From the NCBI RefSeq assembly GCF_027492855.1, contig NZ_JAPUDY010000040.1:1-64000 (forward strand): DNA of 64,000 nt. The letters run 5' to 3'. Positions 1 through 64,000 of the stretch are shown here, in pieces. Below the pieces are notes generated by a model. It did not search any database. It saw nothing but the letters and a program-made list of their open reading frames with translations, and was not told the DNA's origin. The position numbers and the translations under genes are program-made. Every line of letters starts with the position of its first letter. The stretch's first letter is position 1. The stretch comes from Acidovorax sp. (GTDB lineage Bacteria; Pseudomonadota; Gammaproteobacteria; Burkholderiales; Burkholderiaceae_C).

Positions 1-217
1 CCGACACAGCGGCACTGGGGCCGCTGGCATCGGCGATGACCACCGTCTTGCCCACACCCAGGCCCGCGAGCAAGCCGCCTACGCGGAAGGTGGGGGTGTT
101 GGGAGGGGGTGGGGCGTCACCACCACTACCGCCACCGCAGGCTGCCAGCACGAGGGCGGTGGCCAGCAGCCAGGCGTGGGCCAGGGGGCGGAGGGTAGGA
201 GTGGTCTGGGTGACCAT
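1..217 (-). CDS. Lipoprotein of unknown function, N-terminal part only
   Basis: This frame opens with ATG at 217 (minus strand) and stays open to the left edge, so only the first 72 codons are visible. The protein starts with a polar, arginine-containing n-region and a hydrophobic stretch (WLLATALVLAAC) that ends in a typical lipobox with the lipidated cysteine at about residue 31. A Gly/Ser/Pro-rich spacer follows (GGGSGGDAPPPP). It is therefore likely an exported, lipid-anchored envelope protein. After the spacer a segment reading VGGLLAGLGVGKTVVIAD resembles the start of a beta-sandwich repeat common in Comamonadaceae lipoproteins, which is only an impression. Function cannot be assigned from this fragment. 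Confidence 0.7.
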   Translation of the reverse strand, partial: MVTQTTPTLRPLAHAWLLATALVLAACGGGSGGDAPPPPNTPTFRVGGLLAGLGVGKTVVIADASGPSAAVS

Positions 218-340
218 GCGGCGGTTCCTTGTAGTTGTCTTGCGGGATGAGCAAGACTGAACGTACCGGATTCGCGCGGGTTTGTATGTCCCCAAAACTG
301 ATGACAAGAGCGAGAGCGGGTGGCGGTGCAGAAGAGGGGT

Positions 341-397
341 AAAAAGTGGCTCTAGCGCTTATTTAACAAGCGCTAATAGCTATTAAATTAATAGTAA
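341..397 (-). repeat. Dispersed GCGCTT/AAGCGC hairpin repeat, copy 1
   Basis: Read on the minus strand this copy carries the elements shared by nine sites in the window: an AT-rich block (CTATTAATTTAATAGC), a dyad with arms AGCGCTT and AAGCGCT, and a trailing AGAGCC plus A/T run. It lies downstream of the hydroxylase gene that ends at 417 and upstream of the lipoprotein gene that starts at 217, so it fills most of that intergenic gap. The rest of the gap (218-340) shows no gene. Confidence 0.75.
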
Positions 398-416
398 TGC
401 GTGCTGAGGATTTTCG

Positions 417-1703
417 TCAGCGCAGCGCGCCAGGCCCCGCCATGAATCGCGCCCACGCCGGGGCTTTGCCGGTGAGTTGCCCCACGATGGCGGCCTGTAG
501 CGGGGGCAGGCGGCGGGCGCCCTGCAGCACCAGTTGCCGCAGCAGGCGGGGCACGGGGCGGGCGTCGGTGTACAGGCGCACGATGGCGTTGGTGCCCTGG
601 TAGATGGGCCAGGCGTGGCGGTGGTGTTCGCGGGCGTAGGGGGCCAGGGCGTCGGCGCTGCCGATGTCTTGCCCGCGCTGGCGGGCGGCCACCAGCGCGG
701 CGGTCAGGCGTTCTACCCCGGCCAGGCCCAGGTTGTAGCCGTGGGCGGTGACGGGGTGCATGCCCACGGCGGCGTCGCCCAGCAAGGCGCAGCGGTGGCC
801 TGCAAAGCGCTGGGCATACACGGCGACCAGGGGGTAAGCGTGGCGCTCGCCGTCGAGCTCCATGGCGCCCAGCCGGTTGTCGAACTGCGCTTGCACCTGG
901 GCGGCAAAGGCCTCGGGGGCCAGCGCCATCAGCGCGGCGGCATCGTCGGCGCTGGCCGTGACCACCACGGAGCACAGGGGGCTCCCGTCTTCGGGCGCGT
1001 CGGGCAGGGGCAACACGGCCAGCGTGCGTTCGTAGCCAAAACATTCATGCGCCACGTTGCCGTGTGGCGTGGCGTGGCGCATGCGGCAGACGATGACGGT
1101 GCGGCCGAAGTCGGTCATCTGCGCGCCCAGGCCCAGTTGGCGGCGTGTGGCCGAGAAGCGGCTGTCGGCGGCCACCAGCAAGGGGGCGCTCAGGCGCTGG
1201 GGGGCAGCGGCATCGCCGGTGGGCTGGTAGTCCAGCTCGGCATGGCCGGGCAGTGCGGCCACGCGCGTGACCTGGGTGCCGGTGAGGATGCGCACGCCCT
1301 CGGTGCGCGCGGCCACCGCGTAGGCCGTGCGGCGCAGCGCATGGTTGGGCACGATGAAGCCCAGGGCGTTGGTGCCTGCCGGTGTGTTGCTGCCGCCGCC
1401 GCTGCCGGTGTTCAACTGCAGGGCGCTACGTTGGCCCAGGGGGCCGTCGTGCACCTGGGCCTCGTCGATGGTGCCCAGCTCATGGGCGGCCAGGTGGGCC
1501 CAACTGCCCAGCCGCTGCAGCGTGGCGCGGCTGGGGTGGGTGAGGGCGATCTCGCGGCCGTCGGGCGCGGGCTGGGCCAGGGTGCTTTCGGGTTGCTGCT
1601 CGACCACCGTGGCGGTGAAACCGGCCTGCGCCAGGGAGATGGACAGCGACAGGCCCGCCGGGCCTGCGCCGACGATGAGCACGTCGCTGTGGTGGGTGGT
1701 CAT
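417..1703 (-). CDS. FAD-dependent UbiH/UbiM-type hydroxylase
   Basis: This is a 428-residue flavoprotein monooxygenase of the UbiH/UbiF/COQ6 family, which hydroxylates the ring of ubiquinone precursors. The N-terminal dinucleotide-binding motif (VLIVGAGPAGLSL) begins at about residue 7. A DGREIALTH segment follows near residue 50. The second FAD motif, GDAAVGMHPVTAHGYNLGL, lies in the C-terminal third. DGREIALTH and the overall layout look most like UbiM (the alternative C5/C6 hydroxylase), but UbiH, UbiF or a relative cannot be excluded by eye. The ATG at 1703 was chosen because it sits directly before the Rossmann strand; a longer frame to a TTG at 1808 adds a low-complexity extension. A Gly/Ser-rich insert (GSGGGSNTPAG) near residue 105 looks like a surface loop. 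Confidence 0.8.
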   Translation of the reverse strand: MTTHHSDVLIVGAGPAGLSLSISLAQAGFTATVVEQQPESTLAQPAPDGREIALTHPSRATLQRLGSWAHLAAHELGTIDEAQVHDGPLGQRSALQLNTGSGGGSNTPAGTNALGFIVPNHALRRTAYAVAARTEGVRILTGTQVTRVAALPGHAELDYQPTGDAAAPQRLSAPLLVAADSRFSATRRQLGLGAQMTDFGRTVIVCRMRHATPHGNVAHECFGYERTLAVLPLPDAPEDGSPLCSVVVTASADDAAALMALAPEAFAAQVQAQFDNRLGAMELDGERHAYPLVAVYAQRFAGHRCALLGDAAVGMHPVTAHGYNLGLAGVERLTAALVAARQRGQDIGSADALAPYAREHHRHAWPIYQGTNAIVRLYTDARPVPRLLRQLVLQGARRLPPLQAAIVGQLTGKAPAWARFMAGPGALR

Positions 1704-1824
1704 AGCAGTAGAGAACGGAGCGCTGAATCCAGAGCGCCCGCCCCAGGGCGGGGCAGGCTGCGCGCCATTGTGGACGGAGGTGCCAGGGCGGGTATTGCCC
1801 TGCGTCAATCCGTTGTCGATCGGG

Positions 1825-1880
1825 TGCTATTAAATTGGTAGCTGCTGGCGCTTGTCCATCAAGCGCCAGGGGGCAAAAAA
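1825..1880 (+). repeat. Dispersed GCGCTT/AAGCGC hairpin repeat, copy 2
   Basis: It has TGCTATTAAATT, GTAGCTGCT, then GGCGCTT and AAGCGCC arms separated by six bases, then an A-run. The change of both arms (A to G on one side, T to C on the other) preserves pairing, which argues that the hairpin itself is kept. It lies between the hydroxylase (start 1703) and the 3' end of the beta-helix lipoprotein (1911). Confidence 0.8.
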
Positions 1881-1910
1881 TGCCACATGAATCGTCAACA
1901 CGTTCTCATC

Positions 1911-3947
1911 TCAGGGGTATTGGTGCCCCCGGCGCGTGCGCCGGGTGTCCCCTGCGGGCAGGCCGGTGGTGGGGCCGCTGCCGGTGAGTGCGCTGCTGGC
2001 CCCGACGGTGCTGCCGGAGGCGGGTGTATCAAAGCCATAGGTTCCCTGCCACACCGCCCAGGTCATGTCGTTGGCCGAGCACTGGCTGTCCTTGAACGCC
2101 AGCGTGTGGGTGCTTTCTATGAGGTTGGCCGCCGCAGAAAGCTGGGTGGCCAGATTGGCCGGCCGGCTTTGGCAGGACAGGCCGCCGTAGGGGGGCAGGC
2201 TGTCGTTGCTGATGATGTTGTGGCTGATGCGTGTGCCAAAGCTGGTGGGGTTGAACGGCCCCCAATTCATGCCGATGCGTTGCTTGACGACGGTGTTGTG
2301 ATGCACGTCGTGGTCGCGCATGTAGCAGGTCGTCTGAAAACACTGCACACCCAGGTGGATGCCGGTGTTGATGAGCAGGTTGTGGTGAATGTGCAGGTTG
2401 GTCGAGTTGCCTTGCGCGGACACCTGTATGCCCATGGCATTGCGATGGGCGTCCGAGAAGCTGATGTAGTTCTCGCGATAGGTGTTGTACTGCGAGTTGT
2501 CCTTGTCGTGAAAGCCACCAAAGGTCTGGCCCAGGTTCAGCTGGTTGTTCTCTATCAGCGATTCGCCGGCATCGAACAGGGTGGTGGCGTAGCCATCGCC
2601 CACATAGGTGCCGAAGTCGTTGTCCTGCAGCAGGAGCTTGTGCCGCCAGGCCGCGCCGGTGTCGCCCCAGCCGTGGATGAACGCAGGGTTCTCGCGGTTG
2701 TCGGTTGCCTCGCCATCCAGAAACCGCACATTGCGGACCACCAGCCCGGCCTTGCTGGGATCGCTGACGATGCCCCATTGCTTGACGCCTGTGATGTCGA
2801 CACCTTCGATGCGTGCTGCCGGAGCCAGGTCGCTGTTGACGGAGATGCGGCTGCCGCTGCCCAGGGTCAGCGTCACCACTTCATCCGGATAGGCAAGAAA
2901 CTGTTTGGCCTTGCTGTCGTTGACCCTGATGGCGCCGGGAAGATACGTGCCCTTGCGCAGAACGATGGCCTGGTTGGCGGCTGAATTGGCCAGCGCATAG
3001 GCCAGCGTTTTGTAGGGTGCGGCCACGGTGCCGCGCCCTGCGGTGTCGGCACCATCGGTTGCAACGAAGAGGAAGCGCGAGGCGGCAGACTGGATCGTGA
3101 AGCTTTGCTCCAGCGTTTTTTGCGCCGCGCCACTGTCGCGTATCTCCAGCGTCAGGACATAGGTGCCCTCTCTGGCAGGCGTGAAACGTACCGTGCCCCG
3201 CCGCCAGTCCAGCGATACGTCGGCCATGTTTTGCGCAACGCCGCCCAGGGTGAAGCTCTTGATGCGGTATTCATACGGAAAAAGCCCCCCCACAACACCA
3301 GGCCGGCTCTCGTAGGCAATGCCTGGGTAGGCGATGTCGCGCATTCCGAAAGACACGGCCAGCGCTGCGTTGGGCAGCGTCTCGGGCATGGTGATGCGCG
3401 CCGCCGGGGTATGGGTGCAATGGACAAATACGGGCGCACCGTCTGCGGGCACCGTGGCGGGTGCCCCTGCGGACACGGCACACGATTGGCCCACGGGCTG
3501 CGCCAGCACCCGCAAATCCAGCGCAGCACCTGCGGCCACTTGTGGCGCGAACGCATAGGGCTGATTGAGCGTGGCATCGAGCGCGGCCGAACCATGCCCC
3601 AGCTTGAGGGTGGCACCCAAGCCAAGCCCTTGGACCCGCACATTCAAGGTGGTGGGGCTGACTGGTCCTGGAGTTGGTGTCGGTGTTGGAGTGGGCGTTG
3701 GGGTCGGAGTTGGCGTGGGCGTGGGCGTGGGCGTGGGCGTGGGCGTCGGAGTCGGAGTCGGGCTAGGCGCAGGTTCCGTGGGCACCTGAGAAAAAGGGGG
3801 CGGCCGGTTGGTCGATGGGGTGGCAGGGTCGTCCGATCCGCCGCAAGCGGCCAGCCCTGCGGCCAGGGCCCAAGCTGCCATGGCCTGGGCCATGCGTCGT
3901 TGAGGGTTGGGCGCGGGCGCAGGCAAGCGGTGGATATGGGGCAGCAT
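1911..3947 (-). CDS. Lipoprotein with Pro-Thr linker, Ig-like and beta-helix domains
   Basis: The 678-residue product is exported: basic and hydrophobic residues up to a lipobox (LAAGLAAC) put the lipidated cysteine near residue 35. A linker of about 40 residues, mostly alternating Pro and Thr, follows. A segment around residues 180-290 (from a MPETLPNAALAVSF sequence) looks like a putative Ig/cadherin-type fold. From about residue 295 (ATDGADTAGRGTVAAPYKTL) to the end the spacing of Asn, His and Gly is that of a right-handed parallel beta-helix, as in pectate-lyase-like and DUF1565 proteins. It probably binds or cleaves a polysaccharide at the cell surface; no catalytic triad can be assigned. 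The ATG at 3947 has AAGGA ten bases upstream; an upstream TTG at 4028 lacks a spaced site. Confidence 0.75.
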   Translation of the reverse strand: MLPHIHRLPAPAPNPQRRMAQAMAAWALAAGLAACGGSDDPATPSTNRPPPFSQVPTEPAPSPTPTPTPTPTPTPTPTPTPTPTPTPTPTPTPGPVSPTTLNVRVQGLGLGATLKLGHGSAALDATLNQPYAFAPQVAAGAALDLRVLAQPVGQSCAVSAGAPATVPADGAPVFVHCTHTPAARITMPETLPNAALAVSFGMRDIAYPGIAYESRPGVVGGLFPYEYRIKSFTLGGVAQNMADVSLDWRRGTVRFTPAREGTYVLTLEIRDSGAAQKTLEQSFTIQSAASRFLFVATDGADTAGRGTVAAPYKTLAYALANSAANQAIVLRKGTYLPGAIRVNDSKAKQFLAYPDEVVTLTLGSGSRISVNSDLAPAARIEGVDITGVKQWGIVSDPSKAGLVVRNVRFLDGEATDNRENPAFIHGWGDTGAAWRHKLLLQDNDFGTYVGDGYATTLFDAGESLIENNQLNLGQTFGGFHDKDNSQYNTYRENYISFSDAHRNAMGIQVSAQGNSTNLHIHHNLLINTGIHLGVQCFQTTCYMRDHDVHHNTVVKQRIGMNWGPFNPTSFGTRISHNIISNDSLPPYGGLSCQSRPANLATQLSAAANLIESTHTLAFKDSQCSANDMTWAVWQGTYGFDTPASGSTVGASSALTGSGPTTGLPAGDTRRTRRGHQYP
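3670..3766. repeat. Hexanucleotide tandem repeat encoding the Pro-Thr linker
   Basis: Units related to GGCGTG on the plus strand (CACGCC on the coding strand, Pro-Thr) run through this stretch. Five exact GGCGTG copies lie back to back at 3712-3741, with degenerate GGTGTC, GGAGTC and GGCGTT units on both sides. Because the unit is six bases, gain or loss changes linker length without breaking the frame. Confidence 0.9.
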
Positions 3948-4162
3948 CGAGCGCAGATCCTTCAGGTCTGGGGTTTGTGGCGCCCGGCTGTGCGCCGGGG
4001 CGTTTATGAGGCTGCCGCAGGTGTGCAACCCCCTCTCTGGCCGCGGATTCTGGGTGCGCCGGATGCCGTGCGCGATAGGGGCACCCCCTAAATTTGTTAG
4101 TCCTTGTAACTATTTAGTGGGTGTGTAGCAGCACGGCACGCAGTGCGGCTGGACCATTCAGG

Positions 4163-4220
4163 CGCTTCTATTTTGATAGCTGCTTGCGCTTATTCATCAA
4201 GCGCTAGAGGCCAAAAAACC
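4163..4220 (+). repeat. Dispersed GCGCTT/AAGCGC hairpin repeat, copy 3
   Basis: It shows CTATTTTGATAGCTGCTT, then GCGCTT, a short loop, AAGCGCT, then AGAGGCCAAAAAA. This is one of the best-preserved copies and can serve as the reference. It sits in the 290-base gap between the lipoprotein start (3947) and the stop of the membrane protein at 4238; no gene was seen in that gap. Confidence 0.85.
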
Positions 4221-4237
4221 TCTAAAGCATCTGCCGC

Positions 4238-4681
4238 TCAGTCCTTGGCGGTCTTGCGTGTGCTTTTGGCGGGTTTCTTGCGGGCAGGGCCTGCGGTTTG
4301 CTGCTTGCCGCGCAGGTGCAGCCCCCAGGTGATCATCAGCCACAGGTAGGACACCAGGATGCCGTAGGCCGCTGCGGCGGCCAGTGACAGCGGTGGGGCG
4401 GCGATGGAGCGTGGGCTGGCCATGGTGGTGAGCAACTGGCGCGTGCCGGTGCCCACCACGGGCGCAGCCTGCTGGCTGCCCGAGCGGGCCATCAGCGCCG
4501 CCATGAAGGTGAAAAACTCCATGAGCAGCGCGCCGATCAAAAAGCAGGCCGCCAGGGCCAGCAGGTGCGCCACCGCCCGGCGGTTGCCCTTGGCCAGGAA
4601 GACGATGGCCGATACCAGCACCAGCGCGGGCAACAGCAGCACCAGGGCGGGCCAGGCGGACGTGAGCAGGTGCATGGGCAT
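4238..4681 (-). CDS. Small membrane protein of unknown function
   Basis: The 147-residue product has about four hydrophobic segments (roughly residues 6-28, 36-56, 95-118 and a short one between) and ends in a lysine-rich tail (RKKPAKSTRKTAKD) that should face the cytoplasm. I do not recognise the family. The ATG at 4681 (followed by a second ATG at 4675) was preferred to the longer frame because the membrane segment starts immediately after it; no convincing ribosome site precedes either. The gene lies 81 bases downstream of the BCCT transporter on the same strand and could be cotranscribed with it. Confidence 0.55.
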   Translation of the reverse strand: MPMHLLTSAWPALVLLLPALVLVSAIVFLAKGNRRAVAHLLALAACFLIGALLMEFFTFMAALMARSGSQQAAPVVGTGTRQLLTTMASPRSIAAPPLSLAAAAAYGILVSYLWLMITWGLHLRGKQQTAGPARKKPAKSTRKTAKD

Positions 4682-4762
4682 CGGAGGGCGTGTGTGAAAA
4701 GCGCAGCGATTGCGCGGAGGGAACGGTGCGGATGATAGACGCACCGCCCCCGGCCCCTGCCC

Positions 4763-6310
4763 CTACGGCCGCTGTTGCGGCGCCGTGGCGGCGGGCGGCT
4801 CCACCATCTCGCGCATGCGGCGGCGCAGGGCGCGGTCGCGGCGGTCTTCGGCTTCCCAGTCGGCTTTCACGCCGCGCCACAGTGCTATGGCCATCAGCAA
4901 GATGACGGCGGCGAACGGCAGCGCGAAGACGATGGTGGCGGTCTGCACCGCCTTCACGCCACCGGCCAGCAGCAGGCTGATGGCGATGCCCGAGATCAGC
5001 ACGCCCCACACGATCTTGATGCGCGCGGAAGGGTTCTCTTGCCCGCCAGTGCTCATCATGCCCAGCACCAGCGTGGCCGAATCGCCCGAGGTGACGAAGA
5101 ACACCAGCACCAGCACGGTGGCCACCACCGACATCACCGCGCCCCAGGGCAGGGCGTTGAACATGGCGAACAGGGCGGTGGAGACATCGGCGTTGACCGC
5201 GTCGGCCAGGGGCACGCCCTGCATGATCTGCAGGTGCAGCGCCGCGCCGCCGAACACCGAGAACCACACGAATGCGGCCAGCGTGGGCGCGAGCACCGTG
5301 CCCAGGATGAATTCACGGATGGTGCGCCCGCGCGAAACGCGTGCGATGAACAGGCCCACAAACGGCGACCAGCTCACCCACCAGGCCCAATAGAACACCG
5401 TCCAGCCGCCCACCCAGCCGCTGTCGCGGAACGGGGTCATGCGCAGGCTCATGCGCACGAAGTCGCTGAGGTAGCTGCCCAGCGTGTTGGTGAAGGTGTC
5501 GATGATGGCCACGGTGGGCCCGAGCACGAACACGGCCAGCGCCAGCAGCGCCGCCACGACGAGGTTGAAGGTGGACAACCACTTGATGCCGCGCCCCAGG
5601 CCCGACACCGCCGAGATGAGAAACAGCACCGTGGTCACCACGATGATGCCCACCTGCCAGGCTTCGCTCACCGGCACACCCATCGCGGCGTGCAGCCCGC
5701 TGTTGATCTGCAGCGCGCCCATGCCCAGCGAGGCCGCCACGCCAAAGGCGGTGGCGATCACGGCCAAAATATTGACGGCCGGGCCGATGCGCTGGAGCGG
5801 TGCCCAGGGCAGCGACTGCACCACCGTGCTGGCCAGGGCCGAGCCACCCCGGCGGAACTGGAAGAACGCGATCGCCAGCGCCACGATGCTGTACACCGCC
5901 CAGGGGTGCAGCCCCCAGTGAAAGAAGCTGTAGCGCATGGCGGCGTTGGCCGCCTCGGGTGTGTTTGCGGCAATGCCGGGCGGCGGTGCGCCGTAGTGCG
6001 AGATGGGCTCGGCCACGCCCCAGAACACCAGGCCGATGCCCATGCCCGCCGCGAACAGCATGGCAAACCAGGCGCCGATGGAGAACTCGGGCTCATCGTC
6101 CTCCTGGCCCAGCTTCAGGTCGCCGTAGCGGCTGAGCGCCAGCAAGACTGCCATCACCACCAGCCCCAGCACCACCCACAGGTAGAACCAGCCGAAGTTG
6201 CGCGTGATGGCTGCGAGCGCCGTGTCGAACACGGCGCCCAGGGCATCCGGCGCAATCACGCCCCAGAGCACGATGGCGAGGATCAGGCCCGCCGAGATAA
6301 GAAGTTCCAT
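4763..6310 (-). CDS. BCCT-family transporter (betaine/choline/carnitine type)
   Basis: This 515-residue inner-membrane protein has the length and roughly twelve membrane segments of the betaine/choline/carnitine transporter family. Diagnostic pieces are the glycine-rich GMGIGLVFWGVAEP in the third helix region (about residue 90) and WSPFVGLFIARVSRGRTIREF, the family signature, in the middle of the protein. Such carriers take up quaternary ammonium compounds with Na+ or H+; the substrate cannot be told. It starts with ATG at 6310, preceded by AAAGGTGACCT, a reasonable ribosome site. The C-terminus is short and polar (EDRRDRALRRRMREMVEPP), so an osmosensing tail as in BetP is possible but not shown. 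Confidence 0.9.
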   Translation of the reverse strand: MELLISAGLILAIVLWGVIAPDALGAVFDTALAAITRNFGWFYLWVVLGLVVMAVLLALSRYGDLKLGQEDDEPEFSIGAWFAMLFAAGMGIGLVFWGVAEPISHYGAPPPGIAANTPEAANAAMRYSFFHWGLHPWAVYSIVALAIAFFQFRRGGSALASTVVQSLPWAPLQRIGPAVNILAVIATAFGVAASLGMGALQINSGLHAAMGVPVSEAWQVGIIVVTTVLFLISAVSGLGRGIKWLSTFNLVVAALLALAVFVLGPTVAIIDTFTNTLGSYLSDFVRMSLRMTPFRDSGWVGGWTVFYWAWWVSWSPFVGLFIARVSRGRTIREFILGTVLAPTLAAFVWFSVFGGAALHLQIMQGVPLADAVNADVSTALFAMFNALPWGAVMSVVATVLVLVFFVTSGDSATLVLGMMSTGGQENPSARIKIVWGVLISGIAISLLLAGGVKAVQTATIVFALPFAAVILLMAIALWRGVKADWEAEDRRDRALRRRMREMVEPPAATAPQQRP

Positions 6311-6809
6311 AGGTCACCTTTCTGGACAATCGGAAAAGGCGATGTGCGCACCCACCGTGCCCGCTGCACCGCAGTGCCAGCGCGTCCAAAAAAGAAGCGC
6401 CCACGGGCCGACAAAGCCCGCAGAAAACAAAGCGGTGCAACACAGGCCGACAGACAGCCTGTGTGGAAAAGGGCAAAAGGGGCCGGAGCGGGCGGGACCA
6501 GGGCCGCCGTATCCGCCTGCACATCACGGAAGGCGGGCCGCGCTTTTTTTTGCACACGGTGTGTGCACCTGCACGGCGCGCGCGTGGCGCTCCATGCATG
6601 GGCGTGGCCCGGTGCCGATGCGCGCAGCGAAGGCGCGGCAAGGCGGGGGAATGGCTCCGTGCAGGGCGTGCACAGAGCGGGGAGGGCGTAATTTTAGGCA
6701 ATGCGCGCCGTGGGCGCCGTGCAATACCGCAGTCAAGCGCAGGGGTGCTGTCAATTCGGGGACGGCCCGGCATGGTCAGCGCGCGGGTGCGCTGGTACGC
6801 TGTGTTGCT
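6311..6809. other. Divergent intergenic region with a 17-base dyad
   Basis: About 500 bases separate the BCCT gene (minus) and the acetoacetyl-CoA synthetase (plus). No convincing coding frame was found. At 6551-6567 there is a perfect dyad TGCACACGGTGTGTGCA directly after a run of eight T on the plus strand. The T-run lies on the wrong side for a plus-strand terminator and reads as A on the minus strand, so a regulator site is a better guess than a terminator. Promoters for both genes must lie here but I cannot place them with confidence. Confidence 0.4.
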
Positions 6810-8900
6810 ATGGAGACACCACAAAAATCCCCGCCTTTCATCCCCCAGATCCGGCTGTACCAGAACTGGCTGCGCGATGCGCGCGGACTGCAGTTCGACA
6901 GCTACGACGCGCTGTGGCGCTGGTCCACCACCGAGCTCGATGTGTTCTGGCAAAGCGTGTGGGATTACTTCGACATCCAATCCCCCACGCCGCACACCGC
7001 CGTGCTGGGCAAAAACACCATGCCGGGCGCGCAGTGGTTTCCCGGCGCGCAGGTCAACTACGCGCGCCAGGCGCTGCGCCATGTCGATGCCGCGCACGCC
7101 GCAGGCATGCCCGCCATCATCAGCCGCAATGAAAAGGGCCAGCACCGGGAACTGAGTTGGCCCGAGCTGCGCCGCCAGGTCGCATCGCTGGCGCTGCACC
7201 TCAAGGCGCAAGGGGTTCAGCCCGGCGACCGTGTGGCCGCCTACCTGCCCAACGTGCCCGAGGCCATGATCGCCTTTTTGGCCACGGTGAGCATTGGCGG
7301 CGTGTGGAGCATCTGCGCGCCCGACATGGGCACCCACGCGGTGCTCGACCGCTTTCGCCAGATCGAGCCCACCGTGCTCATCGGCGTGGACGGCGTGACC
7401 TATGGCGGGCGCGACCACGACCGCCGCCCCGTGCTGGCCGAGCTGCGCGACGCCCTGCCCAGCGTGCGGCACGCGGTGCTGCTGGGCAATCTGGATGCTT
7501 CTGTTTCGATAGCAGGTTGGGTAAATTGGACAAGCGCTACCGGCCGAAATGATGCTGAAACTGCGGCCTTCGAGCCGATGTGGCTGCCGTTCGACCACCC
7601 GCTGTGGATCGTCTATTCCAGCGGCACCACCGGCCTGCCCAAACCCATCGTGCACGGCCATGGCGGCACGGTGCTGGTGGCGCTGCAGCTCAAGGTGCTG
7701 CACAACGACATCGGCTGCAGCTACGAGGCCAACAGCCTGGGTGAGCGCTACCACTGGTACAGCTCCACCGGCTGGGTGATGTGGAACGCGCAGATGAGCG
7801 GACTGCTCTCGGGCACCACCTGCGTGATCTTCGACGGCAACCCCGGCGGCAGCAAGGACAAGCCCGACTGGGGCGTGCTCTGGCGCTTTGCCGCCGAGAC
7901 GGGCGTGACCTTTTTTGGCGCGGGCGCAGCCTTCTTCGCCAACTGCATGAAGGCGGGCATCACGCTCAGCGACTATGGCGACCTCAGCCGCGTCCGTGCG
8001 CTGGGCACCACCGGCTCGCCGCTGTCGCCCGAGGTGCAGGAGTGGGGCACGGCGCAGTTCGAGGCGCTGGGCACATCGGATATCTGGTGGAACAACATCT
8101 CCGGCGGCACGGATTTTTGTGGTGCCTTCATCGGCGGCAACCGCGAGATGCAGCAGGTGCCCGGCGAGATGCAGTGCCGCATGCTGGGCGCCGCCGTGGA
8201 ATCGTGGAACGCCGAGGGCCTGCCGGTGACCGACGAAGTGGGCGAGCTGGTCTGCGCGCAGCCGATTCCGTCGATGCCTTTGTACCTGTGGGGCGACAAG
8301 GACGGCTCGCGTTACCTGTCGAGCTACTTCGACATGTACCCCGCAGGCCACGGCCGCCAGCCCGGTGGTGGCGATGGCCCCGTCAGCATGGGCGCGGTGT
8401 GGCGCCATGGCGACTGGCTCAAGATCGGCGCCAACGGCGGCTGCACCATCTATGGCCGCAGCGACGCCACCATCAACCGCCACGGCCTGCGCATGGGCAC
8501 GAGCGAGATCTACAGCGCGGTCGAATCCCTGCCCGAGGTGCTCGACAGTTTGGTGGTGGACCTGGAATACCTCGGCCGTGAAAGCTACATGCCGCTGTTT
8601 GTGGTGCTGCGCCCCGGCAGCGCGCTGGATGACGCCCTGCGCGCACGCATCAACGGCGCGGTGCGCACGGCGCTCAGCCCGCGTTTTGTGCCCGACGACA
8701 TTTTTGCGGTGGCCGAGGTGCCGCGCACTTTGAGCGGCAAGAAGCAGGAGCTGCCCATCAAAAAACTGCTTTTGGGCCAGCCCATCGACAAGGTGGTCAA
8801 CAAAGACGCCATGGCCAATCCGGGGTGCCTGGACTGGTATGTGGCGTTTGCGGCCGAGCGGGCCGAGCGGGCCGCGCAACAGCCCGGCAGCGGCGCATAG
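6810..8900 (+). CDS. aacS: Acetoacetyl-CoA synthetase (acetoacetate-CoA ligase)
   Basis: The 696-residue enzyme activates acetoacetate to acetoacetyl-CoA with ATP. The N-terminal FDSYDALWRWSTTELDVFW...VWDYF block is typical of acetoacetyl-CoA synthetases and their close acetyl-CoA synthetase relatives. The AMP-binding P-loop is YSSGTTGLPKPIVHGHGG (about residues 271-288), followed by WWNNISGGTDFCGAF and the C-terminal SGKKQELPIKK carrying the catalytic lysine. At about 696 residues it is some 40 longer than the usual family length; part of the excess is a copy of the dispersed repeat translated in frame at about residues 229-249, just before the P-loop. The ATG at 6810 begins the conserved protein. 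It converges with the acyl-CoA synthetase at 8910 with only nine bases between stops. Confidence 0.88.
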   Translation: METPQKSPPFIPQIRLYQNWLRDARGLQFDSYDALWRWSTTELDVFWQSVWDYFDIQSPTPHTAVLGKNTMPGAQWFPGAQVNYARQALRHVDAAHAAGMPAIISRNEKGQHRELSWPELRRQVASLALHLKAQGVQPGDRVAAYLPNVPEAMIAFLATVSIGGVWSICAPDMGTHAVLDRFRQIEPTVLIGVDGVTYGGRDHDRRPVLAELRDALPSVRHAVLLGNLDASVSIAGWVNWTSATGRNDAETAAFEPMWLPFDHPLWIVYSSGTTGLPKPIVHGHGGTVLVALQLKVLHNDIGCSYEANSLGERYHWYSSTGWVMWNAQMSGLLSGTTCVIFDGNPGGSKDKPDWGVLWRFAAETGVTFFGAGAAFFANCMKAGITLSDYGDLSRVRALGTTGSPLSPEVQEWGTAQFEALGTSDIWWNNISGGTDFCGAFIGGNREMQQVPGEMQCRMLGAAVESWNAEGLPVTDEVGELVCAQPIPSMPLYLWGDKDGSRYLSSYFDMYPAGHGRQPGGGDGPVSMGAVWRHGDWLKIGANGGCTIYGRSDATINRHGLRMGTSEIYSAVESLPEVLDSLVVDLEYLGRESYMPLFVVLRPGSALDDALRARINGAVRTALSPRFVPDDIFAVAEVPRTLSGKKQELPIKKLLLGQPIDKVVNKDAMANPGCLDWYVAFAAERAERAAQQPGSGA
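7495..7556 (+). repeat. Dispersed hairpin repeat, copy 4, inside the acetoacetyl-CoA synthetase gene
   Basis: The sequence ATGCTTCTG..CGATAGCAGG..GGACAAGCGCTACCGGCC follows the order of the dispersed repeat (AT-rich block, ATAGC, CAAGCGCTA, GGCC), although the first arm has degenerated. It is read in frame by the enzyme gene and encodes a Ser/Thr/Asn-rich loop (DASVSIAGWVNWTSATGRND) between the nucleotide-fold core and the P-loop. That region is unlike the flanking, strongly conserved sequence. Confidence 0.6.
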
Positions 8901-8909
8901 CAGCCCCGG

Positions 8910-10901
8910 TCAGGAGGCCGACGTCACCATCACCGCCACCACCTGCACCGTGGTGCGGATGGGCAGGGGCGCCAGCACTGCGTCCAGGCGTTCCTTGAGG
9001 GCCAGGAGCGCCTGGGTCTGCGCCGGGTTGTCGGCGCCCGAGAGCAGCACACGCACGCCGTTGTCGCCATCGGGCAGCACCTCGCTGTGGCAGGTGGTGC
9101 CCAGGTCGGCGCGGGCCGCAGCCACCCGTGCGGCCACCGTGTGGCAGGCGGCTTGCTGGCGCAGCGCGGGCTTGTAGATCTTGCCCACGTTGGTCATGGG
9201 CAGGGCGTCCAGCACCCGCACCCAGCGGGGGCGGGCCACGGGCTCGTCCACGCGGGCGGCGGTGAAGTCCATCAGCTCGGCTTCGGACGCGGTGGTGCCT
9301 GGCAGCAGCGTGGCAAAGGCCACGGGCAGCTCGCCTGCGTAGGCATCGGGCGCACCCACGGCGGCGCACAGTTGCACGGCAGGGTGGGCGCCCAGGGCGT
9401 CTTCGATCACGCGGGGGTCGATGTTGTGGCCGCTGCGGATGATGAGGTCCTTGGCGCGGCCGCTCAGGTGCAGGCGGCCCTCGGCATCCACAAAACCCAG
9501 GTCTCCGGTGATCAGCCAGCCGTCGGGCGTGAAGGCCGGGGCGGTGTCGGCGGTGTCGAGAAACCCCGAGAACAGGTTGGGCGACTGGAACAGCACCATG
9601 CCCGGCTGGCCGGGCAGCGCGTCGGTGTCGGAAAGCTCGCCCTGCGCATCCAGCGCCACGATGCGCAGTTGCGCGTAAGGCATGCGCCAACCCACGCAGC
9701 CCACGGGTGCGCGCACGCCGGGCGGGGTGATGGTGGAGATGCCGGCCATCTCCGTCATGCCCAGGCTTTCGTGCAAGTGCAGGCCGAACAGGCGCTCGAA
9801 GCGCGCGGCCAGCTCGGGCGCAAGGATGGCCGCGCCGGTGCGGCAGTGGCGCAGCGATGAAATGTCCGCCCCATCCAGCGGCACGCTGGCCAGCGCCGCC
9901 AGCACCGTGGGCACGGCCGACAGGCTGGTGCAGCGGTGGCGCTCCACCAGCCGCCAGTAGTTGTCGATGACCGCGCGGTTGCGGAACAGGTCGGTGGTGG
10001 GGATGATGGTCTCCACCCCTGCCGACAACGCCGCGAGCGAGCCGGGCAGCACGCCCGCCACGTGGAACAGCGGGTAGCCGTTGATCCACACGTCCTGCGA
10101 CGTCGTGCCCTGCATCTGCACGCTGGCCCAGGCGGTGAACACCTGCGCGCCGTGGCTGTGGCGCGCAAGCTTGGGCGCACCCGTGGTGCCGCCGGTGTGA
10201 AAGTACGCGGCGATGTCGGTGGCCGCGATGCGGCGCCCGCTCACCAGCCGGTCGGCGGGCTGGCGCAGGCGGGCCGCAAAGTCCACCACGCCCTCGGGCA
10301 ACACGCCTGCGGCGCCGGGCACCTCGCCATGCGGGGCCACGCGCAGCACCGTGGAGAGTGTGGGCACCTGGCTGAGCAGGCGCAGGGCCTTGGCCCACAG
10401 GCCGCCGCCACTCTCGGTGCCCCCGGTGTCGTCGGTGCAGCCGGTGCCATAGGCGATCAGGACCTTGGTGTGCGCCAGGTTCATCATGGCCGCAAGCTTC
10501 TCGTCGGAGAGCATGGGGTTGAGCGGCTGCACGATGCCTGCGGCCTCGCCGCCCCACAGGGCCAGGTGGTATTCGAGGCAGCCGGGCAGCAGCACGGCCA
10601 CCGCATCCCTGGGGCCCATGCCCAGTGCGTGCAACAGGTTCGCCGTCTGGTGGATGCCTGCGAGCAGTTGTGCGTAGGACCAGCGCACCGGCTCGGTGGT
10701 GGTGTCGTCGAGATCGGCCGTGGGCAGAAAGGTCAGCGCTGTTTTGTTGCGAAACGCATGGGCTGCATTGCGAAAGATTTCGTAGGTGCTTTGCACCGGC
10801 TGGGCCAGGGCCAGGGGTTGCCGCTCCAGACGCTCGATGTCTTGCAGACTGCGGATGGTGGACGAACGGGCGAAGGGTGGATTGAGTGCGGGGGCAGCCA
10901 T
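8910..10901 (-). CDS. AMP-forming acyl-CoA synthetase
   Basis: This 663-residue ligase belongs to the acyl-adenylate-forming family and probably activates a fatty or aromatic carboxylic acid. The P-loop reads YFHTGGTTGAPKLARHSH (about residues 213-230), the adenylate core has HESLGMTEMAG, the hinge TGDLGFVDAEGRLHLSGRAKDLIIRSGHNI, and the C-terminal NVGKIYKPALR carries the candidate catalytic lysine. The ATG at 10901 precedes a conserved N-terminus. It diverges from a LysR gene at 10982 across an 80-base gap that contains a dyad of LysR type, so that regulator is the likely controller. The chain length of the substrate cannot be read from the sequence. Confidence 0.85.
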   Translation of the reverse strand: MAAPALNPPFARSSTIRSLQDIERLERQPLALAQPVQSTYEIFRNAAHAFRNKTALTFLPTADLDDTTTEPVRWSYAQLLAGIHQTANLLHALGMGPRDAVAVLLPGCLEYHLALWGGEAAGIVQPLNPMLSDEKLAAMMNLAHTKVLIAYGTGCTDDTGGTESGGGLWAKALRLLSQVPTLSTVLRVAPHGEVPGAAGVLPEGVVDFAARLRQPADRLVSGRRIAATDIAAYFHTGGTTGAPKLARHSHGAQVFTAWASVQMQGTTSQDVWINGYPLFHVAGVLPGSLAALSAGVETIIPTTDLFRNRAVIDNYWRLVERHRCTSLSAVPTVLAALASVPLDGADISSLRHCRTGAAILAPELAARFERLFGLHLHESLGMTEMAGISTITPPGVRAPVGCVGWRMPYAQLRIVALDAQGELSDTDALPGQPGMVLFQSPNLFSGFLDTADTAPAFTPDGWLITGDLGFVDAEGRLHLSGRAKDLIIRSGHNIDPRVIEDALGAHPAVQLCAAVGAPDAYAGELPVAFATLLPGTTASEAELMDFTAARVDEPVARPRWVRVLDALPMTNVGKIYKPALRQQAACHTVAARVAAARADLGTTCHSEVLPDGDNGVRVLLSGADNPAQTQALLALKERLDAVLAPLPIRTTVQVVAVMVTSAS

Positions 10902-10947
10902 GGGCTCGAAGAAGAATCAGAGCCAGCCATTGTTATGTGGCTAATAA

Positions 10948-10960
10948 TTATTGACAATAA
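10948..10960. promoter_or_regulatory. Candidate LysR operator
   Basis: TTATTGACAATAA is a perfect dyad around a central A and has the T-N11-A form of LysR-family boxes. It lies in the 80-base gap between the divergent acyl-CoA synthetase (ATG at 10901) and LysR gene (ATG at 10982). It also contains TTGACA, a possible -35 hexamer on the plus strand. No binding is shown. Confidence 0.5.
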
Positions 10961-10981
10961 CAGAGATTATTGACGCTCTGT

Positions 10982-11935
10982 ATGAAAATTTTTGACAAAA
11001 CCTCCGAGGCGGACCGCCTGGACCTCTCGGCCCTGAGCGTGTTGGTGGAGATCTTGGACGCCGGCAACCTCAGCCTGGCCGCGCGCAAGCTCAAGATGAG
11101 CCGCGCCAACGTGAGCTACCACCTGGCCCAGCTTGAAAAGGCGGTGGGCGTGCAACTGGTGCGCCGCACCACCCGGCGTGTGGAGCCTACCGAGGTGGGG
11201 CTGCGCCTGTACGCGCATGGCCGCAGCATCGTCAACGAAATGCTGGCCGCGCAGGAGACCATCGCCACGCTGGGCAAAAGCCTGCAGGGCCGCGTGGGGC
11301 TGAGCATGCCTGCGGGCTACGGCCAGGTTGTCGTGACCAGGTGGCTGATCGAGTTCAAGCGCCTGTACCCCGGCATCCTCTTGGAGGTGATGTTCGAAAA
11401 CCATGTGGACGACCTGGTGCGCGAGGACGTCGATGTCGCCATCCGCATCATGACCGAGCCCCCGCCCGCGCTGGTGGCCCGCCTGCTGGCGCCCATGCGC
11501 TACGTGGTCTGCGCATCGCGCGACTATGCGGCGGCGCACGGCATGCCCCGGCAGTTGAGCGAGCTCTCTGCGGTGCCGCTGATCACCGCCGACTTCATCG
11601 GCCGCCAATTGCGCGTGGCCGCCTACCGCAACGGCCAGCGTGAAGAGGTGGTGCCCCGGCCCACGCTGTTGTCCGAGCACATGCTGTTTCTGCGGGATGC
11701 GGTGGTGGCGGGCCTGGGCGTGGGCCTGGTGCCCGACTACGTGGTGCAGGACCTGGTGGACCAGGGCAGCCTGGTGACCGCGCTGGACGACTACCGCCTG
11801 AGCGTGTTCGGCACGCAGATGTTTCTGCTGTACATGCCCAACCGCTACCAGACCAGCTCGGTGCGCACGCTGATCGATTTCATTCTCGCCAAGGTGAGCC
11901 AGGCCCGCGTGGAGCGTTTGTCGGGGCGCCCATAA
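10982..11935 (+). CDS. LysR-family transcriptional regulator
   Basis: The 317-residue protein has the LysR helix-turn-helix near residues 17-60 (LSVLVEILDAGNLSLAARKLKMSRANVSYHLAQLEKAVG) followed by an effector-binding domain of normal length. Its early segment, with LSLAARKLKMSRANVSYHL, is of the CrgA/PtxR-like subgroup. The ATG at 10982 was chosen over a TTG at 10970 that would add four residues. The divergent acyl-CoA synthetase gene and the T-N11-A dyad between them suggest that this protein controls that enzyme and perhaps itself. The inducer is unknown; an acyl acid or its CoA ester is the natural guess. Confidence 0.88.
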   Translation: MKIFDKTSEADRLDLSALSVLVEILDAGNLSLAARKLKMSRANVSYHLAQLEKAVGVQLVRRTTRRVEPTEVGLRLYAHGRSIVNEMLAAQETIATLGKSLQGRVGLSMPAGYGQVVVTRWLIEFKRLYPGILLEVMFENHVDDLVREDVDVAIRIMTEPPPALVARLLAPMRYVVCASRDYAAAHGMPRQLSELSAVPLITADFIGRQLRVAAYRNGQREEVVPRPTLLSEHMLFLRDAVVAGLGVGLVPDYVVQDLVDQGSLVTALDDYRLSVFGTQMFLLYMPNRYQTSSVRTLIDFILAKVSQARVERLSGRP

Positions 11936-11997
11936 TGGCACTGGCTCCGTTTTCTCTGTCTTTCTCTTAGCACTGCGCGCCCTGGAGCGCTCCTTCC

Positions 11998-12624
11998 ATG
12001 AACACTCCCCAACCCCCCAAGCGTTTTTCGATGATCCGCGAGTTCCATCTGGCGGACTGGTTCACGCTGGGCAACGCGTTCTGCGGCGTGGGTGCCCTGT
12101 TTTCGGTCATGTCGTACCTGGAGACGAGTGACGTGATCCACATCTACTTCGCCTGCGCCCTGGTGCTGGCCGCGCTGATCTTCGACGTGCTCGACGGCCG
12201 CATTGCCCGCTGGCGCCAGAAAAGCTCGGCCATGGGCCGCGAGCTCGACTCGCTGGCCGACGTGATCTCGTTCGGCGTGGCCCCGGCCATCATCGCCTAC
12301 GGCTGCGGCATGCAAGGGCTGTACGACCGCATCGTGCTCGCCTACTTCGTGGCCTGCGGCGTCTCGCGCCTGGCGCGCTACAACGTCACGGCCGAAACGC
12401 TGTCGGGCGACGACGGCAAGGTGAAGTATTTCGAGGGCACGCCCATCCCCACCTCCATCGTGCTGGTGGGCCTGCTCGCCCTGGCCGCCAGCATGGGCGC
12501 CGTGCGCGAGAACCTGTGGTTCGGCAAGGTGCTGATCGGCGGTTTCACGCTGCACCCGCTGGTGCTGCTGTTTGCGGTGTCGGGCTCGCTGATGATCAGC
12601 CGGATCAAGATTCCAAAACTGTAA
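11998..12624 (+). CDS. pssA: CDP-diacylglycerol-serine O-phosphatidyltransferase
   Basis: This 208-residue membrane enzyme makes phosphatidylserine from CDP-diacylglycerol and serine. The CDP-alcohol phosphotransferase motif is complete: DVLDGRIARW...MGRELDSLAD (about residues 62-86), with the four required aspartates and the AR pair. About six hydrophobic segments surround it. The start of the mature fold (FHLADWFTLGNAFCGVGAL) is that of the PssA type II family rather than PgsA. ATG at 11998 has a weak upstream site. The stop codon is followed immediately by a dispersed repeat copy, and then a long inverted repeat separates it from the convergent exporter gene. Confidence 0.88.
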   Translation: MNTPQPPKRFSMIREFHLADWFTLGNAFCGVGALFSVMSYLETSDVIHIYFACALVLAALIFDVLDGRIARWRQKSSAMGRELDSLADVISFGVAPAIIAYGCGMQGLYDRIVLAYFVACGVSRLARYNVTAETLSGDDGKVKYFEGTPIPTSIVLVGLLALAASMGAVRENLWFGKVLIGGFTLHPLVLLFAVSGSLMISRIKIPKL

Positions 12625-12680
12625 ATGCTATAAATTTAATAGCTGCTCGCGCTTATTGAGTAAGTGCTAGAGGCTATTTT
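12625..12680 (+). repeat. Dispersed GCGCTT/AAGCGC hairpin repeat, copy 5
   Basis: The copy begins with TGCTATAAATTTAATAGCTGCT right after the pssA stop, then GCGCTTATTGAGTAAGTGCTAGAGGC. The second arm has one mismatch (AAGTGC), leaving a G-U pair in RNA. Its position abutting the stop suggests it could act as the 3' end of the pssA transcript. Confidence 0.8.
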
Positions 12681-12720
12681 CACTTGATTGGTAACCGATC
12701 TCAGACTTCACACCCACGAC

Positions 12721-12794
12721 CCGTTCGGGCTGAGCTTGTCGAAGCCTTGCACGCACGCGGCAAGCCCTGGCTTCGACAAGCTCAGCCCGAACGG
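12721..12794. repeat. Perfect 26-base inverted repeat (REP-like, probable two-way terminator)
   Basis: Arms at 12721-12746 and 12769-12794 are exact reverse complements, with a 22-base loop. The arm begins CCGTTCGGGCTGAGCTTGTC. The same word (TTCGGGCTGAGCTTGTCGAA) is a familiar extragenic palindrome in many Gram-negative genomes. Here it lies in the convergent gap between pssA (ends 12624) and the exporter (ends 12847), so either transcript would fold it into a very stable hairpin. There is no U-run after it. Confidence 0.9.
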
Positions 12795-12846
12795 ATGGGA
12801 GAGAGGTGTCTGAGGTATGTACATAGTCAGACATTTCCATTCACAT

Positions 12847-13773
12847 TCAAGGCGTAGCGGGCCGCCGGTTCACCAGCACGATGCCCGCCGCCACCAGCAC
12901 CAGCGCGGCCACCAGGCCGGGGGTGACGGGCTCGCCCAGCCACCAGGCGCCAAACAGCAGCGCGAACACGGGCGTGAGGAACACAAACACCGAGATCTTC
13001 GTGGCCGGGTAGTGCGCCAGCATCCACATCCAGGCCAGGTAGCTCACAAACGCACCCACCAGCGCCTGCGCCAGCAGCGAGCCCCAGGCAAAGCGGCTTA
13101 GCTGCAGGGTCCAGGTTTCGCCCAGCGCCAGCGAGAGCACGGGCAGCACGATGGCGCTCACGCCCACCTGGTACAGCAACTGCTTGGCGGGCGCCACACG
13201 TGCCAGCGGCGTGGCGCGGATGACCACCGTGGTCAGTGCCCACATCAGGCCAGCGGCCACGCCCATCAGGTCGCCCAGCCAAGCCTGGGGCAGGGCGGCG
13301 TTGGCCTGGCCCACAAAACCATCGCCCAGCGCCAGCGCCACGCCCACAAAGGCAGCGGTCAGGCCCAGCCACTGCGCGCCCCGCAGGCGCTCGCCGGGGA
13401 TGAAGCGCGGCAGCAGCAGCGCCACCCAGAACGGTGCGGTGTACAGAAACACCGTGAGCCGCGAAGCCGTGGTGTATTGCAGGCCCAGGTAGATACACGC
13501 GAACTCGCCCGCGAACAACAGCCCCGCCAGCAACCCGCCGCGCAGCGCGCCCACCGGCTCGGCCCGGGAGGACAGCGGCACACCGCGCCACACGCACCAG
13601 GCCGCCACGGCCGCCGTGGCCAGCACAAACCGCAAGAACGCCTGGAACACCGGGGCCACCTCGCCCACGGTGGCTTTCACCAGCACCTGCTGAAAGCCCC
13701 AGAACAGGCAGCAGGCCAGCAGCAGGGCAACGGCCAGGGAGTCGAGTTGGGTTTTCCGGGCGGATGAAGACAT
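12847..13773 (-). CDS. EamA/DMT-family membrane transporter
   Basis: This 308-residue protein has two EamA repeats and about ten membrane segments, the layout of drug/metabolite exporters such as RhaT/YdcZ/RarD relatives. The first repeat starts at LAVALLLACCLFWGFQQVLVK (about residue 12) and the second near DLMGVAAGLMWALTTVVIRAT (about residue 155). The ATG at 13773 was chosen; a GTG at 13812 would add a polar tail that the family normally lacks. It is an inner-membrane carrier, probably for metabolite or amino-acid efflux; no substrate can be named. Confidence 0.85.
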   Translation of the reverse strand: MSSSARKTQLDSLAVALLLACCLFWGFQQVLVKATVGEVAPVFQAFLRFVLATAAVAAWCVWRGVPLSSRAEPVGALRGGLLAGLLFAGEFACIYLGLQYTTASRLTVFLYTAPFWVALLLPRFIPGERLRGAQWLGLTAAFVGVALALGDGFVGQANAALPQAWLGDLMGVAAGLMWALTTVVIRATPLARVAPAKQLLYQVGVSAIVLPVLSLALGETWTLQLSRFAWGSLLAQALVGAFVSYLAWMWMLAHYPATKISVFVFLTPVFALLFGAWWLGEPVTPGLVAALVLVAAGIVLVNRRPATP

Positions 13774-13825
13774 CGGGCGATTATCAAAGGGGCCGCGCGA
13801 TCGGCGCGTCACCTGCGCGCATGCC

Positions 13826-14779
13826 CTAACGTTCTGGCATCAACGTAGCTGCAGATACTTGGCGGACAGCATCGGCCAAGATGTTCGCCGCAGCCGAAGG
13901 AGTTCGATCCCGTTGCCAGATAAGACCCAGATTCATACGCAATGGAGTGCGATCTCCTTGTTTATCCAACTCCGAGACTTTGAGCCGGTACAGCCACCGG
14001 GCCGCCACTTCCAGCGCAAACACGTTCAGCGGGGCGATGACCACGGCGTCGTTCTTCAAGGTGTACTCTCGCAGCACCAGGGCGCTTTCGCACTCCATAG
14101 CTAGGGACACCAATCCGGACTCGTCACTGCCAAAAATCTTGGCCAGCTTGCGGCTGAGCGGAGCGGGTAGATGCACACTGGCCAACGGGTAGAGCCTGAC
14201 GTCCGCGAGGGTGACTTGCTCACTTTGAGCCAGCGGGTGCGCCTCGCGCACATACAAGCCACCAATCGCAGCGCCCAAGGGCTCGACCCGGCACAGGGGG
14301 TGCCCCACAAGTTCGCTGAGGTCGGCCACGAAAAAGTCCAGCTGCTCGTCCAGCAGCATGTACTGCAGGGCCAACGGAGAACCCGTTTCCAGGCGCACCC
14401 CCACCGACGGATGCGCCGCCTGCAGTTGTGCAATGGCTCCGGCCATGAGCGTGGGACCGGAAAAAGGCCCGGATCCCACGGTGATGTCGCCCAGGTCACC
14501 GCTGCGCAGCAGGTCCATTTCACGCGCCAAGTCGGCAGAACTTGAGAGCAGGCGCCGGGCCCGGGCCATAACCTGCTCACCGGATGAGGTGAGCCGCACA
14601 AAGCCCGGACCGCGATCAAACAAGCGCATGCCAATTGCTTCTTCAAGCGCCGCCACGCTACGGCTGAAGGCCGGCTGCGATAGACAGGCGCGCTCGGCAG
14701 CGCGTCCGAAATGGGACTCTTCGGCCAACAGCACCACGTGCTGCAACTGGCGCAGGTTCAGTGTCAGGTGGGAGGCCAT
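13826..14779 (-). CDS. LysR-family regulator of the adjacent catabolic cluster
   Basis: The 317-residue product begins MASHLTLNLRQLQHVVLLAEE and has the helix-turn-helix in FGRAAERACLSQPAFSRSVAALEEAIGMRLFDR (about residues 25-60), followed by a full effector domain. It is of the type in which the second helix reads LSQPAFSRSV, common in aromatic-acid regulators. ATG 14779 matches the family start; an upstream ATG at 14824 would place translation inside the dyad operator. It is divergent from the ferredoxin oxidoreductase gene at 14948, and the 168-base gap holds a T-rich dyad, so it most likely activates the plus-strand catabolic cluster. Confidence 0.88.
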   Translation of the reverse strand: MASHLTLNLRQLQHVVLLAEESHFGRAAERACLSQPAFSRSVAALEEAIGMRLFDRGPGFVRLTSSGEQVMARARRLLSSSADLAREMDLLRSGDLGDITVGSGPFSGPTLMAGAIAQLQAAHPSVGVRLETGSPLALQYMLLDEQLDFFVADLSELVGHPLCRVEPLGAAIGGLYVREAHPLAQSEQVTLADVRLYPLASVHLPAPLSRKLAKIFGSDESGLVSLAMECESALVLREYTLKNDAVVIAPLNVFALEVAARWLYRLKVSELDKQGDRTPLRMNLGLIWQRDRTPSAAANILADAVRQVSAATLMPER

Positions 14780-14819
14780 GGCCGCAGCGGGGAAAGATGA
14801 CGATGCACAAATTGCATCA

Positions 14820-14838
14820 TGCATTGATAACAAATGCA
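14820..14838. promoter_or_regulatory. Candidate LysR operator for the catabolic cluster
   Basis: TGCATTGATAACAAATGCA is a perfect dyad with TGCATT and AATGCA arms and a seven-base spacer. A second smaller dyad, TGCACAAATTGCA, lies just upstream at 14805-14817 and repeats the same TGCA...TGCA theme. Both are in the gap between the divergent LysR gene and the oxidoreductase gene. Two adjacent sites are usual for LysR regulators (recognition and activation sites). Confidence 0.5.
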
Positions 14839-14947
14839 ATAGACAGAAAACGGGGTGAATTTTATTGTTCGCTTTCGGCCGCCCCTGCCCGTTCAAGGAT
14901 GGTCAGGCCCTCGGCCCTGAAAACCCCACGAGACAAGGCAGAACAAC

Positions 14948-17900
14948 ATGGCTTCGCGCGACACGGCATCCCTGCAGGACCGATACACCACCCAGGAGGG
15001 CTGGGTCTACCTGACAGGCATGCAGGCACTGGTGCGTCTGCCACTCCAACAAAAGGCCCGTGACGCGGCCGCGGGCTGGAACACCGGCGGCTATATCTCC
15101 GGCTACCGCGGCTCGCCCATGGGGCGTTACGACATGGAGTTGTGGGCCGCCGACAAGGCACTCAAGGCGGCCAATGTGGTGTTCCGCCCCGGCCTCAACG
15201 AAGATCTGGCGGCCACGGCCATCTGGGGCTCGCAGTATGTGGGCACTTTCCCTGGCGCCCAGGTCGACGGCGTGTTCGGCATCTGGTACGGCAAGGGCCC
15301 AGGTGTGGACCGCTCGACCGACGCCCTGCGCCACGCCAACCTGGCCGGCACCTCGCCCAAGGGAGGGGTGGTCTGCCTGGCCGGTGACGATCATGGTGCC
15401 AAGAGCTCTACCGTGGCCAACTTCTCTGACCCGGTGTTCATCGCCGTGGGCATGCCCGTTCTTTACCCCAGCGACACCCAGGAGGTACTGGACTACGGCC
15501 TGCACGGCATCGCCATGAGCCGCTACTCGGGCTGCTGGGTCGGCCTCAAATTGGTCACGGACGTAGTCGAAGGCGGTGGTTCGGTCTACGTCGCGCCCGA
15601 CTCGCCATCCATCACCCTGCCCGAGCCGCCCAGCGTACCCAAAGACATGTTCGGCAGCGGCTTCCACATCCGCGGTTTTGACATGCCGATGGCGCAGGAA
15701 GATCGCCTCTACCACCACAAGATCGCCGCCGCCGTGGCCTATGCGCGCGCCAACGGCCTCAACCGCATCACCGCCGCCGCGCCCGGCGCCAAGGTCGGCA
15801 TCGTATCGGCCGGAAAGAGCTGGCAGGACGTGCTTCAGGCCCTGACCAACATGGGCATCCAGGGCATCGAAGGGGCGGAGGCTGCTGGCATCCGCCTGCT
15901 CAAGCTCGGCATGATCTGGCCGCTGGACCCGGTGGTGGTGCAGGAATTTGCCGAAGGCCTGTCCACCATCATCGTGGTCGAGGAAAAGCGCCCGCTGGTC
16001 GAAGAACAGTTGCGCGCCGTGCTCTATGGCGGCCCGGCCGCGCCGCAGATCGTGGGCAAGCACCTGGGCGGCACCGTTTTCGACCCCGCGCACGGCCCAC
16101 GTGCCTTCCCCAACGCGGCCGAAATTTCCCCGGCCCTGGTGGCCCAGGTGCTGGCCAGCGTCATGCAGCAGGTGCAACCCGGCTGCGCCCTGGCCGCTGC
16201 CAGTGGGGCGCCAAGCGCGACCAAAGGCCCCACGCCAGGCCTGCCCCAGCGCGTTCCGGGCTTTTGCTCCGGCTGCCCGCACAGCCGCTCCACGCGCCTG
16301 CCCGAAGGCAGCCGCGCGCTGGCCGGCATTGGCTGCCACACCATGGCCATGCTGGTGAACCCCAAGACCACCAGTGCACCGTCGCAGATGGGCGGCGAAG
16401 GCATGCACTGGCTAGGCCAGCAGCCGTTCACAAATGAAAAGCATGTGTTCGCCAACCTCGGCGACGGCACTTTCTCGCACTCGGGCTACTTGGCCGTGCG
16501 TCAGGCCGTGGCGGTGGGCGTGCCCATCACCTACAAGCTGCTCTACAACGGCTTCAACTCCATGACTGGCGGCCAGCCTTGCGAGAGCGGGCAGAGCCCG
16601 GCCATGATCCTCACCAGCCTGGCCGGTGAAGGCGTGAAAAAGATGGCCGTGGTCACCGACGAGCCCGAGCGCTACCAGGGTGTGACGCTGCCCGAAGGCG
16701 TGCTGGTGCACCACCGCGACCGCATGGACGCCGTGATGCGCGAGTTCCGCGAGTTTCCCGGTGTCTCCGTCATCCTGTACGACCAGCCCTGTGCCACCGA
16801 GCGTCGGCGCCTGCGCAAGCGCGGCAAGTGGGCCGACCCGGCCAAGCGCAGCTTCATCAACCCTGCCGTGTGCGAGGGCTGTGGCGACTGCGGCCAGGCC
16901 TCTGGCTGCATGTCCATCGAACCGCTGGAAACCGAGCTGGGCCGCAAGCGTCGCATCAATCAAGCCAGCTGCAACAAGGACTACACCTGCGTCGACGGCT
17001 TCTGCCCCAGCTTTGTTACGGTGCACGGTGGCGCCTTGCGCAAGTCGACCAAGGCGGACGCGGCACCGGCCAAGCCCGAATGGACCGCTCCACTGCCCGA
17101 ACCCGCTGTGCCGGCCCTGACCGCGTTGCACAGCGTGCTGGTGGGGGGCATTGGCGGCACGGGCGTGGTCACCATCGGCCAGACCTTGGCCATGGCCGCC
17201 CATCTGGAGGGCGCCTACAGCTCCAACCTGGACGTGACCGGCCTGTCGCAGAAATACGGCGCCGTGCACTCCCATGTGCGCTTTGCACCCGACCCCAAGA
17301 TGCTGCACGCCACCCGCATCGGTGCGGGCGAGGCCCACACTCTGATCGGCTGCGATCTGATCGTGGCCGCTGGTGACGATTCGGTCAGCCGCCTGAACCC
17401 CGCGCACAGCCAGGCCGTGGCCTGCACCGACATGATTCCCACGGCCGACTTTGCCCGCAACCCCGACTGGCAGGCCAATGGTGCCGTGCTGACGCAGCGC
17501 CTGAGCGATCTGCTGGGCGAACGCGCCCTGCTGCTCGAAGGCCAGCGCCTGGCCACCGCCTTGCTGGGCGACCCGATTGCTTCCAACATGTTCATGCTGG
17601 GTGCGGCCTGGCAGCGCGGGCAGATTCCGCTGAAGCTCTCCTCCATCGAGCGTGCCATAGAACTCAATGGCGTGGCCGTGGCTATGAACAAGGGCGCCTT
17701 CCTGTGGGGCCGCCGCGCCGCGCACGACCTGGCCGCCGTGGAGCGCTGGGTGAAAGAACGTCAACCGAGCAACGTCATCACCTTCGTGCCGCGCACCAAG
17801 CGCAGTCTGGAAGACACCCTGCGCCACCGCAGCGAACACCTGGTGGCCCACACCGGCGAGGCTCTGGCCCAACGCTACCGCGCCTTCGTGGACAAGGTGC

Positions 17901-18457
17901 GTGCCACCGAGGCCAAACTGGGTAGCGGCGACGCCCTGGCGCGTGCCGTGGCCCACAACTACCACCGCCTGCTGGCCGTCAAGGACGAGTGGGAAGTGGC
18001 GCGCCTGTACAGCCACCCCGACTTCAAGGCGGCGCTGGCACGCGACTTTGAGGGCGAATACACGCTGCACTTCCACCTGGGCGCCTGGCCCTTTGCCAAG
18101 AAGGACGCCGACACCGGTGCCCTGCGCAAGGCCGAAATCGGCCCCTGGATGTTGTCCGCCATGGGTTGGATGGCGCGCTTCAAGGGCCTGCGCGGCAGCT
18201 GGATGGACCCATTCCGCAACAACGCCGAGCGCCGCCTCGACCAGAGCCTGCTGGCCCAGTACGAGGCCGACATCGACGGCCTGCTGGCCCGGCTCACGGC
18301 CGAGCGTCTGCCTGCGGCGGTGAAGCTGGCGTCCCTGCCCCAGGGCATCCGTGGTTATGGCCATGTGAAGCAGGCCCAGGCCCAGACCGCCGCCACGCAG
18401 CGCCAGCAGTTGCTGGAAGAGTTGCAGGCACCCGCCGCCGTGGCCCGCGTGGCCTGA
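14948..18457 (+). CDS. Indolepyruvate ferredoxin oxidoreductase, fused alpha-gamma type
   Basis: This 1169-residue enzyme oxidatively decarboxylates a 2-oxoacid (arylpyruvate or related) to the acyl-CoA, passing electrons to ferredoxin. A pyrimidine-binding domain leads, starting near WVYLTGMQALVRLPLQQK. The thiamine-binding part has CSGCPHSR, GIGCHTMAM and NLGDGTFSHSGY...NGFNSMTGGQP in the middle. Iron-sulfur cysteines are in CEGCGDCGQASGC and CNKDYTCVDGFCPS (about residues 640-690). The catalytic gamma domain begins VGGIGGTGVVTIGQTLAMAAHLEG (about residue 735), and the tail is the extra C-terminal domain seen in the proteobacterial single-chain form. It is the first gene of the cluster, 168 bases from the LysR gene. 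A piece of a second copy of this gene lies at 22236-22405. Confidence 0.92.
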   Translation: MASRDTASLQDRYTTQEGWVYLTGMQALVRLPLQQKARDAAAGWNTGGYISGYRGSPMGRYDMELWAADKALKAANVVFRPGLNEDLAATAIWGSQYVGTFPGAQVDGVFGIWYGKGPGVDRSTDALRHANLAGTSPKGGVVCLAGDDHGAKSSTVANFSDPVFIAVGMPVLYPSDTQEVLDYGLHGIAMSRYSGCWVGLKLVTDVVEGGGSVYVAPDSPSITLPEPPSVPKDMFGSGFHIRGFDMPMAQEDRLYHHKIAAAVAYARANGLNRITAAAPGAKVGIVSAGKSWQDVLQALTNMGIQGIEGAEAAGIRLLKLGMIWPLDPVVVQEFAEGLSTIIVVEEKRPLVEEQLRAVLYGGPAAPQIVGKHLGGTVFDPAHGPRAFPNAAEISPALVAQVLASVMQQVQPGCALAAASGAPSATKGPTPGLPQRVPGFCSGCPHSRSTRLPEGSRALAGIGCHTMAMLVNPKTTSAPSQMGGEGMHWLGQQPFTNEKHVFANLGDGTFSHSGYLAVRQAVAVGVPITYKLLYNGFNSMTGGQPCESGQSPAMILTSLAGEGVKKMAVVTDEPERYQGVTLPEGVLVHHRDRMDAVMREFREFPGVSVILYDQPCATERRRLRKRGKWADPAKRSFINPAVCEGCGDCGQASGCMSIEPLETELGRKRRINQASCNKDYTCVDGFCPSFVTVHGGALRKSTKADAAPAKPEWTAPLPEPAVPALTALHSVLVGGIGGTGVVTIGQTLAMAAHLEGAYSSNLDVTGLSQKYGAVHSHVRFAPDPKMLHATRIGAGEAHTLIGCDLIVAAGDDSVSRLNPAHSQAVACTDMIPTADFARNPDWQANGAVLTQRLSDLLGERALLLEGQRLATALLGDPIASNMFMLGAAWQRGQIPLKLSSIERAIELNGVAVAMNKGAFLWGRRAAHDLAAVERWVKERQPSNVITFVPRTKRSLEDTLRHRSEHLVAHTGEALAQRYRAFVDKVRATEAKLGSGDALARAVAHNYHRLLAVKDEWEVARLYSHPDFKAALARDFEGEYTLHFHLGAWPFAKKDADTGALRKAEIGPWMLSAMGWMARFKGLRGSWMDPFRNNAERRLDQSLLAQYEADIDGLLARLTAERLPAAVKLASLPQGIRGYGHVKQAQAQTAATQRQQLLEELQAPAAVARVA

Positions 18458-18505
18458 AGCGATACACCCCCAAACCCATAAACACCACACCCCACGGACC
18501 ATCCC

Positions 18506-19972
18506 ATGGTGATGCCTACACGAACCGACACCCATATCCACCTGGCCGAGCACATCCCCGCGGACATGCGCCAGACCTTCCTGGCGCAGCGCGCCGCCTA
18601 CAAAAAAAACCGCATGTCCAGCCTGGCCGAGCGCCGCGATGATCTGCGCGCCATCCACCGCCTGCTGCTGGAAAACCGCGAAGCCCTGGTCGAAGCCATC
18701 AACCAGGACTACGGTTGCCGCAGCCGCTTCGAGTCCCTGTTCGCCGAAATGCTGCAGGGCCAGGAATCGGCGCTGTCGGCCATTCACGACCTGCGCGGCT
18801 GGATGAAGAAGCGCAAGCGCGGCGTGGACATGACGCAATACCCGCTGGCCAGCGCCTACACCTTCCCCCAGCCGGTGGGCGTGGTAGGCATCGTCGTGCC
18901 CTGGAACTTCCCTGTGGCCATGACCTTCCAGCCGCTGATAAGCGCCTTTGCCGCCGGCAACCGCGCCATGGTCAAGATGTCGGAAAACTCGCAGAACCTG
19001 GCACGCCTGCTCAAGACCCTGGCACCGCGCTACTTTGCGCACGACAAGCTGGCCATCTTTGAAGACGGTGGCGCTGGCCAGTCCGTGGGCCCGCAGTTCA
19101 CCCAGCTGCCGTTCGACCACCTGTTCTTCACCGGCTCGCCGCAGACCGGCAAGGCCGTCATGGCCAACTGCGCGGCCAACCTCACGCCGGTAACGCTGGA
19201 ACTGGGCGGCAAGTCGCCCTGCGTGGTCGCGCCCGATTTCCCGCTGGAGAAGGCTGCCGATCGCATCCTGTGGGCAAAGATGCTCAACGCCGGACAGATC
19301 TGCACCAACGTGGACTACCTATTCCTGCCCGCGGCCAGCGTGGACGGCTTCGTCGCGCACGCCCAGCGCATCGTGGCGCAGCGTTACCCCGACATCACCA
19401 ACGGCGACTACACCGCCATCATCGACCAGCGCCAGTACGACCGGCTGCAGGAAACCCTGGCCGACGCCAAGGCCAAGGGCGCGCGCATCGTGCCCCTGTG
19501 CCCCGGACAAAAGGGCGATCCGGCACGGCGCATCATGCCGCCGGTGGCAGTGCTGGACGTGCACGACGGCATGCTCATCATGCAGCGCGAGATCTTCGGC
19601 CCGCTGCTGCCGATCATGACCTACGGCAACAAGGAACATGTGGTGGACTACATCGGCGCACACCACAGCCCGCTGGCGCTCTACCTCTACACCTACGACC
19701 GTGCGTTGCAGGACTACTACCTCACCCACACCCTGTCCGGTGGTGTGACCGTGAACGACATCCTGCTCCACGGCGCCCAGCACGACCTACCGTTTGGCGG
19801 AGTGGGCCACAGCGGCATGGGGCATTACCACGGCTACGAGGGCTTCCTGACCTTCTCCAAGCTGCGCCCGGTGTTCAAGCAAAGCCGTCTGCGCGGGCTG
19901 GACTTCCTGATGCCGCCCTACAAGGGCCTGCCCAGCAAGATGCTGGACTTCATGTTCTGGCGCAACCGTTAA
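18506..19972 (+). CDS. Coniferyl-aldehyde-dehydrogenase-like aldehyde dehydrogenase
   Basis: The 488-residue enzyme belongs to the aldehyde dehydrogenase superfamily and oxidises an aldehyde to the acid with NAD(P)+. PWNFPVAMTFQPL, FTGSPQTGKAVM, the glutamate in LELGGKSP and the nucleophile cysteine in NAGQICTNVDY are all present. The C-terminal PFGGVGHSGMGHYHGYEGF is the version seen in coniferyl aldehyde dehydrogenases (CalB), which act on aromatic aldehydes, but this subfamily also contains medium-chain aldehyde enzymes. It starts 49 bases after the oxidoreductase gene, so the two are cotranscribed. It would follow the GMC alcohol dehydrogenase in a pathway. Confidence 0.85.
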   Translation: MVMPTRTDTHIHLAEHIPADMRQTFLAQRAAYKKNRMSSLAERRDDLRAIHRLLLENREALVEAINQDYGCRSRFESLFAEMLQGQESALSAIHDLRGWMKKRKRGVDMTQYPLASAYTFPQPVGVVGIVVPWNFPVAMTFQPLISAFAAGNRAMVKMSENSQNLARLLKTLAPRYFAHDKLAIFEDGGAGQSVGPQFTQLPFDHLFFTGSPQTGKAVMANCAANLTPVTLELGGKSPCVVAPDFPLEKAADRILWAKMLNAGQICTNVDYLFLPAASVDGFVAHAQRIVAQRYPDITNGDYTAIIDQRQYDRLQETLADAKAKGARIVPLCPGQKGDPARRIMPPVAVLDVHDGMLIMQREIFGPLLPIMTYGNKEHVVDYIGAHHSPLALYLYTYDRALQDYYLTHTLSGGVTVNDILLHGAQHDLPFGGVGHSGMGHYHGYEGFLTFSKLRPVFKQSRLRGLDFLMPPYKGLPSKMLDFMFWRNR

Positions 19973-19984
19973 AGGCCACCGACC

Positions 19985-20476
19985 ATGAGCCAGCCTGTGT
20001 CAATCCCCGCCGCGTTTGACGACTGGTGCACCCTGGCGCAGCGGCGCCTGCCCAACTTCCTGTTCGGCTATGTCGATGGCGGAAGCCTGGACGAGCACAC
20101 TTTGCGCGCCAACGTCAGCGCCTGGCGCCAGGTGCACCTGCGCCAGCATGTGCTGCGCGATGTGTCGGCTTGCCAGAGCGGCATCCGCTTCTTCGGCGTG
20201 GACGCCCGCGTGCCCCTGGCCCCTGGCTCCGGTGGGGCTGGGTGGTGTGCTGCGCAGGCGTGGCGAGGTGCAGCACGCTGGTCTTCACCGTGGACCTGGC
20301 CGACGTGCGCCATGGCATGGACGGCGGTGGTGGTGCGGGTGCGGCGCTGCGCCGCCTGGGCTCTGTGGCTGCGCATCCGCGCTGGGCCTGGGACGTGGCG
20401 CTGCCGCGCATCACCGAAGCCTTGGCTGGGCGTGGCCGATCTGGCCACCGTAAGACGCCAGCACGTGGCGGATTGA
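19985..20476 (+). pseudogene. Internally deleted remnant of an L-2-hydroxyacid dehydrogenase gene
   Basis: The first about 75 codons (MSQPVSIPAAFDDW..., QRRLPNFLFGYVDGGSLDE) match the intact gene at 25332 almost residue for residue. At about 20216 the frame shifts. In other frames the text continues with GLGGVLRRRGEVQ, then FTVDLADVRHGMDGGGG, WDVAL, LPRITEALAGRG, and finally LGVADLATVRRQHVAD followed by a stop that aligns with the true C-terminus of the intact gene. The blocks stay in order but about two thirds of the gene is lost in several deletions, including the SNHGGRQLDG active-site strand. It cannot encode a working enzyme. It is a decayed duplicate of the gene at 25332 and marks an earlier copy of that part of the cluster. 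Confidence 0.9.
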
Positions 20477-20536
20477 AACGACGCGGCACAACCTTTTTTC
20501 ACCCACTCACACCATAAACCATAAGGAGACAAAACC

Positions 20537-22141
20537 ATGAGTGAAATCCACGACTACGTCGTTGTCGGCGGCGGCCCGGGCGGCTGCCCGGTCGCCAACC
20601 GTCTCTCGGCCGACGGGCGCACCCGCGTGTGCCTGATCGAGGCCGGCGGTGACAACCAGCACGTGACGGTGCGCGTGCCGCTGCTGCTGATCGCCAATGT
20701 GCCGAAGAAGAACGGTTTCAACTGGTCCTTCGACACTGTGCCCCAGAAGGGGCTGAACGGTCGGGTCGGCTTTCAACCGCGCGGCAAGGGGATGGGCGGC
20801 TCGTCGGCGATCAACGCGCTGGTCTACATGCGCGGCCACCCCGGCGATTACGACGAATGGGAAGCCCTGGGTTGCCCGGGTTGGGGCTACAAGGACGTGC
20901 TGCCGATCTTTCGCAAGTCGGAGAACAACGAAGTCTTCCGCGACGAATTCCACGGCCAGGGCGGCGAGCTCAACGTTGCGGCGCTGCGCACCGACAACCG
21001 CTACCACCAGATCCTGACGGACATGCTGCGCGACGCTGGCGTGCGCGAAACCGACCCCAACGGGGCTGAGCAGGAGGGCTACAGCATCGCCCAGGTGATG
21101 CAGAAGAACGGCGAGCGCTGTTCCGCCGCAAACGCCTTCATCGACCCGATCCGCGACCAACGCAAGAACCTGATGATCCACCTGAACACCCAGGTGATGC
21201 GCATCGTGTTCGAAGGCAAACGCGCAGTGGGCGTGGAGGTGATGCACAAAGGGCAAGCCCGCATCATCCGCGCTGCCAAGGAAGTCATCCTGGCAGCCGG
21301 TGCGCTGCAGACACCGCAGTTGCTGCAGCTCTCGGGCGTGGGCCGTGCCAGCGACCTGCAGCCGCTGGGCATCACCATGGTGCACGACCTGCCCGAGGTG
21401 GGCTATCAGCTGTCGGACCACCCGGACTTCATCCTGGGCTACCACATCCCCGACGCCGACGGCCTGCTGGGCATGTCGCCCAAGGGGCTGTTCGGTTTGT
21501 GGAAACAATGGGGCCGCTACAAGGTCGAGCGCCGCGGTACGTTCACGTCGAACTTTGCCGAGATCAATGGCTTCATGCGCCTGACTCCGCAGAGTCCGCG
21601 GCCGGAAGTGCAGTACGAGTTTGTCGTCGGACTGGCCATCGACCATGCGCGTACGCTGGAGCCGCGCCACGGCCTGTCCTGCCACATCCTGGGCCTGCGC
21701 CCCAAGAGCCGGGGTTCGGTCAAGCTCCAGAGTACTCGCTGGGACGATGCGCCACTGATCGACCCGAATTTCCTGGACCACCCCGACGATGTGCGCGAGA
21801 TGGTCAAGGGCGCCAAGCATATCGACCGCATTGTCAAGCAGTCCAAACAGTTGGGGCCCCGCATCAAGCGGGATCTGTTCACCGCCGATTGCCATACCGA
21901 TGCCGACTGGGAGGCGGTGATCCGTGCGCGCGCCGACACCAACTACCACCCGGTGGGCAGCTGCCGCATGGGCACCGACGCCAAGGCAGTGGTGGATGCG
22001 CGCAGCCTCAAGGTCAACGGGGTGGAGGGCCTGCGCATCTCCGATGCGTCGGTCATGCCCGCCATCACCGGCGGCAACACCACGGCGCCAACGGTGCTCA
22101 TCTCGGAGAAGTGCGCCGAGTTCATCCTGGCGGGGCGCTAA
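20537..22141 (+). CDS. GMC-family FAD-dependent alcohol dehydrogenase
   Basis: The 534-residue flavoprotein belongs to the glucose-methanol-choline oxidoreductases and oxidises a primary alcohol to the aldehyde. The FAD fold starts YVVVGGGPGGCPVANRLS (residues 7-24). The first family signature is RGKGMGGSSAINALVYMRG (about residue 80-98), and the second lies around AAGALQTPQLLQLSGVG. The catalytic pair is in NYHPVGSCRMG (His) and TGGNTTAPT (Asn) near the end. AAGGAG at 20523-20528 is a good ribosome site before ATG 20537. It is similar in size to choline and polyethylene-glycol dehydrogenases, but the substrate is unknown. It is flanked on both sides by decayed fragments, yet it looks intact. 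Confidence 0.9.
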   Translation: MSEIHDYVVVGGGPGGCPVANRLSADGRTRVCLIEAGGDNQHVTVRVPLLLIANVPKKNGFNWSFDTVPQKGLNGRVGFQPRGKGMGGSSAINALVYMRGHPGDYDEWEALGCPGWGYKDVLPIFRKSENNEVFRDEFHGQGGELNVAALRTDNRYHQILTDMLRDAGVRETDPNGAEQEGYSIAQVMQKNGERCSAANAFIDPIRDQRKNLMIHLNTQVMRIVFEGKRAVGVEVMHKGQARIIRAAKEVILAAGALQTPQLLQLSGVGRASDLQPLGITMVHDLPEVGYQLSDHPDFILGYHIPDADGLLGMSPKGLFGLWKQWGRYKVERRGTFTSNFAEINGFMRLTPQSPRPEVQYEFVVGLAIDHARTLEPRHGLSCHILGLRPKSRGSVKLQSTRWDDAPLIDPNFLDHPDDVREMVKGAKHIDRIVKQSKQLGPRIKRDLFTADCHTDADWEAVIRARADTNYHPVGSCRMGTDAKAVVDARSLKVNGVEGLRISDASVMPAITGGNTTAPTVLISEKCAEFILAGR

Positions 22142-22150
22142 GTAGAGGCC

Positions 22151-22405
22151 ATGGACGAGGCGCAACTACTGCAATGCATCGTGCAGCACTGCGGCGAGGC
22201 CTGCGTGGTGGCGCCGCAGGACGTGGCCCAGCGCACGCTCATCGGCTGTGACCTCATCGTGGCCGCGGGCGACGAATCCGTCAGCCGCCTGGACCCGGCA
22301 CGCAGCCAGGCCGACGCCGCTGCACGCCAGCGGGAGCAACTGCTCGCAACCCTGCAGGGCCTTGCAACGCCATCCACATCGCCGGCGTTGGCTTCGGCCG
22401 CATGA
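22151..22405 (+). pseudogene. Chimeric remnant: GlcD-type oxidase start fused to oxidoreductase fragments
   Basis: An 84-codon frame is a mosaic. Codons 1-30 (LLQCIVQHCGEACVVAP...AQRTL) match the start of the FAD oxidase at 27514 (LLHRIVRHCGEACVVAP). The next about 27 (IGCDLIVAAGDESVSRLDPA) match an internal stretch of the ferredoxin oxidoreductase near 17347, and the rest (RQREQLLATLQGLATP) matches the C-terminus of that same gene near 18400. All three joins are in frame or nearly so. No single function can be assigned; it reads as debris from recombination between duplicated cluster segments. It has an ATG 9 bases after the upstream stop and might still be translated. Confidence 0.85.
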
Positions 22406-22445
22406 ATAAACAAGAAAAGCAGCTTTTCACACAAGGAGACAACCC

Positions 22446-23420
22446 ATGAAACTTTCTCATCCTCTGCGATGCATCCTGGTCGCCGCTGGCTTGATGCTGG
22501 TCGCAGCCGCGCAAGCTCAATCTGACAAACCCATCTCGGTGGTAGTGGCCTACCCTGCAGGAGGCCAAGCCGATGTGACCGGGCGAATCGTGTTGCCCAC
22601 CATGCAAAAGGTGCTTGGCCCGCCGCTGGTGGTGGACAACGTCTCCGGCGCCGCTGGCTCCATCGGCTCGCAGAAAGTGCATGACGCCAAACCCGACGGC
22701 CAGACCATCATGGTGGCTACACCCATTGAACTCGTACAGACGCCCATGGCCATGCGCACCAAGTACGTGTCAGAGGACTTCCGGCTGGTCGGACAAATCG
22801 CCAGCACCTACATGATGCTGGTCACACGACCAGACCTGCCTGTGAGCAATTTGTCCGAGGTGATTGCTTTGGCAAAGAAATCAGAAGGAAAGGAACTGTC
22901 CTACGGCACCACTGGCCGCGGCACCATCTATCACCTGGTCGCTGAGCGATTCGCCCGGGATACCGGTGTGAAGCTGCTGCACGTTCCCTACAAGGGTGCG
23001 GCCCAGATCTTCAGTGACCTGGCCGGTGGACAGATCGACATGGTGTTCATGCCTCTGGGTGGCCCGGTGGCCGGCATGATCCAGACCGGCAAGTTCAAGG
23101 CCATCGCCTACACCGGCCCGACACGCCACCCGAGCTTTCCCAACGTGCCCACCATGAACGAAACCAAACTCGTTCAAGACTTTGTGTTCGACGTCTGGGC
23201 AGGCGTGGTGGTTCCCAAGAACACCCCCGATGCCACCGTTGAGCGCTTGAGCAGCGCTTTGAATGAGGCCCTGCGCCAAGACAACGTCCGCAAAGAACTT
23301 GCTGCCAGTGGCGCGATACCGTCCTCGCCCATGAGCGCGGCAGATGCCCAGAAGTTCTACTCTGCCGAAATCACCCGCTACCGGGCGATTGGCAAGGCCA
23401 TCAATCTGCAGCCGGAATAA
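22446..23420 (+). CDS. Bug-family tripartite-tricarboxylate-type periplasmic binding protein
   Basis: This 324-residue protein has a signal peptide (about residues 1-25, cleaved after AAAQAQ) and the Bug family fold. The conserved [30 protein letters not shown] and [18 protein letters not shown] segments are present. Bug proteins bind carboxylates or other small ligands in the periplasm and are very numerous in Comamonadaceae. The membrane subunits are not nearby, so it may pair with distant TctAB or act as a sensor. AAGGAGA at 22433-22439 precedes the ATG at 22446. Its place in the cluster suggests that it binds the cluster substrate. Confidence 0.9.
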
Positions 23421-23424
23421 GACC

Positions 23425-25314
23425 ATGGCAACGCATGCACTCCGTTCCTGCACCGTCACCCAAGGCCGCATGGCGGCCGGTGCCAGAGCCCTGTGGCGCG
23501 CCACCGGCGTGGCCGACGGAGATTTTGGCAAGCCCATCATCGCCATCGCCAATGCCTACACCCAGTTCGTGCCGGGGCATGTGCACCTCAAAAACCTAGG
23601 CGACGTGGTGGCCGAGGAAATCGCGGCAGCCGGCGGTATCGGGCGCGAGTTCAACACCATTGCCGTGGACGATGGCATCGCAATGGGTCATGAAGGCATG
23701 CGCTACTCCCTGCCCAGCCGCGACCTGATTGCCGATGCCGTGGAAACCATGGTGCAGGCGCACCGGGCCGATGCGCTGGTCTGCATTTCCAACTGCGACA
23801 AGATCACCCCGGCCATGCTGATGGCCGCGCTGCGCCTGAACATCCCCACCATCTTCGTCTCCGGCGGACCCATGGAGTCGGGCGTCTTCAACCACCGCGG
23901 CGTGGTCAAGCGCGTGGACGCCATTGACTCGCTGATGGTGATGGGCGACCCAAAATCCACCGAGGCCGACCTGCACGGCATCCAGGAATCCGCGTGCCCC
24001 ACCTGCGGATCCTGCGCCATCATGGGCACGGCCAATTCGATGAACTGCATCACCGAAGGCATGGGCCTGGCCTTGCCGGGCAACGGCACATTGGTGGCCA
24101 CGCACAAGGACCGCGAAGGCCTGTTCCGTGCCGCCGGGCGGCGCATCGTGGAACTGGCCCGTGCCTATTACGAGCAAGGCGACGAGCGCGTGCTACCCCG
24201 CTCCATCGCCACCAAACAGGGCTTTGAGCATGGCATGCGCGTTTCCATGGCCATTGGCGGCTCTACCAATACCACCCTGCACCTGCTGGCCGCCGCGCGC
24301 GAGGCGCAGGTGGACTTCACCATCGACGACATCGCGCGCGTTTCTGACACCACGCCGCTGATCTGCAAGGTCTCTCCAGCCCGCCACGAGATGTTCATTG
24401 AGGACATGCACCGCGCTGGCGGCGTGATGCGGGTGCTGGGCGAACTCGACCGTGCTGGCCTGATCGACAAGAGCCTGCCCTGCGTGCATGCGACCAGCCT
24501 GGGCGATGCGCTGGCGCACTGGGACCTGGCACGTTGCCAGGACCATGCCGAAGCCGATGCCACGCAGACCTTCTACCGCGCCGGCCCCGGTGGCGTGCGC
24601 AGCGCCACCGCCTTCAGCCAAAGCAAGCGCTTTCCCAGCATCGACCTGGACGGCATCCATGGCTGCATCCACGACGCCGCGCACGCCTTCGACACCGTGG
24701 GCGGCCTGGCCGTGCTCTACGGCAACCTGGCGCCCAATAGCGCCGTCGTCAAGTCCGCCGCCGTGCCTGACAACATGAAGCATTTCACGGGCCGCGCCAT
24801 CTGCTTCGAACTGATGGAGGACGCCTGCGCCGCCATCCAGGACGGCACGGTGCAGGCCGGCCATGTGGTGGTGATCCGCTATGAAGGCCCGCGCGGCGGC
24901 CCCGGCATGCGCGAAATGCTGCTGCCTACCGGCCTGCTGGTGGCGCGCAAGCTGCACACCCAGTGCGCGCTGGTGACCGACGGCCGCTTCTCCGGTGCCA
25001 CCGAAGGCCTGGCAGTGGGCCATGTCTCGCCCGAGGCGGCTTCGGGTGGGGTCATCGCCTTGATCGAGGACGGCGACGAAATCACCTTCGACATCCCCGG
25101 TCGCGGCCTGCACCTGCGCGTGGACGAGGCCACCTTGCAAGCCCGCGCGGCCACCATGCGCTCGCTGGGCGACAAGGCCTGGCGCCCGACCAAGCCACGC
25201 ACGGCGTCGCTCTGGCTGCGCAGCTTTGGCGCCCTGGCCAGCTCGGCCGACCAGGGCGGTGGGCGCGACCCGCAGCGGCTGGCGCAGCTCGAAGCCCTAC
25301 AGGCCCCGCGCTGA
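23425..25314 (+). CDS. ilvD: IlvD/Edd-family dehydratase, close to dihydroxy-acid dehydratase
   Basis: The 629-residue protein aligns in order with E. coli dihydroxy-acid dehydratase over its length: [78 protein letters not shown] and [15 protein letters not shown]. It removes water from a 2,3-dihydroxy acid to give a 2-oxoacid. The position that holds a third cluster cysteine in [2Fe-2S] sugar-acid dehydratases reads VPGH here, as in E. coli IlvD, so a labile [4Fe-4S] centre is likely. The gene sits in a catabolic cluster rather than with ilv genes, so it may be a paralogue for a different dihydroxy acid. It starts 4 bases after the Bug gene. ATG 23425 is the family start; the reading frame extends further upstream without any conservation. 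Confidence 0.85.
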
Positions 25315-25331
25315 AAAAGGGAGTGCGCATG

Positions 25332-26492
25332 ATGAGCCGCCCTTCGCCCATCCCCGCGTCCTTCGACGATTGGCGCGCCCAAGCCCAACGGCGCCTGCCC
25401 AATTTCCTGTTCGGCTATGTTGATGGCGGCAGCCTGGACGAACAAACCCTGCGCGACAACATCGCGGCCTGGCGCCGCGTGCACCTGCGCCAGCATGTTC
25501 TGCGCGATGTGTCCGCCTGCCAGACCGCGACCCGTTTCTTTGACGTTGACGCCCGCATCCCCCTGGCGCTGGCACCCGTGGGGCTAGGTGGCGCACTGCG
25601 CCAGCGCGGCGAGGTACAGGCCGCCCGGGCCGCGCAGGAGTTTGGTGTGCCTTTCACCCTGTGCACGCCCTCCATCTGCTCCATGGAAGAAGTGCGCGCG
25701 GCCACCACCGCGCCGTTCTGGTACCAGCTCTACATGATGCGCGACCGCGGCATCGTGCGAGAACTGCTGCAGCGTGCGCAAGCGGTAGGGTGCACCACCC
25801 TGGTCTTTACCGTGGACCTGGCCCGTGTAGGCTGTCGGCGCGCCGACATCCGCCACGGCATGGACGGCGGCGGCGGTGCCGCTGCAGCTCTGCGCCGCGT
25901 GGGCTCGGTGCTTGCGCACCCGCGCTGGACCTGGGACGTGGCGCTGCGCGGCGGCCCCCTGGTGTTTGGCAACCTGCGGCCCTACCTGCCCAAAGCCACG
26001 AAACTGGCCGATTTCAAGACCTGGGTGGACGCGCAGTTCGACGCCAGCGTCACCTGGAAGGACATTGAATGGCTGCGCAGCCAATGGAACGGCCCGATCC
26101 TGCTCAAGGGCATCCTGGAGGTGGAGGACGCGGGCCTGGCCGCCGACATCGGCGTGCAGGGCATTGTGGTGTCCAACCATGGCGGGCGCCAGCTCGACGG
26201 CGCGGTATCCACCGCTGAAGCCCTGCCGCGCATTGTGGACGCCATTGGTGGCCGCGGCCTGACCGTGCTGGTCGATGGCGGCATTCGCAGCGGCAACGAC
26301 ATCCTGCGTGCCCGCGCCCTGGGAGCCGATGGCGTGATGGTGGGTCGGCCCTGGGTCTATGCCAATGCAGCCGGCGGCCAGGCTGGTGTGGCGCGCTGGT
26401 TGGGTCAGATGGAACACGAGCTGGCGACGTCGCTGGGCCTGATGGGTGTAGACAAGCTCGCTGATTTGGGACGCCAGCATCTGGCCGATTGA
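25332..26492 (+). CDS. FMN-dependent L-2-hydroxyacid dehydrogenase (LldD/mandelate type)
   Basis: The 386-residue enzyme is an alpha-hydroxyacid dehydrogenase of the FMN TIM-barrel family and oxidises an L-2-hydroxyacid to the 2-oxoacid. Visible active-site pieces are LALAPVGLGG (FMN), the Tyr of FWYQLYMMRDRG, TLVFTVDLA, and the SNHGGRQLDG strand with catalytic His and Arg (about residue 275). VDGGIRSGNDI and ALGADGVMVGRPWVYA form the phosphate site. L-lactate, (S)-mandelate or an aryllactate are all possible substrates. An ATG at 25329 just upstream is an alternative start. It overlaps nothing and follows the dehydratase by 17 bases. A decayed duplicate lies at 19985. Confidence 0.88.
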   Translation: MSRPSPIPASFDDWRAQAQRRLPNFLFGYVDGGSLDEQTLRDNIAAWRRVHLRQHVLRDVSACQTATRFFDVDARIPLALAPVGLGGALRQRGEVQAARAAQEFGVPFTLCTPSICSMEEVRAATTAPFWYQLYMMRDRGIVRELLQRAQAVGCTTLVFTVDLARVGCRRADIRHGMDGGGGAAAALRRVGSVLAHPRWTWDVALRGGPLVFGNLRPYLPKATKLADFKTWVDAQFDASVTWKDIEWLRSQWNGPILLKGILEVEDAGLAADIGVQGIVVSNHGGRQLDGAVSTAEALPRIVDAIGGRGLTVLVDGGIRSGNDILRARALGADGVMVGRPWVYANAAGGQAGVARWLGQMEHELATSLGLMGVDKLADLGRQHLAD

Positions 26493-26511
26493 CAACAACA
26501 AGGAGAACCCC

Positions 26512-27486
26512 ATGCACATCGAAAAAAAACCCAAGGTCGTCATCGCCCTGCCATTGCCACCGGAACAGGTGGCGCGCATTGCCGCTGTGGCCGAAGTGGT
26601 TTGCCCAACTGGTACAGCAGCGATGTCACCCAACGAACTGAAGACGGCGCTGCTGGATGCCGATGCCGTTGTGCTGAGTGTCTTCCAGCCGGTGGGCGCC
26701 ACACTGCTGACCGGTGCGCCCAGGCTGCGCTACCTGACCAGCATTGGCGTGGGCACCGACCACATCGACCTGGCCGCATGCGCACACCGGGGTATCACGG
26801 TGACCAACACACCGGGCGTCGTGAACGAGCCCACCGCCGACCATGTGTTTGCCCTTATGCTGGCGGCCGCACGCAAGGTGGTGGAGGCCGATGCCTATGT
26901 GCGCGCGGGCCGCTGGACCTCGCCGCACGCCCCCTTGCTGGGGCTGGACCTGCACCACCGCACGCTGGGCATCATCGGCCTGGGCGCCATCGGCAGCCAG
27001 GTGGCACGCCGTGCCTCGGGGTTTGAGATGAAGGTGCTGTATGCGCAGCCCAAGCGCGCACAACCCGAGGTTGAAGCCAAGCTGGGTGCGACCCACGTGT
27101 CTGTGGACGCCCTGCTGGCACAGTCAGACTTCGTGGTGGTGCAGGTGCCCTTGCTGCCAGGCACCCGCCACCTGATTGATGCCACCGCATTCGCCCGCAT
27201 GAAGAAGACCGCCATCCTGGTCAATGCAGCGCGCGGCGGCGTCGTGGACGACGCGGCACTCGCCCAGGCCCTGACCGAAGGGCGCATTGCCGGGGCCGCG
27301 CTCGACGTGGTGGAGAACGAACCCGCCGTGCTGCACGCGCTGCTACAGGCGCCCAACCTGGTACTCAGCCCGCACCTGGGCAGCGCCACCGGCGCCACCC
27401 GCTACGCCATGGTCGTGCAGGCGGTGGACAACCTGCTGGCGGGCTTGTCGGGCGCTGTGCCACCTGATCGCGTACGCGCGGCCTGA
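26512..27486 (+). CDS. D-isomer-specific 2-hydroxyacid dehydrogenase
   Basis: This 324-residue NAD(P)-dependent dehydrogenase interconverts a D-2-hydroxyacid and a 2-oxoacid. The Rossmann motif is LGIIGLGAIGSQVARRASG (about residues 153-171). The catalytic Arg is in LVNAARGGVVDD, the Glu in ALDVVENEPAV and the His in LSPHLGSATGATRYAM, so the active triad is complete. AAGGAG at 26500-26505 precedes ATG 26512. It lies 19 bases after the L-specific enzyme, so the cluster can handle both stereoisomers of a hydroxyacid. The family has hydroxypyruvate/glyoxylate reductases and phenylpyruvate reductases, and the direction in the cell is not known. Confidence 0.9.
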   Translation: MHIEKKPKVVIALPLPPEQVARIAAVAEVVCPTGTAAMSPNELKTALLDADAVVLSVFQPVGATLLTGAPRLRYLTSIGVGTDHIDLAACAHRGITVTNTPGVVNEPTADHVFALMLAAARKVVEADAYVRAGRWTSPHAPLLGLDLHHRTLGIIGLGAIGSQVARRASGFEMKVLYAQPKRAQPEVEAKLGATHVSVDALLAQSDFVVVQVPLLPGTRHLIDATAFARMKKTAILVNAARGGVVDDAALAQALTEGRIAGAALDVVENEPAVLHALLQAPNLVLSPHLGSATGATRYAMVVQAVDNLLAGLSGAVPPDRVRAA

Positions 27487-27513
27487 GCCCTCGGAGAACT
27501 GACGGAACATGCC

Positions 27514-28941
27514 ATGACCGACACAGAGCTTTTACACCGCATCGTGCGGCATTGCGGCGAGGCCTGCGTGGTGGCGCCCACGGAAACGGCCCAGCGCACG
27601 CTCAATCTGCGCGGCGAAGCCTTCTCCGCCGTGCCCCTGTTGCGCCCTTCCAGCACGGAGGAGGTGGTATTCATCGTCAAGCTGGCGCGCCAGGCCGGCC
27701 GCGCCCTGGTGCCAGTGGGCGGAGCGACCGGCTTGGTCGATGCCCTCAAGACCACCGGGGAGGGGCAGTGGTACCTCTCGCTGGAGCGCATGCGCCAGAT
27801 CGAACGCCTGGATGCCGATTCGCGCCTGGCCGTAGTGCAGGCCGGCGTGGTACTGCAAACCTTGCAGGACGCGGCGGCCGCGCAAGGCCTGCTGTTTGCC
27901 GTGGACCTGGGCGCGCGCGGCTCGGCCACCGTGGGCGGGCTGATCGCCACCAACGCTGGCGGCGAGCGCGTGTTGCGCTTTGGCATGATGCGCGAGCAGG
28001 TGCTAGGACTGGAGGTGGTCACCGCCGACGGTCAGGTGCTGGACCTGATGGCTGAGGTGCTGAAGAACAACGCCGGCTACGACCTCAAGCAACTGTTCAT
28101 CGGCAGCGAAGGCACGCTGGGTATCGTGACCCGTGCCGTAGTGCGCTTGCGCAGCGCCTTCGAGTCGCACGACGCGGCCTGGCTGGCCTTGCCCGACCTG
28201 GAGCGCCTGCCTGCAGTGCTGACGCGTCTGGAGCGCGGTCTGGGCGGCACGCTGTCGGCTTTCGAATTGATGTGGCCCGAGTTCGTCACCGCCATGTGCG
28301 GGGCAGCGGACTCACCGCACCGTTGCCCAGTCGGCATCGAGGCCGCCGGTCATGTTCTGATTGAAAGTGAAGGCGGTCATGCTGCGGATGACCACGCGCG
28401 TTTCGAGACCGTGCTGGGCGCCTTGCTGGAAGAAGGCCTGATCGCCGACGCCATGATTGCGCAAAGCGATGCCGATCGGCAGGCGCTGTGGGCGCTGCGC
28501 AATGACATTCCCCGCCTGGCACGCCACATGTTTCCGCCTGTGGCCTTTGACGTGAGCGTGGCCATTGGGCAAATGGCGGGCGTGGTCGATGAACTGCGCG
28601 CCACGCTGACCAGTCGTTGGCCAGACGCGCGCCTAGTGGTGTTCGGCCATGTGGCCGACAACAACCTGCACATCGTCGTCAACACCGGCGTCAACACGCT
28701 GCGCGAATCCAAAGCCATTGCCGAAGTGGTGTACCGCGCAGTCGTGGCGCGGTGCGGTTCGATCTCAGCCGAACACGGCATCGGCATGGAAAAGCGTGCG
28801 GCGCTCGCCACCCACCTGCCCGCGCCGGTGCTCGAGCAGATGCGCCGCCTGAAGGCGCTGATGGACCCCCAAGGCTTGCTTAACCCCGGCAAGGTGCTGG
28901 AGCCGACTGGCATGACGATGGAACCCCACCTTTCACCATAA
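27514..28941 (+). CDS. GlcD-type FAD-linked hydroxyacid oxidase/dehydrogenase
   Basis: The 475-residue flavoprotein has the PCMH FAD-binding fold (VPVGGATGLVDAL; ARGSATVGGLIATNAGGERVLRFG; NAGYDLKQLFIGSEGTLGIVT) and the C-terminal oxidase domain ending SAEHGIGMEKRAAL...LMDPQGLLNPGKVLEP. This is the layout of D-lactate dehydrogenase, D-2-hydroxyglutarate dehydrogenase and glycolate oxidase GlcD. It should oxidise a D-2-hydroxyacid and pass electrons to the respiratory chain. It follows the NAD-linked D-enzyme by 27 bases, so both may act on the same compound. A copy of its first 30 codons lies at 22151-22240. Confidence 0.9.
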   Translation: MTDTELLHRIVRHCGEACVVAPTETAQRTLNLRGEAFSAVPLLRPSSTEEVVFIVKLARQAGRALVPVGGATGLVDALKTTGEGQWYLSLERMRQIERLDADSRLAVVQAGVVLQTLQDAAAAQGLLFAVDLGARGSATVGGLIATNAGGERVLRFGMMREQVLGLEVVTADGQVLDLMAEVLKNNAGYDLKQLFIGSEGTLGIVTRAVVRLRSAFESHDAAWLALPDLERLPAVLTRLERGLGGTLSAFELMWPEFVTAMCGAADSPHRCPVGIEAAGHVLIESEGGHAADDHARFETVLGALLEEGLIADAMIAQSDADRQALWALRNDIPRLARHMFPPVAFDVSVAIGQMAGVVDELRATLTSRWPDARLVVFGHVADNNLHIVVNTGVNTLRESKAIAEVVYRAVVARCGSISAEHGIGMEKRAALATHLPAPVLEQMRRLKALMDPQGLLNPGKVLEPTGMTMEPHLSP

Positions 28942-28988
28942 ACCCAGCGCGTGATTGCAAATTTCTACAACCCTAAAAGGGAGACAAC

Positions 28989-30311
28989 ATGAACCCCAGC
29001 TTTTCTGTGCGCGGCATTGCCGCAGCGGCCCTTATGGCCACGGCGTTGGTGGCACAAGCCCAGACGCCTCCCAAGCCGCTCTCGCCGGCCGACTCCGACC
29101 CGGTGAAGATGGGTTGGATGGTGGGCTCGCCACCGCCACCGGACAAGATGGTCAAGCTGGCCGATCTCTCGCACTTCCGCTTCCCACAGATTCGGTGGTC
29201 GTTTGCGAACATGCGCCAGATCATTCCCAGCACCAACGTGGCGCGTGGCGAGGGCCCGGTGGCCGCGTTGCCACATGCCGAACGCACGGACCTTGATGGT
29301 GTGAGCTTCACGCCCCTGGGCCAGACTACGCCCATGACCTGGGCACAGTCGGTGGATGCGAACTACACCGATTCCATCGTGGTGCTGCACAAGGGAAGGA
29401 TCGTTTACGAGAAGTACTTTGGCGTGAACACCGCTGCCACGCAGCACATCTCCAACTCGGTCACCAAGTCGTTCTTTGGCACGCTGGGCGCCATGCTTGT
29501 CGAAGAAGGCAAGCTGGATCCCAAGGCCACGGTCAGCCGCTACATCCCCGAGTTGAAGGACTCTGCTTTTGGCGATGCCACTGTGCGCCAGGTGCTGGAC
29601 ATGACAACCGGCTTCAAATACTCCGAAAACTACGCCGACCCCAAGGCCGATGTCTGGGCGTACGCCCGCGCCGGCAGCATGTTCCCGCGCCCCCCTGGCT
29701 ACGCTGGCCCCCAGAACTTCTACGAATATCTGCAGACCCTGGTCAAGGAGGGCGAACACGGAGAAGCATTCACCTACAAGACACCCAACTCCGAGCTGAT
29801 GGGCTGGCTGATCCGCCGCGCCACCGGACAGACCGTCGGTCAGGCCCTGAGCGAACGGATCTGGAGCAAGCTGGGTGTGGAGCGCGAGGCATACCTGATG
29901 GTTGACACGGGCGGCAACGAATTCGCCGGTGGCGGCTTCAACCTGACTGCGCGCGACATGGCCCGTTTTGGCGAGATGATGCGCCTGGATGGCCGGTACA
30001 ACGGCCAGCAGATTGTGCCGAAAGCAGTGGTGGATGACATCCGAGGCGGTGGCGGCAAGGCCGAGTTTGCCAAGGCGGGCTACACCACACTGCCCGGTTG
30101 GACCTACCGCGACATGTGGTGGGTGTCACACAACGAGCACGGTGCCTACTCGGCCCGTGGCATCCACGGGCAGGCCCTCTACATCGACCCGAAAGCCGAG
30201 ATGGTGATTGCACGCTTTGCATCCCACCCACTGGCCGCCAATGCCAATATCGACCCCACTTCGCTGCCGGCCTACCACGCACTGGCCAAGCATCTGATGA
30301 AGGCCGACTGA
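28989..30311 (+). CDS. Secreted serine hydrolase, class C beta-lactamase fold
   Basis: The 440-residue product has a signal peptide (about 1-25, cleaved after VAQAQ) and then a penicillin-binding-protein/beta-lactamase fold. The nucleophile motif SVTK (Ser-x-x-Lys) is near residue 158, a KTPNSELMGW segment follows and a GIHGQALYID stretch matches the third (HxG-like) motif. Relatives include esterases and 6-aminohexanoate-dimer hydrolase (NylB). It probably cleaves an ester or amide outside the cytoplasm and could release the substrate that the cluster uses. It is the last gene of the plus-strand cluster, 47 bases after the FAD oxidase. Confidence 0.85.
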   Translation: MNPSFSVRGIAAAALMATALVAQAQTPPKPLSPADSDPVKMGWMVGSPPPPDKMVKLADLSHFRFPQIRWSFANMRQIIPSTNVARGEGPVAALPHAERTDLDGVSFTPLGQTTPMTWAQSVDANYTDSIVVLHKGRIVYEKYFGVNTAATQHISNSVTKSFFGTLGAMLVEEGKLDPKATVSRYIPELKDSAFGDATVRQVLDMTTGFKYSENYADPKADVWAYARAGSMFPRPPGYAGPQNFYEYLQTLVKEGEHGEAFTYKTPNSELMGWLIRRATGQTVGQALSERIWSKLGVEREAYLMVDTGGNEFAGGGFNLTARDMARFGEMMRLDGRYNGQQIVPKAVVDDIRGGGGKAEFAKAGYTTLPGWTYRDMWWVSHNEHGAYSARGIHGQALYIDPKAEMVIARFASHPLAANANIDPTSLPAYHALAKHLMKAD

Positions 30312-30495
30312 CCGTAGACAAGTTTGGAGGTAGCTCGTTCAAGCAGACCAGCCGGGGTTGCCGCTGACGTTTGGCAAGCCGAGCACGCACACGCACGACT
30401 GCACGACTACAAACGCCATGGGACAACGTCGCTGTTTGCAGCACTGGACGTGGCCCCGAAAAGATCCTCAACACGTTCTTAAGGTGCTCTCTGTA

Positions 30496-31728
30496 TCAAG
30501 GCCCTTCGCACCCCTCTCGGCCATCGGCCCGGGCGCGCCACAGCGCTGGGCCGATGCGCCACAGCAGCACCGCGAACGCCGCGCACCAGCCCAGGCCTGC
30601 CGCCATCAGCCACGCCGGGCCGCCGCCCCACCAGGCGGCGCCCGCGCGCACCGCCGTGGCCAACAGCAGCACGGCGGCGGCCAGCGGAATCCAGCGGCTG
30701 GTGTCGGGTGGCAGGCCGCAGTGGGCGCGCCCGGCGATGAAGATCACCGCAAAGATGTTCAGCCCCACCGCGCCCATGGTCAGCAGGTGCCGCCCGGCGC
30801 CCGGTGCACCGCCCGCGCCCAGATGGGCCAGGCCCAGCGCGCCGTAGCCCAGCGCCATGCAGGCATACACCGCATACAGCATCAGCGGTGTGCGCCGCAG
30901 CAGCGCGCGGCCCACATGCCAGTCGCTCATCAGGTGGAACACCGAGGCGCTGGCCGCCAGCGCCAGCCACCCGGCCAACTGCGTGCCGGGCTGCAGAAAC
31001 TCGGCGGCGGTGTACAGCGCGATGCACAGCGTGGCCAGGTGCCGCCGGGGTGGCCGTGCAAGATAAGGTGGCGCACTGGGTGTGACCTGCTCAATGGCGC
31101 GGTTCACGATGCGCATGGAAATGCGGCTCATCGCCACCACGATCAGCAGCATCAACAGCCCCAAGGCCAGGTGCAGCCAGCGCAGGCTCGGCAGGCCGCG
31201 CAGCGCGTCGGCATAAAAGCCCGCCACGGCCACAGCCAGCGCCAGCAGCGCCCACCAGAATGCCGCGTGGCGCCGCCCCGCCGGTGCCCACAGGGGCCGT
31301 GCCAGCACGGCGGCCAGCCCGAGCAGCAGGCCCAGGTGCGCCAACGCTGCCAGCACCAGCGCGGGTGCACCGGCCAGGCCCGAGCCCCAGAAGCCCACGC
31401 GCCCCAGCAGCCACAGCGCCACCAGGGCGCGCAACTGGCCACGCGTGGCGCCGGGTGCACCGGTGAACTCGGGGATGGCGGTGAGCGCAAAGCCCGCCAC
31501 CGCCGCCAGCGCGAAGCCAAACACCAGCTCGTGCACATGCCACACCATGGGGCCACCCGCCACGGGCGGCGGCGGCAGGCCCGCGCCCAGCACCAGCAGC
31601 CACCACAGCACCAGGCCCAGGGCCGAGCCCATGGCCAGCAAGAAGAAAGGGCGCATGCCACACATCCACACCGGGTGCGCGGCCTGCCAGGGAAGGCCGC
31701 GTGAAGAAGATGGTGGGCGCTTCAGCAT
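30496..31728 (-). CDS. nnrS: NnrS-family membrane protein
   Basis: The 410-residue protein has about twelve membrane segments and the NnrS hallmark MVWHVHELVFGFALAAVAGFALTAI (about residues 60-85), with further conserved histidines (LMSDWHVGRALLRR). NnrS is a haem- and copper-containing protein linked to nitric oxide tolerance. Its ATG at 31728 overlaps the stop of the ABC ATPase by seven bases (ATGCTGA), so it is translationally coupled and is the last gene of the minus-strand operon. The frame continues upstream but without conserved sequence. The neighbourhood of a haem-uptake-like system fits a haem-dependent protein. Confidence 0.9.
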   Translation of the reverse strand: MLKRPPSSSRGLPWQAAHPVWMCGMRPFFLLAMGSALGLVLWWLLVLGAGLPPPPVAGGPMVWHVHELVFGFALAAVAGFALTAIPEFTGAPGATRGQLRALVALWLLGRVGFWGSGLAGAPALVLAALAHLGLLLGLAAVLARPLWAPAGRRHAAFWWALLALAVAVAGFYADALRGLPSLRWLHLALGLLMLLIVVAMSRISMRIVNRAIEQVTPSAPPYLARPPRRHLATLCIALYTAAEFLQPGTQLAGWLALAASASVFHLMSDWHVGRALLRRTPLMLYAVYACMALGYGALGLAHLGAGGAPGAGRHLLTMGAVGLNIFAVIFIAGRAHCGLPPDTSRWIPLAAAVLLLATAVRAGAAWWGGGPAWLMAAGLGWCAAFAVLLWRIGPALWRARADGREGCEGP

Positions 31729-32567
31729 GCATCGGCCTCTTGTGTTGCCGGGGCCTGCGCCACCGGCTGCCAGCCGCCCAGCACGGAGGCTGGCGCTACG
31801 GAGGGCGTGTTGCCATGGGGTTCGGGCAGGCCAAACGCCGCGCGCACGGCGGGGTGCTGCTGCAGCTCGGCCGTGCAGCGGTACACCAGGGCGTCGTCGC
31901 GGGCCAGCGCGGCCAGCGGCGGGGTGTAGTGCGCCACGATGCGCCCCGGCGCGGCGGCCATGACGAGCACCGTGTCGGCCAGACGCACGGCCTCCATCAG
32001 GTCGTGTGTGATGAGCAGCACGGCCATGCCCAGCGCGGCCTGGCGTGCCAGCAGCAACTGGTGCAGTTGGCTGCGCAGGCCCACGTCGAGGGCGCTGAAG
32101 GGCTCGTCCATGAGCAGCAGGTCGGGCACCAGCACCAGCGCACGCGCCAGGGCCGCGCGGCTTTGCATGCCGCCCGACAGTTCGGCCGGAAACTGCCGGA
32201 GCGCGGTGGCGGACAGCCCCATCGCCAGCGCTGCCTCGGTGGCGCGCTGGTGACGGGCAGCGCGGTGCACGCCCAGCGCCTTCAGGCCCAGCGCGATGTT
32301 GTCCAGCGTGCCCATCCACGGCAGCAGCCGGGGCTGCTGGAACATCACCGCAGGCTGCGCGAAACTATGCTGGATATGGCCCTGTTGCGGCGCGAGCAGC
32401 CCGGCGCACAGGTGCAGCAGCGTGGTCTTGCCGCAACCGGACGGCCCTACCAGGGCCACGGTGCGGCCTGCGGGCAGGTTAAGGTCGATACCGGCCAGCA
32501 CGGTGGTGGGGCCGAAGGCATGGTGCAGCCCGCGTATCTGCAGGGCGGGTGGGGTGGGGGTCGTCAT
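31722..32567 (-). CDS. ABC transporter ATPase, NitT/TauT type
   Basis: The 281-residue ATPase has Walker A GPSGCGKT (about residues 40-47), a Q-loop near PAVMFQQPRLLPWM, the signature LSGGMQSRAALARAL and Walker B LLLMDEPFSALD, followed by the switch histidine in LLITHDLMEAVRLAD. The VMFQQPRLLPW region and the C-terminal extension are typical of the nitrate/sulfonate/taurine group. It follows the permease by 31 bases and overlaps nnrS. With the permease at 32599 and the Tat-exported binding protein at 40955 it completes one importer. Confidence 0.92.
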   Translation of the reverse strand: MTTPTPPALQIRGLHHAFGPTTVLAGIDLNLPAGRTVALVGPSGCGKTTLLHLCAGLLAPQQGHIQHSFAQPAVMFQQPRLLPWMGTLDNIALGLKALGVHRAARHQRATEAALAMGLSATALRQFPAELSGGMQSRAALARALVLVPDLLLMDEPFSALDVGLRSQLHQLLLARQAALGMAVLLITHDLMEAVRLADTVLVMAAAPGRIVAHYTPPLAALARDDALVYRCTAELQQHPAVRAAFGLPEPHGNTPSVAPASVLGGWQPVAQAPATQEADAC

Positions 32568-32598
32568 GGGGTTTGTGTTTTTCTGAATGCCGAGAGCG

Positions 32599-33384
32599 CT
32601 AGGTTCCTGCGCCCCGCCATCGCTCCAGCTCGCGCTTGAGGGGCTCCAGCAGCGCGTACTCCAGCACCAGCAGGCTGCCGACCACGGCGCAGATCCAGGC
32701 CAGCGATGCGCTGGTGTCCAGGTGCGATCGCGTCACCGCCAGGGCCGCGCCCACGCCGTCGCTGGTGGCCAGCAGTTCGGCCATCACCGCCACCTTCCAC
32801 GACGAGCCCAGTGCCGTGATCCAGGCCGGAAACAGGTAGGCCGCCACGTGTGGCAGGTACAAATCAAACAAGCGCATGCGCCAGGGCAGGCGGTAGGCGC
32901 GGGCCATGTCCTTCAGGTGGTGGTCGAGCGTGCGCGTGCCCTGCAGTGCGCCGATGAAGACTACCGGCAGGCACGCCACGAACACGGTGAACACGGGCGT
33001 GCCGTCACCTGCGCCGAACCACAACATGGCCAGCACCAGCCAGGCGATGGGTGGCATGCCCAGCATCAGCGTGACCCAGGGGCGCGCCATCATCGAGGCG
33101 GTCATCGACAGGCCTGCCAGCAGGCCCAGCGCGCTGCCCACGCCCGCCGCGAGCAGTAGGCCCAGCAAGGCGCGGCGCGCGGTGGTGGCCAGCTCGGGCC
33201 AGGCCGCGCCGGACTCCCACAGCCGCCACAGCGTGGCAAAGGTGGTGAGTGGATCGGGCAGGATCAGCGGGCCGTACACGCCCGCGCCAATGTCCCACAG
33301 CGCCACAAACAGCAGCAGACTGGCCAGTGCGCCCCAGCCGCTCCACAGGTAGGCGGGCACGCCGCGCAGCAGCCGCCACACCAT
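32599..33384 (-). CDS. ABC transporter permease, NitT/TauT type
   Basis: The 261-residue protein has about six membrane segments and the inner-membrane EAA-like loop (LKDMARAYRLPWRMRLFDLYLPHVAAYL...GSSWKVAVMAEL), which is that of the SsuC/TauC/NrtB family. Its ATG shares one base with the stop of the DUF2149 gene (TGATG arrangement), so translation is coupled. The ATPase starts 31 bases later. Confidence 0.9.
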   Translation of the reverse strand: MVWRLLRGVPAYLWSGWGALASLLLFVALWDIGAGVYGPLILPDPLTTFATLWRLWESGAAWPELATTARRALLGLLLAAGVGSALGLLAGLSMTASMMARPWVTLMLGMPPIAWLVLAMLWFGAGDGTPVFTVFVACLPVVFIGALQGTRTLDHHLKDMARAYRLPWRMRLFDLYLPHVAAYLFPAWITALGSSWKVAVMAELLATSDGVGAALAVTRSHLDTSASLAWICAVVGSLLVLEYALLEPLKRELERWRGAGT

Positions 33385-33737
33385 CAGCGCGGGCCCTGCG
33401 GGGCTGCTGCGGGATCGGCAGCGGCACCGGTTTCGGGGACGTAAACCATGGAGCCGTCCTTCATGCGATAGGCCACCCCGGCCTTCTCGCCGTCGCCTTC
33501 ACCGATCTCGCCGCTGGCCTTGTATTTCTCGATCTTCTCGCCACGCTTTTGGATGACCTCCATCGTGGGCTTGCCCGCGTCGGTGATCACGGTGACGTCC
33601 TGCTTGGAGAAGGGGCTGAGCAGCGGATTCTTGGCCACGGTGATGAGCAAAGCTGCAATGATCACCAAAAACACGTCGATGAGGTTGACCACCGACAAGA
33701 TGGGGTCGTCGGCCTCGGTTTCGTCGAGGAACTTCAT
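33384..33737 (-). CDS. DUF2149 protein, ExbD-like
   Basis: The 117-residue protein starts MKFLDETEADDPILSVVNLIDVFLVIIAALLIT. One membrane helix (about residues 17-36) carries an aspartate in NLIDVFLV, in the place and sequence context of the protonatable Asp of ExbD/TolR. The soluble C-terminal part (about 75 residues) has a GKPTMEVIQKRGEKIEKYK stretch. It is the DUF2149 family, which pairs with MotA/TolQ/ExbB proteins next to CobN-like genes. It overlaps the ExbB stop by four bases (ATGA). It likely forms the proton-driven motor for the TonB-dependent receptors; no tonB gene is in the window. Confidence 0.82.
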   Translation of the reverse strand: MKFLDETEADDPILSVVNLIDVFLVIIAALLITVAKNPLLSPFSKQDVTVITDAGKPTMEVIQKRGEKIEKYKASGEIGEGDGEKAGVAYRMKDGSMVYVPETGAAADPAAAPQGPR

Positions 33738-34270
33738 GCCTCGCTCCCGGCTTCGGCCATGTGGCCCGCCGCCGGGGTGCGCACGCCATGGCGTTGCAGC
33801 CACACCAGTTCCTCGGCCAGCCAGCGCCGCTGCACGGAGACCACCCAGAAGGTGATGGCCGCCGCGATCAGCGCCAGGATCACCGCAGCAAAGGCCACGG
33901 CCAGGTTGTCCGACACCTGGCCCAGGTTGCCGCTGGACAGGCCCTTGAGCGCGGGCCCCATGGGGATCATGGTGGCGATCAGCCCCAGCATAGGCGCCAC
34001 GCGGGTGGCGATGCGCGGCAGCTCCAGCAATTGGTGGGCTTTCACATCCAGCTCGTCGGCACTGGCGTCGGGGTGGCGCTGCGCCCATTGCAGCAGGCTG
34101 TGGCCGCGCATGGACGCCTCTTTTTTGCTGGCCTGGCGTTGCCGCCATTGCACGGCAAACATGCCCAGCAGCACAAAGGCATACAAAAACAGTGCCGTGA
34201 TGGCCAACAGGGTGGGCAGCAGAAAGACCTGGCTGGCCTGGTACATCAGGGACTCAAGCAAATGGCTCAC
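33734..34270 (-). CDS. MotA/TolQ/ExbB-type proton channel protein
   Basis: The 178-residue protein has three membrane segments (about 12-36, 90-112, 118-145) and the channel-family stretch RIATRVAPMLGLIATMIPMGPALKGLSSG...DNLAVAFAAVILALIAAAITFWV. It begins at GTG 34270, supported by AGGAG eight bases upstream; no ATG fits better. It overlaps the DUF2149 gene by ATGA. In the Bacteroidetes hmu operon the corresponding gene is hmuU. It should energise outer-membrane transport with the DUF2149 partner. Confidence 0.88.
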   Translation of the reverse strand: MSHLLESLMYQASQVFLLPTLLAITALFLYAFVLLGMFAVQWRQRQASKKEASMRGHSLLQWAQRHPDASADELDVKAHQLLELPRIATRVAPMLGLIATMIPMGPALKGLSSGNLGQVSDNLAVAFAAVILALIAAAITFWVVSVQRRWLAEELVWLQRHGVRTPAAGHMAEAGSEA

Positions 34271-34322
34271 ACGAAAACTCCTGGGTTGGGGGGAACATGG
34301 GGTGCAAAAGGATGGCGCTGTG

Positions 34323-34370
34323 TTTGCTATTTGTTTGCTAGCTACCAGCGCTTATCTGTATTGCGGAAAA
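34323..34370 (+). repeat. Dispersed hairpin repeat, copy 6, overlapping the 3' end of the CobN-like gene
   Basis: TTGCTATTTGTTTGCTAGCTACCAGCGCTTATCTGTATTGCGG keeps the order TGCTATT, TAGCT, AGCGCTTAT of the family, with a degenerate second arm. The CobN-like stop codon (34342-34344) and its last six or so codons lie within it. Confidence 0.7.
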
Positions 34371-37300
34371 GCTGTTTTTGTTTGAATCCACGCCTGCGCT
34401 GCCACCAGCCGCCACCAAGCATGGCAGCGCCCAGCACCAGTGCCACCAGCAGGGTCTGCAGCGGGGGCAGTGCAGGCGCGTCGGGCTGCTCGGCCACCTT
34501 GTCCAGCCGCATGCCGCTGATGGGGGGTGGAGGCGGCGGCGGGGGCGGCGCTGCGGGGGCGGCTTCGGTGGCTGGGGGCGCAGGTGCCGCGGCCGGCGCG
34601 CCAGCGGGCGCTTGCCCCGGCGCCAGGCCGAAGCCCGCAGCGCTCTGCCCCGCGCCCACGTAGCGCTGGAAGGCGGTGTTGTCGGTGCGCACGTCAAAGC
34701 GCTGGGCCAGGTCGCGCCAGCGGTCTTTGAGCTCGGCCACGGTGGCAGCGTCGGCCTGCCAGTAGCCCTGGCGCGCGGCCTCCAGCATGCGCTCGATGTT
34801 CTGCGCCAGCGCGTGTGGGTTGTGCGCCTCGAACCAGCGTTTCAGGCCGAGCTGGTGCTTGTCGCGCACGTACACGTCCACCATCTCCTGCCACTGGTCG
34901 TCGCGCACGATCTCGCGCGCCACCGCCGTCCAGCCCCAGAAGTTGTTGGTGGCGTCCAGCACCTGCAGCGTGCCGGCGTAGCCCTCGTCCATCAGGCCCT
35001 TGATGTAGCCGGGGTGGAACTGCCGCGTGGCCAGCTCCTTGGCGAGGAACTGCGCCGCGCCTTCCACGCGCCCGCTGCCCCCATTGCCGGTCGCGCGCAG
35101 GTTGCTGATGTAGAGCTGCGGCGCCTTGCCGTCGAGGTGCCGCACGGCCAGCCCGATGCCGCCCAGGTATTGGAACGGGTCGTCGGTGGTGAGCATGCCG
35201 TAGGTGTTGGAGCTGCGCGAGAGCACCGCGCCTTCGGTGCCGCGCAGGTGCTCGGCGTAGAGGTTGATCGGCTGGCCGTCCTTGCCCTTGAAGCCGCTGC
35301 CCTGCAGGCTGCCCCAGGTCGATTCATCGGCGCCGTAGGCGAACTGCATGCGCGAGAGATAGAGCTGCGCGAGCTTGCGGTCGCCCTCGGCCTTGCCCTT
35401 CCAGGTGTCGGTGGCGAGCGTGGCGTCGTCCAGGCCGGTGCCGTATTTGCCCGATTCGGACGAGTAGATGCGTGTTTCCGCCGCCGCCTGCGCAGCCTTC
35501 TCGGGCATGCCCTGGGCACGCAGGCGCGCGGCGATGGCGCGGGTGTGTGCGGCCACGGGGTTGGCCTCGTCGCCCGGCCCCTGGGCCTGCGCGGCCAGTT
35601 GCGCGGCCTGGGCAAGGATCTTCATGGTGTTGGGGAAGTGGTCGCGGTACAGGCCCGTGGCCGAGAGCACCACGTCCACGCGCTCGCGCCCCAGCGTGCT
35701 GCGCGGCACGAGCTTCACGCCCGTGACGCGGCCGCCCTCGTCCCACACGGGCTCCACGCCCAGCAGCCACAGGGCCTGCGCTTCGAGCAGGCCCTGGTGG
35801 CGCATGGTCTCCACCGACCACAGCGACACGGCCAGCTTGGCGGGCTGCTTGCCGGTCTGGCGGCGGTGCTCGGCAATGAGCTGCTCGGCAGCCTCTTTGC
35901 CTGCCGCCCAGGCTTGCTGCGTGGGCACGCGCGAGGGGTCGAAGCCGTAGAGGTTGCGACCCGTGGGGTAGGCGTCGGGGTTCTTGATCGGGTCGCCGCC
36001 GTAGGAGGTGGCAAGGTGCCGGCCCGCCAGCACGGTCAGCAGCGCGGGCAGTTCGTTGTCGGCGCCGATGGCGGCATGCCAGGCGCGGGCCTTGGCCAGG
36101 CCTTCGCGCAGCGTGGGCGGCAGGCCCTGCGTGTTTTGCCCTTCCACGACATGGCGCTGCAGCAGGCGGTACGGCGCCGTGGTGGGCAGTTGGCTGTAGT
36201 CGGCCAGCAGGGCTTCGTCCACGTCGGCGGCGGGGGTGCCTGCGTGCAGTGCGGCGGCCTCCCAGAACGGGCGGCCCAGCATCAGCAGCACGGTGGCCAG
36301 GCGATGCTGGGCCTCGGGTGCGCGGCCCAGGGTGTGCAGGCCCAGGGGCTGGGCGGTTTCGGCCAGCTCGTGCAGGTGGGCGTGCAGCACATCGACGAAG
36401 GCGGGGAATTCGGCGCGTGCGCGCTCGCCCGTCCAGCCCATGTCGAGGGCGATGCGCTCCTTGGCGGTGGCGGCCAGCAGGTCGGCCTTGAGCTTTTCTT
36501 TCACCACGCCCTCGTCCTGCGCCAGCCAGGCGTGCAGCAGGTCGTGCATGCGCGTGAGCACCTGGTGCAGCCCTGCGGGCTTGAACGGCGGCGTCTGGTG
36601 GCTGACGATGACGGCGCGGCCCCGGCGCTTGGCTTGCTGGGCTTCGCCGATGTTGTCGGCGATGTAGGGGTAGGCCACGGGCAGGTCGCCCACGGCGAGC
36701 ATGCCGGGGTCAAACACCGAAAGGCCGCGCTCCTTGCCGGGCAGCCATTCCTGGCTGCCATGGGTGCCGAAGTGCACCAGCGCATCGCTGGCTTGCTGCT
36801 CGCGCGCCCACAGGTAGGCGGCCAGGTAGTAGTGCGAGGGCCAGGCGCTGCTGGAGTGGTAGAGCGCTTTTTCTTTGGGTTCCCACTTCTCGCCGCGTGG
36901 CGGCTGCGGCAGGATGGCGATCTTGCCGAGCATGAGGCGCGGTACCACGAACACGGCTTGGTTCCCTTGGCCCAAGACCATCGACGATGCCTCGGGCTCG
37001 CCCCAGCGCTCGCGCAGCGCGGCCTGCACGCCAGCGGGCTGCTGGGCCAGCCAGGCGCGGTAGCGCGCCAGGGGTACGGTGGCGGCCAGGCCGTCGCGCA
37101 GCAGGGGTTCGAGCTCACCCGCGCGGTAGGCGGGCGCGAGCAGGCGCTGCAGCTTGCCGATGAGCTCGGGCTCGGACGGCACCTCGGTGTCGTAGCCCTG
37201 GGCCGCCAGCGCAGCCAGCGTGGTCTGCAGGCTGCGCGGCACGTTGAGGAAGGAGGCCGAGAGGTTCTTCTCGCCCGGCGGATAGTTCCAGAAGAAGACC

Positions 37301-38421
37301 GACAGGCGCTTGTCGCCCGGCGCCTTGCGCTGCAGTGCCACAAGGCGCATCGCCTTGCCGACCACAGCCTTGGCCTGCGCGGGAATGGCGGCGATGGGGC
37401 CGTCGCCCGCGCTTGCGGCCGACGCCACCTGGATGTCGGTCACGCCCGCGTATTCGGCCTGCGCGAGGTAGAAGGGCACGTCCATCAGCGGCACGCCCTG
37501 GGGGTTGGCCTGCCAGTGGGCGGCATCGCCGCGCCGGTAGGTCATGGCCTGCAGCACGGGGATGCCCAGGCGCTCGAACTCGGCGCGGCGCATCTCGGGC
37601 AGCAGCATGATCTGCGTGTTGATGAGCACGTCGGCCAGGGCCGTGCCGCCCGGGCGCAGCATGCGGTCGAGTGCGCCAGTGTCCATCATCGGGCCATAGA
37701 AGGTCAGCGCCACGGCGCCGCTGGCTTCGATGCGCGCGATCAGGTCGTCGATGTACTCGCTTTGCATCGAGGCGATGTACTGCTGGTGCACGGCCAGCGC
37801 CACCACGGGGCGGCGCTTGGCGTCGGCAGGGTCGACACCCGCCCAGCGCAGGTAGGCGAGCGGGTCGGCGAACACCAGGCCCGGTGCGCGGGGGTGATAG
37901 ACGGCTGTCTTGGGGAAGATCACCGGGTCGGGCACGCCCTGTGCGGGTTGGCCCCGCAGATGGGCCGCGAGCGTGGCGAAGAAGCCCTCGAAGTTCTGCC
38001 GCCCGCCGTTGCTGTAGTAGTCGGCCAGGCGCCGCGCCATCGGCTCGGCCAGGCCGCCGCCCCAGGCCGGGCGCACGTCGTAAAGCCAGGCGTGCGGGGC
38101 GCGCAGGCCCGGTAGTGCGCGGGCCAGGTGCTGGCGCACGCTGTCTTGCTGGTAGGTGTCGAAGAACACCATGTCCTGGCCCTGGAACAGCCCGGCATCA
38201 GCGTCGGCCGGGATCTTGTTCAGGTAGCGCATCTGCACCTCGATGCCGTGCGGGCGGGCGATCTCGGCGAGCTGGCGGAACTTGCCCGCTGGCACGTTGG
38301 AGGTGGCGATGAACAGCACCGACGCCGCCTGCGCAGCGCCCCAAGGCAAAAACGCCAGCAGGCACAGGGCCAGCCAGCGGCGCAGCGAATACACGGTGCG
38401 TGCAATGGTTATTTGAATCAA
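34342..38421 (-). CDS. Periplasmic, membrane-anchored CobN-like (HmuS-like) chelatase protein
   Basis: The 1359-residue protein is homologous to the large chelatase subunit CobN: FFWNYPPGEKNLSASFLNVP, HFGTHGSQEWLPGKERGLS, DNIGEAQQAKRRGRAVIVSHQTPPF and FDPSRVPTQQAW are conserved. Unlike cytoplasmic CobN it begins with a signal peptide (RRWLALCLLAFLPWGAAQA, about residues 14-32) and ends with a Pro/Ala-rich linker, a membrane helix (LLVALVLGAAMLGGGWW) and a basic tail. The bulk should therefore lie in the periplasm. The cobalt chelatase partners CobS and CobT are absent. Together with the receptor, ExbB and DUF2149 it matches HmuS, described in Bacteroidetes as a haem dechelatase. Start is TTG 38421 with AGAGG upstream; a GTG at 38394 is an alternative that still keeps the signal peptide. 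Confidence 0.85.
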   Translation of the reverse strand: MIQITIARTVYSLRRWLALCLLAFLPWGAAQAASVLFIATSNVPAGKFRQLAEIARPHGIEVQMRYLNKIPADADAGLFQGQDMVFFDTYQQDSVRQHLARALPGLRAPHAWLYDVRPAWGGGLAEPMARRLADYYSNGGRQNFEGFFATLAAHLRGQPAQGVPDPVIFPKTAVYHPRAPGLVFADPLAYLRWAGVDPADAKRRPVVALAVHQQYIASMQSEYIDDLIARIEASGAVALTFYGPMMDTGALDRMLRPGGTALADVLINTQIMLLPEMRRAEFERLGIPVLQAMTYRRGDAAHWQANPQGVPLMDVPFYLAQAEYAGVTDIQVASAASAGDGPIAAIPAQAKAVVGKAMRLVALQRKAPGDKRLSVFFWNYPPGEKNLSASFLNVPRSLQTTLAALAAQGYDTEVPSEPELIGKLQRLLAPAYRAGELEPLLRDGLAATVPLARYRAWLAQQPAGVQAALRERWGEPEASSMVLGQGNQAVFVVPRLMLGKIAILPQPPRGEKWEPKEKALYHSSSAWPSHYYLAAYLWAREQQASDALVHFGTHGSQEWLPGKERGLSVFDPGMLAVGDLPVAYPYIADNIGEAQQAKRRGRAVIVSHQTPPFKPAGLHQVLTRMHDLLHAWLAQDEGVVKEKLKADLLAATAKERIALDMGWTGERARAEFPAFVDVLHAHLHELAETAQPLGLHTLGRAPEAQHRLATVLLMLGRPFWEAAALHAGTPAADVDEALLADYSQLPTTAPYRLLQRHVVEGQNTQGLPPTLREGLAKARAWHAAIGADNELPALLTVLAGRHLATSYGGDPIKNPDAYPTGRNLYGFDPSRVPTQQAWAAGKEAAEQLIAEHRRQTGKQPAKLAVSLWSVETMRHQGLLEAQALWLLGVEPVWDEGGRVTGVKLVPRSTLGRERVDVVLSATGLYRDHFPNTMKILAQAAQLAAQAQGPGDEANPVAAHTRAIAARLRAQGMPEKAAQAAAETRIYSSESGKYGTGLDDATLATDTWKGKAEGDRKLAQLYLSRMQFAYGADESTWGSLQGSGFKGKDGQPINLYAEHLRGTEGAVLSRSSNTYGMLTTDDPFQYLGGIGLAVRHLDGKAPQLYISNLRATGNGGSGRVEGAAQFLAKELATRQFHPGYIKGLMDEGYAGTLQVLDATNNFWGWTAVAREIVRDDQWQEMVDVYVRDKHQLGLKRWFEAHNPHALAQNIERMLEAARQGYWQADAATVAELKDRWRDLAQRFDVRTDNTAFQRYVGAGQSAAGFGLAPGQAPAGAPAAAPAPPATEAAPAAPPPPPPPPPISGMRLDKVAEQPDAPALPPLQTLLVALVLGAAMLGGGWWQRRRGFKQKQLFRNTDKRW

Positions 38422-38480
38422 ATCTGCCTCTTGCGCTTATTGACAAAGCGCTAATAGCTATTGTTTTAATAGCATTTCAA
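38421..38480 (-). repeat. Dispersed hairpin repeat, copy 7, abutting the start of the CobN-like gene
   Basis: On the minus strand: TGCTATTAAAACAATAGCTATTAGCGCTTTG, then AATAAGCGC and AAGAGGCAGATT. The arms AGCGCTT and AAGCGC pair. The AAGAGG at the end of the repeat is the only ribosome-site-like sequence before the TTG start at 38421, so the repeat may have supplied the translation start. It fills most of the 144-base gap after the receptor gene (stop 38566). Confidence 0.75.
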
Positions 38481-38565
38481 AGCCCTGCACCACACCCCGG
38501 CCCGCGCGTCCCCACCAGAGAAGAGGCTGGGGGTGGTTCAGTTCAGGTTTCCGAGCGCTGGCCCC

Positions 38566-40530
38566 TCAGAAGTCCATGCGCGCACTGGCGAACAGGCGCC
38601 GGGCGCGCTCGGCATAACCGAAGCTGGCGGACTTTTCCGCCAGGTTCACGTTGCCGATGTTGTCCAGCCCGGCTCGCAGCATCAGCTTGCGCTCTCCGCT
38701 GAGCGCGATCTGCTTGCCCACGCTGGCGCTCCACAGCGCGTAGGAAGGCAGGCCCTTGCCATCGGTCGCCGTCTGGCTGCCGATGAACTCGGCCGACACG
38801 CGGGCGCTCCAGCCCGTGGCGTCCTTCCACTCCAGGCGCGATGTGAAGCTGTTCGAAGGCCGGTCGGCCAGGCGCTTGCCGGTGGTCTTGTCGCGTGTGT
38901 TCAGCAGCGTGATGTCGTTGCTCCAGGTCCAATGGCGCGCCATGTCCCACACCACGCCTGCCTCCAGGCCCCGGATGCGCGCTGCGTTGATGTTGTCGTA
39001 CTGGTAGAAGCGGCGTATGCCCTCGGTGCGCACCAGGCGGTAGGTGATGAGGTCTTTCACCTCGGTGTTGAACGCCGTGGCGCGCAGCGACCAGCCGGGC
39101 GCGGCCTGCCAGTCGGCGCCGACTTCAAACGAGTTCGACGACTCGGGCTTGATGTTGCCGTTGCCCGCAAAGGTGTGTGGCCCTTCGGAGCCCACATAGT
39201 TGGGCGAGATCTGCTTGAGCGTGGGCGCCTTGAACGCATGGCCGAAGCCGCCCTTGACCACGAGCGCCGGGCTGGCCTCCCACACCAGGTAGGCGCGCGG
39301 GCTGACTTCGCTGCCGAAGATCTGGTGGTTGTCGGCGCGTAGGCCTGCGGTGAGCATGAGCGACTGGCCCAGTGCCAGCTCGTCCTGCACGAACAAGGCC
39401 TTGTGCGTTGCCGAGTCGCTGCCGTTTTTCAGGCCCGCGTTGCGCAGGGTTTCATCGCGCCACTCACCGCCCACGGTGAGCTGGTGGGCGCCGAGCTTGA
39501 AGCTGGCGTGGCCGTCGAGCACATCGTCCGTCATGTTCTGCGGCCGCGTGGGCGTGACGCCCTTGCTGGCCGAGTTGGTGATGTCGATCTCGCTGCGGTA
39601 GGCGCGCACGCGGCCGCGCCACTGGTCGAAGCGCCCCTCCCAGCCCGCATGGATCTGTGTGCGGTCGATGTCGTAGGTGCTGCGGTAGGCCCCCTTGGTG
39701 GTGGAAGTGGTGTCGTAGAAGCGGCGCTCGTTGTTGCCCGTCCAGCCCGCCTCCAGGGCCTGTTGCGGCGTGATGGCAAAGCGGGCGCTCACGCCCCCGG
39801 CCTGCGAGTGATGGCCCTCGATCTCGGAAACGCGTGGGTCCTTGCGGTCCGCCACGGGGGCAGCGTGCGAGACCTCGCCGTTCACGCGCAGCGTGAGGCG
39901 CTCACCCACCGGTCCGGCGGCAAATACCGAGGCCTTGCCCGTGGGCTCGCCCTCGCTCGAACTGGTGGGGTTGCTGCCCGTGATGCCGACCGAGCCGATC
40001 CAGCGGTCTTTGGGCTGGCGCGTGATCATGTTGACCACACCACCCAGCGCCTCGGAGCCATAGAGCGCCGACATAGGCCCCCGGATGATTTCGATGCGCT
40101 CAATGGCCGACATGGGCAGCCAGCCGTATTGGTAGTCGGAGTGGCCCACCACGTCGTCCGAGGCGCTGATGCGCCGCCCGTCGATCAGCGTGAGCGTGTG
40201 TTTGCCTTCCAGGCCGCGCAGCGCGAGGGTTTTGCGCCCGCCGACCTGGCGCGGCGAGAGCGTGAGGCCGGGCGCGCCGCGCACCGCGTCGAGCAGGTCG
40301 GAGGCGTTGCGCGCCTCCAGCTCCTCGCGGTCGATCACGGTGACGCTGGCGGGCGCGGTGCGTGTTTCGTGCTCGGCCAGTGTGGCAGTCACGGTGACCG
40401 ATGGCAGCGTGCCCGCAGTCGCGGTCTGTGGGGTGGCGGTTTGCGCGGCGGCGCTGCCCGCAGCGCACAGCAGCAGGGCGGCCTGGGCCAGGGGCTTCAG
40501 GCGCGCGAGATGGATGGAGGATCGGTTCAT
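38566..40530 (-). CDS. TonB-dependent receptor (BtuB/HmuR-like)
   Basis: The 654-residue outer-membrane protein has a signal peptide (about 1-30), a TonB box region (LPSVTVTATL), a plug domain (ASVTVIDREELEARNASDLLDAVRGAPGLTL; RGLEGKHTLTLIDGRRIS; IERIEIIRGPMSALYGSEALGGVVNMIT) and a 22-strand barrel ending in aromatic ASARMDF. It is similar in length to BtuB, CirA and haem receptors. The ATG at 40530 overlaps the cupin stop by four bases (ATGA). It lies immediately upstream of the CobN-like gene in the operon, the place occupied by hmuR in the hmu arrangement. The ligand is not proven; haem, another tetrapyrrole or a cobalamin relative are candidates. Confidence 0.9.
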   Translation of the reverse strand: MNRSSIHLARLKPLAQAALLLCAAGSAAAQTATPQTATAGTLPSVTVTATLAEHETRTAPASVTVIDREELEARNASDLLDAVRGAPGLTLSPRQVGGRKTLALRGLEGKHTLTLIDGRRISASDDVVGHSDYQYGWLPMSAIERIEIIRGPMSALYGSEALGGVVNMITRQPKDRWIGSVGITGSNPTSSSEGEPTGKASVFAAGPVGERLTLRVNGEVSHAAPVADRKDPRVSEIEGHHSQAGGVSARFAITPQQALEAGWTGNNERRFYDTTSTTKGAYRSTYDIDRTQIHAGWEGRFDQWRGRVRAYRSEIDITNSASKGVTPTRPQNMTDDVLDGHASFKLGAHQLTVGGEWRDETLRNAGLKNGSDSATHKALFVQDELALGQSLMLTAGLRADNHQIFGSEVSPRAYLVWEASPALVVKGGFGHAFKAPTLKQISPNYVGSEGPHTFAGNGNIKPESSNSFEVGADWQAAPGWSLRATAFNTEVKDLITYRLVRTEGIRRFYQYDNINAARIRGLEAGVVWDMARHWTWSNDITLLNTRDKTTGKRLADRPSNSFTSRLEWKDATGWSARVSAEFIGSQTATDGKGLPSYALWSASVGKQIALSGERKLMLRAGLDNIGNVNLAEKSASFGYAERARRLFASARMDF

Positions 40531-40976
40531 GGGCGCTTTTCCTGGGCCGCAGGAGGCTGGATTTCGGTGAGCTGCAAAACCACGGGTTCCTTCAGCGTGC
40601 GGGCAAAGTGCTTGTGCCCGGCGTGCTCCGAGAACACGCTGCCGGGTGGCAGTGTCTTGAGCGCGGCGGCGTCGAAGCGGTCGCCAAAGCCCAGCAGCAG
40701 CGTGCCGCTGACCACGGTGGCCAGGCGGTAGCCGCGTTCATGCCCATGGGGCGGCAGCTCGGTGTTGGCGGGGATGCGCACCCGCCGCGTCACCACGTGG
40801 TACGCGGGGTCGGCGTGTACCTCAGCCTTCTGAACGGCCTTGCCTTCTTGCCAGGTGATCTGCTCAGGGGTGAGTGCGAATTCTCCACCCCCAGCGGCGA
40901 GGGCAGCGGCAGGGGAGAGGGCGAGCGTGGCCAGCAGGGCGGGCAGCAGCGCGTTCAGGCGATGGCGTTGTGGCAT
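40527..40976 (-). CDS. Secreted cupin-domain protein
   Basis: The 149-residue product has a signal peptide (about 1-28, ending AAALAAGG) and one cupin barrel: PPHGHERGYRLATVVSGTLLLGFGDRFD followed by LPPGSVFSEHAGHKHFA, giving His residues of a metal-binding cupin in the two motifs. It overlaps the receptor start by four bases and the binding protein gene by 22 bases. A periplasmic cupin placed between a binding protein and a receptor suggests a role in binding or presenting a metal or metal complex, but function is not established. Confidence 0.75.
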   Translation of the reverse strand: MPQRHRLNALLPALLATLALSPAAALAAGGGEFALTPEQITWQEGKAVQKAEVHADPAYHVVTRRVRIPANTELPPHGHERGYRLATVVSGTLLLGFGDRFDAAALKTLPPGSVFSEHAGHKHFARTLKEPVVLQLTEIQPPAAQEKRP

Positions 40977-42091
40977 GAAGAATGTCCTTGCAAAGAAGCG
41001 AAAGAACCGCAGTGGCTGGACGCGGGCGCTGCAAGGCTGGCGTGGGGCTGGGCGGGGGAGTGGATGAAACCGGCATCGGGCAGCTTGCCGCCCAGCAAAG
41101 CCGGGTCGCGCGCGTAGAGCTGTTCGAAGAAAAAGGCGATGTCGCTTCGCGCGGCTTGGGCGGGCACGGCGTCGAGTTGGCTGGTGGCGATGGCGTCGGC
41201 CACGGCCTCGGGCGTGAGCAGGTCAATGCGTGCCGCCATCAGGCGTCCGCAGTCCTGTGGATTGGCGCGGCACCACGCCACCGAGCGTGCGTAGGCCTCG
41301 CTGACGGCGGCCAGCACGGCGGGCTGCCCACGCACCGCGCCCACGGCCGCGATGCCCGCTTGTGGCAGGCGGGGTGGGCGTTGGAACACGCGGCCCCATT
41401 CCTGCTGCAGATCGGCGCCCCGGTGCAACTCGGGTGCGATGAGGCCCACAGGAAACGACTGCGTCTTGCGCAGCGCCATCGATACCGCGGGCTCGGACAG
41501 CAGTGCGTGGGATACCCGGCGCGTGATGAGCAACTGCATCGCCTCCATGGGCGTGGGCACGTAGCGCACGCGCAGGTCGCGCCGCACGTCCAGCCCCTGC
41601 TTGGCAGCCAGCAGCTGCAGCATCAGGTCGGGCATGTCGCCGCGAAACGGCACGGCGATCTCCTCGCCGCGGAAGTCCGCAAGCGCCTTGCGCTGCGCAT
41701 CGCGCGTGACGATCCACAGCGCGCCCCAGGTGGCGATGTTCAGCAGCGTCACGCCCGCGCCCCGGTTGTAGAGGTTGGCGGCCACGTTGCTCGGCATGGC
41801 CAGCACGTCGGCCTTGTGGCCCAGGGCCATCACGCGCAGCTGGTCGGGGTCGCGCCACAGGGTGAAGGTGGTGTGCTCGGTGATGCCGCCGAGCGCGTTC
41901 GTCTCGGCCATGTGGATGAGCGGCGCGGAGACGATGGCAGGCGGCCCGGCCAGCGCGATCCGTGGCAGGCGGCCTGCGGCTGCAGCTGCTGCTGCAGCGG
42001 GCGGCGCGGCCCATGTGGACCCGGCCAGCGCCAGGGCGCCGCTTGCTGCCAGCCACTGGCGGCGGCGCAGGTTACCCAAGGAGGAGGTCAT
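40955..42091 (-). CDS. Tat-exported ABC binding protein, NitT/TauT (NMT1-like)
   Basis: The 378-residue protein begins MTSSLGNLRRRQWLAASGALALAG, a twin-arginine signal sequence, so it is probably exported folded. The body (IALAGPPAIVSAPLIHMAE; ADVLAMPSNVAANLYNRGAG; WGALWIVTRDAQRKALADFRGEEIAVPFRGDMPDLMLQLL) is of the NMT1/THI5/SsuA type. The ATG at 42091 is preceded by GAGGGGAG at good spacing; upstream start candidates lack this. It starts 13 bases after the first receptor gene and overlaps the cupin. It must work with the permease and ATPase 8 kb further down the same operon. Its C-terminus is a low-complexity His/Ser/Ala tail. Confidence 0.82.
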   Translation of the reverse strand: MTSSLGNLRRRQWLAASGALALAGSTWAAPPAAAAAAAAGRLPRIALAGPPAIVSAPLIHMAETNALGGITEHTTFTLWRDPDQLRVMALGHKADVLAMPSNVAANLYNRGAGVTLLNIATWGALWIVTRDAQRKALADFRGEEIAVPFRGDMPDLMLQLLAAKQGLDVRRDLRVRYVPTPMEAMQLLITRRVSHALLSEPAVSMALRKTQSFPVGLIAPELHRGADLQQEWGRVFQRPPRLPQAGIAAVGAVRGQPAVLAAVSEAYARSVAWCRANPQDCGRLMAARIDLLTPEAVADAIATSQLDAVPAQAARSDIAFFFEQLYARDPALLGGKLPDAGFIHSPAQPHASLAAPASSHCGSFASLQGHSSCHNAIA

Positions 42092-42104
42092 GGCGGCGCT
42101 CCCC

Positions 42105-44240
42105 TCAGAACTGGTAGTTGACACCGGCCGCAAAGCTGCGGCCCAGGCCCGGCAGGTAGCCCGGCTGTGCGGCCGTGGCGCGGTTGCGGATGGCGTAGCT
42201 GCTGGCGTAGCGGCGGTCGGTCACGTTCTCGGCCTGCAGGTAGGCGGCCCAGGGGCCGTTGCGCCATTCGAGCTTCATGCCCAGCAGCGCATAGGCGTCC
42301 TGCTCGGCGCCTGCGGTGTTGGCGTGGTCGGTGGGCGTGCTGGTGGGCAGCCAGCGCAGGTTGGGCCCAAAGCGCCAGGCCCCCACGCGCCACAGTACTT
42401 CGGCGTTGATGAGGTGGCGTGGCACGCCCGCGATCTGCTTGCCCGCGTATTCGCCGCCCTTGAAGCGGAAATCGCTGTACGTCCACGAACCGCGCCAGTC
42501 GAGCGCACCCATGGCCAGGGGCAGGGTGCCCGACAGGCCCGCTTCCACGCCCTGGTGGCGTGTGCCGCCCGCGTAGTTGTAAGTGCCCACCTTGATGCCG
42601 TCGGCGTCGGTGGTGCTGATGAGTTCGTCGGCCACCTGGCTGCGGTAGACCGCAGCGGTCCAATGCACCGCACCCGTGCCATCGCCCCAGCGGCCCGCGC
42701 CGCCCAGCTCGGCCGTGGTGGCGCGCTGCATGCGCAGGCGGATCAGTTCACTGCGGGCCGTGGCCGGGTTGTTGGGGGCCACGGTGGCGCTCAGGACTTC
42801 CCAGAACGTCGGCGCCTCCTGGCTGCGGCTCAGGTTGGCCCACCAGCGTGTGGTGGGCGTGGGGTTCCAGTTCACGCCCACCTTGGGCGTGGCAAAGGTC
42901 CATTGCTGGTCCAGCCCAGCGCCGCCGGTGCGGCTGGCCGCATCGCGCGACTGGCGACTCCACTGCAGGTGGCCGACCAGCGTCCACTCTGGCGCCATGC
43001 GCCAGTCGGCGGCGGCCAGGGCCTGCAGGTTGTCTGCGGTGAGGTCGTAGGCGCCAAAACGCTGAAGGCGCGTGCCGTTGGCGGGGTTGTTGGCGTACAG
43101 GTCGCGGTCCATGTTGCTGCGCGACCACGACAAGGCCGTGCGCCAGCCCAGCGGCCCGGCCTCGCCCGCCGGGCGGCCGCTGGCCTGCCACTGCGCGCCG
43201 GTGGTGCGGGTGCTGCTGACCGTGTGGCTGGTCTGGTTGTTGAACATGTCGTCCGTGTCTTGCCAGTACACGCCCACTTCCTGGCGCAGGGCCTCGCTGC
43301 CCCAACGCGAGCGGTTGGCCAGGCGCAGTTGCGTGGCCTCGCGGCGCGGGTCGCGCTTGTAGACGTTCAGGAGCTGGTCCTGGGGCGTGTTGCCGTCGCC
43401 CAGCACGCCGCGCGGGTTGGAGGAGATGCGGTCTTTGGGCACCACGGTGGGGATCTGGAATGCCAGGTCTGTCCAACTCACGAAGGTGCGGTTTTCAAAA
43501 CCGCCATCGCCCATGAACCCGATGTTGGCGTGCACCGCGTCGCGGCTGGAGGCGGAATGGTGGCGGTAGCCGTCAAGGCGGTCGCGGCTTGCGCTCAGGC
43601 GCGCGTCCCATTGCTCGCCGCGTGAGCCCACGGCGGCCTGCAGCCCCTCGCGGCCAAAGCTGCCTGCCTCGGCGCGTACGCGGCCACGCTCGTCCAACCC
43701 CGTGAGTGACTGGAAGTCCAGCTCGCCGCCCAGCGTGGTCGCCCCCGGCGTGAGCGTGTTGGCGCCGCGCCGGGCGCTCACCAGCGCAGCGTTGCGCGGC
43801 TCGATCAGGCCGATGATGAAAGAGCCGTCGGCCTCATTGAGCGGCAGGCCGTCCTGTAGCAGCAGCACGCCCCGGTTCACCGGGTTGCTCTGGATGCCCG
43901 AGCCGCGGATCGACAGGCGCGGCTGGTCGGTGCCGCCAAAGAAGTCCTGGATCACGATGCCCGGCTGGTAGTCGAGCGCGTCGCGCAGCGTGGCCAGGCG
44001 GGTTTCCTTCTGGGGCTCGACCAGGTTGGTGCCGCCCGGCACGCGGGCCAGGCGCTGGCGCTCCGCCGCTACCGAGGACCGCACTGGCGAGGCATTGGTG
44101 GTGGTGTCTGCGCGCACCGTCACGGCGGGCAACTCGGCGGCCTGCGGGCTGGTGGATTGGGCGGAGGCGGGCAGCGACACAAAGGCGCCAGCCAGTGCGG
44201 CAACCAGAGCCGTGCGACGGAAGGTGAAATGGGGTGGCAT
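42105..44240 (-). CDS. TonB-dependent receptor, FecA-like
   Basis: The 711-residue outer-membrane receptor has a signal peptide (about 1-28), TonB box area (LPAVTVRADT), a plug (ATLRDALDYQPGIVIQDFFGGTDQPRLSIRGSGIQ; RGVLLLQDGLPLNEADGSF) and a barrel ending GVNYQF. The plug resembles that of FecA and of receptors for metal-chelate complexes. The ATG at 44240 precedes the signal peptide; a longer frame upstream is unrelated. It is the first gene of the operon. The divergent gap to the Crp/Fnr gene holds a Fur-like sequence. Confidence 0.9.
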   Translation of the reverse strand: MPPHFTFRRTALVAALAGAFVSLPASAQSTSPQAAELPAVTVRADTTTNASPVRSSVAAERQRLARVPGGTNLVEPQKETRLATLRDALDYQPGIVIQDFFGGTDQPRLSIRGSGIQSNPVNRGVLLLQDGLPLNEADGSFIIGLIEPRNAALVSARRGANTLTPGATTLGGELDFQSLTGLDERGRVRAEAGSFGREGLQAAVGSRGEQWDARLSASRDRLDGYRHHSASSRDAVHANIGFMGDGGFENRTFVSWTDLAFQIPTVVPKDRISSNPRGVLGDGNTPQDQLLNVYKRDPRREATQLRLANRSRWGSEALRQEVGVYWQDTDDMFNNQTSHTVSSTRTTGAQWQASGRPAGEAGPLGWRTALSWSRSNMDRDLYANNPANGTRLQRFGAYDLTADNLQALAAADWRMAPEWTLVGHLQWSRQSRDAASRTGGAGLDQQWTFATPKVGVNWNPTPTTRWWANLSRSQEAPTFWEVLSATVAPNNPATARSELIRLRMQRATTAELGGAGRWGDGTGAVHWTAAVYRSQVADELISTTDADGIKVGTYNYAGGTRHQGVEAGLSGTLPLAMGALDWRGSWTYSDFRFKGGEYAGKQIAGVPRHLINAEVLWRVGAWRFGPNLRWLPTSTPTDHANTAGAEQDAYALLGMKLEWRNGPWAAYLQAENVTDRRYASSYAIRNRATAAQPGYLPGLGRSFAAGVNYQF

Positions 44241-44262
44241 GGCGAATTTACAAGAAAATGAA

Positions 44263-44277
44263 TGAGATTTATTCGTA
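44263..44277. promoter_or_regulatory. Possible Fur box between the receptor and Crp/Fnr genes
   Basis: TGAGATTTATTCGTA agrees at 11 of 14 informative positions with the 7-1-7 Fur consensus (TGAGAATNATTCTCA). It sits in the gap between the divergent first receptor gene and the regulator gene. Iron control would suit a haem or metal-complex uptake operon, but the match is partial. Confidence 0.35.
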
Positions 44278-44312
44278 TTAGTGGAGAATGCCTGCTGAAA
44301 GAGGAATTGAAA

Positions 44313-45068
44313 ATGACTTTTATCAACGCCGTATCGATCGAACGGAGGGTTGTGCGATCTCCTGGCCCGCGCGCGGCGGCGGCGGTGGAAGACCTGCTGG
44401 CGGCCGCGCACCTGCTGGCCGGATTGCCGCGCGAGGTGCTGGCCACCCTGGCGGCCGACGCCGTGTACCGCAGGTACGGGGGCGGCGACACCTTGTTTTA
44501 TGAAGGGGACGAGGCGCGCCACTGCATGCTTGTGGTGCGGGGCTCTATCGAGGTGCTGCGCTACGACGCCTCGGGCGACGAGCGCATGCTGCATTGCTTC
44601 GAGGCGGGCGAGATGGTGGCCGAGGCGGCCATGTTCATGCCCCATGGCCTGTATCCGATGACGGCGCGCGTGCAGGGCGATACGGAGGTCTGGCGCTTTT
44701 CCCGCAGGGCGGTACGCGAAGCCTGCGAGCGCCACCCCGTACTGGCCCTGCGGCTGCTGGAGTCGCTCAGCCTGCGCCTGTACAAGCGGGTGAACCAGGT
44801 GGACTGGCTCACCAGCAGCAGCGCCCAGCAGCGCGTGGCGGCCTATCTGGTGACGCTGGCCGAACGGCTGGGAGAGGAGCAGGACATCGAACTGCCCACC
44901 AGCCAGCGCCACCTTGCAGCGCACCTGGGCATTCGCGCGGAAACGCTCAACCGCATCCTGGCCGAATGGCAGGCCAAGGGCTGGATCAGCGGCGGGCGCC
45001 GCCTGTGGAGCCTGCAGGACATCACACCTTTGCGCACGCTGGCCGCGCCCGCTGCGCGCGCGTTCTGA
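44313..45068 (+). CDS. Crp/Fnr-family transcriptional regulator
   Basis: The 251-residue protein has a cyclic-nucleotide-like sensor domain (YGGGDTLFYEGDEARHCMLVVRGSIEVLRYDASGDERML; about residues 50-130), a long dimer helix and a C-terminal winged helix (LPTSQRHLAAHLGIRAETLNRILAEWQAKGWI). It lacks the N-terminal cysteine cluster of oxygen-sensing Fnr and is more like the DNR/NnrR nitric-oxide group or a general Crp. ATG 44313 has AGAGGA eight bases upstream; an earlier ATG at 44262 overlaps the Fur-like site. It diverges from the receptor operon that ends with NnrS, so it is a likely regulator of it. Confidence 0.85.
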   Translation: MTFINAVSIERRVVRSPGPRAAAAVEDLLAAAHLLAGLPREVLATLAADAVYRRYGGGDTLFYEGDEARHCMLVVRGSIEVLRYDASGDERMLHCFEAGEMVAEAAMFMPHGLYPMTARVQGDTEVWRFSRRAVREACERHPVLALRLLESLSLRLYKRVNQVDWLTSSSAQQRVAAYLVTLAERLGEEQDIELPTSQRHLAAHLGIRAETLNRILAEWQAKGWISGGRRLWSLQDITPLRTLAAPAARAF

Positions 45069-45164
45069 CCGTGTAGGGCCTAAAACACGTTCTTACACAG
45101 GCCCACGGTACACTTTGCGCCTTCCGGGACAGGTTCCCGCGCTCCTTTCCATTGCTCCCGATTC

Positions 45165-45920
45165 ATGGCCCTTACGACGGCGGCCCAGGCCCGCACCAGC
45201 TTTGACCTCAAAAGCGCTTCGCTGCCCGTGGTGGCCGTGGTGCTCAAGACCACCGACGCCGCGCAGTTTGGCGCTGACCTGGCCGAGCGCGTGGCCGATG
45301 CCCCCGGTTTTTTCGACAACGATCCGGTGCTGATCGACCTGGCCGCCGTGCGCGAGGCCGAGGCGGCCATCGACTTTGCCGCCATCGCTGCCGAACTGCG
45401 CCGCCACAACACCCTGCCCGTGGCCGTGCGCGGCGGCAGCCCCGCCCAGATGGATGCCGCGCGTGCCGCCGGCCTGACCGCCGCGCCCGATGCGCCGCCC
45501 GCCCGCGCTGAAGCGCAGGCTCCTGAAGTGCGCGAAGTGATCCGCGAGGTCGAGGTCGAAGTAGTGCGCGAAGTGCCCATGCCCGGCCCTGGCGCCGTGG
45601 TGGTGGACAAACCCCTGCGCTCGGGCCAGCAGGTCTATGCGCGCGGCGCCGACCTGGTGGTGATGGCCGTGGTGAGCTTTGGCGCTGAGGTGATTGCCGA
45701 CGGCAATATCCACGTCTATGCCCCGCTGCGCGGCCGTGCCATTGCCGGTGCGCGCGGCAACACCGAGGCCCGCATTTTTTCGACCTGCCTGGAGCCGCAG
45801 CTGGTCTCCATTGCAGGCATCTACCGCACCACCGAGACCGAGTTGCCCGCCGAGGTGCGCGGTAAACCGGCCCAGGTGCGGCTTGACGGCGAAAAGCTCC
45901 TCATCGAGCCGCTTGCCTGA
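45165..45920 (+). CDS. minC: Septum-site inhibitor MinC
   Basis: The 251-residue product has the MinC N-terminal domain (SFDLKSASLPVVAVVLKTTD) and C-terminal beta-helix (LRSGQQVYARGADLVVMAVVSFGAEVIADGNIHVYAPLRGRAIAGARGN), the part that binds MinD and FtsZ inhibitor surfaces. A charged Ala/Pro/Glu linker of about 40 residues separates them. minD follows after 44 bases. It blocks FtsZ ring formation away from midcell. Confidence 0.96.
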   Translation: MALTTAAQARTSFDLKSASLPVVAVVLKTTDAAQFGADLAERVADAPGFFDNDPVLIDLAAVREAEAAIDFAAIAAELRRHNTLPVAVRGGSPAQMDAARAAGLTAAPDAPPARAEAQAPEVREVIREVEVEVVREVPMPGPGAVVVDKPLRSGQQVYARGADLVVMAVVSFGAEVIADGNIHVYAPLRGRAIAGARGNTEARIFSTCLEPQLVSIAGIYRTTETELPAEVRGKPAQVRLDGEKLLIEPLA

Positions 45921-45964
45921 CGCCATTTTCCATTCGTATCAACCCCACAGAGAATCAGCAACAC

Positions 45965-46783
45965 ATGGCCAAAATCGTCGTCGTGACTTCCGGCAAAGGT
46001 GGCGTGGGCAAGACCACCACCAGTGCCAGCTTTGCCACCGGCCTCGCCCTGCGCGGCCACAAGACCGCCGTGATCGACTTTGACGTCGGCCTGCGCAACC
46101 TGGACCTCATCATGGGCTGTGAGCGCCGCGTGGTGTATGACCTCATCAACGTGATCCATGGCGAGGCCAACCTGAACCAGGCCCTCATCAAGGACAAGCA
46201 GTGCGACAACCTGTTCGTGCTGGCCGCCAGCCAGACACGCGACAAGGACGCCCTGACGCAAGAGGGCGTCGAAAAAGTGCTCAAGGACTTGGCGGCGATG
46301 GACTTCGAGTACATCGTGTGCGATTCGCCTGCCGGTATCGAGAGCGGCGCCCTCATGGCCATGCACTTCGCCGACGAGGCGCTGCTGGTGACCAACCCTG
46401 AGGTGTCGTCCGTGCGCGATTCCGACCGCATCCTGGGCATGCTGGGCAGCAAAACCAAACGCGCCATCGACGGTGGCGAGCCCATCAAGGAGCACCTGCT
46501 CATCACGCGCTACAACCCCAGCCGCGTGCAGGACGGCCAGATGCTGAGCCTGGAAGACATCCAGGACATCCTGCGCATCAAGCTGATCGGTGTGATTCCC
46601 GAGTCGGAAGTGGTGCTGCAGTCGTCCAACCAGGGCACGCCCGCCATCCACGCCAAGGACACGGATGTGTCCGAGGCCTACAAGGATGTGATCGACCGTT
46701 TCCTGGGCGCCACCGACAAGCCGTTGCGTTTCATCGATGCCGAAAAGCCCGGCTTCTTCAAACGCCTGTTCGGGAGCAAGTAA
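45965..46783 (+). CDS. minD: Septum-site ATPase MinD
   Basis: The 272-residue ATPase has the deviant Walker A SGKGGVGKTT (residues 9-18), switch region VIDFDVGLRNLDLIMGCERRVVYDLINV and the C-terminal amphipathic helix (FFKRLFGSK) that binds the membrane. It recruits MinC to the membrane and oscillates with MinE. minE starts 3 bases after its stop. Confidence 0.97.
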   Translation: MAKIVVVTSGKGGVGKTTTSASFATGLALRGHKTAVIDFDVGLRNLDLIMGCERRVVYDLINVIHGEANLNQALIKDKQCDNLFVLAASQTRDKDALTQEGVEKVLKDLAAMDFEYIVCDSPAGIESGALMAMHFADEALLVTNPEVSSVRDSDRILGMLGSKTKRAIDGGEPIKEHLLITRYNPSRVQDGQMLSLEDIQDILRIKLIGVIPESEVVLQSSNQGTPAIHAKDTDVSEAYKDVIDRFLGATDKPLRFIDAEKPGFFKRLFGSK

Positions 46784-46786
46784 GCC

Positions 46787-47053
46787 ATGGCATCTTTCCT
46801 GTCCTTCCTGCTCGGAGAGAAGAAAAAAACCGCCAGCGTGGCCAAGGAGCGGCTGCAGATCATCCTGGCGCATGAGCGCAACGGCCGCAATGCTGCCGAG
46901 CCTGACTACCTGCCCGCGCTGCAGCGCGAACTGGTGGCCGTGATCTCCAAATACGTGAAGATCAACCCCGACGACCTCAAGGTGCACCTGGAACGCCAGG
47001 ACAACCTGGAAGTGCTCGAAGTCAAGATCGAGCTGCCCGACGCGGCGCGCTGA
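46787..47053 (+). CDS. minE: Topological specificity factor MinE
   Basis: The 88-residue protein has the MinD-contact segment ([17 protein letters not shown], about 15-31) and the beta-rich topological domain ([21 protein letters not shown]). It drives the pole-to-pole oscillation of MinCD. It ends the minCDE operon, with a convergent SH3 gene 43 bases on. Confidence 0.97.
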
Positions 47054-47095
47054 GGCCGCCGCGCACCCGCACCGAGGCCGACGGGCCCCGGTGGC

Positions 47096-47548
47096 TTACC
47101 AGCCCCAGAGCAGGCGCTTGGACACCCAGCCCTTGAGGCCGTCGTCCTGCTGAACCTTCACCCAGCCCGAGCGCCGGTCCAGCGTGCGCAGAACCTCGCC
47201 GTGCTCAGCCTGCCCCAGCACGCGGCTGCGGGTGCCGGGCGCGCTGCGGATGTTGGCCACGCGGCTCTTGACGATGTGATGGGGTGTTTTGTTGACCAGC
47301 GAGCGAAAGACCCAGCCGGTGTCATTCTCGAAGTCGCGCACTTTGAGCCATTGGCCGCTGCGCCCCGTGACCTCCAGCGGAAACCCCTTGCCCAGCGCCC
47401 ACAGCGCGCCATGACGGGTTCCGGCACCTGAGCGCATGTTGATCTCAGGCTTGGCGACACTCACCATCTCCCGGGACTGCGCGCCGTTGGCGAACGCAGC
47501 CAGGGTGAGTGCGAGGAGAAGTGCGGGAATACGTCGGGTGACAGGCAT
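47096..47548 (-). CDS. Secreted protein with two SH3b domains
   Basis: The 150-residue product has a signal peptide (MPVTRRIPALLLALTLAAFANGAQS, about 1-25) and two tandem bacterial SH3 domains: EINMRSGAGTRHGALWALGKGFPLEV...WLKVRDFENDTGWVFRSLV and ANIRSAPGTRSRVLGQAEHGEVLRTL...GWVKVQQDDGLKGWVSKRLLW. ATG 47548 has GGAG five bases upstream; the longer frame upstream is not conserved. SH3b domains often bind peptidoglycan. The family usually sits alone; no partner is visible. Confidence 0.8.
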   Translation of the reverse strand: MPVTRRIPALLLALTLAAFANGAQSREMVSVAKPEINMRSGAGTRHGALWALGKGFPLEVTGRSGQWLKVRDFENDTGWVFRSLVNKTPHHIVKSRVANIRSAPGTRSRVLGQAEHGEVLRTLDRRSGWVKVQQDDGLKGWVSKRLLWGW

Positions 47549-47841
47549 TGGGCTCCATTCTTGAGTCAGTGGCAAACAGCCCGGCGCACGAGTCGTCGTG
47601 CGCCGCAGCATAAAGCCCCGTATTTTTTCAGCCACAGGCTTCTTGTCAAAAGATGACCGCTTTACCGCAGTAGGCGGCATGGATTTTTAGGGGCACGCTA
47701 CCCCCGCCAAACATCGACAGCGGTCTTTCGGACACCGTTCGTTACATTGCCGTGAGAAACATTTTGGACACATATCAGGCATAGTCAGAACCATGGGCGC
47801 CACGCCGTGGCGCACCAGGGGTGGACAACCAGGGGGTGCCT

Positions 47842-49251
47842 ATGAAAAAGCTCGCTGCGCGTGGGGTTGGGGTGGCTTTGTGGTGTTCCGTGCTTGCGTC
47901 CTGCGGGGGCGGTGACCCGCCAGGCGGTGACACCACCAGCGCCGCGCTTAAAAACGCCGCACCCATGGTGCAGATCAGCCTGCAGCCCACGGACGAGGAC
48001 TTTCCCAATCCCGAGCGGGGCTTCTACCGCTTTGCCACCGACCCGGCCCGCATCACCGCCACGTCGCTGCAGTATGTGGTGGACGACGGGCAACGGCTGG
48101 TCTACACCCCGGCCGACCTGAGCGCCTGGCGCACGCGCGATCTGCCCGCCACCTACCTCAACAAACTCAACACCGGTTTTGCCAACCTGCGCAAACAGGG
48201 GCTCAAGGCCGTGCTGCGCTTTGCCTACAACTACCCCGAGACGGAAAACGACTACCTCAACGCCCGCGACGCAACACTTTCGCGCGTCAAGCGCCACATC
48301 ACCCAGCTCACGCCCGTGCTGCAGGCCAATGCCGACGTGATCGCCGTGATGCAGGGCGGCTTTATTGGCGCCTGGGGCGAGTGGCATACCTCGTCCAACA
48401 ACCTCACCAGCCACGTGAACAAGGCCGCCGTGCGCGATGCCCTGCTGGCTGCCTTGCCCAGCCAGCGCACGCTGCAGGTGCGCTATCCGGCTGATTTGAG
48501 GCGCTGGTACCCCGACCCCGCCACCATCACACGCATCGGCTTGCACAACGACTGTTTTCTGGCCAGCCCCGACGACGTAGGCACCTATTTTTCGGAAGAT
48601 CCCGCAGAGTCTGCCGCGCTGCGCACCTATGCCCAACAAGCGGGCGCGCTGACCGGCGCGGGCGGCGAGACCTGCTACCCCCCTGAGGTGGCCCAGGCCC
48701 GCATGCGCTGCCAGGACATCCTGGCCGAAGGCGCGGCCTACCGCATGAGCTATCTCAACCGCGATTACTACGACGGCTTTTTCGCCCAGTGGCAGGCGGG
48801 CGGCTGTATGGCCGATGTGTCGAAAAAGCTGGGCTACCGGCTGGAGCTGCAAACTGTGGCCCACAGCAGCGCGGCCCCCGTGGGCGGCACGCTGGATTGG
48901 TCGCTGGCGCTGGCCAACCAGGGCTGGGCGCAGCCGCTGAATGTGCGCTCCCTGGTGCTGTACCTGGTGGACGCCAACCAGCAGGCCACGCCCCTGCCCC
49001 TGGCCGGCACCGACCTGCGCCAGGCCTTGCCCGGCCAAACCCTGCAACTCAGCGGCAGCGTGGCCTTGCCCGCCAGCCTGCCTGCTGGCAGCTACCAGGT
49101 GCGCCTGGCGGCCCCCGACGAGGCCTCCGCCCTGGCGGACAAACCCGCCTACGCGCTGCGTTTTGCCAACGCCGACCAGGCCGCCAGCGGCGTGCAGTGG
49201 CTGCCCGTGCAAGGCCAACTGGCGCTGGGGAGCGCCGTGCAGATTCAGTAG
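47842..49251 (+). CDS. DUF4874/DUF4832 lipoprotein
   Basis: The 469-residue product has a lipoprotein signal (ALWCSVLASCGGG, cysteine near residue 20). The DUF4874 part includes PNPERGFYRFATDPARITATSLQYV and a TIM-barrel-like stretch (LRFAYNYPETENDYLNARDATLSRVKRHITQLTPVL; GFIGAWGEWHTSSNNL). The C-terminal half (from about residue 330) is the beta-sandwich DUF4832. Such proteins are thought to be carbohydrate-active, but no enzyme activity is known to me. ATG 47842 has AGGGGG upstream; the GTG at 47821 is less likely. Confidence 0.8.
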   Translation: MKKLAARGVGVALWCSVLASCGGGDPPGGDTTSAALKNAAPMVQISLQPTDEDFPNPERGFYRFATDPARITATSLQYVVDDGQRLVYTPADLSAWRTRDLPATYLNKLNTGFANLRKQGLKAVLRFAYNYPETENDYLNARDATLSRVKRHITQLTPVLQANADVIAVMQGGFIGAWGEWHTSSNNLTSHVNKAAVRDALLAALPSQRTLQVRYPADLRRWYPDPATITRIGLHNDCFLASPDDVGTYFSEDPAESAALRTYAQQAGALTGAGGETCYPPEVAQARMRCQDILAEGAAYRMSYLNRDYYDGFFAQWQAGGCMADVSKKLGYRLELQTVAHSSAAPVGGTLDWSLALANQGWAQPLNVRSLVLYLVDANQQATPLPLAGTDLRQALPGQTLQLSGSVALPASLPAGSYQVRLAAPDEASALADKPAYALRFANADQAASGVQWLPVQGQLALGSAVQIQ

Positions 49252-49255
49252 GGGG

Positions 49256-49322
49256 TTTTAGTAAAAAGTGCCTCTGCCGCTTGTTCTTCAATGCCTTGTT
49301 GCTTCTAAAAGCATAGCAAATG
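49256..49322 (-). repeat. Dispersed hairpin repeat, copy 8 (degenerate)
   Basis: On the minus strand TTGCTATGCTTTTAGAAGCAACAAGGC..GAACAAGCGGCAGAGGCACTTTTTAC keeps TGCTATG, CAAGCGGC, AGAGGC and the trailing T/A run. It starts right after the DUF4832 stop. The remainder of the gap (49323-49476) shows no gene. Confidence 0.6.
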
Positions 49323-49476
49323 ATGTGCGCCAAGGTGGCTGCGTTACCGACACCACGGTGTCAGTAGCGCAGCGGTAAGCTTCGCCGCATGGCGGGAAGC
49401 CAAAGTCTTGTGAAACGGATGGCGCTTGTGCAAGCGAATACAGTCGCCATCGTTGTTATGCCCACTGTGGAGTGAT

Positions 49477-49716
49477 ATGGGATTTCCTGCGGCAGAGAAA
49501 GAGCAAATGTTGGCCCTGCATGGCGTGGGGGCCACCGTCGTCACGCGCCTGGAGCAGATAGGGTTCTCGTCGCTGGCCGAGTTGGCGGACGCGGACGTGG
49601 CCGCCGTGACCAAAGCTATCTCGGAGATGATGCGCTCCACCTGCTGGCACAACAGCCCTCAGGCGCGCGGTGCTGTGGGCGCCATCGTGGCGCTGGCGCA
49701 AAGCCATCGGGCGTAG
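49477..49716 (+). CDS. Small helix-hairpin-helix protein
   Basis: The 79-residue protein begins MGFPAAEKEQMLALHGVGATVVTRLEQIGFSSLAELADADVAAV, one helix-hairpin-helix fold of the type that binds DNA without sequence preference (like TfoX C-terminal or Cdd1-like domains). GGAG lies just before the ATG 49477. It precedes a dimeric alpha/beta-barrel protein by 70 bases; no other link is apparent. Confidence 0.65.
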   Translation: MGFPAAEKEQMLALHGVGATVVTRLEQIGFSSLAELADADVAAVTKAISEMMRSTCWHNSPQARGAVGAIVALAQSHRA

Positions 49717-49786
49717 CTGCTGACGCCACGGTGGCAGCAGGGGGTGGGTACGGTCAAGGTTCCTTTTGTTTTTTCGAACCCACCGC

Positions 49787-50131
49787 ATGAAGACCAACCA
49801 ACTCGCCGCACTGCCTGCCATCACCCAATTTGGAGGTATGGAGTTTTCCACTTTCCGCCTGGCCCCAGGCGTGACCGAAGCCGAGCTGATCCCTGCCGTG
49901 GAGACCATGGTGCAAAGCCTGTATGCCGCAGAGCCAGGTTTTCTGGGCCATGCCGTGCTCCGGGGCGCAGAGGGTGTGTACGTGGATGTCATTTTCGCCA
50001 CCAGCCAGGCCCGCGCGGCCGAGTTGTGTGGCAAATGGGGCACGGGGCCGTTTGCCCCCGCCTGCCTGCCTTACCTGGAAAAGATCCAGGAAGGCTCAGC
50101 CCAGCTCGCTTTCTTTGAGCGCATCCGCTGA
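49787..50131 (+). CDS. Antibiotic-biosynthesis-monooxygenase-like (dimeric alpha/beta barrel) protein
   Basis: The 114-residue protein has the length and pattern (FSTFRLAPGVTEAELIPAVETMV...GFLGHAVLRGAEGVYVDVIFATS) of a ferredoxin-like dimeric barrel such as ABM or EthD relatives. No catalytic residue can be assigned. ATG 49787 is preferred to an ATG at 49766 because the conserved part begins after it. It is convergent with the flavin reductase at 50172. Confidence 0.5.
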   Translation: MKTNQLAALPAITQFGGMEFSTFRLAPGVTEAELIPAVETMVQSLYAAEPGFLGHAVLRGAEGVYVDVIFATSQARAAELCGKWGTGPFAPACLPYLEKIQEGSAQLAFFERIR

Positions 50132-50171
50132 CCCTGCCTTTGTACGGTGAAGGCGCCGCTGGCGGCGGTAC

Positions 50172-50693
50172 TCAGAGCGGGTGCTCGGTGTAGAACTTGC
50201 CCCCGTGGTACAGCAGGGGGGATGCCCCTGCGCGGTGCTCGCAGCGCTCGACCTCGCCCACAAAAATGGTGTGGTCACCCTCTTTGTACTGGCTGCGGTT
50301 GAAGCACTCGAACGTGGCGGCGGCACCGGCCAGCAGGGGGGCGCCGCTGATGCCGGGGCGATGCTCCAGGCCCTCCCAGCGGTCGATGCCGCGCGTGGCA
50401 AAACGTTCAGCCAGGGCCTTTTGGTCTGCGGCCAGCACATGGATGGCGTAGTGCGAGCCGTTGGCAAAGGCGGACATGGAGCTGGCGCCGTGCGACAGGC
50501 TCCACAGCACCAGAGGGGGATCGAGCGACACCGAATTGAACGAGCTGGCCGTGAGCCCCACCAGATCGCCCGCCGCGTTGTGGGCGGTGACGATGGTTAC
50601 CCCCGTGGCAAACATGCCCAGCGCATTGCGAAACTCGCGGGTCGAGAAGCTCGGGGGCAGAGCGAGGGCAGGGCGGGGGGACGAGCGGTTCAC
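50172..50693 (-). CDS. FMN-binding flavin reductase domain protein
   Basis: The 173-residue protein matches the flavin-reductase family: REFRNALGMFATGVTIVTAHNAAGDLVGLTASSFNSVSLDPPLVLWSLS, then the YAIHVLAADQKALAERFA and YKEGDHTIFVGEVERCEH segments. It reduces FMN/FAD with NAD(P)H for a partner monooxygenase, none of which is adjacent. It begins with GTG at 50693; the next ATG (codon 27, in GMFATG) would cut into the conserved fold. Confidence 0.85.
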   Translation of the reverse strand: MNRSSPRPALALPPSFSTREFRNALGMFATGVTIVTAHNAAGDLVGLTASSFNSVSLDPPLVLWSLSHGASSMSAFANGSHYAIHVLAADQKALAERFATRGIDRWEGLEHRPGISGAPLLAGAAATFECFNRSQYKEGDHTIFVGEVERCEHRAGASPLLYHGGKFYTEHPL

Positions 50694-50793
50694 AAAGACG
50701 GCGCCAGCAATGGCAACAGGGAGGGATGCAACTATTATCAGGCGGCACCCGCAACGATGCTGTTGCGGGGTTTACACCTCCCTTCACCACTGC

Positions 50794-51582
50794 ATGGCCG
50801 TCCTTCCTACCTTCACCGCCTTGGGCTCCGGCCCGACCGTGCTCATGCTGCATGACGCAGATGGCGACCATCTCACGTTCGCGCCCCAGGTGGAGACATT
50901 GGCCACGGCTGGTTACCGCGCGGTGGCCTGGGACATGCCGGGCTACGGCCGCAGCGCGCCGGTGGAGCCCTACACCTTCAAGGCGCTGGCGCAGCGTTGC
51001 CTGGCCTTGATCGACGCCCTGCAGAGCGGCCCCGTCACGCTGGTGGGACACGGTATGGGCGCGATGGTGGCACTGGAGGTGGCCGTGCGTGCGCCATCGC
51101 AGGTGAGCCGCATGGTGCTGTGCGCGGGCGGCCCGCCGCTGGATGCGCAGGCCGTGGAGGACTGGGTGGTGCCACGGCTGCGGGCCTTGCAGGTGCTGGA
51201 GGCTGGCGGCAGCCTGGAGCAGCTGGCGCAGACGCTGGTGCCCCAGTTCATCGGCACGGGCGCGCTGCCCGAAGGCGTGCGGCTGGCCAGCCACGCGTTG
51301 GCCCAGGTGTATCCGGGTGCTTACCGGCGTGCTTTGGAGGCCTTGCCCACCTTCGACCGGAGTGCCGCCGCCCTGGCGCACCTGGCGATGCCCATGCTGC
51401 TGGTGGGCGGTGACCAGGACCGCTGCACACCACCAGCGGCCCTGCAAGCCTTGGCCCAGGTGCTGCCCGACGCGGTGACCTTGCAGTTGCCCCACGTCGG
51501 GCACTGGCCGCAGCTGGAAGACCCAGAGGGGTTTGACGGTGCGCTGCTGGACTTTCTGGCCCAGCGGCGTTTGCTGCACTGA
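50794..51582 (+). CDS. Alpha/beta-hydrolase-fold protein without the nucleophile serine
   Basis: The 262-residue protein has the full alpha/beta-hydrolase layout: LMLHDADGDHLTF oxyanion strand, AWDMPGYGRSAP, the elbow, the acid in LLVGGDQDRCTPP and the histidine in LPHVGHWPQLEDPEGF. The elbow reads LVGHGMGAMVALEVA: the catalytic Ser of G-x-S-x-G is a glycine (GGT codon), and no other residue at that place could act as nucleophile. It may be inactive as a hydrolase or have another role (binding, cofactorless oxygenase/lyase chemistry). ATG 50794 is the first start after the flavin reductase promoter area. YdcF follows 36 bases later. Confidence 0.85.
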   Translation: MAVLPTFTALGSGPTVLMLHDADGDHLTFAPQVETLATAGYRAVAWDMPGYGRSAPVEPYTFKALAQRCLALIDALQSGPVTLVGHGMGAMVALEVAVRAPSQVSRMVLCAGGPPLDAQAVEDWVVPRLRALQVLEAGGSLEQLAQTLVPQFIGTGALPEGVRLASHALAQVYPGAYRRALEALPTFDRSAAALAHLAMPMLLVGGDQDRCTPPAALQALAQVLPDAVTLQLPHVGHWPQLEDPEGFDGALLDFLAQRRLLH

Positions 51583-51618
51583 GCCAGGGCCTGGCCTCAG
51601 TGCCTTGGCTGCATCTCC

Positions 51619-52377
51619 ATGCTGTTTGCTCTCAAGAAAATCTTTTCCGCGCTGCTGATGCCGCCGGTGTCCAGCATCCTGCTGGCGTTTGTTGGCCTGT
51701 GGATGGCGCGCCGCCACCCGCGCACGGGCATGGCCGTGGTGGTGCTGTCGCTGCTGTCGGTGCTGGCGCTGTCGTGGCCGCCGGTGGCCGATGCGCTGGT
51801 GCGCAGCCTGGAGCGTTATCCGGCCGTGGCTCCCAAGCAGTTGCCTGCATCGAAAACCCAGGCCATCGTGGTGCTGGGCGGTGGGGCCGACACCGTGGCC
51901 CCTGAATACGGGGTAGACGTGCTCAGCCGGGGCGCCCGCGAGCGGGTGCGTTATGCCGTGTACCTGCACCAGCAAACAGGGCTACCCATTCTGGCGACAG
52001 GGGGCTCCACAGGCGGCACGCGCGCCGAGGCGCTGGTGATGAAGGACGTGGTCGAGCGCGAGTTCAAGGGCCGGGTGCGCTGGACGGAGGAGGAGTCGCT
52101 TGATACTCGCAGCAACGCCGAAAAGTCTGCTGCAGTGCTCAAGGCCGCGGGCATCGAGCGCATTGCGCTGGTCACGCACGGCTGGCACATGGTGCGCGCC
52201 GCCGAAGCCTTCGAGCGCGCCGGGCTACAGGTGCTGCCCGCGCCCATGGGCTTCAAGGGCGGGCAGACCCGCAGGTTGTACCGGGTGCTGCCGCGTGCCT
52301 CTGCGTTGGCCGACAGCAGCCTGGCGTTGCACGAATGGCTGGGCATCCTGGCCCAGCGCTGGTCGCTGGACCGTTGA
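51619..52377 (+). CDS. YdcF/SanA/ElyC-family membrane protein
   Basis: The 252-residue protein has two N-terminal membrane helices (about 10-30 and 38-57) and a DUF218 domain: AIVVLGGG (residue 83 on), LPILATGGSTGGTRAEALVMKDVV, SLDTRSNAEKSAAVLKAAG and ALVTHGWHMVRAAEAFERAG. The family (ElyC, SanA, YdcF) acts in envelope maintenance; ElyC is needed for lipid-carrier metabolism in peptidoglycan synthesis. ATG 51619 is used. Confidence 0.85.
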   Translation: MLFALKKIFSALLMPPVSSILLAFVGLWMARRHPRTGMAVVVLSLLSVLALSWPPVADALVRSLERYPAVAPKQLPASKTQAIVVLGGGADTVAPEYGVDVLSRGARERVRYAVYLHQQTGLPILATGGSTGGTRAEALVMKDVVEREFKGRVRWTEEESLDTRSNAEKSAAVLKAAGIERIALVTHGWHMVRAAEAFERAGLQVLPAPMGFKGGQTRRLYRVLPRASALADSSLALHEWLGILAQRWSLDR

Positions 52378-52382
52378 AGCGT

Positions 52383-52958
52383 TCAGGCTGCGGCGGACGC
52401 GAGCAGAAAGCGACTCGCCGCAGCCAGCGCCTGCGTATCCCCCTGAACGGCGCCCGGTGGCCCGCCTTTGCCCCAAAGAGCCCCGCCCCAGGTCATCGAC
52501 AGGAACTGCGCGCACAGCGCCACCGAGTCGATCATGGGCTGGGCCTTGGCGCGGTCGCCACTGGTGGTGATGAGCGCCAGCGTCTTGGCGCCCATGGGCT
52601 CCTTGAAGGCCAGGCCGGGCACACGCATCCAGGCGCTCCAGTGGTCCAGATAGGTCTTGAGCGGCGAGGGGATGCTGTACCAATAGACCGGTGTCACGAA
52701 GACGATGTGCGTGGCCGCCAGCGTGGCGTCGAGCAAGGTCTTCATGTCGCCTTCGGGCGGCGCGTAGGTGCCCGTGGTGTGGCGTTGGTCCACGAAGGGC
52801 GGCAAGTCCATGCGCGCCAGGTGGTGCCATGTCTGCAGGGTGTCTTTAGGCAGTGCAGCGGCGGCTTGGCGGGCCAGCCATTCGGTATTGCCGGTGTGGC
52901 CCGGCTCGCGGGTGGAGGTGGTGAGGAAAAGGTAATGTGGTGCGTTGGGCGTGGTCAT
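52383..52958 (-). CDS. Flavodoxin-fold NAD(P)H-dependent oxidoreductase
   Basis: The 191-residue protein has the flavodoxin-like quinone/FMN reductase fold: FLTTSTREPGHTGNTEWLARQ (FMN phosphate loop), ATHIVFVTPVYWYSIPSPLKTYLDHW and LALITTSGDRAKAQPMIDSV. Its ATG at 52958 overlaps the TetR stop by four bases (ATGA), so both are one transcript and the regulator likely controls it. Such enzymes reduce quinones, azo or nitro compounds; the substrate is unknown. Confidence 0.85.
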   Translation of the reverse strand: MTTPNAPHYLFLTTSTREPGHTGNTEWLARQAAAALPKDTLQTWHHLARMDLPPFVDQRHTTGTYAPPEGDMKTLLDATLAATHIVFVTPVYWYSIPSPLKTYLDHWSAWMRVPGLAFKEPMGAKTLALITTSGDRAKAQPMIDSVALCAQFLSMTWGGALWGKGGPPGAVQGDTQALAAASRFLLASAAA

Positions 52959-53608
52959 GGCGCCATCGTAGCGTCGCAGACACCGGAAGGCCCCAGGTAC
53001 GACAGGCACAGTCCAACGAGCGCTTCCTCGAACTCAGGGCTGTCCAGCAACGGCGACTGCTCCAGCGAGGCGGCGCGCACCGCGCCCATGAAGGCACGGG
53101 TGAGCACGAAGAGTTGGGCGGCCGAGGGCACGCGCATTTGCTGAGCCTGTGCCATCTGCCCCAGATGCAGGGCCAGCCGTTCGCTGGTGCCGCGCACCGA
53201 AACCAGCACGGACGCGCGGTAGTCGAGCTTCCACGACAGGCGGGCGAGCGCGCGTCCTTCCGGTGGGCCGCCGCCAAAAGCCTGCAGGTAGTGGCGCACG
53301 TACAGGCGCACTTGCTGGTCGGGCGTCCAGCCCTCGGCGCGGGCCTGGGCGAGCAGGGCGTCCAGCTCCAGCATCACACGGTCGCAATGCTGGTCCAGCA
53401 TGGCCAGCAGGATCGCATCCTTGCTCGGAAAGTACTGGTACAGAGAGCCCACGGACACACCCGCCAGTTCGGCGATGCGGTTGGTGGTGAGTGCGCCTTC
53501 GCCATGCGTAGCCACGATGCGGGCAACGGCCTCGAAGATGGCATCGACGGTGAACTGAGAGCGCTCCTGCCGGGGCGTGCGGCGGGGAGGCGATGCGGCT
53601 TTGGACAT
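52955..53608 (-). CDS. TetR-family repressor
   Basis: The 217-residue protein has a TetR helix-turn-helix (ALTTNRIAELAGVSVGSLYQYFPSKDAILLAML, about residues 38-70) and a helical ligand domain. It overlaps the flavodoxin-fold oxidoreductase and diverges from the membrane protein at 53702 across 93 bases, so both may be its targets. Confidence 0.88.
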   Translation of the reverse strand: MSKAASPPRRTPRQERSQFTVDAIFEAVARIVATHGEGALTTNRIAELAGVSVGSLYQYFPSKDAILLAMLDQHCDRVMLELDALLAQARAEGWTPDQQVRLYVRHYLQAFGGGPPEGRALARLSWKLDYRASVLVSVRGTSERLALHLGQMAQAQQMRVPSAAQLFVLTRAFMGAVRAASLEQSPLLDSPEFEEALVGLCLSYLGPSGVCDATMAP

Positions 53609-53701
53609 GGAAAACCTGAGTGCAATGCGAGTAGGCGGAAGAGCCGGGCCGACCTATTCTGCCGCCTTCCATTGAACGCACCACCCGGAGGACCCCACAC
53701 C

Positions 53702-54364
53702 ATGCACGAAACCATCCAGCCCGCTCTGGGCGCGGCCATCATCGGCCTTGCAGGTGTGTGGATGTGGCGTGGTCGGCCCGCTCTACGTGTATTGCACCGC
53801 GCCAGTGCCATGGCGCTGGCCCTGTTCTTGGCGATGCATCTGCTGAGCCATCTTGTGGGCCTGGCGGGCGCCGCCGCGCACCAGGTGGTGCTGCAGGCGC
53901 TGCGCGGCGTGTACCGCCAGCCGCTGGTCGAAGGCATGCTGCTGGCCGTGGTGATGTTCCAGGCGGGCAGCGGGCTCACGCTGCTGTGGCGTGGGCGGCG
54001 CCAGCGCCAGGGCGCCGTGGCGTGGGTGCAGGCGGCGTCGGGCGCTTACCTGTCGCTGTTCTTGCTGAACCACGTGGCGGCGGTGCTGCTCGCGCGCTTG
54101 CAGGGGGTGGACACCAACCTGCAGTTTGCGGCGGCGGGGTTGCATACGCCGCCCTGGCAGTGGTTTTTCGGTCCGTACTATTTTTTGGCGGTGCTGGCCT
54201 TGTGCACCCATGGAGGCTGCGCGTTGTACTGGAACCTGCCCGAGCGGCTACGCGCCCCGGCGCTGCGGGGCTCCGTGCTGGTGGGGGTGTTGCTGGCAGC
54301 CACGCTGGTGGGCATGCTGGCTGGCGAGGGGTTTCAGGGCGGGAAGCTCTGGCTGGGCGCGTAG
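53702..54364 (+). CDS. Membrane protein with cytochrome-b-like histidines
   Basis: The 220-residue protein has about five membrane segments and well placed histidines: VLHRASAMALALFLAMHLLSHLVGL (about 31-55), SLFLLNHVAAVLLARL and LALCTHGGCALYW. Bis-histidine patterns in such helices resemble succinate dehydrogenase or fumarate reductase cytochrome b subunits, so haem b binding is plausible but not shown. It diverges from a TetR gene and may be under its control. I could not place it in a named family. Confidence 0.6.
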   Translation: MHETIQPALGAAIIGLAGVWMWRGRPALRVLHRASAMALALFLAMHLLSHLVGLAGAAAHQVVLQALRGVYRQPLVEGMLLAVVMFQAGSGLTLLWRGRRQRQGAVAWVQAASGAYLSLFLLNHVAAVLLARLQGVDTNLQFAAAGLHTPPWQWFFGPYYFLAVLALCTHGGCALYWNLPERLRAPALRGSVLVGVLLAATLVGMLAGEGFQGGKLWLGA

Positions 54365-54388
54365 CTTGGAGCCCTGCAGGGCGCTTCC

Positions 54389-55729
54389 TCAGGCAGCTCT
54401 GGCTGCCGTCAGCGCGCGCTCGCCGTGCTTCACACCGTAGAACCCGAAGTTCATCGCCGGCACCTGGCCGCTGATGAGTTCCGCCAGTGCCTTGCCCGAG
54501 CCCGCGCCATGCGTCCAACCCAAGGTGCCATGGCCCGCGTTGACCCACAGCTTGCCCACGCGGGTCTGGCCGATGAAGGGGATGTTGGTGGGCGTGGCGG
54601 GGCGCAGGCCGGTCCAGTATTGCGGATCGCCGCCCTGCTCGGGTGTGCGGGTGTCGCACACGCCGGGCAGGATTTCCTCGATGCGGCGCGACAGCATGTG
54701 GCAGCGGGCCTTGGCCACGGCGTTGTCGAGCGACAGGTCGTAGCCACCGAGCTCGATGGTGCCTGCCACGCGCAGCACGTTGCCCAGGCGGCTCATGGCG
54801 ATCTTGCGGCCGTCGTCGATGGTCGAAACCTGGGGCGCGGCCTCGGGCCGGAGTAATGGAAAAGTGGCGCTGTAGCCCTTGCCAGGGTAAATCGGCAAGT
54901 CCACACCCACGCTGCGCAGAAGCGGCGCACTGTAAGAGCCGCAAGCCACAACGATGGCGTCACCTTTCAAAATGAAGTCTTTTTTGCCGCTAGCGCTTGA
55001 TTGGCGTGCGCAAACAGCTACTGAATCGATAGCATTCCCGATCTGATTGAGGCGCAGCACGTCGTGGCCGTAGAGGAACTGCGCGCCGTGCTCTGCGCAG
55101 CGGCGGGCCAGCTCTTGGGTGAACACGCGTGCATCGCCGCTCTCGTCGGTGCTGGTGTAGGTGCCGCCGGTGATGTGGTCGCCGTAGGCCTTGAAGGCCG
55201 GTTCGATCTGGAGCAGCTCCTCGCGGCTGACCAGGCGGCGCTGCACGCCGTGTTTGCGCATGAGTTCGACCGCATGGCCTGCGGCGTCAAACGATTTTTG
55301 GTCGGTGTAGAAGTGGGCGATGCCGCGTTCGAGCCGGTTGTATTCGATGCCCGTGGCGCGGACCAGGTCCTTGTGCGCGGCATGGCTGTAGGCACCCAAC
55401 GCCACGATCTGCTGCACATTGCGCTCGAAAGCCGCGTCGTTGCATTGCGCCAGAAACTGCAGGCCCCAGCGCCATTGCTGCCAGTCCATCTGTGGGCGAA
55501 ACAGCAGCGGGGCCTCTTTGTCGAACATCCACTTGAGCGCCTTCCACGGCGCCTCGCGGTTGGCCCAGGGCTCGCAGTAGCTCACCGAGATCTGCGCCGC
55601 ATTGGCAAAGCTGGTTTCGAGCGCCGCATCGGGCTGACGGTCGACCACGATGACCTCGTGACCGCGCTCCAGCAGGTGCCACGCCGTGCTGATGCCGATA
55701 ATGCCGGCGCCCAAAATGATGGTTTTCAT
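54389..55729 (-). CDS. dadA: D-amino acid dehydrogenase small subunit
   Basis: The 446-residue flavoprotein oxidatively deaminates D-amino acids (D-alanine) to the 2-oxoacid. The FAD fold is TIILGAGIIGISTAWHLLERGHEVIVVDRQ at the N-terminus; PYGKGYSATFPLL is the equivalent of PLKGYS in E. coli DadA, and the C-terminal GLRPATPTNIPFIGQT...NAGHGTLGWTHGAGSGKAL is typical. It is about 14 residues longer than E. coli DadA (432): an Ala/Ser/Gly/Lys segment near residues 245-258 is encoded by an embedded copy of the dispersed repeat. ATG 55729 is the family start. It diverges from an ArgP-type regulator. Confidence 0.88.
   Translation of the reverse strand: MKTIILGAGIIGISTAWHLLERGHEVIVVDRQPDAALETSFANAAQISVSYCEPWANREAPWKALKWMFDKEAPLLFRPQMDWQQWRWGLQFLAQCNDAAFERNVQQIVALGAYSHAAHKDLVRATGIEYNRLERGIAHFYTDQKSFDAAGHAVELMRKHGVQRRLVSREELLQIEPAFKAYGDHITGGTYTSTDESGDARVFTQELARRCAEHGAQFLYGHDVLRLNQIGNAIDSVAVCARQSSASGKKDFILKGDAIVVACGSYSAPLLRSVGVDLPIYPGKGYSATFPLLRPEAAPQVSTIDDGRKIAMSRLGNVLRVAGTIELGGYDLSLDNAVAKARCHMLSRRIEEILPGVCDTRTPEQGGDPQYWTGLRPATPTNIPFIGQTRVGKLWVNAGHGTLGWTHGAGSGKALAELISGQVPAMNFGFYGVKHGERALTAARAA
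54970..55038 (-). repeat. Dispersed hairpin repeat, copy 9, inside dadA
   Basis: On the minus strand ATGCTATCGATTCAGTAGCTGTTTGCGCACGCCAATCAAGCGCTAGCGGCAAAAAAGACTTC is a clear copy of the family: TGCTATC, GTAGCTG, GCGC loop, CAAGCGCTAG, GGCAAAAAA. It is translated in frame as part of DadA (about residues 232-252, including AVCARQSSASGKKDF). Confidence 0.8.
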
Positions 55730-55851
55730 GAGGGCGCAGTGTGCGCGACATTGCGTTCCACTAAAAGCAAAATTAAACTTACTCCAAAAACATCAGAATA
55801 CCTAATAAATGCTGCTACCCAGCCTCTCGTTTTTGTTGGAGACTTCCGCCC

Positions 55852-56763
55852 ATGAGTGCCTATGACCCCGCCGCCCTGGAATGCCTTGCCGCCATCGTTG
55901 AGGAAGGGGGCTTTGAGCGCGCCGCGCAGCGCCTGAGCGTGACGCAGTCAGCCGTATCGCAGCGCCTGCGCGCGCTGGAAGCGCAGGTGGGCTCCGTGCT
56001 CATCGTGCGCAGCCGGCCCCTGCGGCCCACGTCGGCCGGGCAATTGCTGCTCAAGCACACCAAGCAGATGCGTTTGCTGCGCGCCGACCTGGAGCGTGAC
56101 CTGCAAGAGCTTGCGCCCAGCGCACCCGGCGGCACGCGCGAGGACGAGCGCATTTCGATCGCCATCAACGCCGACAGCATTGCCACCTGGGCCATGGGCG
56201 CGCTGCACGACCTGGTGCGTGAGCGCGTGCCGCTCGAAATCATCGTGGACGACCAGGATTTCACGCAGGAGTGGCTGCGCTCGGGCCAGGTGCTGGGCTG
56301 CGTGACCACGCTCAAGCAGGCGCTGCGCGGCTGCAAGATGGTGCCGCTTGGTGCCATGCATTACGTGGCCGTGGCGTCGACGGGCTATGCAAACAAGCAC
56401 CTGCCGCAGGGGCTCACGCCCCACAATTTCCGTGATGTGTCGTTTCTGTCGTTCAACCGCAAGGACGATATGGCGGCCGAGTTCGTGGCGCGGGCGTTCG
56501 GGCTCAAGCGCGTGGCGCTCAATCACTTGTTTGTGCCGGGCTCCGAGGCGCAGATGCGTGCCGTGGCCGCAGGCTGGGCGGTGGGCGTGGTGCCCGAGTC
56601 GCTCGCGCGCGGCCCCATCGCCGATGGCAGCATGGTGGACCTTGCGCCGGGCCGCTCTCTGCCGATCCAGCTGTATTGGCATTGCTGGAACCTGGAGTCC
56701 GAACTGCTCGATGCCTTGTCGGCCGCCTTGACCGGCGCCGCCGCCCAGGCACTGGTGCCCTGA
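55852..56763 (+). CDS. argP: ArgP-type LysR regulator
   Basis: The 303-residue protein is close to ArgP/IciA: LECLAAIVEEGGFERAAQRLSVTQSAVSQRLRALEAQVG in the DNA-binding part, then ISIAINADSIATWAMGALHDL and IVDDQDFTQEWLRSGQVLGCVTTLKQALRGCKMVPLG, which match ArgP in order. ArgP controls argO and other genes in response to arginine and lysine. Here it diverges from dadA instead of an exporter gene, so it probably controls D-amino acid catabolism locally. The 122-base gap is AT-rich (AAGCAAAATTAAACTTACTCC) and may hold its sites. Confidence 0.8.
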   Translation: MSAYDPAALECLAAIVEEGGFERAAQRLSVTQSAVSQRLRALEAQVGSVLIVRSRPLRPTSAGQLLLKHTKQMRLLRADLERDLQELAPSAPGGTREDERISIAINADSIATWAMGALHDLVRERVPLEIIVDDQDFTQEWLRSGQVLGCVTTLKQALRGCKMVPLGAMHYVAVASTGYANKHLPQGLTPHNFRDVSFLSFNRKDDMAAEFVARAFGLKRVALNHLFVPGSEAQMRAVAAGWAVGVVPESLARGPIADGSMVDLAPGRSLPIQLYWHCWNLESELLDALSAALTGAAAQALVP

Positions 56764-56814
56764 GTGTAAACCCTTTGGTTTTATTGCAACCAGGGTATTT
56801 ATTTTTTTACTGCA

Positions 56815-57447
56815 ATGTATAAAATAGACCCCATGCAAACGCAGCCAACCAAAGTTTCGTTCAAGGAGCAGATGCACCAGGCGCGCGAGGAAGCCATCCT
56901 CCGCTCTGCCTGTGTTCTGCTGGGCGAAAAGCCCTTTGACACCATGACCATGGACGATGTCGCCAACGACGTAGGCATCGCGAAGGCCAGCCTGTACAAG
57001 CACTTTTGCAGCAAGGAAGAGCTGTGCAGTGCGGCCATGGTGCAGGTGCTGGGGCGGGTGCAGGCCTATCTGGCGGGCCTGCCTGCCGAGATGCCGCCGC
57101 TGGACAAACTCCGCGCACTGTTGCATTGGTCGCTGGAGCGCCTGCTGGCCAACGAAATGCCGCTGCTCCCAAGCCGCAACTCCACGTTGCGCGGGGTGCT
57201 GATGACGAACCAGGACTACATCAACGGCATGGCCGTGGTCAGCGACCGGATCAACGGATGGATCGTCGAAGCCCAGGCGCAGGGTGTGATCGACGCCACC
57301 CTGCCTCCCGCAGTGGTGCTGCACGCCCTGTATGCGCGGGCCTGCGATCCGATGGTGTGTTTCCTCAAGGAAAGCGGCGAGTATTCGGACGCGGAAATCG
57401 TGGATCTGGTGGTGCGCATCGGCTTTGATGGCCTGGCGGCACGCTGA
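56815..57447 (+). CDS. TetR-family repressor
   Basis: The 210-residue protein has a TetR helix-turn-helix near residues 41-70 (MTMDDVANDVGIAKASLYKHFCSKEELC). ATG 56815 or, more conservatively, ATG 56833 (MQTQPTKVSF) is the start. The upstream gap has an AT-rich run (TATTTATTTTTTTACTGCAATGTATAAAA) and ATTGCA/TGCAAT arms 22 bases apart that may be its own operator. It follows argP by 51 bases. Target genes are not clear. Confidence 0.85.
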   Translation: MYKIDPMQTQPTKVSFKEQMHQAREEAILRSACVLLGEKPFDTMTMDDVANDVGIAKASLYKHFCSKEELCSAAMVQVLGRVQAYLAGLPAEMPPLDKLRALLHWSLERLLANEMPLLPSRNSTLRGVLMTNQDYINGMAVVSDRINGWIVEAQAQGVIDATLPPAVVLHALYARACDPMVCFLKESGEYSDAEIVDLVVRIGFDGLAAR

Positions 57448-57468
57448 TATCTAGAACCTCGCCGCCAT

Positions 57469-57494
57469 AAAAAAGCCCCGCGCAAGGCGGGGCT
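57469..57494 (-). terminator. Terminator of the universal stress protein gene
   Basis: An 8-base stem AGCCCCGC/GCGGGGCT with loop GCAAG is followed on the minus strand by a run of six T (the AAAAAA on the plus strand at 57469-57474). It lies about 30 bases after the stress protein stop at 57525. Confidence 0.85.
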
Positions 57495-57524
57495 CCGGGG
57501 CCTTCAAACAAAGGCCTGCAGGCC

Positions 57525-57947
57525 TCAGCGCACGATCAGCAAAGGCACTCCACATTGGGCCAGCACCTGGGTGGTGACCGAGCCCATCACCAGCGTGGCG
57601 AGGGCGCCGTGGCCGTGCGAGCCCATCACCAGCAGGTCGAACTTGCCGGTGTCGGCCACTTTGGCAATGGTTTCGCCCACGGCACCCACCTTGACGTTGC
57701 GCTTGGCATCCACGCCATGGCGGGTCAGAAACTTGCATACGGGTGCGAGGATCTTGTCGGCTTCTTCGGCGTGGTAGGCATCCACGACTTCCTTGCCCAG
57801 CGCGGCACGGGCGCGGGTGGGTAGAGGGGACTGCACAGTCAGCACCGTGTAGGTGTGGGTGCTGCCCAGCAGTTCTTCATGGGTGGCGAGATAGGCCAGC
57901 ATTTTTTTGGTGTAGGCGCTGCCATCGACAGCGAGCAGGATGTTCAT
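57525..57947 (-). CDS. Universal stress protein (UspA family)
   Basis: The 140-residue protein has the Usp fold: MNILLAVDGSAYTKKMLAYLATH and the ATP-binding motif GSHGHGALATLVMGSVTTQVL near the end (G-2x-G-9x-G-S/T type), so it is probably the nucleotide-binding class. It begins at ATG 57947. A clear terminator follows. Confidence 0.92.
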   Translation of the reverse strand: MNILLAVDGSAYTKKMLAYLATHEELLGSTHTYTVLTVQSPLPTRARAALGKEVVDAYHAEEADKILAPVCKFLTRHGVDAKRNVKVGAVGETIAKVADTGKFDLLVMGSHGHGALATLVMGSVTTQVLAQCGVPLLIVR

Positions 57948-58059
57948 GGTTTTCTCCGAGAAGGGATAAGGCAGACTACTCTGCGCAGGTGCCTGTTGTC
58001 TTGACCTTTGTCATGTTTTTCTTCCGGCGCGCGGGGGTGTCCAAGCACCCGCGCGCCGA

Positions 58060-58905
58060 TCATACGGTGACGGCATGCCGTGGCATGAAGGTGACCTGTT
58101 CACCTTTGCGGGCATAGCCCAGCGGGTTGGCAACCACGCGGCACCGCCACGTGGTTCCATCACTGCGCTGGCCGCTGGCGACATAGTCGCTGGGCGCGTG
58201 GAGGTGGCCATGCAGCCACAGTTGGGCATGGGGCAGCAGCGCATCCAGGGCGTTGCAGAACCCCGCCGTGCCGGGCACCAGGCCATAGCGCGGGTCGGCG
58301 CTTTTCAGGCTGGGCGCAAAGTGTGTCACAGCCACCGTCGGGCCATCGAACGGCTGCTGCAATGCGGCCGTCAGCCACTCCTGGCAGGCCAGGGCCTGTT
58401 CGCGCAGGGGCTCGGCCAAAAACGGCTCTCCGTGCCGGGTGCCGCCGGTTTTGCGCAGGTAGAAGTTGGCGGCGCGGAAGGCCTTGTCGCGCAGTTTCAG
58501 GCGCCGCGTGAGGTCGGTGGCGCCTTCATGGTCGGCCAGGGCGTCAAAGTCGCTCCACAGCGTAGTGCCCACAAACCGCACGCCTTGCAGCACCTGCGTT
58601 TCGCGCTCCAGCCACACAATGCCCAGGCGGTCGCAGGTCTGCCGCAGGCGCAGGTGGGCGGCGTCGAAGTCCTGGGCGTCGTACTCGTGGTTGCCGGGCA
58701 CAAAAAACACCGGGGTGGGCCAGCCCGCATGCTGGGGCAGTGGCGAAAACCGGGCCAGGCCAAAGTCATCGTCGTTCAGTTGCGAGCCGGGCTGGTACGA
58801 GCCCACGTCGCCCGCCAGCACCAGCACATCGGCGTCGGGGGCAGGTTCGGGGGCAAAGTGGGGATGCGCCTCCAGGTGGAGGTCGGACAGAAGCTGGATG
58901 TTCAT
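58060..58905 (-). CDS. Metallophosphoesterase
   Basis: The 281-residue protein has all motifs of the calcineurin-like phosphoesterase fold: LLSDLHLE (D-x-H), LAGDVGSY (GD), PGNHEYDAQD (GNHE), the histidine of AVTHFAPSLKS and GHLH in WLHGHLHAPSD. It binds two metals and cleaves a phosphate ester; the substrate is unknown. A LysR gene lies 12 bases upstream on the same strand, so they may be cotranscribed. Confidence 0.9.
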   Translation of the reverse strand: MNIQLLSDLHLEAHPHFAPEPAPDADVLVLAGDVGSYQPGSQLNDDDFGLARFSPLPQHAGWPTPVFFVPGNHEYDAQDFDAAHLRLRQTCDRLGIVWLERETQVLQGVRFVGTTLWSDFDALADHEGATDLTRRLKLRDKAFRAANFYLRKTGGTRHGEPFLAEPLREQALACQEWLTAALQQPFDGPTVAVTHFAPSLKSADPRYGLVPGTAGFCNALDALLPHAQLWLHGHLHAPSDYVASGQRSDGTTWRCRVVANPLGYARKGEQVTFMPRHAVTV

Positions 58906-58917
58906 CGACTGCGCAGT

Positions 58918-59895
58918 CTACGGGCTCTCGTGTGTTCCTTGCTCCGGGAAGGTCCGCCGGGCGGAGCGCGCGAGCGCATGCAGCAGCCAGGGCATGGCGG
59001 TCTGCTGTGGGCCCCGCCGTCGCCACAGCGCATCCACATGCACGGGCGGCACGTCAAACGGCAAGGTTCTTTGCACCAGCGCGTCGGCAATGCCGGTCAC
59101 GGGCACGAAGTGGCGCGGCAGCACGGAGAGCAGGTCAGAGCCAGACACCACCCGCCCGGCGGTGAAGAACTGGTTGACCGTGATCACCACCTTGCGCTCG
59201 CGCCCCAGCGAGGCCAGGGCCTCGTCGATGAAGCCGAAGGGGCGGCCTGAGAAGCTGACCAGCATATGCCGGGCCTCGCAATAGGCGTCCAGGGTCAGCG
59301 GACTGTCTGCCAGCGGATGGCCCTTGCGCATCACGCACACATACTCGCCGTCGTAGAGGCGGCGGCTATCAAACGCCACCACCCCGCCCGACTGGGCGCG
59401 CGCCGTGAGGTCCGCCAGTGCGGCTGGGAAGTAGCCCACGGCCATATCGGCGGCTTCCTCGTCCAGCAGGCGCCGGGGGTCGCGGGTGGTCAGCGGCAGC
59501 ACCCGGATGGAAATGCCGGGCGCCTCGCGTTCGATGATCTCGACCAAGGCAGGCACCAGCGTGGCGGCCGTGGCGTCGGCCATGGCCAGCACAAAGGTGG
59601 ACTCGGCCGTGGCGGGCTCGAACCGTCCGGGCGCCAGGGATTCCTGCAAATGGGCCAGGGCCTCGCGCACCGGGGGCCACAGCGCCAGCGCCCGTGGCGT
59701 GGGCTCCACCCCCTGGCCGCTGCGCACCACCAGCTCATCGCCCAGCACATCGCGCAGGCGCCGTATGGCATTGCTCACGGCGGGCTGGGTGATGGACAGC
59801 TTGTGTGCCGCGCGCGTCAGGCTGCGCTCGGCCATCACCTCGTCAAACACGCGCAGCAGGTTCAGGTCCAAGGAGCGGAAGTTCAAGGTGCCCAT
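58918..59895 (-). CDS. LysR-family regulator, NodD-like
   Basis: The 325-residue protein begins MGTLNFRSLDLNLLRVFDEVMAERSLTRAAHKLSITQPAVSNAIRRLRDVLGD, the form seen in the NodD/PcpR-like subgroup, and has a full effector domain. It diverges from the small membrane gene at 60022; the gap holds a dyad (ATCATC...GATGAT). It may also control the metallophosphoesterase that follows it after 12 bases. Confidence 0.9.
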   Translation of the reverse strand: MGTLNFRSLDLNLLRVFDEVMAERSLTRAAHKLSITQPAVSNAIRRLRDVLGDELVVRSGQGVEPTPRALALWPPVREALAHLQESLAPGRFEPATAESTFVLAMADATAATLVPALVEIIEREAPGISIRVLPLTTRDPRRLLDEEAADMAVGYFPAALADLTARAQSGGVVAFDSRRLYDGEYVCVMRKGHPLADSPLTLDAYCEARHMLVSFSGRPFGFIDEALASLGRERKVVITVNQFFTAGRVVSGSDLLSVLPRHFVPVTGIADALVQRTLPFDVPPVHVDALWRRRGPQQTAMPWLLHALARSARRTFPEQGTHESP

Positions 59896-59901
59896 GGTGC
59901 A

Positions 59902-59928
59902 ATCATCACTGATATGAATATCGATGAT
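59902..59928. promoter_or_regulatory. Candidate LysR operator
   Basis: Nested inverted sequences ATCATC (59902-59907) and GATGAT (59923-59928) flank GATAT-GA-ATATC. They lie seven bases upstream of the LysR start at 59895 and about 94 bases before the small membrane gene. LysR regulators often bind such dyads in their own divergent gap. Confidence 0.45.
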
Positions 59929-60021
59929 TCAAAATATAAACTTGAATAAGCAAAGGGTAAACCCTAGTATTCACCCATCGCCCGGCAATCTCGCCACAAG
60001 CGTTTGACAAGGGAAACCAAA

Positions 60022-60462
60022 ATGACCAGCTTTGCACACGTTAGCTACCCCACCGAACACCCTGGTGTTGTCCGCGCCGAAAACGCAGCTACAGCCCTGA
60101 AGGGCGCTGCTGCCCGCTTCGACGGCGCCCGTGGTGCTGCCTCTCTGTTGCTCGCAGCCGTGGTTTCGGCCCTGCTGGTGGTGGCCAATCAGGTGATCGA
60201 CACCTGGAGCGAAGGCCACCTGCTGGCCGCCTGGATGGTGCTGTGGCTCGTCGCGTTTGCGGGCCTGGCCCTGCTGAGCGCTCCCGCCCGCCGTGCCGGC
60301 GTGGTTCTGCGCAGCGCCGCACAGACCTGGACGGAACGCCGCCGCCTTGCCGCTGAAGACGAGCGCACCTGGCAAGTCGCCCTGAAGGACCCGCGCATCA
60401 TGGTCGAGTTGAACCACGCGATGGGCATCCCGACCGTGGAAGACATCCGCAAGTACTACTGA
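60022..60462 (+). CDS. Small membrane protein of unknown function
   Basis: The 146-residue protein has a soluble N-terminus (TSFAHVSYPTEHPGVVRAENA), two membrane helices in the middle (about 42-60 and 70-91: AASLLLAAVVSALLVVANQVI; LAAWMVLWLVAFAGLALL) and a charged C-terminal part (RAAQTWTERRRLAAEDERTWQVALKDPRIMVELNHAMG). I recognise no family with certainty. ATG 60022 is preferred to a TTG at 60004. A strong terminator follows. Confidence 0.6.
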   Translation: MTSFAHVSYPTEHPGVVRAENAATALKGAAARFDGARGAASLLLAAVVSALLVVANQVIDTWSEGHLLAAWMVLWLVAFAGLALLSAPARRAGVVLRSAAQTWTERRRLAAEDERTWQVALKDPRIMVELNHAMGIPTVEDIRKYY

Positions 60463-60510
60463 AACCACTGCCCACGCGGCCCAGGCCGTGTGGGTGTGCG
60501 AAGAATATTC

Positions 60511-60539
60511 AAAGCCGTGGCATGCCACGGCTTTTTTTC
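60511..60539 (+). terminator. Rho-independent terminator
   Basis: AGCCGTGGCATGCCACGGCT is a perfect 20-base dyad at 60513-60532, with A bases before it and a run of seven T after it. It lies about 50 bases after the stop of the small membrane gene at 60462 and reads as that gene's terminator. Confidence 0.9.
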
Positions 60540-60658
60540 TTGCGCCCGGGTCAGCTGCTTGTGCTCTGTCGTCGCAGCGACTTTCAGCGCAGGCAAAAGC
60601 GGCATGGCGGCGGTGGGCTTGTGCTGTGTCGCAAATATGACACATTGCTACAAATATA

Positions 60659-60677
60659 AATGATAGTAATTATCATT
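60659..60677. promoter_or_regulatory. Fur box upstream of the siderophore receptor
   Basis: AATGATAGTAATTATCATT is a perfect inverted repeat (AATGATA, five bases, TATCATT) that closely follows the 19-base Fur consensus (GATAATGATAATCATTATC). It lies about 110 bases before the receptor start at 60785 in an AT-rich, promoter-like segment. Iron repression of the receptor and of the gene after it is the natural reading. The rest of the 322-base gap shows no gene. Confidence 0.88.
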
Positions 60678-60784
60678 CAACATAAGATATAGCAAGAGCC
60701 AACCATCTGCTTGATCGCACGCGCCCACCCTGGGGTGCTCTTTGTGGAACGTCAGCCAGCTTTCACAAACACCCAGGAGAAGCC

Positions 60785-63079
60785 ATGGCGCGCGCCACCA
60801 AATCCCACCCCTCGTTTCCACCCAAACTTCTCGCACTGGCGATTGCAGCCCTGCCTGGGGTTGTGTCAGTTGCGGCACAGGCCGCCGAGAAAAGCCTGCC
60901 CGAGACCACCGTCAGCTCGGACGCGGCCATTCCCTACAAAACCGAGAGGGCGGCCAATCCCAAGCTCACGCAGCCGCTGGTGAACACGCCGCAGACCATC
61001 TCGGTCATCAACCAGGACGTGATTCGCGAGCAAGGCGGTGCCTCGCTGATGGATGCATTGCGCAACACGCCCGGGATCACCATGCAATTGGGTGAAAACG
61101 GCAATACGTCGGCGGGCGACACCTTTATGTTGCGCGCGTTTTCCACGCAGACGGCCACCTTCATCGACGGCATCCGTGATCTGGGCGCCATCACCCGCGA
61201 TGTGTTCAACGTGGACCAGGTGGAGGTGGTGAAGGGCCCCGCAGGCGCCGACATCGGCCGGGGCGCGGCCTCGGGCTACATCAACCTGATCACCAAGCTG
61301 CCCAGCCGTACCGACCAGTACGGCCTGAACACCACCTGGAGCACGGCCAACCACAAGCGCGTGACGGCTGACCTGAACAAGCGCCTGGGCGAGACCGCCG
61401 CTGCGCGCCTGAACGTGATGGGCCAGGCCGGTGGCGTGCAAGGGCGCAATGTGGTCGAGAACAACGGCTACGCCATTGCTCCATCCTTCGCGTTTGGCCT
61501 GGGCACGCCCACGCGCATCTACTTGTATTCGCAGCACGTGCGCCAGGACAACGTGCCTGACGGCGGTATTCCCACCATCGGCATGCCCGGCTTCTACAAC
61601 GCAGCGGCGCAGGTGAATACTGGCCGCCAGGTCAACCGCGAGAACTTCTACGGCAGCTCGGGCGACTACGAAAAGGTGGACGCCGACATGGTGAGCGTCA
61701 AGTTCGAGCATGACCTGGGCGGTGGCACCGTGGTGCGCAACATCGCGCGGGCGGGCACCACCAAAATGGACCGCAGCCTCACCGGTGTGCACAACATCAA
61801 TGCCGCCAACCTGGCCCAGCCCAATAGCTGGACAGTGGACCGCAGGCGCCAGCGCGTGGACCAGGCCAACGACGTGCTGGCCAACCTCACCAACCTGACC
61901 AGCGAGTTCGCCACCGGCTCGGTCAAGCACACCGTATCGGCCGGTCTGGAGCTGATGTATGAGCGCCAGAAGACCCTGGGCTTTGGCACCACGGCCCAGA
62001 CCATCAACGGCGTGGCGTATCCCGCCACCGTCAGCCCGCCCGCCAATCTGTATGCGCCCAATCCGGGTGATGTGCTGGGCCTGCCCTATAAAACGGGCGC
62101 CGATACCGACGGCAACACCAGCACCGCTGCCTTGTATGCGTTTGACACGCTGCAGCTCAATGACCAGTGGCAGGTCAGCGGCGGCCTGCGCTACGAGCAC
62201 TACCGCACCAAGACGAACGCCAAGACCATCGTGACCACCGCCAACGCGGGCAGCTACCCTGGCTATGGTGCTGGCGCGCTGGCACCCACGGACATGGGCG
62301 TGTCGGGCAACCTGGCGAGCTGGAAGCTGGGCGTGCTCTACAAACCCGCCGCCAACGGCAGCATCTACGCAGCTCTGGGCAACTCGCTCACGCCACCGGG
62401 GGGCGCCAACTTTGCACTGTCGCCAACCGCCACCAACCAGAACAACGCCGCGCTGGACCCGCAGGAGACCCGCAACATCGAGTTGGGCACCAAGTGGGAA
62501 CTGCTGAACAACCGCCTCAACCTGACGGCCGCCGTGTTCCGCACCGACAACGACAAGCAGGTGACGTACGACTCGACAACCGGCCTCTACACCCAGCACG
62601 GCAAGACCCGCGTGCAGGGCATCGAGCTGGCCGCCGTGGGCCAGATCACCAACTTCTGGCAGGTGTCGGCCGGTATTGCGAAGACCCAGACCCGTGCCTT
62701 GGGCCAGGCCAGCCGTGACAGTGCGGGCGTGGTGACGCGCAGCGACAGCGTGCGCTGGTCGCCCGACCTCACGGCCACGGCCTGGACTTCGTACACATGG
62801 GACGCCTTCACCCTGGGTGGCGGCGTGCGTTATGTGTCGGACCAGAAGCGCGTGGTGACGGCGGGCACCAACCTGGGTGTACAAAACATGCCAAAAATCC
62901 CTTCCTTCGTGGTGGCGGACCTGATGGCTGCCTACAAGGTCAATCGCAACGTCAACCTGCGCCTGAATCTGTACAACCTGTTTGACAAAAAGTACATCAG
63001 CACGCTGAACAACAGCGGTGCACGCATGGTGCTGGGCGCACCGCGCTCCGCTTCGTTGACAGCTGAAGTTCTGTTCTGA
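60785..63079 (+). CDS. TonB-dependent catecholate-type siderophore receptor (Fiu-like)
   Basis: The 764-residue outer-membrane receptor has a signal peptide (about 1-34), a plug domain (TPQTISVINQDVIREQGGASLMDALRNTPGITM; FMLRAFSTQTATFIDGIRDLGAITRDVFNVDQVEVVKGPAGADIGRGAASGYINLITK) and a barrel ending ASLTAEVLF. The plug sequence with RDVFNVDQVEVVKGP is that of the Fiu/CatFe group for catechol siderophores and monomers. ATG 60785 is preceded by CAGGAGAAGCC. A clear Fur box sits upstream. The DUF1513 gene follows after 43 bases. Confidence 0.92.
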   Translation: MARATKSHPSFPPKLLALAIAALPGVVSVAAQAAEKSLPETTVSSDAAIPYKTERAANPKLTQPLVNTPQTISVINQDVIREQGGASLMDALRNTPGITMQLGENGNTSAGDTFMLRAFSTQTATFIDGIRDLGAITRDVFNVDQVEVVKGPAGADIGRGAASGYINLITKLPSRTDQYGLNTTWSTANHKRVTADLNKRLGETAAARLNVMGQAGGVQGRNVVENNGYAIAPSFAFGLGTPTRIYLYSQHVRQDNVPDGGIPTIGMPGFYNAAAQVNTGRQVNRENFYGSSGDYEKVDADMVSVKFEHDLGGGTVVRNIARAGTTKMDRSLTGVHNINAANLAQPNSWTVDRRRQRVDQANDVLANLTNLTSEFATGSVKHTVSAGLELMYERQKTLGFGTTAQTINGVAYPATVSPPANLYAPNPGDVLGLPYKTGADTDGNTSTAALYAFDTLQLNDQWQVSGGLRYEHYRTKTNAKTIVTTANAGSYPGYGAGALAPTDMGVSGNLASWKLGVLYKPAANGSIYAALGNSLTPPGGANFALSPTATNQNNAALDPQETRNIELGTKWELLNNRLNLTAAVFRTDNDKQVTYDSTTGLYTQHGKTRVQGIELAAVGQITNFWQVSAGIAKTQTRALGQASRDSAGVVTRSDSVRWSPDLTATAWTSYTWDAFTLGGGVRYVSDQKRVVTAGTNLGVQNMPKIPSFVVADLMAAYKVNRNVNLRLNLYNLFDKKYISTLNNSGARMVLGAPRSASLTAEVLF

Positions 63080-63122
63080 CCAGAGGCCCGGGCTTCGGCC
63101 CTCCATCTTGAAGGACACGCAC

Positions 63123-64000
63123 ATGACTTCTCCTATGCTGGGCCGCCGGGCACTGCTCTCGCGCGGCGCTTTGACGGCCCTTGCAGCATCGTCAGGCGCC
63201 TGGGGCCATGGCCTGGCCCTGGCGGCCACCGCGCCTGACGATGCCGTCACCTACGTGGGCGCCGCCTGGCGCGGTCCCAAGGCCACCGACACCCACTACG
63301 CTGGCGTGCTGGCTGCAGACTGGGGCAGCAAAAAGCTCAGCATCCGCTACGCCGTGCCCCTGCCCACGCGGCCCCATGGCCTGGTGCCGCTGGCCGATGG
63401 CGGCTTGCTCATCAACGGCGTGCGCCCCGGCACCTGGTTGATGCGCTGCGATGGTGCGGGCAAGGTGGTGCGCCAGGTCACGCTGGACAAGGACGCCGAT
63501 GCCGTGCTGTTCAGCGGCCACACCGTGCCGTCGGCCGACGGCAAACTGCTCTACAGCACCGAAATCGACTACCGCAGCGGGCGTGGGCGCATTGGCGTGC
63601 GCGACGCGGCCACTCTGCGCAAAGAGGACGAGTGGGACAGCGGCGGCATCGACCCGCACCAGGTGCTGCTCGATGGCAGCGGCCACGTCGTGGTGGCCAA
63701 CGGGGGCTTGCCGCGCAATCTGGCAGACACCAAGTACGACCACCACCGCATGGAATCGACCCTGGTGCGCATCAACGTGCAGACGGGCGGCATTGCCCGC
63801 CAGTGGCGGCTGGACGACCCGCGCCTGGGCATGCGCCACATTGCCTGGAGCCGGGCGGCGTCCGGTGGCGCACAGCCCGAGCCACCCCGCCTGGGCGTGT
63901 CCCTGCAGGCCGAACACGACAGCCCCGCACGCCGTGCCGAGGCCCCCATCCTGGCCGTGTTGGAGAACAACCGCTTGGAGCTGCCCAGCCGTGTGAACGA
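63123..64000 (+). CDS. DUF1513 family Tat-exported protein, 5' part only
   Basis: The frame from ATG 63123 is open to the right edge, giving 292 codons without a stop. It starts MTSPMLGRRALLSRGALTALAAS, a twin-arginine-type signal sequence, and continues as a beta-propeller-like DUF1513 protein (VPLPTRPHGLVPLADGGLLINGVRPGTWLMRCD; GHTVPSADGKLLYSTEIDYRSGRGRIGVRDAATL; GIDPHQVLLDGSGHVVVANGGL). DUF1513 genes usually lie with imelysin-like and di-haem (DUF1111) genes in iron-acquisition operons; the window ends before any of these. It lies 43 bases after the receptor, so it shares its Fur control. Confidence 0.85.
   Translation, partial: MTSPMLGRRALLSRGALTALAASSGAWGHGLALAATAPDDAVTYVGAAWRGPKATDTHYAGVLAADWGSKKLSIRYAVPLPTRPHGLVPLADGGLLINGVRPGTWLMRCDGAGKVVRQVTLDKDADAVLFSGHTVPSADGKLLYSTEIDYRSGRGRIGVRDAATLRKEDEWDSGGIDPHQVLLDGSGHVVVANGGLPRNLADTKYDHHRMESTLVRINVQTGGIARQWRLDDPRLGMRHIAWSRAASGGAQPEPPRLGVSLQAEHDSPARRAEAPILAVLENNRLELPSRVN

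Follow-up and report, generated by a model that had tools for sequence, protein, structure and literature searches.

What is the function of an operon that joins two TonB-dependent receptors, a CobN-like chelatase homologue, a NitT/TauT-type importer and NnrS? The question is raised by a locus of Acidovorax sp. within the window, i.e., the whole 64,000-nucleotide stretch that was analysed (contig NZ_JAPUDY010000040.1 of GCF_027492855.1). The ten-gene operon on one strand that was proposed in the preliminary description is confirmed (Table 1), and the hmuR-S-U-V-like order noted there is supported. The operon joins two gene cassettes that relatives use separately or together: module A, comprising a TonB receptor, a Tat binding protein, permease, ATPase and NnrS, and module B, comprising a TonB receptor, a periplasmic CobN homologue, ExbB and DUF2149. 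Module B sits within module A in the window, which splits the ABC genes.

Table 1 Features of the operon and its upstream region (positions in the window)
Feature	Positions	Strand	Support
Crp/Fnr-family regulator, divergent	44313..45068	+	Pfam cNMP_binding and HTH_Crp_2 on 44385-45068
FNR/DNR-like box TTGATAAAAGTCAT, one mismatch to TTGATNNNNRTCAA	44313..44326	-	
-10-like sequence GGCATTCTC of a putative promoter	44284..44292	-	inferred
Fur-like box AATACGAATAAATCTCATT, upstream of receptor 1	44261..44279	-	
TonB-dependent receptor 1, module A, 711 aa	42105..44240	-	Pfam barrel 119 bits, and Plug
Binding protein, NMT1/SsuA/NrtA fold, Tat-like signal (by eye), module A	40955..42091	-	
Small secreted cupin	40527..40976	-	Pfam Cupin_1 20.3 bits, under cut-off
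TonB-dependent receptor 2, module B, CirA-like (under cut-off)	38566..40530	-	
Genome-wide repeat, one copy, between receptor 2 and CobN; outside the system	38433..38461	-	
Class I chelatase homologue (CobN/HmuS superfamily), predicted periplasmic	34342..38394	-	PF02514 964 bits
ExbB/MotA/TolQ-like protein	33734..34270	-	PF01618 31 bits
DUF2149, one membrane helix	33384..33737	-	PF09919 99 bits
ABC permease, NitT/TauT type, module A	32599..33384	-	SaoP 93 and SsuC 76 bits, under cut-off
ABC ATPase, module A	31722..32567	-	
NnrS, membrane protein, module A	30496..31728	-	PF05940 256 bits

Genome titles and gene maps of the best 80 of 342 binding-protein (SBP) relatives identify module A as a conserved operon of beta- and gamma-proteobacteria, and many of its carriers among these 80 belong, by title, to genera known for denitrification; environmental carriers include Diaphorobacter nitroreducens DSM 15985 (L092) and Massilia/Pseudoduganella strains (L155, L163). 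Of the 80 loci, 79 were mapped, L157 being without gene calls; L071 and L092 come from the same genome, as do L075 and L095 (two collections), and the tree described below holds one of each pair, other listings possibly both. Gene calls outside the window derive from a simple in-house ORF caller. The nosZ gene occurs in 17 of 23 module-A genomes versus 4 of 27 without module A (p 4e-5), the latter being the first ones listed and not a random draw; module A was not found in the three genomes sampled from the same genus (0/3). Importer and NnrS, previously regarded as additions to an hmu core, turn out to belong to a separate conserved operon into which the hmu-like block was inserted.

Module B is found also alone, and the two modules are joined in three arrangements, with CobN or DUF2149 present in 19 of the 79 SBP loci mapped from the best 80 of 342 relatives. 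At a limit of at least 92 bits, which was set after seeing the list, DUF2149 occurs in 11 of 23 module-A genomes versus 17 of 276 (p 4e-7), and at any score in 12/23 versus 31/276. The neighbourhood comparison shows module A, module B and their union to be conserved beyond close strains. Thirteen loci, one of them a duplicate, contain copper genes (PCuAC, in some cases with DUF2946), and copper was considered as substrate from PCuAC, DUF2946 and an MFS gene beside many loci; this candidate was dropped, and the site appears to be a shared insertion site because it carries module A only, module B only or both.

Module B shares with the Bacteroidota hmu operon (HmuYRSTUV) a receptor, a CobN homologue with membrane anchors, ExbB and DUF2149. 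HmuS of Bacteroides removes iron from haem, an activity of the CobN homologue demonstrated for Bacteroidota in 2025 (PMC12583661, in excerpt). Excerpts of PMC6460266 state that use of haem iron in Bacteroides requires FeoAB and the CobN-like BtuS proteins, and that free protoporphyrin is still made by a B. fragilis btuS1 btuS2 double mutant. The window CobN is not itself an HmuS. The HmuS motif HFG(T/A)HG with the catalytic His538 is matched (HFGTHG), however, LSLDHxxEFMGG with His1209 and Glu1212 is replaced by TTDDPFQYLGG, with Asp and Gln in their place. Met79 and His254 of the head/neck haem site correspond to Pro (Tyr in the window) and Ile in a profile alignment read by eye, which is weaker in the head domain than in the remainder. 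Furthermore, the Met-rich insertion of domain IV is missing, with about 70 residues versus about 230 between the aligned blocks, and residues 706-780 contain no Met. With four HmuS hallmarks missing, identity with HmuS was rejected. The protein has a signal peptide, a Pro-rich linker and a C-terminal membrane helix, and hydropathy alone places anchors at both ends, as in HmuS (hydrophobic windows near 8-30 and 1306-1330). Unlike the hmu operon, the window adds the ABC importer, NnrS, an FNR/DNR-like box and a CirA-like receptor 2, and none of its ten genes is labelled hmuY- or hmuT-like, as judged by labels and not by model search.

The DD..Q motif is that of cobaltochelatase, and the window CobN passes the NCBIfam model NF004644 for cobaltochelatase subunit CobN (1382 vs 1248 bits). 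This, together with a second CobN-ExbB-DUF2149 set (its CobN with a signal peptide) in an apparent cobalamin salvage cluster on contig C55, would fit a cobaltochelatase of cobalamin biosynthesis or corrinoid remodelling. We consider that highly improbable: CobT (PF06213) and CbiC/CobH (PF02570) have no match in the genome, rated 99.86% complete, the CobN-like protein carries a signal peptide and a C-terminal anchor, and the window contains no Rfam match at gathering score, hence no cobalamin riboswitch. Proteins named cobaltochelatase CobN may do something else even when they score above a curated cut-off. The genome encodes FeoB, and a search for heme oxygenase that covered PF01126, not other heme-degrading families, gave no match. 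The membrane helix of DUF2149 carries an invariant Asp resembling ExbD; its profile (A2) matches ExbD with E 4.4e-4 and a probability of 34%, over 29 columns only.

Descent of the CobN-like protein provides the link to haem. In a quick, midpoint-rooted tree of 66 CobNs, with receptors labelled by their best BLAST matches, the window protein falls in a 23-row clade (SH-aLRT 99) inside a 39-row clade (100), whose other 16 rows include 14 with haem-labelled receptors, 11 of these tested. Altogether, 14 of 18 module-B receptors labelled haem-type by BLAST were tested, and all 14, paired with related CobNs, pass the cut-offs of both TIGR01785 and TIGR01786. The nesting of the window clade among CobNs whose partners are for the most part haem receptors supports, as far as sequence relationships go, a haem link by descent, and haem as the substrate of module B is plausible. 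Receptor 2 itself scores best with CirA (322 bits, under the 745 cut-off) and lies under the haem-receptor cut-offs (TIGR01785, 190.8 vs 316.85; TIGR01786, 161.9 vs 323.75); the receptors of L193, L202, L204 and L042 are likewise best with CirA. Combined with the nested position of this CirA-paired clade, the match could mean that the receptor was swapped and that iron is still acquired, no longer as haem but as a catechol-type ferric siderophore or other iron chelate; the CobN-like protein would then act on this compound or on a different tetrapyrrole. We find this unlikely, since the motifs HFGTHG/HYGTHG and TTDDPFQYLGG are common to haem-paired and CirA-paired CobNs, and class I chelatase homologues are not known to have a role with siderophores. 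CirA-labelled receptors occur also on outer branches (L215, L029, and the DH..E and DNNDAFD classes), which limits what the tree says on older receptor history; these, and the support of only 82-89 for three inner forks, count against the reading preferred below. The initial idea that a His/Glu motif indicates haem and Asp/Gln another metal was rejected because CobNs paired with haem receptors have Asp/Gln, and Zur-like boxes accompany His/Glu forms.

The promoter region points to iron together with low oxygen or NO. Boxes were scored against Fur, FNR/DNR and Zur consensus sequences in 60 of 75 module-A upstream regions (required gap, 80 and 200 bases or more). An FNR/DNR-like box (at most one mismatch) is present in 40/60 versus 4.4% of 427 same-locus controls, and a Fur-like box (at most four mismatches) in 44/60 versus 13.8% of the 427, a conservative comparison because the controls may include other iron genes. 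Both boxes, which the window also has, occur together in 28/47 promoters of TBDRx, the commoner module-A receptor, and in 6/13 TBDR1 promoters, counts that include related species uncollapsed; they are 12-14 nt apart in 31/47 and 46-50 nt apart in 8/13, respectively, and shuffles that preserve base composition only gave both in 0/1200. In the window, GGCATTCTC lies about 30 nt past the centre of the FNR/DNR-like box, i.e., at class II spacing. The box overlaps the first codons of the divergent regulator, and it is kept where no regulator gene is called alongside (L073, L080, L104). The best phmmer match of the regulator among solved structures is DNR (3dkw, E 1.3e-24; next 2.2e-19), the NO sensor of Pseudomonas aeruginosa. 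By this nearest structure the regulator is DNR-like, with putative binding of haem and NO, and box and regulator together bear out the earlier suggestion of a low-oxygen or NO link. For module B alone (CirA-labelled receptor, TTDDPFQYLG), a Fur-like box (at most four mismatches) was found in 7/10 loci, and in only 8/17 haem-labelled loci within the stretch examined; the conserved leader upstream of receptor 2, where searched, matched no Rfam family. Concerning the uptake of haem or a metal-tetrapyrrole proposed at the outset, CobN descent and the iron link (Fur-like boxes; FeoB and imelysin near relatives' loci) stand in its favour and the CirA match of receptor 2 against it.

The hmu operon of Bacteroidota is iron-regulated (PMC10434189, in excerpt), and the window and its relatives have Fur-like boxes. 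The P. aeruginosa genes PA1921-PA1925 are similar in annotation (CirA-annotated receptor, CobN-like, ExbB/ExbD-type and DUF2149), yet they belong to the Zur regulon, with Zur sites and 15- to 147-fold induction in a znuA mutant, and neither ABC nor NnrS is among the genes listed in excerpts of PMC4542158 and PMC9431628. This zinc response, the Zur-like boxes upstream of L040 and L041 and the PCuAC/DUF2946 neighbours would agree with another metal (zinc, copper, cobalt or nickel) being stripped or loaded by the CobN-like protein, as suspected for PA1922-PA1925. Such a role is quite unlikely here: Zur-like boxes accompany the DH..E CobN class (2/7 loci) on a separate tree branch, a Zur match with at most five mismatches occurs in 0/60 module-A upstream regions, and the window and its relatives have Fur-like boxes. 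Zinc, considered for this branch from PA1922-PA1925, is accordingly disfavoured.

Module A shares its binding-protein fold and permease/ATPase type with the NitT/TauT importers SsuABC, NrtABCD and PqqT, however, no equivalog cut-off was passed for the models given here, and the window type usually lies beside a TonB receptor and NnrS. The NMT1/SsuA-like binding protein falls under the curated SsuA cut-off (21 vs 163.5), as does the permease under those of SsuC (76.5 vs 347), NtrB (66 vs 209) and TauC (62 vs 342). A bare-metal ligand is unlikely for the binding protein because no His, Cys, Met or Tyr is invariant; Cys274 and Cys281 are nearly so. Receptor 1 matches no specific family, its best NCBIfam model being PqqU (76 bits, far under its cut-off). 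Module A might import a small anion such as sulfonate or nitrate, or a PQQ-like organic cofactor, with the iron signal unrelated and the modules sharing a promoter only. This reading seems somewhat unlikely to us in view of the Fur-like boxes, of the genes for FeoB, imelysin, DHOR and DUF1513 that several genera carry close to module A, and of the best matches of TBDRx to haem receptors, under cut-off (253-268 vs 317; three tested). The neighbour names FeoA, CobU and CobO are presumptive, having been assigned by eye. Import of a cofactor or anion covers module A alone and is compatible with the other alternatives.

The reading we prefer, tentatively and with confidence a little short of even, is that the operon acquires iron under anoxia or NO and that its CobN-like protein is a dechelatase-like enzyme acting on a metal-tetrapyrrole in the periplasm. 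Expression would require both iron shortage, which releases Fur, and low oxygen or the presence of NO, which activates FNR/DNR. The complex that receptor 2 would deliver to the periplasm is probably an iron-tetrapyrrole such as haem or a related compound; there the membrane-tethered CobN-like protein may strip the metal, ExbB and DUF2149 being a putative proton-driven partner of this protein or of the receptors. Released Fe2+ would enter the cell via FeoB, receptor 1 and the NitT/TauT-type importer would bring in a second, small ligand, and NnrS might shield iron from NO, as it reportedly does in V. cholerae. Denitrification enzymes are rich in haem, and the proposed system would link iron supply to denitrification, give NnrS a setting and offer a test of the role of ExbB and DUF2149 for CobN-like proteins. 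A bolder version, unlikely in its entirety, gives denitrifying proteobacteria an oxygen-independent route, controlled by Fur and FNR/DNR, to the iron of haem-like tetrapyrroles, with an enzyme from a sister family of HmuS at its centre. The body of this CobN homologue would be held by a membrane helix and a proline-rich tether like that of TonB, and ExbB-DUF2149 would drive it with the proton gradient, whereas other class I chelatases use AAA+ ATPases (CobST, ChlID); NnrS would guard the freed iron from NO.

Genome context and promoter boxes tie this related but separate chelatase branch of Proteobacteria to denitrification, NO and iron. A literature search, with subscription papers mostly outside its scope, yielded none on the combined operon or on a TonB-receptor/NitT/NnrS operon. 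The window NnrS belongs to the same protein family as those of the DNR, NnrR, NsrR and NorR regulons, but its gene closes an uptake operon that has a Fur-like box. PMC1274295 names nnrS of P. stutzeri as DNR-regulated, and the word 'TonB' is absent from its main text. The cupin, counted in the preliminary description as part of the set, is present in the window and is a rare extra elsewhere (L091 and L204, with a weak 64-residue match in L090).

The operon in the window combines two gene sets, module A (TonB receptor, binding protein or SBP, permease, ATPase and NnrS) and module B (receptor 2, CobN homologue, ExbB and DUF2149). Gene calls and domain matches uphold the positions previously described for all ten operon genes and for their divergent regulator, and the packing is tight as claimed, with 7 of 9 junctions overlapping or at most 31 bases apart. 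The 144- or 171-base gap 5' of the CobN gene contains one copy of a genome-wide repeat that is not peculiar to the operon, since at ≤2 mismatches the genome has 197 forward and 227 reverse occurrences, with palindromic sites perhaps counted double; a reversed control gave 0 matches.

Conservation of the neighborhood, for which the preliminary description proposed a search, holds for the modules but not for the exact cupin-containing set. With the window binding protein as query, relatives were found in 23 of 299 family genomes (14 of 141 genera), and in a one-per-species collection there were 342, the best 80 of which yielded 79 mapped loci. The operon recurring in these is module A, with NnrS in 69 of the 79 (several of the remainder are cut by contig or locus ends) and a receptor of type TBDRx in 54 or of type TBDR1 in 21. 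Carriers among the matches listed include Thauera, Azoarcus, Dechloromonas, Zoogloea, Stutzerimonas, Acidovorax, Simplicispira, Diaphorobacter, Thiobacillus and Nitrosomonas europaea. Within these 79 loci (best 80 of 342), CobN or DUF2149 occurs in 19, and there is no second instance of the exact ten-gene set including the cupin.

Module B is present without module A in many loci, and where the two meet their order varies (table); in L155 and L163 (L-numbers denote compared loci) all nine genes are consecutive on a single strand. Among family genomes, DUF2149 scoring at least 92 bits, a limit chosen post hoc with the list already seen, occurs in 11 of the 23 that carry module A versus 17 of the 276 that lack it (p 4e-7, Fisher test), and at any score in 12 of 23 versus 31 of 276; at the 92-bit limit it adjoins module A in 7 of the 11 genomes having both. 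Furthermore, in several Comamonadaceae one site next to MFS-PCuAC genes holds A only, B only or both. The shared site and varied arrangements therefore identify the window's ABC importer, whose split is confirmed, as module A with module B and the cupin inserted, and not, as suggested before, as an importer added to an hmu core. PCuAC, usually accompanied by an MFS gene and in some cases by DUF2946, borders A, B or both in L071, L072, L077, L079, L080, L104, L105, L193, L194, L197 and L202, perhaps a common site for interchangeable cassettes.

Features of the window and compared loci
Feature	Position	Sequence	Context or loci
FNR/DNR-like box	44313-44326	TTGATAAAAGTCAT	between receptor 1 and regulator
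Fur-like box	44261-44279	AATACGAATAAATCTCATT	between receptor 1 and regulator
Repeat	38433-38461	ATAGCTnnTnGCGCTTnnnnnATAAGCGC	6 further matches in window
ORF, 163 aa	19985-20476		
ORF	25329-26492		
Second CobN-ExbB-DUF2149 set	L031:4373-9359		contig C55, same genome
Arrangement 1			B separating SBP from permease: window, L092, L097, L098, L108, L110, others
Arrangement 2			B downstream of NnrS: L072, L077, L116, L132, L156
Arrangement 3			B upstream of module-A receptor: L155, L163; ExbB-DUF2149 there in L119, L137

Upstream of module A, the FNR/DNR-like box (≤1 mismatch) is found in 40 of 60 regions versus 4.4% of 427 control regions, and the Fur-like box (≤4 mismatches) in 44 of 60 versus 13.8%; both together occur in 0 of 1200 shuffled sequences. 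The spacing between them is nearly constant: of 47 TBDRx promoters, 31 have 12-14 nt, and of 13 TBDR1 promoters, 8 have 46-50 nt. The FNR/DNR-like box is retained in L073, L080 and L104, where no adjacent regulator gene is called. DNR is nearest to the regulator among solved structures, and nosZ occurs in 17 of the 23 module-A genomes versus 4 of 27 lacking the module. The earlier link to low oxygen or NO is supported by box and regulator, and these data suggest that expression would require low iron plus low oxygen or NO. FeoB lies near module A in 7 loci (by cluster), and imelysin, a di-haem oxidoreductase and DUF1513 (9 loci) likewise in several genera; one of each was verified with Pfam.

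The CobN homologue (1350 aa) has a predicted signal peptide, proline-rich linker and C-terminal membrane helix. A profile of eight relatives matches HmuS, the Bacteroidota haem de-chelatase, best among solved structures (523 bits; CobN 480, ChlH 442), and the family-wide HFGTHG motif is retained. However, of the HmuS-specific features given in PMC12583661, DH..E is replaced by DD..Q as in CobN, Met79 and His254 align with Pro/Tyr and Ile in the profile alignment, and the Met-rich insertion is absent. The protein passes the NCBIfam CobN cut-off, but a biosynthetic cobaltochelatase is unlikely because neither CbiC nor CobT has a match in the genome. Heme oxygenase PF01126 likewise has no match there, and FeoB does. 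A tree of 66 CobNs nests the 23-member clade of the window, partnered by CirA-like receptors, within a 39-member clade, 14 of whose remaining 16 members are haem-labelled; of the 18 receptors so labelled overall, the 14 that were tested all exceed haem/haemoglobin cut-offs. CirA-labelled receptors recur in outer branches (L215, L029, DH..E and DNNDAFD classes).

Two loci of the DH..E branch, L040 and L041, have Zur-like boxes, reminiscent of P. aeruginosa PA1921-PA1925. In a znuA mutant the expression of these genes rises 15- to 147-fold, and their role was left open by the authors (PMC4542158). A palindrome, ATGCGACA..TGTCGCAT, lies 5' of the receptor in DH..E operons L035 and L217, and differs from the Fur/Zur patterns used. 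A divergent CobN class in L045 and L046 has DNNDAFDYLGG, and H[VI]GRHSTY replacing HFGTHG, and adjoins cobalamin-type genes (by eye), ExbB and a weak DUF2149.

On the preferred interpretation, both receptors would supply the periplasm under iron-poor, anoxic conditions, where the CobN-like protein would strip metal from a tetrapyrrole; FeoB would import the resulting Fe2+, which NnrS, reported to protect iron from NO, would shield. In Bacteroides, the precedent, HmuS takes iron out of haem (PMC12583661), and FeoAB and BtuS proteins are required for haem iron use; caution comes from a B. fragilis BtuS double mutant that still forms protoporphyrin (PMC6460266). DUF2149 resembles ExbD only weakly. 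Our guess is that ExbB-DUF2149 acts for the CobN protein, not merely the receptors, as suggested by its pairing with CobN on C55, a 14.5-kb contig with no receptor gene called. The C55 CobN has a signal peptide, and its surroundings look like a cobalamin cluster (BtuC-like, though under the NCBIfam cut-off; CobU/CobO-like by eye); given a genome without a CbiC/CobT match, might this set serve corrinoid demetallation or remetallation? The component parts are of known kinds, and the literature searched contained no report of the gene combination, promoter logic or separate chelatase branch.

The binding protein is predicted (pLDDT 85.6) to have an SsuA/NrtA/PqqT fold, with Parabacteroides distasonis 3hn0 as nearest structure. 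Among 17 aligned sequences no His, Cys, Met or Tyr is invariant, two Cys being nearly so, and a small organic molecule or iron chelate is a more likely ligand than bare metal.

A conserved leader, GCAGCC[GA]CCGCCACCTGG, lies 34-128 nt 5' of the called receptor 2 start in L075/L095, L076, L078, L097, L098, L099, L100, L103, L107, L108 and L110, and another type (CGTCCAGCCAC..) precedes receptor 2 in the window, L071, L072 and L077; Rfam gave no match in the loci searched. The module-A loci L082-L084 and L088 encode a ~200-aa protein adjacent or close to NnrS, and the L082 copy, the sole one tested, matches FmdE. The two tabulated ORFs have nearly identical N-terminal sequences (by eye), the shorter perhaps being a truncated duplicate of the other.
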